The notes under the pieces are model-generated. The model had not been told where the DNA came from and ran no database searches. It saw only the letters and a list, made by a program, of their open reading frames with translations. From the IMG/VR virus record IMGVR_UViG_3300036719_003298, positions 1 through 24,130 of that record: a stretch of DNA of 24,130 nt; one strand, 5' to 3'. Source of the stretch: a virus. The stretch's first letter is position 1. Each line of letters begins with the position of its first letter. Shown here in pieces: positions 1 to 24,130 of this stretch. A program made the translations under genes and the position numbers.

Positions 1-2
1 AA

Positions 3-182
3 CGGACCTGCAAAATCGGGCGACGGGTCACACTGTGCCTGGGATACGGCAAAAAGCACCGACTCTCCGGGATTGTCGCGAGCTTCAGGGTCGAGATCAA
101 CACCGAGAAAATCAAAGGTTGGCGGGAATGCTACGGCACGAGGCCGGACCCCGCCGCCTGCATTGGAATCAAGCTAACATGA
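3..182 (+). CDS. ASCH-domain-like protein, C-terminal part (start outside window)
   Basis: An open frame enters from the left edge and stops with TGA at 180-182, giving about 59 residues of a C-terminus. It includes LGYGKKHRLSGIVASF and ends in a WRECYGTRP...AACIGIKLT stretch. The pattern of a small beta-barrel with a late Y-G-T and an 'ACIGI' end recalls the C-terminal half of phage ASCH-domain proteins (small RNA-binding-like folds), but this is recognition by eye and not secure. The stop overlaps the next start as ATGA at 179-182, which suggests translational coupling to the terminase genes. The ATG at 35 in the overlapping frame opens a longer reading frame into the terminase, but that extension (35-178) covers this peptide and looks like chance coding, so I start the terminase at 179. 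Confidence 0.5.
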   Translation, partial: RTCKIGRRVTLCLGYGKKHRLSGIVASFRVEINTEKIKGWRECYGTRPDPAACIGIKLT

Positions 183-943
183 AACTCACCGCCGAAACCA
201 TCGAGAAGCTGAAAAGCGCGAACATGGCGAACCTTGTCCGCAAGATCGGGGCCGGGAAAACCCTGACCGCCGCAGAGTCGAAATTGATAGAAGCGGCATC
301 CGCAACCGCGCACGACAAGGAACTCGTCACCACATCCCGACTGGCGGAAATCTTCGGCATCAATCGCAAGACGCTGGGGGAGTGGCGCCGGGTCAACCGC
401 GAGGATATCCCTGCCAAGATCGACGACAAGGAGGACTTGGCCGCGTGGCGCTCGTGGTTCGCCGCCAACCCGGACGCGGGATTTGCCGATAAGAAGCCGC
501 GAGCCGATAGGGAAACCCTGCTGTGCGAAAAGCTGACGATCGAGATTGCCATCAAGCGGATAGAACTCGATGAATCCATCGGCAGCGTCATTTCCTCCAG
601 CGACGTCGAGGAGGGCATGGCGGCAATCGGATCGGTGATGAAATCCATGCTGCAACGCATGGAGAACGACTGCCCGCCGCGCTTGGAAGGACTAACAGCA
701 AACGAGATCAAGAAGGAACTGAGGAGCCAACATGAAAAAATCTACGCAACCTTCCGCGACGAACTCAGACGAATCGGTGCCGTTGATGGCAAACCGCGTC
801 ATCACTGGCTTTCTGAAAAACTTCCGACCGCAGACCCGCCTCAACCCGTGGCAGTGGGCGGAAAGGCACGTCCAGATGCAAAACTCGTCAAGGTCCGCAA
901 GGTTCGCAACAAGCGAAACCCCGTGGCTGCGAGCACCGCTTGA
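179..943 (+). CDS. Terminase small subunit (Nu1-like DNA-packaging protein)
   Basis: This 254-residue protein lies directly before a GpA-type large terminase. A helix-turn-helix is visible at residues 50-70 (VTTSRLAEIFGINRKTLGEW), the kind of winged-helix DNA recognition unit found at the N-terminus of lambda Nu1. It is followed by a long helical, charged region (110-200) suited to oligomerisation and contact with the large subunit. Small subunits bind the packaging site and load the large subunit on viral DNA. The start at 179 is chosen because it overlaps the upstream stop as ATGA and sits just before the conserved region. Oddity: the last 70 codons (732-943) overlap the large subunit in another frame. 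The tail after about residue 200 is basic and low in complexity, so it may be a by-product of the overlap. Confidence 0.82.
   Translation: MKLTAETIEKLKSANMANLVRKIGAGKTLTAAESKLIEAASATAHDKELVTTSRLAEIFGINRKTLGEWRRVNREDIPAKIDDKEDLAAWRSWFAANPDAGFADKKPRADRETLLCEKLTIEIAIKRIELDESIGSVISSSDVEEGMAAIGSVMKSMLQRMENDCPPRLEGLTANEIKKELRSQHEKIYATFRDELRRIGAVDGKPRHHWLSEKLPTADPPQPVAVGGKARPDAKLVKVRKVRNKRNPVAASTA
721..731 (+). promoter_or_regulatory. Shine-Dalgarno site of the large terminase gene
   Basis: GAGGAG at 721-726 stands 5 nt before the ATG at 732. It is the only convincing Shine-Dalgarno sequence I see before a gene in this window. It decides the large-subunit start and therefore the long overlap with the small-subunit gene. 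Confidence 0.65.
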
Positions 944-2597
944 ATGCGCGGCGGATGGCGAGATCATCGAGTGCGTGATTGTCGCGCCGACCGGGGCCGG
1001 CAAGTCCGCCATTGCCGAGGCGATCATCCCCTACATCGTCGCGGAAGATCCCGGGAACCTGCTTTACGCATCACAGACCGACCCTGACGCTGGCTTCTGG
1101 GCAGAGACACGGCTTGTCCCCACCCTCAAGCAATGCGGGCCGCTGGATGGCTTGTGGCCTTCTGACAGGCACAAGTCACGCAAAATGGAGATCATCTTTT
1201 CGCACATGGCAATGGTCATCGGCGGCGCGAATCTATCAAACTTCCAAGAGAAGTCCTGTCGCTGGCTCTACGGCGACGAGGTTTGGAATTGGGGCGGCAA
1301 GGACGTTGGCGGCGGCGGGCTAATCCGCGAGTTCCTTGCCCGACATCACAACCGATGGAACCGGAAAATCTATCTGGTATCGCAAGGCTCGCGAATCAAC
1401 ACCGAGTTTCACGGTGAATGGGAGAAATGCCACCAAGCAGACTACTCTTGGAAATGCCAGAAATGCCACACGCCGCAAATCTATTCGTGGGATTCGCTGC
1501 GATACGACACCATCGAGCGACCGGACGGAACCACCGATGAGGAAGCTACCAGCGAGACGGCGCGGATGGAGTGCATTTTCTGTCGGGCGCAATACCGCGA
1601 CACGGCAATCCATCGCCGGATGCTGGCGGCATCGAACACGGGCAACGGGCATAACGGATACATCATGCGCGGCAATCCCGGCGCGTTGAAGGGCTACGTC
1701 GGCTATCACATCGACTCCCTGGCCGTCTTTGACGTGCCTTGGGCGCAAGAGGTGCTAGGCTTCCTCGAATCCAAACGGATGCTCCGTTCGGGCATCGTGG
1801 ACAAGTACCGGCAGTGGTGGCAGAAAAGGCGGGCGAACTTTTGGGCGGACGATCTGGCCGATACCAAGGTCGAGCTAACAAGAGGCGTGTTCACGAAACT
1901 GGAACACGAAGACGGCAAGCCGATAGACGGCGAGGCGGCACGGTTCTTCACGGTGGATTCCCACATGACGCACTTCTGGGGCATCGTCCAAGCGTGGCGA
2001 CCAGGCGGATCCAGCCGGATACTTTGGGAGGGCTACATCCCCGGCGACGGCAAGGATGAGGCTGGCGTGACCGAGATTCAAAACCGCTACGGCGTGCTGC
2101 CGGGTTGCGTCTTGATCGACATCTCCTACGATTGGGATCGGATCGTGGGCTTGTGCGCGAAACACGGATGGATGGGAGTGAAGGGCGAGGGCATGAAACG
2201 CTTCTATCCGTATGTCCGTGGCGACGGCAAGACCATCGAGCGGTTGCACAGCAAGACCATGCGGACCAAATCGAAGGCGGGGCCAATCGTGCCGTATGTG
2301 GAACTCGCGACGAATCCGATCAAGGACATCGTGCATCGCTTGCTGATAGGAGAGGGCGCGGCATTGGAAATCCCGTCTGACGTGAGCAAGGCGTTCGAGC
2401 AGCACATGCGATCCGAGCGCCGGGAGATGGTCAAGCAGGCCACGACCAAGCAGGAATCAACTTCGGTTTGGGTTTGCAAGAACCGGAACAATCACCTTTG
2501 GGACTGCCTCGTTTACCAAGTCGGAGCCGCGCTGATTTTCGGCTTGTTCCAAGAGCCAGCGAGGGATACAACACTAACCGAGACAGAGACACCATGA
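732..2597 (+). CDS. Terminase large subunit, GpA family
   Basis: This 621-residue protein is the DNA-packaging motor: an ATPase that pumps DNA into the prohead and a nuclease that cuts the concatemer. The GpA family's N-terminal entry motif is present (PWQWAERHV about 39-47; TPWLRAPLE about 63-71). Walker A is APTGAGKS at 85-92 and a Walker B-like RWLYGDEV is at 177-184, with D182 and E183. Two Cys pairs (C242/C245 and C281/C284) look like the zinc ribbon common in this family. The C-terminal nuclease part has acidic residues in TVDSH (D409) and LIDISYDWD (D463, D467). Length is close to lambda gpA (641). The start at 732 has a real ribosome site and lies 212 nt inside the small-subunit gene. 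It ends as ATGA with the next gene. Confidence 0.95.
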   Translation: MKKSTQPSATNSDESVPLMANRVITGFLKNFRPQTRLNPWQWAERHVQMQNSSRSARFATSETPWLRAPLECAADGEIIECVIVAPTGAGKSAIAEAIIPYIVAEDPGNLLYASQTDPDAGFWAETRLVPTLKQCGPLDGLWPSDRHKSRKMEIIFSHMAMVIGGANLSNFQEKSCRWLYGDEVWNWGGKDVGGGGLIREFLARHHNRWNRKIYLVSQGSRINTEFHGEWEKCHQADYSWKCQKCHTPQIYSWDSLRYDTIERPDGTTDEEATSETARMECIFCRAQYRDTAIHRRMLAASNTGNGHNGYIMRGNPGALKGYVGYHIDSLAVFDVPWAQEVLGFLESKRMLRSGIVDKYRQWWQKRRANFWADDLADTKVELTRGVFTKLEHEDGKPIDGEAARFFTVDSHMTHFWGIVQAWRPGGSSRILWEGYIPGDGKDEAGVTEIQNRYGVLPGCVLIDISYDWDRIVGLCAKHGWMGVKGEGMKRFYPYVRGDGKTIERLHSKTMRTKSKAGPIVPYVELATNPIKDIVHRLLIGEGAALEIPSDVSKAFEQHMRSERREMVKQATTKQESTSVWVCKNRNNHLWDCLVYQVGAALIFGLFQEPARDTTLTETETP

Positions 2598-2794
2598 CAA
2601 CCGCAACCGTGGAAATTAGACTCAACAAGGAACTTGTGGCGGAAATCAACCGACTTCGGGGGGAGGTCTCCAGACTAGAATCGGAACTCGCCGCGAAAGC
2701 GACCATTTCATGCCCGCGATGTGGAGGAACATCTCTTTGGATTCTCGTCAGTGGATACGAATGCCCGAACTGCGACTGCAAGTTTTCTGGCTAG
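2594..2794 (+). CDS. Small zinc-ribbon protein
   Basis: A 66-residue protein starting on the ATGA overlap with the terminase stop. Residues 5-35 form an amphipathic heptad-like helix (likely a short coiled coil: NKELVAEINRLRGEVSRLES), followed by a zinc ribbon with C40-x2-C43 and C57-x2-C60, plus an extra C62. It could oligomerise and bind nucleic acid or protein. Its place between terminase and portal suggests a packaging or head-assembly accessory, but nothing in the sequence fixes its role. A longer frame opens upstream at 2468 inside the terminase gene; I reject that extension because of the ATGA junction. Confidence 0.7.
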   Translation: MTTATVEIRLNKELVAEINRLRGEVSRLESELAAKATISCPRCGGTSLWILVSGYECPNCDCKFSG

Positions 2795-2802
2795 CCGCCA
2801 TT

Positions 2803-2830
2803 TTGACATCCGCCAGCGATCCGGCATAGT
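2803..2830 (+). promoter_or_regulatory. Candidate leaderless late promoter P1
   Basis: TTGACA at 2803-2808, spacer of 16 nt, CATAGT at 2825-2830. The shared TTGACATCCGCC block is present. The start codon GTG at 2837 begins exactly 34 nt after the first T, so the expected transcription start falls on the start codon. It sits in the 42-nt gap between two genes. Confidence 0.6.
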
Positions 2831-2836
2831 CGCGGC

Positions 2837-3121
2837 GTGAGCCTTCATTCGACCGCGCAAGCCGTTTACGCCGCCTTGGGAGACGACCCGCAGGCAATGG
2901 CGAAAATCCGCAACGAGCGGGCGGCATTGGCATTGTCCATCGCAACGGACCCAAACGCCGGGCTGACGATCACCAGCGCGACAGTCAACGGGCAGAGCTT
3001 TTCCGCCAATGACCGGGGCGGGATCACGGGTTTGCAGAGGCTTTCCATGCTCTCAATCATCTGCCGGTTCGATGACATCGGACAGTCCGCACCCGCCGAA
3101 GCGCACCCGTATTTCTCATGA
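2837..3121 (+). CDS. Small head protein in the gpW position, unknown
   Basis: A 94-residue protein starting at GTG 2837 and ending in an ATGA overlap with the portal gene. The N-terminal half is helical (STAQAVYAALGDDPQAMAKI) and the centre is likely beta (LTITSATVNGQSF), a layout resembling small head-tail joining proteins such as gpW, which occupies the same place between terminase and portal in lambda. I do not recognise it by sequence beyond that. The GTG start is supported by the promoter at 2803-2830 with fixed spacing, and there is no ATG near the N-terminus. It may be a head-completion protein. Confidence 0.6.
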   Translation: MSLHSTAQAVYAALGDDPQAMAKIRNERAALALSIATDPNAGLTITSATVNGQSFSANDRGGITGLQRLSMLSIICRFDDIGQSAPAEAHPYFS

Positions 3122-4947
3122 GCATCCTCAACGAATTCGGCCAGCCCTACACGACCCCGACACGCCTAGCGCACGGGGCCGAGCGCAATCCATATCGCGG
3201 ACCGTTGTTTCCAACCCGCAGGGACGACATCGACAAGCTGATTTCGGTTAGCGATCTGACGAGTCTCCGCAGCTTGTCGAGCCGCCTGTTCATCAACTTC
3301 GGAGTGTGCCGGGATGCGATTTCGCAGAAAGCCCGATACAGCATCGGCAACGCATGGAATCCGGCCTACGTCGGGGAATCGGATTTCGTGGACGGCAAGC
3401 AAATCAGCACATTCATGCGGAAGGTTTGGTTTCCTAACATGAACGTCAAGGGCGGGGTGTTCAATTGGCAAAAGACGCTGGAAGTCACCAGCCAAGGGCA
3501 GGACATCAACGGTGATGTTTTTTGGGTGAAGGTGTTAGGCAAGGACAACTTCCCGCGCATCCAAGTCGTTCCCGCGCACCGGGTCGGCAACGGCGGAGAC
3601 AACACCACCGTAGGAGATGGGAAGTGGAAAGGATTCAAGATTTCGGACGGAGTAATCCTCTACGCATCCGGCAGGCCAGCCGCCTATCGCGTTCTAACGG
3701 GCGAGCAAATGCGGACATTCGTTGACGTGGACGCGAAGGACGTAATCCACATTTTCGACCCCGACTTTGCCGAGCAGAACCGGGGATATCCCGCATTCAT
3801 GCACGCCATCGAGGACATGCTCGCAAGTCTTTCAAGCACCGGCGACGAGCGCATCCGCCAGCAAATCATATCCCGACTGCACCTGAATGTCCACAACGAG
3901 ACGGGCGGCCCGAATACCGACGACCCAATGGTGCAGATGCTTCGCGGGAGCACGGCGGCAGCAACCGCCACGACTGCCGACACCTACGTTGCCAAGGCCA
4001 TGCCTGGGGGAATAGTCTATCACCAATCGGGCAGCGGGGACAAAATGGAGCAGATGCGCCATGAGAACCCGGGCGAGGTTTGGGAGTCCTTCCAAAACCG
4101 AATGATCCGCCAGTCTCTTGCGTCCGTGTGGCCCGCTGCCCTGGTGTGGATGAGCGCCGGCCAAGGCACCGCCGAACGATCCGAGATCATCAAAGCTCGC
4201 GGTTACATCCGCACTCGCCAGCGCGATCTAACCACGCCCGCTCTCCAAGCGTTCGCATGGGCTTATTCCGTGTTCCAACAACAAGGCCGAGTGCCGGAAC
4301 TCGATCACCCGTTCTCTTGGGAGTTTTCCAAGCCAGCACGTCTATCCGTTGACGATGGGCGCGAAAGCAAGATGGAACTTGAAGAATGGCGGGCGGGTGC
4401 GCGAAACATGGGCCAGATACAGGAGGCTCACGGAGGAGCGGGCATTGAGGAATTCTATCTTGAGCGGGCGCACGAAGCCGCATTGCGTAAGGTCATTGCC
4501 CGCAGAGTCTCGGAAGAATACTCCGCGTCATCCGGTTACGAGATCAAGGTCGAGGACCGGGAAATGGCGATGCTCACACCTAACGAAATGGCGGCGATGG
4601 CAAAGCCTGAGACGGAACGCGACGACGGCGAGACTCAATACGACGACGACGGCAACGAAATCGAAACCTCATCAAAGCAGATGGAAAGATTCGACACGCT
4701 GAAATCCAAGTTCGACGCTTACGGCGTTGCCGTTAGGGCTGGCGCAATCACGCCAAGCATTGCGGACGAAACCGCATTCCGCAACGACGCCGGACTTCCG
4801 CCAATGTCTGCGGAAGTAAAGGCCGCATGGAAGAAGGACAAATATGTCAGAAGGCCAATCACGCTGGTTCAAGAAGGAAGCCCGGCAGGATTCGGAACAC
4901 CACCTAACACCTCACCCACAAAACCAAATGAAGATTCTAACGATTGA
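3118..4947 (+). CDS. Portal protein, lambda gpB family
   Basis: This 609-residue protein would form the dodecameric ring at the capsid vertex through which DNA enters and leaves, and to which the neck attaches. The lambda-type portal pattern is visible: an early region with RNPYRGPL and SRLFINFGVCRDAISQKARY, the core stretch DVIHIFDPDFAEQNRGYPAF (residues about 203-222), and later RQSLASVWPA and RGYIRTRQRDL. The C-terminal 130 residues are acidic and low in complexity (ERDDGETQYDDDGNEIE), as in many portals. Length matches the family (lambda gpB is 533). It starts on an ATGA overlap and its last 20 nt overlap the protease start at 4928. Confidence 0.92.
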   Translation: MSILNEFGQPYTTPTRLAHGAERNPYRGPLFPTRRDDIDKLISVSDLTSLRSLSSRLFINFGVCRDAISQKARYSIGNAWNPAYVGESDFVDGKQISTFMRKVWFPNMNVKGGVFNWQKTLEVTSQGQDINGDVFWVKVLGKDNFPRIQVVPAHRVGNGGDNTTVGDGKWKGFKISDGVILYASGRPAAYRVLTGEQMRTFVDVDAKDVIHIFDPDFAEQNRGYPAFMHAIEDMLASLSSTGDERIRQQIISRLHLNVHNETGGPNTDDPMVQMLRGSTAAATATTADTYVAKAMPGGIVYHQSGSGDKMEQMRHENPGEVWESFQNRMIRQSLASVWPAALVWMSAGQGTAERSEIIKARGYIRTRQRDLTTPALQAFAWAYSVFQQQGRVPELDHPFSWEFSKPARLSVDDGRESKMELEEWRAGARNMGQIQEAHGGAGIEEFYLERAHEAALRKVIARRVSEEYSASSGYEIKVEDREMAMLTPNEMAAMAKPETERDDGETQYDDDGNEIETSSKQMERFDTLKSKFDAYGVAVRAGAITPSIADETAFRNDAGLPPMSAEVKAAWKKDKYVRRPITLVQEGSPAGFGTPPNTSPTKPNEDSND

Positions 4948-5998
4948 AAACAAGGCCGCGAAGGTCAGGCTTGACGACCAGGTTGACGAGTATTCCCGCA
5001 AACAGCTCATGGCGGAAATCGCCAAGACCTACGGGTGCGCGAACATCGGCAACGTCGCGGAGTTTGGCGAAATTACCAATGCCGTTGACAACGCAATCGA
5101 CACACTGGAGATCGAAATCAATTCCCCGGGCGGCAGCGTCTTTGACGGCTATCTGATTTTCAACGAGATCAAGGCTTTGCGGGCGCGGGGCGTGGTTGTC
5201 ACCGCCACAATCAACCCACTGGCGGCAAGCATGGGCAGCGTTATCGCAATGGCTGCGGACACCGTGAGGATCGTGCCAAACGGAACAATGATGATTCATG
5301 ACGCGCAGATGTTCACCGGCGGAAACGCCAAGCAGCTTTCCAAAATGGCGAAAGTGCTTGACGACATTTCCAACGAGATCGCCGGAATCTACGCCGCCAA
5401 AACCGGAAAGACCGTCGATGAAATGCGTGCGCTCATGCTTGACGAGACTTGGCTAACCGCCGACGAGTCGGTTGCGCTCGGACTTGCCGATGCGATTTTT
5501 GACATTGGCGCAGCAAGCAATACGCTCCCGCCCATGAAGCTGCTCGACAGACTCACCAACCCCGCCGCCGACGAAGCCGTTGCCGAAATCACCGCTTTGA
5601 AAAATCAACTCGCATCCATCGAAACCGATCACGCGACAGAGCTTGCGGATATGACCGCGAAACTTGATACCGCCAATGCCGCGCTTGAAGACGCCATGGC
5701 GTGGAAGGTTGCGCGTGACGAGGCAACCGCCAAAGTGGAAGCGCTCGAAGCCGCCGTCGTCACCCACGCCGCCGCGCTGAAAGCCGCCGAGGAATCCGCC
5801 GCTTCCAAGGCAATCGAAATCGCTGCTGCTGCCGGCATCACCGCGCCTCTTGAAATCGAAGGCGGTGACACCGCGCCGTCCGACCACATCACCGCAATGT
5901 CCAAAATGAACCCTGTAGAACGCGCGAAATACTTCCGCGCTAACAAGAAGGCGATCATGGCCGACATGCAAAAAACCTCTACTCTAACCACAATCTAA
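4928..5998 (+). CDS. Head maturation protease (ClpP/S49-like) with scaffold-like C-terminus
   Basis: A 356-residue protein. Residues 1-195 form a ClpP-type serine protease: EINSPGGSVFDG (63-74) forms the oxyanion region, the nucleophile is S101 in NPLAASMGS, H124 is in MMIHDAQ, and D172 in MLDETW is a candidate third residue. It would cleave scaffold and head proteins during prohead maturation. Residues 203-356 are alanine- and charge-rich with heptad patterning (AVAEITALKNQLASIETDHA), typical of a scaffold, and resemble the lambda C/Nu3 arrangement. The start at 4928 is chosen over an in-frame codon at 4844 because it begins the conserved beta-strand MKILTIENKAA and keeps the portal overlap to 20 nt. 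There is no Shine-Dalgarno; the leader is C/A-rich. Confidence 0.9.
   Translation: MKILTIENKAAKVRLDDQVDEYSRKQLMAEIAKTYGCANIGNVAEFGEITNAVDNAIDTLEIEINSPGGSVFDGYLIFNEIKALRARGVVVTATINPLAASMGSVIAMAADTVRIVPNGTMMIHDAQMFTGGNAKQLSKMAKVLDDISNEIAGIYAAKTGKTVDEMRALMLDETWLTADESVALGLADAIFDIGAASNTLPPMKLLDRLTNPAADEAVAEITALKNQLASIETDHATELADMTAKLDTANAALEDAMAWKVARDEATAKVEALEAAVVTHAAALKAAEESAASKAIEIAAAAGITAPLEIEGGDTAPSDHITAMSKMNPVERAKYFRANKKAIMADMQKTSTLTTI
5499..5526 (+). promoter_or_regulatory. Candidate internal late promoter P2, before the nested scaffold start
   Basis: TTGACA at 5499-5504, 16-nt spacer, TACGCT at 5521-5526, with TTGACATTGGCG matching the shared block. The in-frame ATG at 5534 begins 35 nt after the first T. 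It lies wholly inside the protease gene, so codon constraint could have produced it by chance; the matching geometry is the argument for it. Confidence 0.45.
5534..5998 (+). CDS. Predicted nested in-frame capsid scaffold protein (Nu3 analogue)
   Basis: ATG 5534 is codon 203 of the protease gene, and the 154-residue product MKLLDRL... would be exactly its scaffold-like tail: an alanine/glutamate-rich coiled coil (about 20-115 of the short form) ending in a conserved-looking segment MNPVERAKYFRANKKA. In lambda, Nu3 is made from an internal in-frame start in gene C, and many phages share this plan. Here a promoter-like sequence sits with near-leaderless spacing before the ATG, so separate transcription is possible rather than only internal initiation. 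The protease domain ends around residue 195, just before this start, which fits a modular boundary. Separate expression is inferred, not shown. Confidence 0.5.
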   Translation: MKLLDRLTNPAADEAVAEITALKNQLASIETDHATELADMTAKLDTANAALEDAMAWKVARDEATAKVEALEAAVVTHAAALKAAEESAASKAIEIAAAAGITAPLEIEGGDTAPSDHITAMSKMNPVERAKYFRANKKAIMADMQKTSTLTTI

Positions 5999-6010
5999 CC
6001 ACACAATCCA

Positions 6011-6907
6011 ATGGCAACCGTCTTTAACGACATCCTCTTCGGCCAGACTGTTCTCCAACAGCTCACCGACACCCTCACCCCGCTCAACGCTTTCTCGACT
6101 GACATTTCGTCAGACGTTAAAAGCCCCGGCGCTACCGTGGTCGTGCCTCTCTATGGCAACCTGACCGCAACCACCTACACCCAGGCCGCGTCCGTCATGG
6201 AGGGCACCGGGGGCACCGCTTCCGCCGTCACCGTCTCGCTGTCGCAGCGCAAGATCGTTTCGGTTGACCTTACTTCCGGCCAACTCATGGAATCCAACGC
6301 CGCTGCGAATTACTCCCGTTGGGGAACGCAACTCGCGTCCGGTTTGGCAACTCTTGTCCTGCAGGACATCTGGTCGTGCATCGTCACCACCAGTTTCGGC
6401 GAGCCGGTCGTCACCACGGCATCCGCCAGCTTCGGGCGCACCGCGCTCATTGCGGCACGCACCGCGCTTATCAAGGAGGCGGTCAAAGGCAACAAGTCGT
6501 GCATCATCAACACCGGCATGGAGGCATCCTTGCTCGGCGTCGATGCGTTCGTGTTGGCACTCAATCGCGGCAACAACAACACCATCGAAACCGGCACTCT
6601 CGGGCGCCTGCTCGGCATGGACATCTACGTTTCCGACGTCATCCCGACCAACAGCATCAGCCTTACCGGATTCTGCTGCGGCTCTGACGGCATCGCGTTC
6701 GCTTCCCGCGCCATCGGTGATTTCATCCCGACTGGAGACTACGAGGCCGTCGAAACCCTCACGGACCCCGAAACCGGAATGTCCTTCCTGTATACGCGCC
6801 ACTGGAGCCGCGCGGCAGCGAAGTATTTCATCAACTTGCAATGTCTCTACGGCTACGTTGCCGCTGTCACCAGGGCGCTGAAACCGTTCGTCACCGCCAC
6901 TACCTAA
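6011..6907 (+). CDS. Major capsid protein
   Basis: A 298-residue protein directly after protease/scaffold and before a strong terminator. It has features of HK97-fold or P22-like coat proteins: an N-terminal helix (FNDILFGQTVLQQLTDTLTPLNAFS), a beta region with PGATVVVPLYGN, a central A-domain helix pair (GRTALIAARTALIKEAVKGNKSCIINTGMEASLL) and an acidic DYEAVETLTDPETGMSFLYTRHW strand before a hydrophobic C-terminus. Position and composition support the call; no individual family motif is decisive. There is no Shine-Dalgarno: the start follows a C/A-rich leader with two CTAACC copies (5984-6000). I see no promoter directly upstream, so it is probably read with the upstream head genes or from the internal promoter at 5499. 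Confidence 0.85.
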   Translation: MATVFNDILFGQTVLQQLTDTLTPLNAFSTDISSDVKSPGATVVVPLYGNLTATTYTQAASVMEGTGGTASAVTVSLSQRKIVSVDLTSGQLMESNAAANYSRWGTQLASGLATLVLQDIWSCIVTTSFGEPVVTTASASFGRTALIAARTALIKEAVKGNKSCIINTGMEASLLGVDAFVLALNRGNNNTIETGTLGRLLGMDIYVSDVIPTNSISLTGFCCGSDGIAFASRAIGDFIPTGDYEAVETLTDPETGMSFLYTRHWSRAAAKYFINLQCLYGYVAAVTRALKPFVTATT

Positions 6908-6934
6908 CCTTCTTCGGTTGGTGTTTCATGCAAC

Positions 6935-6969
6935 CCGCCGTCCTCTTCACCGGGGGCGGCGGTTTTTTT
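6935..6969 (+). terminator. Rho-independent terminator after the capsid gene
   Basis: CCGCCGTCC (6935-6943) pairs with GGGCGGCGG (6954-6962) over about 9 bp with one G-U pair, an internal loop of about 10 nt, and then seven T (6963-6969). It would end the head operon and insulate the sugar-modification block. Confidence 0.85.
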
Positions 6970-6973
6970 GTGC

Positions 6974-7001
6974 TTGCACGGCATCAAAAAATCGGCAATA
7001 T
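6974..7001 (+). promoter_or_regulatory. Candidate promoter P3 for the glycosyltransferase block
   Basis: TTGCAC at 6974-6979, 16-nt spacer, CAATAT at 6996-7001, beginning 5 nt after the terminator's T run. The start codon at 7010 is 36 nt from the first T. It lacks the TTGACATC block but has the same -10 position and the CGGCA just before it that is seen in P4 and P6, so it looks like a relative. Confidence 0.5.
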
Positions 7002-7009
7002 CCGAACCC

Positions 7010-9304
7010 ATGACAAAGACAGAGCGAAAGCGGGGGCTGAGTTTGTGCGTGATTGCAGGGAATGTGGATGGTCAGATTGGAAGGTTTCTGGATCAGTTTG
7101 AACCGCTGGCGGATGAGATCGTGGTTGTTCTCGCCGTTGGAGATCGGCCCTTGGATAGCACGTTGGAAATCGCTGAAGCTCACGGATGTGTGGTTTCGCA
7201 GTATTTCAACGAAGGCCACCCAGGTAACGGGCCTGAACACTGGCTGCCAAACAGGAGATCGGAAAGAAATCTCTGGCCGCACGTTGACGACTTCGCCGCC
7301 GCCCGCAACATGGCATTCGACATGGCGTCTAACGATTTCATCATGTGGGCCGACACCGACGACACCATCACGCCGGAATCCATCGAGGCCATCCGCGATG
7401 CGCTCGACCGCATGCCCGACGATTGCGTTGCCATCGAGTTCCCCTACCAGGTGCCGGAAGATGGAATTGAAATCTATCGGGAGCGCATCATCCGCAAAGG
7501 ATCAGCGCGGTGGATAAATCCCATCCACGAACAACTTCAGTTTGACGGAACTCCGAAGTTCATGCGGATTTCAAATGCCAAGATTACGCACATGGCCGAC
7601 CTTGATAGAAGTGCCAACGACGAGCGCAACCTGCGGATTCTGGAAAGCATACCTGAGGAGCAACGCACATCCTCGCAGAGATTCCACATGTTCCAATCAC
7701 TCCGCGCCGTTGGCAGGCACGATGACGCGCTTGTCGTTGCGACCGATCTGTTGCAAGACGCGCCGAAAGATGTTGGAGACGCGGAGCGATATGAGCTTTT
7801 TATCGCCTGCGGACAGCTTGCCGACGATCCCGCCAACCGAGCGCAAATGATGTTGCAGGCATTGGCAACCGATCCTTCGCGCCGGGAAGCATATGGTGAA
7901 CTCGCGCTGTGCAAGATCGGTTTCGGAAAGCCGGAACACGCTCTCGGACTAACCAAGGCGATGCTATCCATCAGCCAACCGTCAACCGATGTTTGGAATC
8001 GACGCGGCAAGTATTATGGCTATCTCGGAAAGCAACTGCACGGAATGTCTCTGCGGGCCTGCGGGCGTTACGGGGAAGCGGACGTTCTGGAGTCCAACCA
8101 CTTCATCTTGAACGGCGCGAGGATTTCGCTTATCCACGCCACACGCGGGCGCGTAAAGCAGGCCGTCGAAGCCCGCCGCAAATGGTTTGCCAGAGCCGCC
8201 AACCCGGACGCCATTGAACATATTTTCGCGCTCGATGCGGACGATGAGACGGCGATGTTTCTAACCGTCCACAACCACGTCATGCTTTCGGGCATCGGCG
8301 GCAACGTCGCGGGATGGAACGCGGCGGCGACAAAAGCCAAGGGAGACGTTCTGGTGCAAATGTCTGACGACTGGAATCCTCCTATGCACTGGGACAAGCT
8401 GATTCTCGACGCGATTGGCGACACGTCACAACCAGCGGTTCTAGCAGTATCGGATGGTGGCAGGAATGACGGCTTGCTTTGCATGGCGATCATGACCCGC
8501 GCTCGATACAAGCAGCAGGGCTGGATGTTCCACCCGGATTTCTTCAGCGTCTATTCCGACAACTGGTTCACCGATTGCGCGAGACGCGACGGCGTTATTA
8601 TCGACTGCCGGGACTCTATCACCTTTGAACACCTTCACCCGGCATTCGGCAAGGCGGAAGTTGATGCAACCTACATGCGCGGAAACTCGGAACCGGCCTA
8701 TCGAAAAGGCATCGTCCATTACGATAGGCTCAAGGCGGGCGCGAAAACATCGCACGATATCGCCGGATGGTGCAATTACCGCGAGTTCTATCAGACACTT
8801 GCGGAGGCATTGCCGGGCGGCGGGACATTCGTGGAGGTCGGATCATGGCTGGGTCAGTCGATCATTCACTTTGCACAACGCTGCCAAGACGTGGGGAAAC
8901 GCATGGATATTGTTTGCGTGGACACCTTCAAGGGCGAGGTCGGGCAAGAGGCGCACGCTGCCACCATCGAGGAACACGGCGGAAGCATAGAGGACGCATT
9001 CCGAATGAACATTGCGGAGGCGAGGGTGGATGACATGATCCGCGTCGTTGTCGGAGACAGCGCGGAATCTGCAAGTCAATTCGCGGACGGATCACTGGTC
9101 GGCTGCTACATAGACGCCGCGCACGATTACGAGAGCGTTTGCAATGATTTGGCGGCATGGTATCCGAAAGTCACCAAGGGCGGCGCATGGTGCGGCCACG
9201 ATTGGCAATGGCACGAAGTCAGAAAAGCCGTCACCGAACACGCCGAGGCCAACGGATACGAGATTCAAACAATGCCCGGCAACGTGTGGATGCGAAAACA
9301 ATGA
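7010..9304 (+). CDS. Glycosyltransferase-TPR-glycosyltransferase-methyltransferase fusion
   Basis: A 764-residue multi-domain enzyme. Residues 8-215 are a GT2-like glycosyltransferase (SLCVIAGNVDGQIGRFLDQF at 11-30, metal/nucleotide-binding WADTDD at 113-118, IHEQL at 172-176). Residues about 225-365 are helical pairs like TPR repeats (QSLRAVGRHDDALVVATDLL). Residues about 370-575 form a second GT-like domain (ISLIHATRGR at 372-381, VQMSDDW at 449-455). Residues about 585-764 are a class I SAM methyltransferase: FVEVGSWLGQS (607-617, SAM loop), IVCVDTF (634-640), GCYIDAAHDYESV (698-710), GGAWCGHDW (724-732). It could build and methylate a glycan on the virion or on a host surface. The first ATG past the promoter (7010) is chosen over TTG 6968, which lies within the terminator. 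It is followed by a second GT2 gene. The target is unknown. Confidence 0.82.
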   Translation: MTKTERKRGLSLCVIAGNVDGQIGRFLDQFEPLADEIVVVLAVGDRPLDSTLEIAEAHGCVVSQYFNEGHPGNGPEHWLPNRRSERNLWPHVDDFAAARNMAFDMASNDFIMWADTDDTITPESIEAIRDALDRMPDDCVAIEFPYQVPEDGIEIYRERIIRKGSARWINPIHEQLQFDGTPKFMRISNAKITHMADLDRSANDERNLRILESIPEEQRTSSQRFHMFQSLRAVGRHDDALVVATDLLQDAPKDVGDAERYELFIACGQLADDPANRAQMMLQALATDPSRREAYGELALCKIGFGKPEHALGLTKAMLSISQPSTDVWNRRGKYYGYLGKQLHGMSLRACGRYGEADVLESNHFILNGARISLIHATRGRVKQAVEARRKWFARAANPDAIEHIFALDADDETAMFLTVHNHVMLSGIGGNVAGWNAAATKAKGDVLVQMSDDWNPPMHWDKLILDAIGDTSQPAVLAVSDGGRNDGLLCMAIMTRARYKQQGWMFHPDFFSVYSDNWFTDCARRDGVIIDCRDSITFEHLHPAFGKAEVDATYMRGNSEPAYRKGIVHYDRLKAGAKTSHDIAGWCNYREFYQTLAEALPGGGTFVEVGSWLGQSIIHFAQRCQDVGKRMDIVCVDTFKGEVGQEAHAATIEEHGGSIEDAFRMNIAEARVDDMIRVVVGDSAESASQFADGSLVGCYIDAAHDYESVCNDLAAWYPKVTKGGAWCGHDWQWHEVRKAVTEHAEANGYEIQTMPGNVWMRKQ

Positions 9305-9327
9305 AATCACTTTACCTAACAACATGA
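9301..9327 (+). CDS. Eight-codon linker ORF between two glycosyltransferase genes
   Basis: ATG at 9301 overlaps the upstream stop (ATGA 9301-9304), encodes MKSLYLTT, and its TGA at 9325-9327 overlaps the next ATG (ATGA 9324-9327). It could carry ribosomes from one gene to the next by re-initiation. It may be chance. Confidence 0.25.
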   Translation: MKSLYLTT

Positions 9328-9887
9328 AACTATCCATCCTTACACCCGCCATCCCAGAGCGCATTGCTCAAGCCGTCGAACTCTCCGCGAAGATTCAAGC
9401 GCAAGCCGGAAGCGGCCACGTTGAACACCTGATATTCTGCGACAACCGGATGCGTTCAATCGGCGCAAAACGGCAGGCGCTTGTGGACATCGCACGCGGC
9501 GATTACGTCGCGTTCTGTGATGACGATGACGATATTTCCGAAGATTACATTCCGTCTATCTTGGAAGCGACAATGGCGGGACCGGACGTCATCACGTTCC
9601 ACCAGCGGGCAATCTGGCTCGGGCGCGAGACGGAGGTGCATTTCGGATTGAATAACTCTGACGGGCCGTTCGTGCTGGGCGGGATCACGATGCGGGCACC
9701 ATGGCACGTTTGCGCCTGGAGACGGTCTGTGGTGGCCGGGTGCCTGTTTGGGGAGTCGAACTACGGGGAGGATTTGGAATGGTGCCTACAGGCACGCAGG
9801 CGCGTAAAAACGGCCATCCACATTCCGCGCATCCTGCACACCTACCGGCACGACGAGAAAACCAGTGCCGCGCCGCCGCCGCTTTGA
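9324..9887 (+). CDS. Small GT2-family glycosyltransferase
   Basis: A 187-residue protein that is almost only the catalytic GT-A core. The N-terminal strand is MKLSILTPAIPERIAQ. GDYVAFCDDDDDISEDYI (59-76) holds the acidic DxD-type metal/nucleotide-sugar site, and YGEDLEW (147-153) matches the ED position of the catalytic base in GT2 enzymes, followed by IPRILHTYRHDE. It is shorter than typical GT2 proteins (230-300) and lacks a membrane segment, so it is probably soluble and works with the preceding fusion enzyme. The start at 9324 begins the conserved strand. A longer frame from 9144 lies inside the upstream methyltransferase domain and is rejected. Its TGA stop (9885-9887) sits within the -35 of the next promoter. 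Confidence 0.8.
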   Translation: MKLSILTPAIPERIAQAVELSAKIQAQAGSGHVEHLIFCDNRMRSIGAKRQALVDIARGDYVAFCDDDDDISEDYIPSILEATMAGPDVITFHQRAIWLGRETEVHFGLNNSDGPFVLGGITMRAPWHVCAWRRSVVAGCLFGESNYGEDLEWCLQARRRVKTAIHIPRILHTYRHDEKTSAAPPPL

Positions 9888-9911
9888 CATCGGCCACAAA
9901 AACGGCATGAT
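9884..9911 (+). promoter_or_regulatory. Candidate leaderless late promoter P4
   Basis: TTGACA at 9884-9889 overlaps the stop codon of the preceding gene. A 16-nt spacer leads to CATGAT at 9906-9911. The block TTGACATCGGCC is present and ATG 9918 lies exactly 34 nt from the first T. Confidence 0.6.
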
Positions 9912-9917
9912 GCAGCC

Positions 9918-10253
9918 ATGAGTTTGCTGTCCGACTTCGTGGCGTCCGTGGCACCGCTTGCCATAACAACCATCGGCGCGGAGTCGATTACGGTTGCAGG
10001 CGGGAGTTCTGTTGGCGCGATCCTGAACGAGGTGTCGAGCGGAAGCACGTTTGGCGATGTCGGGTTTGACGCGGACACGGCGCTCACCGCGCTCGTATCA
10101 CGGGCCGACTGGACGGTTGCCGGGTATTCAGCGACCGGATCGACCTACGTCAAGAAGACGGCGACGGCGCGAGGTCTGACATTCCGCGTGGATCGGATCG
10201 AGATTGGCGCACATTTTGTAAAGTTGACGCTTTCCGAGCCGACGCGGGCCTGA
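9918..10253 (+). CDS. Head-tail joining candidate (FII-like position)
   Basis: A 111-residue, beta-rich protein with an N-terminal helix (MSLLSDFVASVAPLA), then strands ITTIGAESITVAGGSSVGAI, and a C-terminal part with VKKTATARGLTFRVDRIEIG and FVKLTLSE. The size, single helix followed by beta sheet, and location before the gp10-like and tail-completion genes fit phage head-tail connectors such as lambda FII, which close the portal and accept the tail. I recognise the layout, not a diagnostic motif. It has its own promoter with 34-nt spacing and no Shine-Dalgarno. The accessory cassette separates it from the rest of the neck module. Confidence 0.5.
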   Translation: MSLLSDFVASVAPLAITTIGAESITVAGGSSVGAILNEVSSGSTFGDVGFDADTALTALVSRADWTVAGYSATGSTYVKKTATARGLTFRVDRIEIGAHFVKLTLSEPTRA

Positions 10254-10258
10254 TTTCC

Positions 10259-10341
10259 GTCTATCCGCTAGACGATTTATTTCCTACTCCCACAAGGGAT
10301 TGCGCGGATTCGTGCCTTGGCCGCAAAAATAGTTCTTGCGA
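10259..10341 (+). repeat. Control element copy A (repeated at the window's right end)
   Basis: Begins with the inverted repeat GTCTA-TCCGC-TAGAC (10259-10273). TAGACGATTTATTTCCTA (10269-10286) is identical to 24053-24070. TTGCGCG (10300-10306) and TTCTTGCGA (10333-10341) recur in copy B with exactly the same spacing: both TTGCGA elements start 67 nt after the TAGACG element. It fills most of the 152-nt gap before the accessory genes and looks like an operator or activator-plus-promoter region. Confidence 0.65.
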
Positions 10342-10363
10342 AAGCCAAGCGATTGGCTACTTT
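10336..10363 (+). promoter_or_regulatory. Candidate promoter P5 of the accessory cassette
   Basis: TTGCGA at 10336-10341, 16-nt spacer, TACTTT at 10358-10363. A start of transcription near 10370 would leave a leader of about 36 nt ending in CCAACCAAAGAAAGCAAAACC before ATG 10406, so unlike the late promoters it is not leaderless. The -35 is shared with control element copy B at 24120-24125. Confidence 0.5.
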
Positions 10364-10405
10364 TGCGTTGTCAGCACGAGCTGACCAACCAAAGAAAGCA
10401 AAACC

Positions 10406-10627
10406 ATGAAAACGAAATCAAGCCGCCTAATCAATATCACCTACACCACCCGCCAATGCCGCGAGGAAAAAACACGCGGATTCATCCGCCCGCTGTCCCA
10501 AAAAACGCCAACCGATCGCGGTGCGTGCCGAATGATCGTAAAGGCGATTTGCGACGAGAATCCAAACAACCTCGTTACCGAATCCGACATATTCCCGTCA
10601 CGAATCGAAACCATGATCTACGCGTAA
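10406..10627 (+). CDS. Small basic protein of unknown function
   Basis: A 73-residue basic protein (MKTKSSRLINITYTTRQCREEK...) with two cysteines, no membrane segment and no motif I recognise. It is the first gene of the accessory cassette. Its leader contains CCAACCAA like the next three genes and its first codons are ATGAAAAC. A longer frame (10336-10683) overlaps it in another phase, but is rich in His, Pro and Asn in a way that marks it as a shadow. The function is unknown; early or counter-defence roles are possible for such small cassette genes. Confidence 0.65.
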   Translation: MKTKSSRLINITYTTRQCREEKTRGFIRPLSQKTPTDRGACRMIVKAICDENPNNLVTESDIFPSRIETMIYA

Positions 10628-10679
10628 TTTTATCCATCGGGATCGACCCCTGCAACCACCACCAACCAACCCCAAAACC
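10628..10679 (+). promoter_or_regulatory. C/A-rich leader without Shine-Dalgarno
   Basis: The gap before ATG 10680 ends in CAACCACCACCAACCAACCC and AAAACC. It has no purine-rich ribosome site. It is one of the four CAAC-type leaders of the cassette. Confidence 0.4.
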
Positions 10680-10856
10680 ATGAAAACCACCATCGAACAC
10701 GCCATCACAAAAATCAACGGAGACCGCCGCACAATCGACCTCAGCCGGAAGTGCTACAACCTCACTGATGCGCAAGAGACAGCCTATGAGGACAACGGCG
10801 AAAACGATTTGATCGAGGATGACGATTGCGACATCGAGCCGTCGTACCTCGACTGA
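10680..10856 (+). CDS. Short acidic protein of unknown function
   Basis: A 58-residue protein (MKTTIEHAITKINGDRRTIDL...DIEPSYLD). The first half is mixed; the second half is strongly acidic (a run of D and E around residues 38-53 with ENDLIEDDDCDIE), giving a low isoelectric point. No known motif. Strongly acidic small phage proteins sometimes mimic DNA to block host enzymes, but nothing here proves that. The ATG follows a CAAC-rich leader and the opening codons ATGAAAACC match its neighbours. Confidence 0.6.
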   Translation: MKTTIEHAITKINGDRRTIDLSRKCYNLTDAQETAYEDNGENDLIEDDDCDIEPSYLD

Positions 10857-10889
10857 ACCAACCAACCAAACCAACCAACCAACACCACC
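10857..10889 (+). repeat. CAAC-repeat leader
   Basis: The entire 33-nt gap is repeats of the CCAA/ACCAACCA type ending CACCACC before ATG 10890. It lacks G and T, so it is unstructured, and it contains no Shine-Dalgarno. Confidence 0.7.
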
Positions 10890-11138
10890 ATGAAAACTAC
10901 CACCACGCCAATCATCGCGAGTTACACCAAATGGGACGACCAATGGGCCGTTCGCACCAATCGCAAGCTCACCAAGGAAGATTACAAAACGGAACTTCGC
11001 CCCGTCTTAGGCGGCGGCATGGAGCCGGTCGAAGTTTGCGAAATAGAAGTCACGACAAAAAGCGGAGAAACGCGCAACGTCGAAATCGCTGAATACGAAA
11101 AAAGCTTCGGTGATTCCCACATCTATTCCATCCGCTAA
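10890..11138 (+). CDS. Small protein of unknown function
   Basis: An 82-residue protein (MKTTTTPIIASYTKWDDQWAV...). The pattern of alternating hydrophobic residues (QWAVRTNRKL, VEVCEIEVTTKSG, RNVEIAEYEKSF) predicts a small, mostly beta fold. No membrane segment and no recognised motif. It lies third in the accessory cassette, framed by CAAC-repeat leaders, and opens with ATGAAAAC like the others. Function unknown. Confidence 0.65.
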   Translation: MKTTTTPIIASYTKWDDQWAVRTNRKLTKEDYKTELRPVLGGGMEPVEVCEIEVTTKSGETRNVEIAEYEKSFGDSHIYSIR

Positions 11139-11164
11139 CCCAACCAACCAACCAACCAACCGCC
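11139..11164 (+). repeat. CAAC-repeat leader
   Basis: The 26-nt gap consists of five consecutive CCAA/AACC units followed by CGCC and the ATG at 11165. It is a simple-sequence, purine-poor leader with no Shine-Dalgarno, matching the one at 10857-10889. Confidence 0.7.
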
Positions 11165-11491
11165 ATGAAAACAATCAAAGCATCCGACATGTTATCATCC
11201 CCGCTCGCCAGAGCCGCCGCCGCGATGGGGCGCAAAGGCGGCAAAGCGAAGAGCGAGCGCAAGACCGCCGCCGCCCGAGAGAATGCCAAGAAGCCAAGGC
11301 CGCGCAAGACGCTTATCAGCGCGGACGGAGAATGGATGATTACCTACATCGGCAAGGACAAGCCGCGCCCATACGGGTGCAAGTGTGAGACACTGTCCAA
11401 CAAGCTGACCGGAGACGGATGCGATGAGTGCAATCCCGAAATGGCCGAAGAAATTCGCCGCGACAACGAAAGCAGAAAGGACCAGCCATGA
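11165..11491 (+). CDS. Basic protein with a C-terminal four-cysteine site
   Basis: A 108-residue protein. Residues 15-50 are Ala/Lys/Arg-rich (RAAAAMGRKGGKAKSERKT) with a KGG motif, suited to nucleic-acid binding. Residues 50-64 form a likely strand pair (LISADGEWMITYIGK). C72-x-C74 and C86-x2-C89 could hold a zinc ion. No family is assigned. The stop overlaps the ligase start as ATGA (11488-11491), so it is probably co-translated with the ligase, and a joint role in DNA end handling is possible but unproven. Confidence 0.68.
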   Translation: MKTIKASDMLSSPLARAAAAMGRKGGKAKSERKTAAARENAKKPRPRKTLISADGEWMITYIGKDKPRPYGCKCETLSNKLTGDGCDECNPEMAEEIRRDNESRKDQP

Positions 11492-12030
11492 GCGCAGCAC
11501 TTCTAACATCCGACATTCCTGCCGACGTAACGGGATGGTGGGTATCCGAGAAATACGACGGCGTGAGAGCCATCTGGAACGGCACGAAACTCCTAACGCG
11601 CAACGGCAAAGACCTCCACGCCCCGCCATCCTTTACTGCCGGCCTGCCGAAAAACATCCGGCTTGACGGCGAGCTATGGATGGGGCGCGGGACGTTCGAC
11701 AAGCTTGTGTCCGTCATCCAGCGCAAAGGCTCGGATTGGTCCGGCGCGCGCTACATGGTCTTTGACGTTGCCAAACCCGGAGCTTTTGAGCACCGACTGA
11801 TGGTGCTGGATGCTTTGCGCGCGACCATGACCAACCCGGCCATCCAGATTGTCCGTCATCAGCCGCTGTGGAGCAACCTGGAGCTAGACATGCGCGAGCG
11901 GGACATTGTAGCCAAGGGCGGCGAAGGATGCGTCATACGACGTCCGGGGCACCTTTATCGCCCCGGCAGGGCTGGCGACGTCATCAAGGTCAAGCGGCTA
12001 GTGGCAGACGTGGAAAGGTGGCAGGGATGA
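11488..12030 (+). CDS. ATP-dependent DNA ligase, catalytic core only
   Basis: A 180-residue nucleotidyltransferase of the ATP-dependent DNA ligase family. The motif order is intact: motif I EKYDG with nucleophile K22 (lysine-AMP), R38 in TRNGK, motif III RLDGELW (59-64), VFDV of motif IIIa (91-94), motif IV GEGCVIRRP (145-153) and motif V VIKVKR (165-170). The frame ends about 10 residues after motif V, so the OB-fold that normally clamps the DNA (as in other minimal ligases of about 270 residues) is missing. It may need a partner for DNA binding, or may serve another nucleotidyl transfer. Both ends are ATGA overlaps, which fix this reading frame. A longer frame from 11428 is rejected. Confidence 0.85.
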   Translation: MSAALLTSDIPADVTGWWVSEKYDGVRAIWNGTKLLTRNGKDLHAPPSFTAGLPKNIRLDGELWMGRGTFDKLVSVIQRKGSDWSGARYMVFDVAKPGAFEHRLMVLDALRATMTNPAIQIVRHQPLWSNLELDMRERDIVAKGGEGCVIRRPGHLYRPGRAGDVIKVKRLVADVERWQG

Positions 12031-12443
12031 AAGCGGGAAAAACGATCCCATCTCGGCTACCGGATGGCAGAATGAACCCCGAATACCAAAAAGCCCGACA
12101 CGCAAAAATGATCGAGGCTGGCATCTGTCGGAGCATGGCCGAATATCAAAAGCACAGGAAAGAAGAACGTCGGAAGGCTGGCAAGGAAATCAGCCGCGCC
12201 GAATACCTGAGAGAATATCGCAAAAGAAGAAAGACGGAAGGTCGGCCATTGAAGCAGTATCCCCGATCCAAAGAAACCATTCGCCGCTGGAACGAATCTG
12301 AAAAAGGGAAGGCCGCTTACGCTCGATACATGGCCAGAAATAAAGGGATGCGAGGGAATCGCGAACACCACGAAACGGGCGACGAGTATGCTTCGCGCAT
12401 CATCCGCGAACTGGAGGAAATCTATAAGCTTGGCGACTTTTGA
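12027..12443 (+). CDS. Highly basic helical protein, unknown
   Basis: A 138-residue protein rich in Lys, Arg and Glu. It has an irregular threefold repeat of aromatic-plus-basic helices (EYQKHRKEERRKAGK, EYLREYRKRRKTEGRP, KAAYARYMARNKGMRG), a pattern seen in DNA-binding regions next to phage HNH or AP2-type domains, although no nuclease motif is present. It starts on the ATGA overlap with the ligase stop and so may supply the DNA contact the ligase lacks; that is inference. Its own TGA stop lies inside the -35 element of the promoter at 12440. It is the last gene of the accessory cassette. Confidence 0.65.
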   Translation: MKAGKTIPSRLPDGRMNPEYQKARHAKMIEAGICRSMAEYQKHRKEERRKAGKEISRAEYLREYRKRRKTEGRPLKQYPRSKETIRRWNESEKGKAAYARYMARNKGMRGNREHHETGDEYASRIIRELEEIYKLGDF

Positions 12444-12467
12444 CATCGGCGGCACGGTCGGCATGAT
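12440..12467 (+). promoter_or_regulatory. Candidate leaderless late promoter P6
   Basis: TTGACA at 12440-12445 overlaps the TGA stop of the cassette's last gene (12441-12443). A 16-nt spacer leads to CATGAT at 12462-12467, the same hexamer as P4. The GTG start at 12474 is exactly 34 nt from the first T. Confidence 0.6.
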
Positions 12468-12473
12468 GGCCGC

Positions 12474-13175
12474 GTGCTCACCGCCAAGATAGACACCGCC
12501 ACGCTACGCCGCTCAATCAAGCGGGCCGTCAAAGCCGTTGGCGAGACGGGCGAGCAGGCAACCGCCAGATGGGGCGTGGAATGCTGCCGGGGATTGGCAA
12601 AGCAAACCCAGGTGTGGGGATCGCCGTCAAAAATCCCGCCGAAACAAATCGGGGCCATTGAAAGCGATGCGAAAAACGTCGTCATGGTCATCAACAATCC
12701 GCGCCCTAACGACAAGCGGATTCTAAAATCGGCGCGGGACGTTTACGATTGGGTTGAACTCAACCGGACCCGCAGGCGCGGGCGCACGGCAAAGCTCGAC
12801 GTGCGCGACAAGAAAATCTGCACGCAATCGGTTTTTGACGCGGCGTGCAAGATGCGGATCGCCAAGGCTGGAGAAGCAAAGGGCGGGTGGATCCGCGCAG
12901 GCATGGAAATCGCCAGTCGTTATCTGACTCTTGACCGCGTTAAAATCGGCAAGGGATTCATCCCGTGGGCGGCTAGGCACGCATCCCGAAACATCGGCAC
13001 CGGCACGATGAAAGGCGGATGGTCACCGACCGCCATGCTTGAAAACATCGTCCGTTATTCTAACGACAAGAATGTTCTCAGCCTGAAGCTGGCGCAACGT
13101 GCCATCTTGTGGGCCGGAAAAAACGTCTTGAAACGCTACGAGAAAGTCCTCGAAAACCGACTGAAACGCGCATGA
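12474..13175 (+). CDS. Neck/tail-completion protein (HK97 gp10-like position)
   Basis: A 233-residue basic protein whose N-terminal helix (IDTATLRRSIKRAVKAVGE) and size fit the gp10-like or minor tail Z-type proteins that join head and tail in siphophages. It lies between the head-tail connector and the tail terminator candidates. The middle contains PPKQIGAIESDAKNVVMVINNPRP and a basic linker (RTRRRGRTAKL), and the C-terminus is helical. The start is GTG 12474, positioned exactly 34 nt from the -35, so probably leaderless. It ends in an ATGA overlap with the next gene, supporting co-translation of this neck pair. Confidence 0.6.
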   Translation: MLTAKIDTATLRRSIKRAVKAVGETGEQATARWGVECCRGLAKQTQVWGSPSKIPPKQIGAIESDAKNVVMVINNPRPNDKRILKSARDVYDWVELNRTRRRGRTAKLDVRDKKICTQSVFDAACKMRIAKAGEAKGGWIRAGMEIASRYLTLDRVKIGKGFIPWAARHASRNIGTGTMKGGWSPTAMLENIVRYSNDKNVLSLKLAQRAILWAGKNVLKRYEKVLENRLKRA

Positions 13176-13603
13176 AAACAATCCCTGAATCAATCCGTGA
13201 CTGGATAGAAAACCAGGCACCGTCCGCTGACATCCTCGACGGCATCACCGTTCACATCGGCGGCGAAACCAGCGACCTCGAGCCGCCGTTCATCGCCGTC
13301 TTTGAAACCGGCAGCGAACCGTTTGAACAAAACGACGCCACGCTTTACGGCGTGTCCACCTACGAAATCACAGTGGAGTTGCACACCCTGCCAACAAGCG
13401 ACGGGACGACGGCGGAAAACGAGGCATTGATGCGCGAGGCGCTTTTCGACATCCTGGAAGATCGGGACATGCTTTTCCCGTGGATCGAAAACCGCAACTC
13501 ATGGCGCATTTTTGACATCCGCCTTCCAAGCCCTATAACGGTCTCCGAAGACGGCGTGCGCGTTTCGAGATTCGCCCTGACCGTCATCGCCTGTCCAATC
13601 TAA
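13172..13603 (+). CDS. Tail terminator / tail-completion protein candidate
   Basis: A 143-residue protein: an N-terminal helix (IPESIRDWIENQ), then an alternating strand pattern (ITVHIGGETS, PPFIAVFETGSEPF, TYEITVELHTLP), a helix (NEALMREALFDILE) and two final strands (RIFDIRLPSPI, VSRFALTVIACPI). This alpha/beta layout matches small tail-terminator proteins such as lambda gpU, which cap the tail tube and join it to the head, and the gene sits directly before the tube-protein candidate as in lambda. Start on the ATGA overlap at 13172. A strong promoter-like sequence lies inside its 3' end. Confidence 0.6.
   Translation: MKTIPESIRDWIENQAPSADILDGITVHIGGETSDLEPPFIAVFETGSEPFEQNDATLYGVSTYEITVELHTLPTSDGTTAENEALMREALFDILEDRDMLFPWIENRNSWRIFDIRLPSPITVSEDGVRVSRFALTVIACPI
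13512..13539 (+). promoter_or_regulatory. Candidate intragenic promoter P7 for the tail-tube gene
   Basis: TTGACA at 13512-13517, 16-nt spacer, TATAAC at 13534-13539: the best -10 match of the whole set, with the shared TTGACATCCGCC block. No start codon stands at 34 nt. The first gene downstream is at 13616, giving a leader of about 70 nt. Confidence 0.5.
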
Positions 13604-13615
13604 CCACTCTCCACC

Positions 13616-14044
13616 ATGTCAAAAGCCACCGTTTACGCCGCCGCACAATACGGACTCGCAACTGAAACAACCGCAACCGGCCTTGTCGTGGGGTCAATCT
13701 CATGGGATGGATCATGCGATACCGTTGAACTTCCCGACCACATTGGATGCGTCATTGGCCTGTCAGTCGGCAATCCTCGCAAAGAGGTGAAGTGCGACGG
13801 GATCATCGCTACCAAGGCGACCGGACTTGTTGGCAACCTCGGGGCCGTGCTCACGTTGTCCAACACCACGACCAACAGCCGCACGCGCAACAGCGAAGGA
13901 CTTGACGTCACGCCCGCCGCTGGTGCCGGTATCATCATCACTTCCAACGCAATATCGCCGACAAGCAACGGATTTGAAGGCGGAAGCGTTGGCGGCGTTT
14001 ACTTCCCGTTCATCGCTACTGCTACCGTTTACACCGCGACCTAG
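13616..14044 (+). CDS. Major tail (tube) protein candidate
   Basis: A 142-residue protein rich in Thr, Gly, Ala and Val with an alternating beta pattern (TGLVVGSISWDGSCD, AGAGIIITSNAISP, GGVYFPFIATATVYT), few charges and no membrane segment. It follows the tail-terminator candidate and has a possible strong promoter of its own (13512-13539), which fits a protein needed in many copies such as the tail tube subunit. It is smaller than many tube proteins (lambda gpV is 246), so the call rests mainly on place and composition. The leader is C/A-rich (CTAACCACTCTCCACC) with no Shine-Dalgarno. Confidence 0.5.
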   Translation: MSKATVYAAAQYGLATETTATGLVVGSISWDGSCDTVELPDHIGCVIGLSVGNPRKEVKCDGIIATKATGLVGNLGAVLTLSNTTTNSRTRNSEGLDVTPAAGAGIIITSNAISPTSNGFEGGSVGGVYFPFIATATVYTAT

Positions 14045-14056
14045 CGGATTTGAACC

Positions 14057-14659
14057 ATGACATTCGAGACAGGCACGCACGATCTAACCGGGACAGTTCT
14101 CCGACACAGCGGAGACGTCAATCTTGTGGCCGCGCTCATGTCGCTCGGCATCCCTTTGGAAAACGACGATCCGGTCTCCGTAGTGGATTCGCCAAACGCA
14201 AGCCGCCCGTATGGGTCATTCCGATTCCACGATCTATCGGATGACGGCGAGACGGACGCGGAAACTTTGATGCAGGCATGGTCAGGCGACATCGTGCTCG
14301 AGGACACGCACGGCTTCGCGCAAATCTGCCGATTCATCCGCGCCCGCCCGCGAGGATCACAGAGATCCGATGCGCTGCTGGATTTTGCCATCGAGTATCT
14401 ACAGGAACGCGGACACACCATGCCGGGACTGCGGACGCTGAATGACATCCCCGACTTCGTGCGGGCGCTGCCACAAGGTGAAGCCGCCTATGTCTTGGCT
14501 TACGTTTGGAACCGTGAGATTTGCTATCAGTTATTCCGGCAGGCATCCCGCCGCGTCCATTTGACGGAAGGCACCGGCAAAGACACCCGGCACGCCATCC
14601 TCGACACCCGGCTCCCGAAATGGAAAAGCCGCGAACTTCTCTCCCGCTTGCAGGGCTAA
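14057..14659 (+). CDS. Tail-region protein, unknown
   Basis: A 200-residue protein that I do not recognise. The N-terminal half is mixed and acidic (LSDDGETDAETLMQAWSGDI); the C-terminal half is helical and basic (QLFRQASRRVHLTEGTG, LPKWKSRELLSRL). It lies between the tail-tube and chaperone genes, where lambda has nothing equivalent, and is spaced 12 nt from the gene before and 21 nt from the one after. A role in tail assembly is likely from context only. No signal peptide, membrane segment or enzyme motif is visible. Confidence 0.6.
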   Translation: MTFETGTHDLTGTVLRHSGDVNLVAALMSLGIPLENDDPVSVVDSPNASRPYGSFRFHDLSDDGETDAETLMQAWSGDIVLEDTHGFAQICRFIRARPRGSQRSDALLDFAIEYLQERGHTMPGLRTLNDIPDFVRALPQGEAAYVLAYVWNREICYQLFRQASRRVHLTEGTGKDTRHAILDTRLPKWKSRELLSRLQG

Positions 14660-14680
14660 CAAGAAACCAAGAAACGACAC

Positions 14681-15082
14681 ATGAAACGAGAATGTCTCCT
14701 AGCGAAAACCTACACCGGGCCGCCGATGATCCTCGACGGCACCGAACTCTTTTATTCACCGCTTGCCAATGAGATCGTGCGCGAATTCCAAACCGCGTTC
14801 TTCTGCGGCGAGGGCGTTGGCGACCAGACCGCGCACCACGGGCTATGCGAGGGCATCCTAATCATGTGGCTCATTGCCAAAAACCAATTCGCGGAGATCG
14901 ACCGCTTGCGGAACATGACCCGCCCGGAAAGGCACAAGCTGGTGCTGGATTTCATGCTGCGCCACGCGGACGTCATGGACGAACTCAAGGACCAACTGAT
15001 AGAACGCGTAAACGCGGCGATGGCCGCGGGCGTGGAAAGCGAGGCGCAGGGAAAGCCTCTGGCGCAACACCGGGAATTATAG
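14681..15082 (+). CDS. Tail assembly chaperone, G-type (short form)
   Basis: A 133-residue helical protein just before the tape measure. In lambda-like phages the G protein and its frameshifted G-T form guard the tape measure and recruit tube subunits. Support: the position, the size, a helix-rich acidic/basic C-terminal half (LDFMLRHADVMDELKDQLIERVNAAM), and a slippery heptamer near its 3' end in the correct phase (15049-15055). Translation that does not slip runs 9 more codons (PLAQHREL then TAG, 15080-15082). There is no Shine-Dalgarno; the leader is AACAAGAAACCAAGAAACGA. Confidence 0.75.
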   Translation: MKRECLLAKTYTGPPMILDGTELFYSPLANEIVREFQTAFFCGEGVGDQTAHHGLCEGILIMWLIAKNQFAEIDRLRNMTRPERHKLVLDFMLRHADVMDELKDQLIERVNAAMAAGVESEAQGKPLAQHREL

Positions 15083-15309
15083 CCGTCATAGATAGCTACT
15101 GCATACGCCATGGACTACCCTCAGATACCGTTATCAGGACATGGGACTTCGGGAGAATCCTGCAACTTATGCACGTCGAAGGTGTTAGAAACGGCGGGAG
15201 TTTTCAATGGGTGCAATTCCTCGACCCGTCGCCCGAGCTTTTGGCACGCTTTGAAACGGCGGGTGATATTGCTGCTGACTGGCAAAACCTAGAACCACAA
15301 TTCACATGA
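14681..15309 (+). CDS. Tail assembly chaperone, G-T fusion made by -1 frameshift
   Basis: Slipping by -1 at G GGA AAG (15049-15055) moves ribosomes into a frame that stays open to TGA 15307-15309. The fusion has about 209 residues: 125 from the G part and about 84 of a T domain (GATPGIIAVIDSYCIRHGLP ... ADWQNLEPQFT). The T segment reads as a real protein, with regular helices and no normal start of its own near the junction, which fits expression only by frameshifting. In lambda the T domain binds the tape measure protein. The T frame's stop overlaps the tape-measure ATG as ATGA (15306-15309), a further sign that the frame is used. Confidence 0.82.
15049..15055 (+). other. Programmed -1 ribosomal frameshift site GGGAAAG
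   Basis: The heptamer is G-GGA-AAG in the zero frame of the G-type gene, the canonical X XXY YYZ form and the same heptamer used by lambda G/T. The zero-frame stop follows 25 nt later. Confidence 0.85.
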
Positions 15310-16487
15310 TCGGAACCAAAGTAGTTGTCGGATATGACCAGAATGCGGTCGTCAAGGGGCTGAAAGGAACCGAGGGGCTTTTCAAAAACGCGTTCAAACA
15401 AATCGGAATCGGCGCGGCACGGCAGGTTGGATACGGCATTACAAACATGCTTGGAAAAATTGCGTCCGCACTTCCAACGGTGACGGTAAACGCGCTGAAT
15501 TTTGGCGAGTCTCTTTTTGAGATGAGCGAGCAAACCGGGATATCCATTGGAAAACTATTGGAACTGCAAGAGGCGTTGCGGATGTCTGGAGTTGACATGT
15601 CCGACCCGGCAAAGGCGATTTCTACATTCTCCAAGAATCTATTCGAGGCAACGCAGGGGCCGGGCGTGCGTGACCTGCTGGAAAAACTTTTCGGCAAATC
15701 CGACATCGCTCGCGAACTTTACAAGATGAAGCCGGATGAGGCGATTTACAAGATCACCGAAAAAGTAGGAGACGCTCTGAGAAGCGGACTCATGAAGGAA
15801 GGCGAGGCCAGCAATATCTTCACGGGTCTCTTTCCCGCAAAACAAGGAGGGTTTGATTTCGTCAAGTTTGCGAAAAACTACTCGGAATCAATGGCGCAGG
15901 CGCGGCAGCACATGGCATCACAGATTCCGTTATGGGAAAGACTCGCCAAACGAGCGGACGCATTCAATGACGCTCTCGGAAGGGGTAAAAACGCCGCCAA
16001 CGCTTTAGGAGGGATCATCCTAGAAAGGATCATCAACATCACGGAAAAGGGCGGCGGGCTGGACAAGCTGTTCGATTTTTTTGACCCGATGAAGCAGGAG
16101 AGCAACATCAATGCTTTGTTCGACATGATCGAGGCAAGGATCCGCGAACTTGCAAACGGTGATATTAAAGTGATGTTTTCCAATATATCGAGAGATTTAG
16201 GAAAAGCATTTGGAGAGGGAGTTCGCAGTGAAATGAACCCGTTCAAGCCAGCAATGGATTCCGTTTACAATGCCGGGGGCGCTTTGGCGTCACATCCGGC
16301 GCTATCACCCACATCCTTGGGATTGGCGTCCGCTCCCGTAAAGGCCATGCTGCCAATGGTTGGAATCATCGAGGCCGCGTTCAAGATTTACGAGCGCAAT
16401 CAAATCCAACAACTCAAAAAAACGGATGAGGGCAATGCGTATTTGAAAGCATCTCTCAGGGATAAATACTCAACATTCGCACCATAA
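15306..16487 (+). CDS. Tape measure protein (short)
   Basis: A 393-residue, mostly helical protein directly after the G/GT chaperones, the usual place of the tape measure that sets tail length. It has an N-terminal VVVGYDQNAVVKGLKG region, a hydrophobic stretch (IGIGAARQVGYGITNMLGKIASALP, 34-58), and ALNFGESLFEMSEQTGISIGKLLELQEALRMSGV, a pattern I associate with phage tail tape measure proteins. A second apolar, Ala/Gly/Pro-rich segment lies at about 310-345. At roughly 0.15 nm of tail per residue, the length suggests a short tail near 60 nm. The stop and next start share TAATG. Confidence 0.75.
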   Translation: MIGTKVVVGYDQNAVVKGLKGTEGLFKNAFKQIGIGAARQVGYGITNMLGKIASALPTVTVNALNFGESLFEMSEQTGISIGKLLELQEALRMSGVDMSDPAKAISTFSKNLFEATQGPGVRDLLEKLFGKSDIARELYKMKPDEAIYKITEKVGDALRSGLMKEGEASNIFTGLFPAKQGGFDFVKFAKNYSESMAQARQHMASQIPLWERLAKRADAFNDALGRGKNAANALGGIILERIINITEKGGGLDKLFDFFDPMKQESNINALFDMIEARIRELANGDIKVMFSNISRDLGKAFGEGVRSEMNPFKPAMDSVYNAGGALASHPALSPTSLGLASAPVKAMLPMVGIIEAAFKIYERNQIQQLKKTDEGNAYLKASLRDKYSTFAP

Positions 16488-17353
16488 TGAGCAAGGCAAA
16501 AATAATCGGCTTCGCACGCAACACGCTGTATCCCGGCCCGTCTCTAACCATCACTCAGGCGACTGATGGTGCGACGACCGCCACGATGGATTTCCGATGC
16601 ATCAAGGGCGACATCGGCGGTTTGCAAATCAGAAAGCTGCTGGCGAAAGGCGTCGGCATCGAAAACCTCTATTCATCGATCCCTGCATACTATCGGTTTC
16701 TAACCGTTGAAAGCTGGGATGCTAGTGATGAAGCGGGAGCGATCACGACCGTATCCGTGAAGTTCACCGGCACAGCAACGCCGGAACCGGAGACGCCGGA
16801 GGATGATCCATCTAGCGAAAGCACGACCTACACGCGGAACACTTCGCTAAAGGAATCGCCAATCCAAGCAAGTAAGGAATTCACGGATCTTACCAGCGCG
16901 GCCACATTCAAACCGGGGGGCAAAGAATCCAACGAGGATGGGCAGCCAGAACCGAACCTAATAGCTGGCGGAATCAGAGGAGACTTCGACCAGGACGGGG
17001 CGACCTATGCGATCCGCGACAAGATCACGCACGAAGGCGTCGGGACCATTACAAGCGCGGCAGGAATCGCTATGTGGAATAAATGCGTTAGAGACGGAAT
17101 TACCACATGCAGAACGCCGACGACGGAATGGACGGAAAGCGGATCTAAACTCGGGCGACTGACGAATGCACAAGTTGCATTTTACGGACGTATATGGGGA
17201 ATTGAAGGCAGAGTAGTCCCCGGAAACCCAACAGTCGTGGAAGTATGGGAGAAATCCGGAACGTGGTGGTTTACCGGCATCACCGAAAACATTGAGGGAT
17301 CCGACACCGGAGTTTCTACCAATCGCTACACTCGAACCTGGACCTGCGAATGA
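16487..17353 (+). CDS. Distal tail / tail-tip protein, unknown family
   Basis: A 288-residue protein after the tape measure, where lambda-type phages carry tail-tip proteins. Two beta-rich parts (residues 1-95 and about 165-288) flank an acidic, low-complexity linker (TPEPETPEDDPSSESTT, about 96-112). The C-terminal part has VEVWEKSGTWWFTGITENIEGSD and a pair of cysteines near C199/C206 (NKCVRDGITTC). The first part resembles tail-tube or hub beta domains in composition (FRCIKGDIGGLQIRKLLAKG), but I cannot name the family. Joined to the tape measure by TAATG and overlapping the next gene by 4 nt. Confidence 0.6.
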   Translation: MSKAKIIGFARNTLYPGPSLTITQATDGATTATMDFRCIKGDIGGLQIRKLLAKGVGIENLYSSIPAYYRFLTVESWDASDEAGAITTVSVKFTGTATPEPETPEDDPSSESTTYTRNTSLKESPIQASKEFTDLTSAATFKPGGKESNEDGQPEPNLIAGGIRGDFDQDGATYAIRDKITHEGVGTITSAAGIAMWNKCVRDGITTCRTPTTEWTESGSKLGRLTNAQVAFYGRIWGIEGRVVPGNPTVVEVWEKSGTWWFTGITENIEGSDTGVSTNRYTRTWTCE

Positions 17354-17991
17354 TTTCTGAAATTCCCATCATCCTCCCTCGCCGCGTGCATCCCGGCCAA
17401 GCCGTGACTGCTGACTGGGCGAACAGCATCCGCGAGGCGATAAACAGGCTGGCAAACATCCGTGGACCGCAACCTCGCGCAAGGGGCGGGGTGAACGTCA
17501 CCGAATACATCCCGCCGTTCTATTTGGAACCTATCAGCGAATTCGTTTTGCGCGTCCACCCCGGCAAGTTGATCCTGACCATGCACTCTATCGAGGGGGT
17601 GGCTGGCGGCGGATACGGAACTCCGATAATCGACTTCGACAGAACCGGAACGGGAGCGCCAATCCAAATTGTCCCGAAGGTCGGAGCCAACGCGCTTTCC
17701 GTCTATCGGGACTTGACGATACCGGAAACCACTCCCGGCCATCCGTGCCTGACATGGGAAACAAACACCTACGACGGGGAAATATCCTACCAAGCCGACA
17801 CCTGCAAAGTGGAGTTTTTGACGGATACGACATGGGTCGATCCGCCGATTTACACCAGCGGAGCAGGCAACGAAAAGCACATCTTCCAACTTGGCACCTA
17901 CACCGCCAGCGCGGGCGAGACTGGTGCGATTTCCTCACAACTACGCGGCAACGTGTTCTACACGCATTCTCATGTTTGGATTGAAAACTAA
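17350..17991 (+). CDS. Tail-tip/baseplate-like protein, unknown
   Basis: A 213-residue protein starting on an ATGA overlap. It opens with a helical region (HPGQAVTADWANSIREAINRLAN, 14-36) and continues as a beta-rich domain with GVNVTEYIPPFYLEPI, HPGKLILTMHSIEGVAGGG and a late Gly/Tyr/Thr-rich portion (IFQLGTYTASAGE) ending in YTHSHVWIEN. The layout, an anchoring helix followed by beta domains with terminal His-x-His, recalls small tail-tip or receptor-adaptor proteins. No family is assigned. A promoter-like site follows its stop immediately. Confidence 0.58.
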   Translation: MISEIPIILPRRVHPGQAVTADWANSIREAINRLANIRGPQPRARGGVNVTEYIPPFYLEPISEFVLRVHPGKLILTMHSIEGVAGGGYGTPIIDFDRTGTGAPIQIVPKVGANALSVYRDLTIPETTPGHPCLTWETNTYDGEISYQADTCKVEFLTDTTWVDPPIYTSGAGNEKHIFQLGTYTASAGETGAISSQLRGNVFYTHSHVWIEN

Positions 17992-17997
17992 GCCAAA

Positions 17998-18025
17998 TTG
18001 ACATCCGCCAGCCAAAAACTACCCT
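17998..18025 (+). promoter_or_regulatory. Candidate leaderless late promoter P8
   Basis: TTGACA at 17998-18003, 16-nt spacer, TACCCT at 18020-18025 (matching only the TA...T frame of a -10). The block TTGACATCCGCCAGC is the same as in P1. ATG 18032 stands exactly 34 nt from the first T. It would drive the fibre-region genes. Confidence 0.55.
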
Positions 18026-18031
18026 TCCGCC

Positions 18032-18496
18032 ATGGCAATTTCTTCCTCTCGCGCAATCTTCGGGCTTCAGGCCATCGGCACCGAGACTGGTCCGCTAGCA
18101 TCCGGCAGCGTCACATTGGGCGCACCGCAGACGCAGGTTAACTTTACGGACGCGGACGTTTGCTATTCGACGCAAATCACGCTTTCATCCTCGCAGAATC
18201 CCGTATTGGCGGTGACCACCGGAGACGTCACGGCAGACGGTGCGACCGTTCTGGACGGCGACGGCAAGGACTTTCAGGGCGACGACATCACGACCATTGT
18301 CACGCTCTACGGCGTGTGTGTGGAACTCGTCACCGGAGCCGTGTCTATCAGCGACGGCACGAACACGTTCCCCACGCCGGCGCAATTCTGGTTCGACAGC
18401 GGGAGCACCGCCACCGAACTGCTCGGCAACCTGACGCTAACCGGCACGGGCGCAAGCTCGTCTGTCATCATCACCGTAATCGGAAAATCCTCCTAA
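18032..18496 (+). CDS. Beta-rich virion protein, related to the next gene
   Basis: A 154-residue protein, Thr/Ser/Gly/Val-rich with few charges and no signal peptide. Its C-terminal half (78-151: GKDFQGDDI..., SDGTNTFPTPAQ..., SSVIITVIGK) aligns with residues 280-353 of the next protein, and its N-terminus (AISSSRAIFGLQAIGT; FTDADVCYSTQITL) resembles that protein's N-terminus. The two thus look like products of a tandem duplication in which the second copy gained a middle domain. The location before the fibre suggests a tail-tip, decoration or fibre-support role. Its start is fixed by the promoter spacing. Confidence 0.62.
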   Translation: MAISSSRAIFGLQAIGTETGPLASGSVTLGAPQTQVNFTDADVCYSTQITLSSSQNPVLAVTTGDVTADGATVLDGDGKDFQGDDITTIVTLYGVCVELVTGAVSISDGTNTFPTPAQFWFDSGSTATELLGNLTLTGTGASSSVIITVIGKSS

Positions 18497-18500
18497 CACC

Positions 18501-19565
18501 ATGACCATCTCATCACAGCAAGTTTATGCGGGGCTAAGCTGCGTCGGCACCACGTCGAGCACCAGGGTTTCCGGCACGCTCCAAATTGGCAATAGCTCTC
18601 TTGGCACATGTCCAGCCAAAACCGCAATAACGACAGCGGACGTGGCTTATGGCGTCATCGCGCACCTGACGGCAAGCGGCAACACGTTCACGATGGACGT
18701 TCAAGCTGGCACCTATTCCGGCACCGCCGAAACGCAGGCCACTGTGCTTATCAACCCGACAGGCGCGGACAACTCGATTGACTGGACCGCCGTAGCGGGC
18801 TGGGGATACCAAGGAAACGCCACGACCATCACCTATGCCGCGCCAGTGGCCTTGCAAGCCACCACGCTTTGCGCTGCGGTCGGGCAGGCTATCACCGTCA
18901 CGCCGGGAGCAAAGGCCCGCATGACGGTTGCTGGAACGCTTTACGCGGGTCCGGGAGAAACCAATGCGCGGACATTTGCCGTACTGGGGTACCTCGGCCT
19001 CGCTAACGGGAAAAACCTATACACAAACAGCGATTATTGCCAATGGGATGGCGCAAAGTTCAATCTTGTCCACCACAGCGGCGGCACATGGACATCCACC
19101 GATCCCGTCGCCACGCCCGATCTCGTCACGACGTGGACCCCGGTGGGAACCGCCAACGGAACGCCCGTGGTTTCCGCCGCCGCATCATCCGCCGCACAGG
19201 TCATCGCCGCAGGCATTGCCGACGCCGCAACCGCATTGCTCGCCGTACCTGTTGCAAACGGAACTGTCACCGGAGCCGTTGCCGCAGTCACAGCGACAAA
19301 TCTGGCAACCGGAACCGGAACGATCATCACCGGAACCAGCGGCAAAGACTTCGAGGGAACCGCTATCCCGTCGCTAACGACACTTTCGGCAATCAACATC
19401 GAAGTCGTTCAGGGATCGGCAACCGTCACCAACGGCACTAACATCTTTCCGATTCCCGCGCTCATTTACGGCGCGACGACCGGAACCCTGCTAACCGCCG
19501 ATCTTGTTTTCACCGCAGCCGCCAACGACACGATTATCCAAGTCACCGTGCTAGGAGTTGACTAA
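18501..19565 (+). CDS. Larger beta-rich virion protein with inserted middle domain
   Basis: A 354-residue protein. The N-terminus (TISSQQVYAGLSCVGT, TTADVAYGVIAHLTASG) and C-terminus (GKDFEGTAIPSLTTL, NGTNIFPIPALIYG, IIQVTVLGVD) match the preceding 154-residue protein, while residues about 75-270 are extra. Within them an aromatic-rich stretch (NLYTNSDYCQWDGAKFNLVHHSGGTW, about 172-197) could be a ligand- or glycan-binding loop. Residues 225-280 are Ala/Thr/Gly-rich and probably a low-complexity connector. It is probably a tail or fibre-associated structural protein. It starts 4 nt after the previous stop, after CTAACACC, with no Shine-Dalgarno. Confidence 0.62.
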   Translation: MTISSQQVYAGLSCVGTTSSTRVSGTLQIGNSSLGTCPAKTAITTADVAYGVIAHLTASGNTFTMDVQAGTYSGTAETQATVLINPTGADNSIDWTAVAGWGYQGNATTITYAAPVALQATTLCAAVGQAITVTPGAKARMTVAGTLYAGPGETNARTFAVLGYLGLANGKNLYTNSDYCQWDGAKFNLVHHSGGTWTSTDPVATPDLVTTWTPVGTANGTPVVSAAASSAAQVIAAGIADAATALLAVPVANGTVTGAVAAVTATNLATGTGTIITGTSGKDFEGTAIPSLTTLSAINIEVVQGSATVTNGTNIFPIPALIYGATTGTLLTADLVFTAAANDTIIQVTVLGVD

Positions 19566-19569
19566 TGCC

Positions 19570-19926
19570 ATGCCGAAACAACCGACCATAGCCGCCAACT
19601 GGACTCTCAGGCCGATCTATTACGGCGACACTTGGGACGGATTCACATGGGCCGCGACAAGCACAGGCACAGCATTCGCCGGCACGCTGACAAGCGTTGA
19701 AATCAAGTTCGCGGACGAGGACGGCACCGTTGGATTGACGCTGACAAACAGCTCTGGAATCACCATCGATGTTGCCACGCCTAACGCATGGGCGATCACT
19801 GTGAATCAGATTGCCGCGTCAACTCTGGCGGTCGGCACATGGTCCGTTTGGCTGACAACCACCGATAACGCCAGCATCCGCAAAACCCGCTGCATTGGAA
19901 GTCTAACCGTAAAGGAAAAACCGTGA
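19570..19926 (+). CDS. Small beta-sandwich virion protein, BppU-like
   Basis: A 118-residue protein with an alternating strand pattern typical of an Ig-like or baseplate upper-protein N-terminal domain (LRPIYYGDTWDGFTW, LTSVEIKFADEDGTV, GITIDVATPNAWAITV, GTWSVWLTTTDN, IRKTRCIGSLTVKEKP). Proteins of this kind attach fibres to the tail tip. The start at ATG 19570 is chosen, 4 nt after the previous stop; the TTG at 19558 is inside the preceding gene. Its TGA overlaps the next start as GTGA (19923-19926), coupling it to the fibre gene. The likely role is as the fibre's anchor or partner. Confidence 0.6.
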   Translation: MPKQPTIAANWTLRPIYYGDTWDGFTWAATSTGTAFAGTLTSVEIKFADEDGTVGLTLTNSSGITIDVATPNAWAITVNQIAASTLAVGTWSVWLTTTDNASIRKTRCIGSLTVKEKP

Positions 19927-21875
19927 GTGAAGCCGTCACAATCCAAGTCACCGAAAACACCGAGACGATCACGCAGACGATCACGGAGAACGGCGAGACG
20001 ATTACTCTAACCGTCAACGAAGCGGCAAGAGGTCCAGCAGGATCCGCCGCAAGTTCAGACGTTGCGGCCGCCATCCACGCGGCAACAGCGGTAACGGTGC
20101 CAGAGGATGCCGACGAGTGCAGCCTGGTCTTGTCACCGTCATGGGGGCTGAGGAAAATCACATGGGCCAATATCAAGGCATGGGTCAAAGCATTTCTCGG
20201 CACCGCCGCGCAGCAAGACGTGGGGTATTTTGCAACCGCCGCGCAAGGCACGGACGAACGCGTCCCAACCGCTGTGGGAATCGCGGCGAAAGTTCATGCG
20301 GCAAGCTCCATCAATCCGCCACTGAGTTTCGTCGTGTCGGGCATCACGAGTCCGGTGGAAGCAAACGGAACGTATGTTTGGCTTGACGAATCAAATGGAC
20401 GGCCAAGATATTTCAAAGGCCTCCGTTACAATTTCACACACCAAGAAGACGGCTCTCCCTCACCATATAATATATGGGCGCTGAATTACACGCCCATTGT
20501 TGGAGATCCTTCCATACTATTCAAAGATACAGGCGGGCAATACACATGCAATCCGTGGGATGCAACCGCATGGACGGAAGTGACCGGAACAGGAACTTTG
20601 GCTACATCGTTCGTTGGTGAAACGGGGGAGTTCCCAGTTTTGGAATCATCCGGATGGACATTAAAAAAAGTGGTTTGGACAAAACTGAAAACGTGGATAC
20701 AGACATTTTGCCAATCTTACGCCGCCGCGCTCAACTCCCCCCAAGCCGCCGCCACCCCCAGCATCCGCGCACTCGGCACCGGGGCGACGGACGCGATGCC
20801 GGGGGATAATACCACGTTTGCAAATGGCGTGAGCGCGGGAGGTATGACGCTAACGGAAGTGCTGGGAACCGAACTCATCCAAGACGGCGGGTTTGCCGAT
20901 CCGACGACTTACTGGACTGGCGCAACTGGATGGACATTCCCGACAGGACTGGCACGTCACGACGCTGCCGGAACGGGAACGCTAGTGCCTAAAGCCGGAT
21001 CTCCATTGCTCGCCGCTGCCACCGTTGGCACAGTCTATAAAATCCAGTACACGGCAAGCGTGTGGACCGTCGCGGGAATGACTGTTTCCTTCGGTGGAAC
21101 CATCGGCCAAACATCTACGTTCCCGAATGCAAACGGTGTTTACACTTGCTACGTCAAGGCGACAACGGTTGCCAACCTTGTTCTAACACCGCTGACAGGT
21201 GGACGTTTCTCGATTGATAATCTTTCGGTCAAAGCCGTTTTGAGCGGCGGGGCGACAGGCGGCGGACTCATCCAGCATCCAAGCGGCGAGAGCCACCTTT
21301 ACGCGGACGCAGCGGCCAAGGACGCGGCACGCACGGCGATGGGGGCTTATGGAGCTGGAGACGCTCCTGCTTTTGCGGGACTGGAAACGAGTGGGTTCAT
21401 AGGCGCTCCATCAACGAGTTGCGGAATGAAAATAAAGCCGGATGATGGAAACGTGTCTTTTTTCAGGGCAAACACCTGCCTAACTGCAATTAACTATTAC
21501 GGGTTTCTAGCGGGCAATGGAACATCTTTTGGTTGGTCGAGCGGCGGACCGGCGAACGCTAACCCGGACACATCGATGTGGAGGAAGTCGGCGGGGCTGG
21601 TTTCTGTGGGAACTGGAACAACGCCTGGTGCTATCGACGGCAGCATGCAGTTTCTCAACCTCACGCTTGGCGGCACCCTCGGAGTCACCGGCGCTGCCAC
21701 GGTCACGGGCCTGTTGACTGCGAACGGGAATATAGCCGGGCAAGAAGTGACCGCGCCAGCCGCGCCAGCCGCTAACAAATATATCATCTTTGCGGAAGAC
21801 AACGGAGCCGGGAAAACGCGCCTGATGGTGCAATTTGCAACTGGGGCCGCGCAACAAATCGCAATCGAACCGTAA
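19923..21875 (+). CDS. Tail fibre / receptor-binding protein
   Basis: A 650-residue protein starting at GTG 19923 (GTGA overlap). Residues 3-32 are a Thr/Glu repeat segment (TENTETITQTITENGETITL), then RGPAG. A motif of about 30 residues with the pattern W-x-L-(R/K)-K-x-x-W-x-x-(I/L)-K-x-W occurs at about 65-92 and again at 237-263, bracketing an AT-richer domain. A module at about 311-440 (ELIQDGGFADPTTYW ... FSIDNLSVK) resembles a carbohydrate-binding beta-sandwich. The C-terminus has typical trimeric-fibre repeats (NLTLGGTLGVTGAATVTGLL) and an end NKYIIFAEDNG...AQQIAIEP. It should bind the host receptor. The mosaic structure suggests domain exchange. No chaperone domain is seen. Confidence 0.8.
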   Translation: MSEAVTIQVTENTETITQTITENGETITLTVNEAARGPAGSAASSDVAAAIHAATAVTVPEDADECSLVLSPSWGLRKITWANIKAWVKAFLGTAAQQDVGYFATAAQGTDERVPTAVGIAAKVHAASSINPPLSFVVSGITSPVEANGTYVWLDESNGRPRYFKGLRYNFTHQEDGSPSPYNIWALNYTPIVGDPSILFKDTGGQYTCNPWDATAWTEVTGTGTLATSFVGETGEFPVLESSGWTLKKVVWTKLKTWIQTFCQSYAAALNSPQAAATPSIRALGTGATDAMPGDNTTFANGVSAGGMTLTEVLGTELIQDGGFADPTTYWTGATGWTFPTGLARHDAAGTGTLVPKAGSPLLAAATVGTVYKIQYTASVWTVAGMTVSFGGTIGQTSTFPNANGVYTCYVKATTVANLVLTPLTGGRFSIDNLSVKAVLSGGATGGGLIQHPSGESHLYADAAAKDAARTAMGAYGAGDAPAFAGLETSGFIGAPSTSCGMKIKPDDGNVSFFRANTCLTAINYYGFLAGNGTSFGWSSGGPANANPDTSMWRKSAGLVSVGTGTTPGAIDGSMQFLNLTLGGTLGVTGAATVTGLLTANGNIAGQEVTAPAAPAANKYIIFAEDNGAGKTRLMVQFATGAAQQIAIEP

Positions 21876-21879
21876 CAAT

Positions 21880-22194
21880 ATGAAAACCGCATTTGAACTC
21901 CAGACACAAGACCACATGACATGGTTTGAACATTGCGAGCTTGTCAAAGATTTGACCGCGCAACTCGCCGCCAAGGACGCGGAAATCGCGACACTGCAAC
22001 CCGGCTATGTCGCACCCGAGCCGCCAACCGTCGAAAAACAATTTGCCGATGCCATCGCCGCCGTGATCGAATCACTGCCCGAAGAGGAGAAGGCCATCTA
22101 CGCTGATGTTGCAATTTCATTCCCAGCGAAGGTCGAGCCGGAAGAAGTCAAGCCGGTGGAGGACATCGCCCCGATTGAGAAATCCGAACCATAA
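21880..22194 (+). CDS. Small acidic protein after the fibre, unknown
   Basis: A 104-residue protein starting at ATG 21880 (ATGAAAACC), 4 nt after the fibre stop. It has a short heptad-like helix (CELVKDLTAQLAAKDAEIATL, about 20-40), a Pro-rich turn (GYVAPEPPTVEKQ), a second helix (FADAIAAVIESLPEEEKAIYAD) and an acidic Pro/Glu/Val tail (VEPEEVKPVEDIAPIEKSEP). No family known. Its place right after the fibre suits a fibre-assembly chaperone or a regulator of lysis; both are guesses. A longer frame from 21835 overlaps the fibre gene and is rejected. Confidence 0.58.
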   Translation: MKTAFELQTQDHMTWFEHCELVKDLTAQLAAKDAEIATLQPGYVAPEPPTVEKQFADAIAAVIESLPEEEKAIYADVAISFPAKVEPEEVKPVEDIAPIEKSEP

Positions 22195-22217
22195 CCACCC
22201 CCGCAGAAAGCTCACTC

Positions 22218-22640
22218 ATGACCACACCAACAAAACAGCAACTTGACGAATCTGAGCAAATCCCAACAACCATGCCAGGCCTCGCGTATAGCTTGGTCAA
22301 GATTTTTGGTGCGTGGGCGTTGATCGCGTTTGCGACTGCCGTCTTGTGGGTGCAGTACAAGGAAACGAACTCCAGGCTGATGTCGATGCTGGAAACCAAC
22401 ATCCTCGCCAGTCACGCGAGTACCAAGGCCGTCGAGTCAATGGCGGCAGAGATCAAAAACGACCGGGAAAACAGTGAGAAGAATCTGTCGAAGATGGACA
22501 GCTCCCTTTCGCTTCTGATGGAAACCGTGCGGGAAAACAAAACCATGCTCAAGGATCATGGAGTTGTTGCACGGGAGAACCTGGGTGTGCTGCATGATAT
22601 AAAAGCCAGAGTTGAAAAACTCGGCAGCCAACGGCAATGA
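22218..22640 (+). CDS. Single-span membrane protein with coiled coil (holin candidate)
   Basis: A 140-residue protein with one hydrophobic segment at residues 21-46 (GLAYSLVKIFGAWALIAFATAVLWVQ), a charged soluble C-terminal part with strong heptad patterning (NSEKNLSKMDSSLSLLMETVRENKTML, ARENLGVLHDIKARVEKLG), and a polar N-terminus. It lies at the start of the lysis cassette, so it could be a single-span holin or a membrane-anchored spanin-like protein; position and topology are the only evidence. No dual start motif is seen. Its stop overlaps the next start as ATGA (22637-22640). Confidence 0.55.
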   Translation: MTTPTKQQLDESEQIPTTMPGLAYSLVKIFGAWALIAFATAVLWVQYKETNSRLMSMLETNILASHASTKAVESMAAEIKNDRENSEKNLSKMDSSLSLLMETVRENKTMLKDHGVVARENLGVLHDIKARVEKLGSQRQ

Positions 22641-23215
22641 AAGTCAGTTCACCAAAAGCAATTCTCGACCTCGACTATCGGAAACTATCGGTAGTCGAGG
22701 GCAAGGGTGAGTGGCGTATGACATCCATGTGCAATTCGGTATTCGCTTTTGACGAGGACATCATACCGCAAGGGCGGGTCCGCAGGTATTACGACCAGGA
22801 CCACAATCTCCGCATGGTCATTCGTCCACGGTGCCTGACCATCATGGCGGATTACGCTTGGAACGGCAACAGTCCGAAGTGCGGTGTCCGTTTCCTATGG
22901 CGCGATTGGTGGTTTGGAACGCCGGATTTCTTTCCACAGACGGTGAAGGCGTCACAACTCCACGATGCGTTGTTCCAGTTCTCTGGACTGATGCCCGACT
23001 TCATTCAGCTTCCATTTACCCTTCCGCAAGCTAACAGTTTCTATCATCAAATCTCCAAGGCGCACGGTCATCCGCTGGACGACACCTACAACCTAGTGCT
23101 CAAAATCTGTGCCGCCCGATCATGGGCAAAACCGAACCCGCTCCTAACGAGCACCATTGAACATGAAAACGAATCACCTGTTACTGTTAGCAATAGCTAT
23201 TCTCGCGCTGTCTAA
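22637..23215 (+). CDS. DUF1353-like phage protein (lysis region)
   Basis: A 192-residue protein. The central pattern YAWNGNSPKCGVRF followed by KASQLHDALFQF (His-Asp) and a later helix (ANSFYHQISKAHG) resembles DUF1353 phage proteins, which have a 'D..S.P' loop, an 'HD.L' segment and a helical end; their biochemical role is not established. It sits between the membrane protein and the lipoprotein and overlaps both (4 and 53 nt). The last 18 residues lie in the overlap and are low in complexity, so the functional protein may effectively end earlier. Assignment by eye only. Confidence 0.55.
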   Translation: MKVSSPKAILDLDYRKLSVVEGKGEWRMTSMCNSVFAFDEDIIPQGRVRRYYDQDHNLRMVIRPRCLTIMADYAWNGNSPKCGVRFLWRDWWFGTPDFFPQTVKASQLHDALFQFSGLMPDFIQLPFTLPQANSFYHQISKAHGHPLDDTYNLVLKICAARSWAKPNPLLTSTIEHENESPVTVSNSYSRAV

Positions 23216-23444
23216 CTGCGCTTCGACTACGTTCTACGGCGCGGACGGCAAACCCACTGCTCGATTCCAGGGCGACATGACCAAGGTGGAATACCAACGC
23301 GCCTGTGACGGGTCCATGCGCTGGTCAGCGGACACGGTCAACCACTCGTCCGCGACCACCGCAGGCGGCAATGCGGTTTCCAAAGGGATCATTTCCACCG
23401 GCACCAGCGTCGCAACCTCTGGCATACCCTCCGTCATTAAATGA
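23163..23444 (+). CDS. Small lipoprotein (outer-spanin candidate)
   Basis: A 93-residue protein with a lipoprotein signal: K at position 2, hydrophobic core LLLLAIAILAL (6-16), and lipobox L16-S17-N18-C19; N before the Cys is atypical for the classical lipobox. The mature part (C19-K93) has a Gly/Ser/Thr-rich end (VNHSSATTAGGNAVSKGIIS). It precedes the amidase with an ATGA overlap and lies partly inside the preceding gene, an embedding also seen for Rz1-type outer spanins. It may link to the outer membrane during lysis, which would imply a Gram-negative-type envelope. I see no convincing inner spanin except possibly the membrane protein at 22218. Confidence 0.6.
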   Translation: MKTNHLLLLAIAILALSNCASTTFYGADGKPTARFQGDMTKVEYQRACDGSMRWSADTVNHSSATTAGGNAVSKGIISTGTSVATSGIPSVIK

Positions 23445-24037
23445 AAATCACACAAGACCACTGGCTTGAACCCGTCCACCGCGAACTGATAGCTGGCGGA
23501 TCGCCCATGACCATCCGGCGCTTTCTTGTCGTCCACCACACGGCGGGAGCGAGCGGGCAAAGCTCAATCGACTACTGGCGAACTCTAACAAGCGGAGTGT
23601 GCGCCCATCTTGTTATTGAGCGGGATGGCAGCGTGATTCAATGCCGGCCGTTCAACCGAACCTGCGGACACGCGGGCCGATCCACATGGCATGATGGCGA
23701 CTCTCAATATACCAATCTCAATTCATGCTCTATCGGAATCGAATTGGCGAATGCTGGAGACGACAAGGGCGCTTTGTCATGGGCGAGAAAGCAGCCGGGA
23801 TTCCGCAGCGTGACGATGCGCCACAAAAACGGCGGGCCGCTAACGGAATGGGAGTGTTATCCGTCCGCCCAACTCGCCGCGTGCGAAATGGTTAGCAAGT
23901 TGTTAGTCGAACGCTACAACCTTGACGACCTGATAGGCCATGAAGACATCGCGCCGTCCAGAAAAACCGACCCCGGACCCGCGTTTCCGATGGCGAATTT
24001 GCGCTTGGCGTGCAATTTCGAGGCCACGATCGGCTGA
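23441..24037 (+). CDS. Endolysin: N-acetylmuramoyl-L-alanine amidase (Amidase_2)
   Basis: A 198-residue cell-wall amidase that would cut the bond between N-acetylmuramic acid and the peptide stem. The PGRP/Amidase_2 pattern is clear: FLVVHHTAG with zinc ligand H32, CAHLVIERDGSV (54-65), GHAGRS (76-81), SIGIELAN (97-104) with E101, and IGHEDIAPSRKTDPG (165-179), with H167 and D177 as further zinc ligands and K175 in the catalytic position. It has no signal peptide, so release should need a holin. The start is the ATGA overlap at 23441. It is the last gene of the window; the C-terminus ends soon after the catalytic domain, so there is no separate wall-binding domain. Confidence 0.92.
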   Translation: MKITQDHWLEPVHRELIAGGSPMTIRRFLVVHHTAGASGQSSIDYWRTLTSGVCAHLVIERDGSVIQCRPFNRTCGHAGRSTWHDGDSQYTNLNSCSIGIELANAGDDKGALSWARKQPGFRSVTMRHKNGGPLTEWECYPSAQLAACEMVSKLLVERYNLDDLIGHEDIAPSRKTDPGPAFPMANLRLACNFEATIG

Positions 24038-24044
24038 AATCGGC

Positions 24045-24125
24045 CTAGCGGATAGACGATTTATTTCCTAGAGCCGTATAGGTTTGCGCGTTTTTCCGCC
24101 GAGCCTTGTAAAGTTTTTCTTGCGA
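24045..24125 (+). repeat. Control element copy B (window edge)
   Basis: CTA-GCGGA-TAG (24045-24055), then TAGACGATTTATTTCCTA (24053-24070) identical to copy A, TTGCGCG at 24084-24090 and TTCTTGCGA at 24117-24125, all at the same relative positions as in 10259-10341. It follows the amidase stop by 7 nt and is cut by the window edge before its -10. A new transcript, probably of a small-gene or early cassette, is expected to start to the right. Confidence 0.65.
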
Positions 24126-24130
24126 TTTTA

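Follow-up and report, generated by a model that had tools for sequence, protein, structure and literature searches.

Start-codon-anchored TTGACA sites as probable late promoters in a clade of Verrucomicrobiota tailed phages

The window analysed here is the whole of a 24,130-nucleotide stretch of a linear IMG/VR phage record (IMGVR_UViG_3300036719_003298, positions 1 to 24,130), with its late region on the plus strand. This region includes the small and large terminase subunits, portal, protease/scaffold and major head protein, and further on glycosyltransferases, a ligase, tail genes and an amidase. One 778-amino-acid open reading frame (6968-9304) fuses glycosyltransferase-like and methyltransferase-like parts. 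Between 10640 and 11165, CCAACCAACC runs, instead of Shine-Dalgarno sites, precede several small reading frames.

The pattern TTGACATYSGCS is found at exactly the six positions given in the first-pass annotation (2803, 5499, 9884, 12440, 13512 and 17998), always on the plus strand and never on the minus strand. Out of 1000 dinucleotide shuffles of the window, 939 contain no match, 59 contain one and 2 contain two, which is the maximum; the six-site pattern is real and goes beyond chance. All six sites have the reported hexamers at a distance of 22 nt from their first T. Likewise, a GTG or ATG follows at 34 nt for four of them (2803, 9884, 12440 and 17998) and at 35 nt for 5499, as had been described. 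The additional TTGACAT that had been noted does exist, but at 15592 rather than 15590, and a second one is located on the minus strand at 13622.

All features described below are on the plus strand. Predicted promoter 1 (2803..2830; TTGACATCCGCC-N10-CATAGT) lies between the terminase and portal genes and leads to GTG 2837, the start of a 94-amino-acid gene (2837..3121) without Pfam or PHROG match, whose position between TerL and the portal gene corresponds to that of lambda gpW. Predicted promoter 2 (5499..5526; TTGACATTGGCG-N10-TACGCT) is situated inside the reading frame 4844-5998, which encodes a ClpP-type protease plus scaffold, and its ATG 5534, internal to this frame and in phase with it, begins the scaffold part (5534..5998; phrog_94, head maturation protease). 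A separate scaffold with its own predicted promoter inside the protease-scaffold frame resembles lambda Nu3. At predicted promoters 3 (9884..9911; TTGACATCGGCC-N10-CATGAT) and 4 (12440..12467; TTGACATCGGCG-N10-CATGAT) the TGA stop of the upstream gene falls within TTGACA (9885-9887 and 12441-12443); they precede ATG 9918 of a 111-amino-acid gene, head-closure-like by position (9918..10253), and GTG 12474 of a 233-amino-acid gene, tail-completion-like by position (12474..13175). Predicted promoter 6 (17998..18025; TTGACATCCGCC-N10-TACCCT) precedes ATG 18032 of a 154-amino-acid gene (18032..18496), and G001 carries the same TTGACATCCGCC at 20372, with ATGGCAATTTC at 34 nt. The remaining site 5 (13512..13539; TTGACATCCGCC-N10-TATAAC) has the best -10 of the six. 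It lies in the end of the reading frame 13109-13603, where it encodes FDIR, and has no start codon at 34-35 nt; the next gene (13616..14044; 142 amino acids, tail-tube-like by position) starts 104 nt downstream. If used, this site would produce a leader of about 70 nt before 13616.

Relatives were gathered with the terminase and its alignment, resulting in about 60 contigs at 39-62% identity and a few that are more distant (a search with the capsid protein found no relatives). The proposal that the pattern should be enriched before late genes of related phages was borne out: it precedes head and tail genes at the same 34-35 nt. In 64 new terminase-matched contigs, mostly of close relatives, TTGACA stands 34 nt before the start codon of an open frame in 49 cases and 35 nt before it in another 49, against at most 16 cases at any other offset (98 at 34/35 together); since the relatives are not independent of one another, the evolutionary events are fewer than these counts suggest. 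Several of the lesser offsets (38, 41, 44, 50 and 53) correspond to in-frame codons of the same genes, and a scan of all 6-mers at all offsets ranks TTGACA at 34/35 top in the window and its group. For 55 non-redundant clade sites the consensus is TTGACAT[TC][CG]GC, with A at offset 23 (42 of 55) and RTG at 34/35. The six window sites are members of a large family of TTGACA sites before late genes, common to about 60 related Verrucomicrobiota phages. In the isolated Verrucomicrobia phage P8625 (L196), whose host is Puniceicoccales IMCC8625, TTGACA lies at a distance of exactly 36 nt upstream of four annotated genes, which start at 5448, 10772, 15594 and 22442. These sites are found at 5412, 10736, 15558 and 22406, three of them with a GTATCC..GGATAC-type inverted repeat spanning the -10 region. 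Sites upstream of the terminase (L142 at 234, L156 at 393, L188 at 9215 and G300 at 19213), which probably precede the small-subunit gene, differ in their downstream half (GTTAGC, GTTAGG or CTTAGC) and perhaps constitute another promoter class.

Recurrence was also counted gene by gene. The site precedes the gene after TerL (ortholog of 2837) in 47 of 59 contigs, and all 13 detectable scaffold orthologs have one at the same or a nearby distance, the predicted promoter being located where the protease part ends and leading to an internal start, like that at 5534 in the window. For the 9918 gene the count is about 17 of 35 contigs and for the 12474 gene 9 of 37, about half or fewer, so individual sites come and go. 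For the tail-tube-like gene (13616), a site lies about 100-113 nt upstream in most of the 32 contigs in which the gene was detected. Given that sites 5499 (encoding FDIG) and 13512 (encoding FDIR) are in coding sequence, it might be argued that the motif reflects chance or protein-coding constraint. The other four sites, however, are intergenic, and at the tube-like site most FDIR cases are written TTT GAC, against 33% of FD dipeptides in general. In L136-L140 FDIR became LDIR and TTGACATCCGC was nevertheless kept; L135 has its own dialect block here instead of TTGACATCCGC. For the family as a whole this explanation is refuted by the shuffles and by the recurrence in relatives, and we regard it as hardly credible.

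The sites look like sigma-70-type promoters in their upstream half: TTGACA is the -35 consensus, one-mismatch variants (TTGCCA, TTGACT, TTGTCA) are tolerated, and TTG is the strictest and most conserved part, which is -35-like. The A at offset 23 would be the second base of a -10 element with a 16-nt spacer. The hexamer that had been taken as the -10 fares less uniformly: in the window, position 2 is A at all six sites and position 6 is T at five of them, but clade-wide only the A holds (42/55, against 16/55 for the T, in the 55 non-redundant sites). Six bases separate this -10-like hexamer from the start codon. The upstream stop codon is mostly found within about 25 nt before TTGACA or overlapping it, which leaves space for little besides a promoter. 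Stop-codon readthrough or reinitiation as the sense of TTGACA was rejected, since the position of the stop varies and it lies inside TTGACA in only 8 of the 55 sites. A short and fixed promoter-start distance (34/35 nt; 36 nt in P8625) is what leaderless promoters display, and a constant spacing between -35 and start codon is most simply explained by leaderless transcription. Together with the six-base gap and the stops abutting TTGACA, this spacing is consistent with transcription starting at the start codon. Judged from the sequence, the mRNAs of the 34-35 nt sites probably begin at the start codon and are leaderless.

At phylum level, we infer Verrucomicrobiota as the host. Terminase matches at E < 1e-20 are present in 17 of 289 Verrucomicrobiota genomes, compared with 0/299, 1/246 and 0/247 in three other groups, taken as Pseudomonadota, Planctomycetota and Bacteroidota (names inferred from the loci used). 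The P8625 terminase has been reported to cluster with Verrucomicrobia prophages (PMC4642752). With regard to leaderless starts, Akkermansia is listed as Shine-Dalgarno-scarce (PMC10783764). In one sampled Verrucomicrobiota genome (G122), starts are preceded by a -10-like TAnnnT at a distance of 12-13 nt and by hexamers resembling TTGACA at 35-36 nt; other sampled host genomes are less clear in this respect. The exact 38-nt pattern is nearly absent elsewhere: the whole genome collection contains 30 matches, spread over many phyla, which is about the chance expectation by an information-content estimate, so in this exact form it does not represent a general host promoter. A single match each was obtained in Prosthecobacter L062 and Verrucomicrobia L066, which were set aside.

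The 12-bp block, originally described as the shared element, did not hold as such: only TTGACA and the spacing are universal, and sister phages carry other blocks. TYSGC is the form in most of the clade; L080, L081 and L150 have CGAAAC, L133-L135 (G304) have an operator-like inverted repeat (TCTAACA-N5-TGTTAGA) directly after TTGACA, L182 has GCTAGATTTGATC, and P8625 has TTATTGGATAC, repeated further down from TTGACA. For 21 phages we compared the agreement of sites within and between phages, with 500 label shuffles. At offsets 6-13 the agreement is 0.563 within a phage against 0.459 between phages, and at offsets 21-28 it is 0.487 against 0.314; none of the 500 shuffles reaches either value. 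The control region upstream of the -35 shows no difference (0.264 within, 0.262 between; 201/500 shuffles). Each phage thus has a recognition element of its own that is common to its sites, as is characteristic of activator-dependent phage promoters. Block and -10 region agreeing within a phage and differing between phages argues for a phage-specific trans-acting factor, and these patterns point to such a factor acting with host RNA polymerase.

The earlier suggestion that an activator or modified sigma factor reads the block gains support from the dialects as far as a factor is concerned. A search of 16 related phage records, mostly fragments, for sigma-70 region-4 domains gave nothing above cut-off, so a phage sigma factor is no more than putative. 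Similarly, no conserved non-structural gene emerged as candidate regulator from the reading frames of seven larger contigs, and no RNA polymerase or activator gene was seen among the frames scanned, prophage frames included (contigs mostly fragments). These negative searches would suit ordinary host sigma-70 leaderless promoters that operate without any phage factor, the block then reflecting host -35 and spacer preferences, as would the correctly spaced -10-like A behind TTGACA and the same geometry before host genes of G122. Such promoters would not be expected to vary in block and -10 region between phages while agreeing within one, the -10 is poorer than expected of a factor-free promoter, and the 38-nt pattern is found in the genome collection at about chance level. 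We consider this explanation unlikely.

In more remote prophages, with terminase identity of about 32%, the 6-mer most tightly anchored to starts is once more TTGACA, now at 19-20 nt. Carriers are the Verrucomicrobiota prophage regions L092, L112-L119 and L122-L131 (for example L130 at 10728), and the form is marked by G or T before TTGACA and G at offset 17. Around its start codons, stems of at least 6 bp occur in 30% of sites, compared with 8% in shuffled sequences and 7% at control starts, frequently with the start codon in the loop. No enrichment was observed in the host chromosome stretches examined, and a phylum-wide count of the 19-nt form gave a modest excess over a reversed-pattern control that was too noisy to rely on. 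Ordinary promoter geometry does not account for this form: a usual -35 at this distance would place the transcription start inside the gene. The late transcripts of T4 lysozyme provide a model for read-through RNA silenced by a hairpin. On one reading of the 19-20 nt form, the hairpin would silence read-through RNA, and translation would be limited to RNA whose 5' end is near the ATG. More broadly, and tentatively, Verrucomicrobiota phages and prophages may share a late system built on TTGACA, with a leaderless 34-36 nt form that has dialects and a co-evolving factor and a sister clade at 19-20 nt in which frequent hairpins bury the start in read-through RNA; we see this as possible, albeit doubtful. 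If true, the start-site geometry of the 19-20 nt form would be without known precedent for bacterial holoenzyme.

Two further explanations draw on these prophages. A phage-encoded RNA polymerase or sigma factor reading the whole element, as in giant phages, would account for the strict motif, the dialect of each phage and a hexamer at 19-20 nt that bacterial holoenzyme does not explain. The hexamer recognised is nonetheless identical to the sigma-70 -35 consensus, and neither the region-4 search of 16 phage records, at the cut-off used, nor the scan of prophage frames disclosed a corresponding gene; we rate a phage polymerase or sigma factor as very unlikely. An RNA-level signal, for translation or processing, could underlie the fixed distance to start codons and the frequent location of these codons within hairpins in the 19-20 nt prophages. 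In the window clade, though, hairpins around the start are no more frequent than after shuffling (stems of at least 6 bp: 0.09 in both), 34 nt exceeds the usual upstream ribosome contacts, the tube-like and G004 scaffold sites are far from a start codon, and the tolerance to mismatches resembles that of a -35. An RNA signal is highly improbable in our view.

We favour, with moderate confidence, late promoters of a Verrucomicrobiota tailed-phage clade, served by host polymerase with a phage-specific factor and with a leaderless start. Host RNA polymerase of the sigma-70 type would contact the invariant -35, while the phage-specific factor, most likely an activator or a sigma-appropriating protein, would read the block behind it (TYSGC in the window phage) and/or the -10 region and compensate for the poor -10. 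The transcript would then begin at the start codon itself, 34-35 nt downstream of the first T, and the mRNA of each head or tail module would be leaderless, which would suit a phylum that makes little use of Shine-Dalgarno sites; site 13512 would act with a longer leader ahead of the tail-tube-like gene. GTG is a frequent start codon at these sites, and we count this against the proposal, along with the weak clade-wide -10, the negative searches for a regulator (seven larger contigs) and for a region-4 domain (16 records), the patchy presence of sites at orthologs of 9918 and 12474, and the non-independence of the relatives.

Seemingly little is known about transcription in Verrucomicrobiota phages: the literature searched yielded no paper on the subject and nothing on these promoters. 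A start-anchored promoter family can be of value for finding late operons directly and for correcting start codons in uncultured phages. It also makes leaderless translation testable in a Shine-Dalgarno-poor phylum, and the natural set of promoter dialects offers a route to a new class of phage transcription factor.

Leaderless sigma-70 promoters are known, for example, from mycobacteria, where the -35/-10 geometry sets the transcription start on the start codon (PMC4633059). The sites described here would share this geometry and likewise need no Shine-Dalgarno sequence (PMC4633059). They differ in combining a very strong -35 and a block with a poor -10, and in being restricted to late genes of phages. 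Activator-dependent phage promoters include the T4 middle promoters, with a MotA box and AsiA. As in these, a phage-specific element adjoins the -35 position and the polymerase core would be that of the host, but here TTGACA is intact, the -10 is the weak part, the start is predicted to be leaderless and the activator is only putative. Late promoters of the AR9/phiKZ type (AACA-N6-TA/G, with the start at the A/G) also consist of a short late motif close to the start and are used by phage-encoded multisubunit RNA polymerases (PMC5312081), unlike the present phages, in whose scanned reading frames there is no gene for such an enzyme. P8625, whose genome paper does not mention promoters (PMC4642752), has the same link between TTGACA and start codon as the window clade, but at 36 nt and in another dialect. 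Overall, leaderless promoters have been described before, as have late promoters specific to a phage; to judge from the papers searched, their clade-conserved combination with a dialect for each phage is new.
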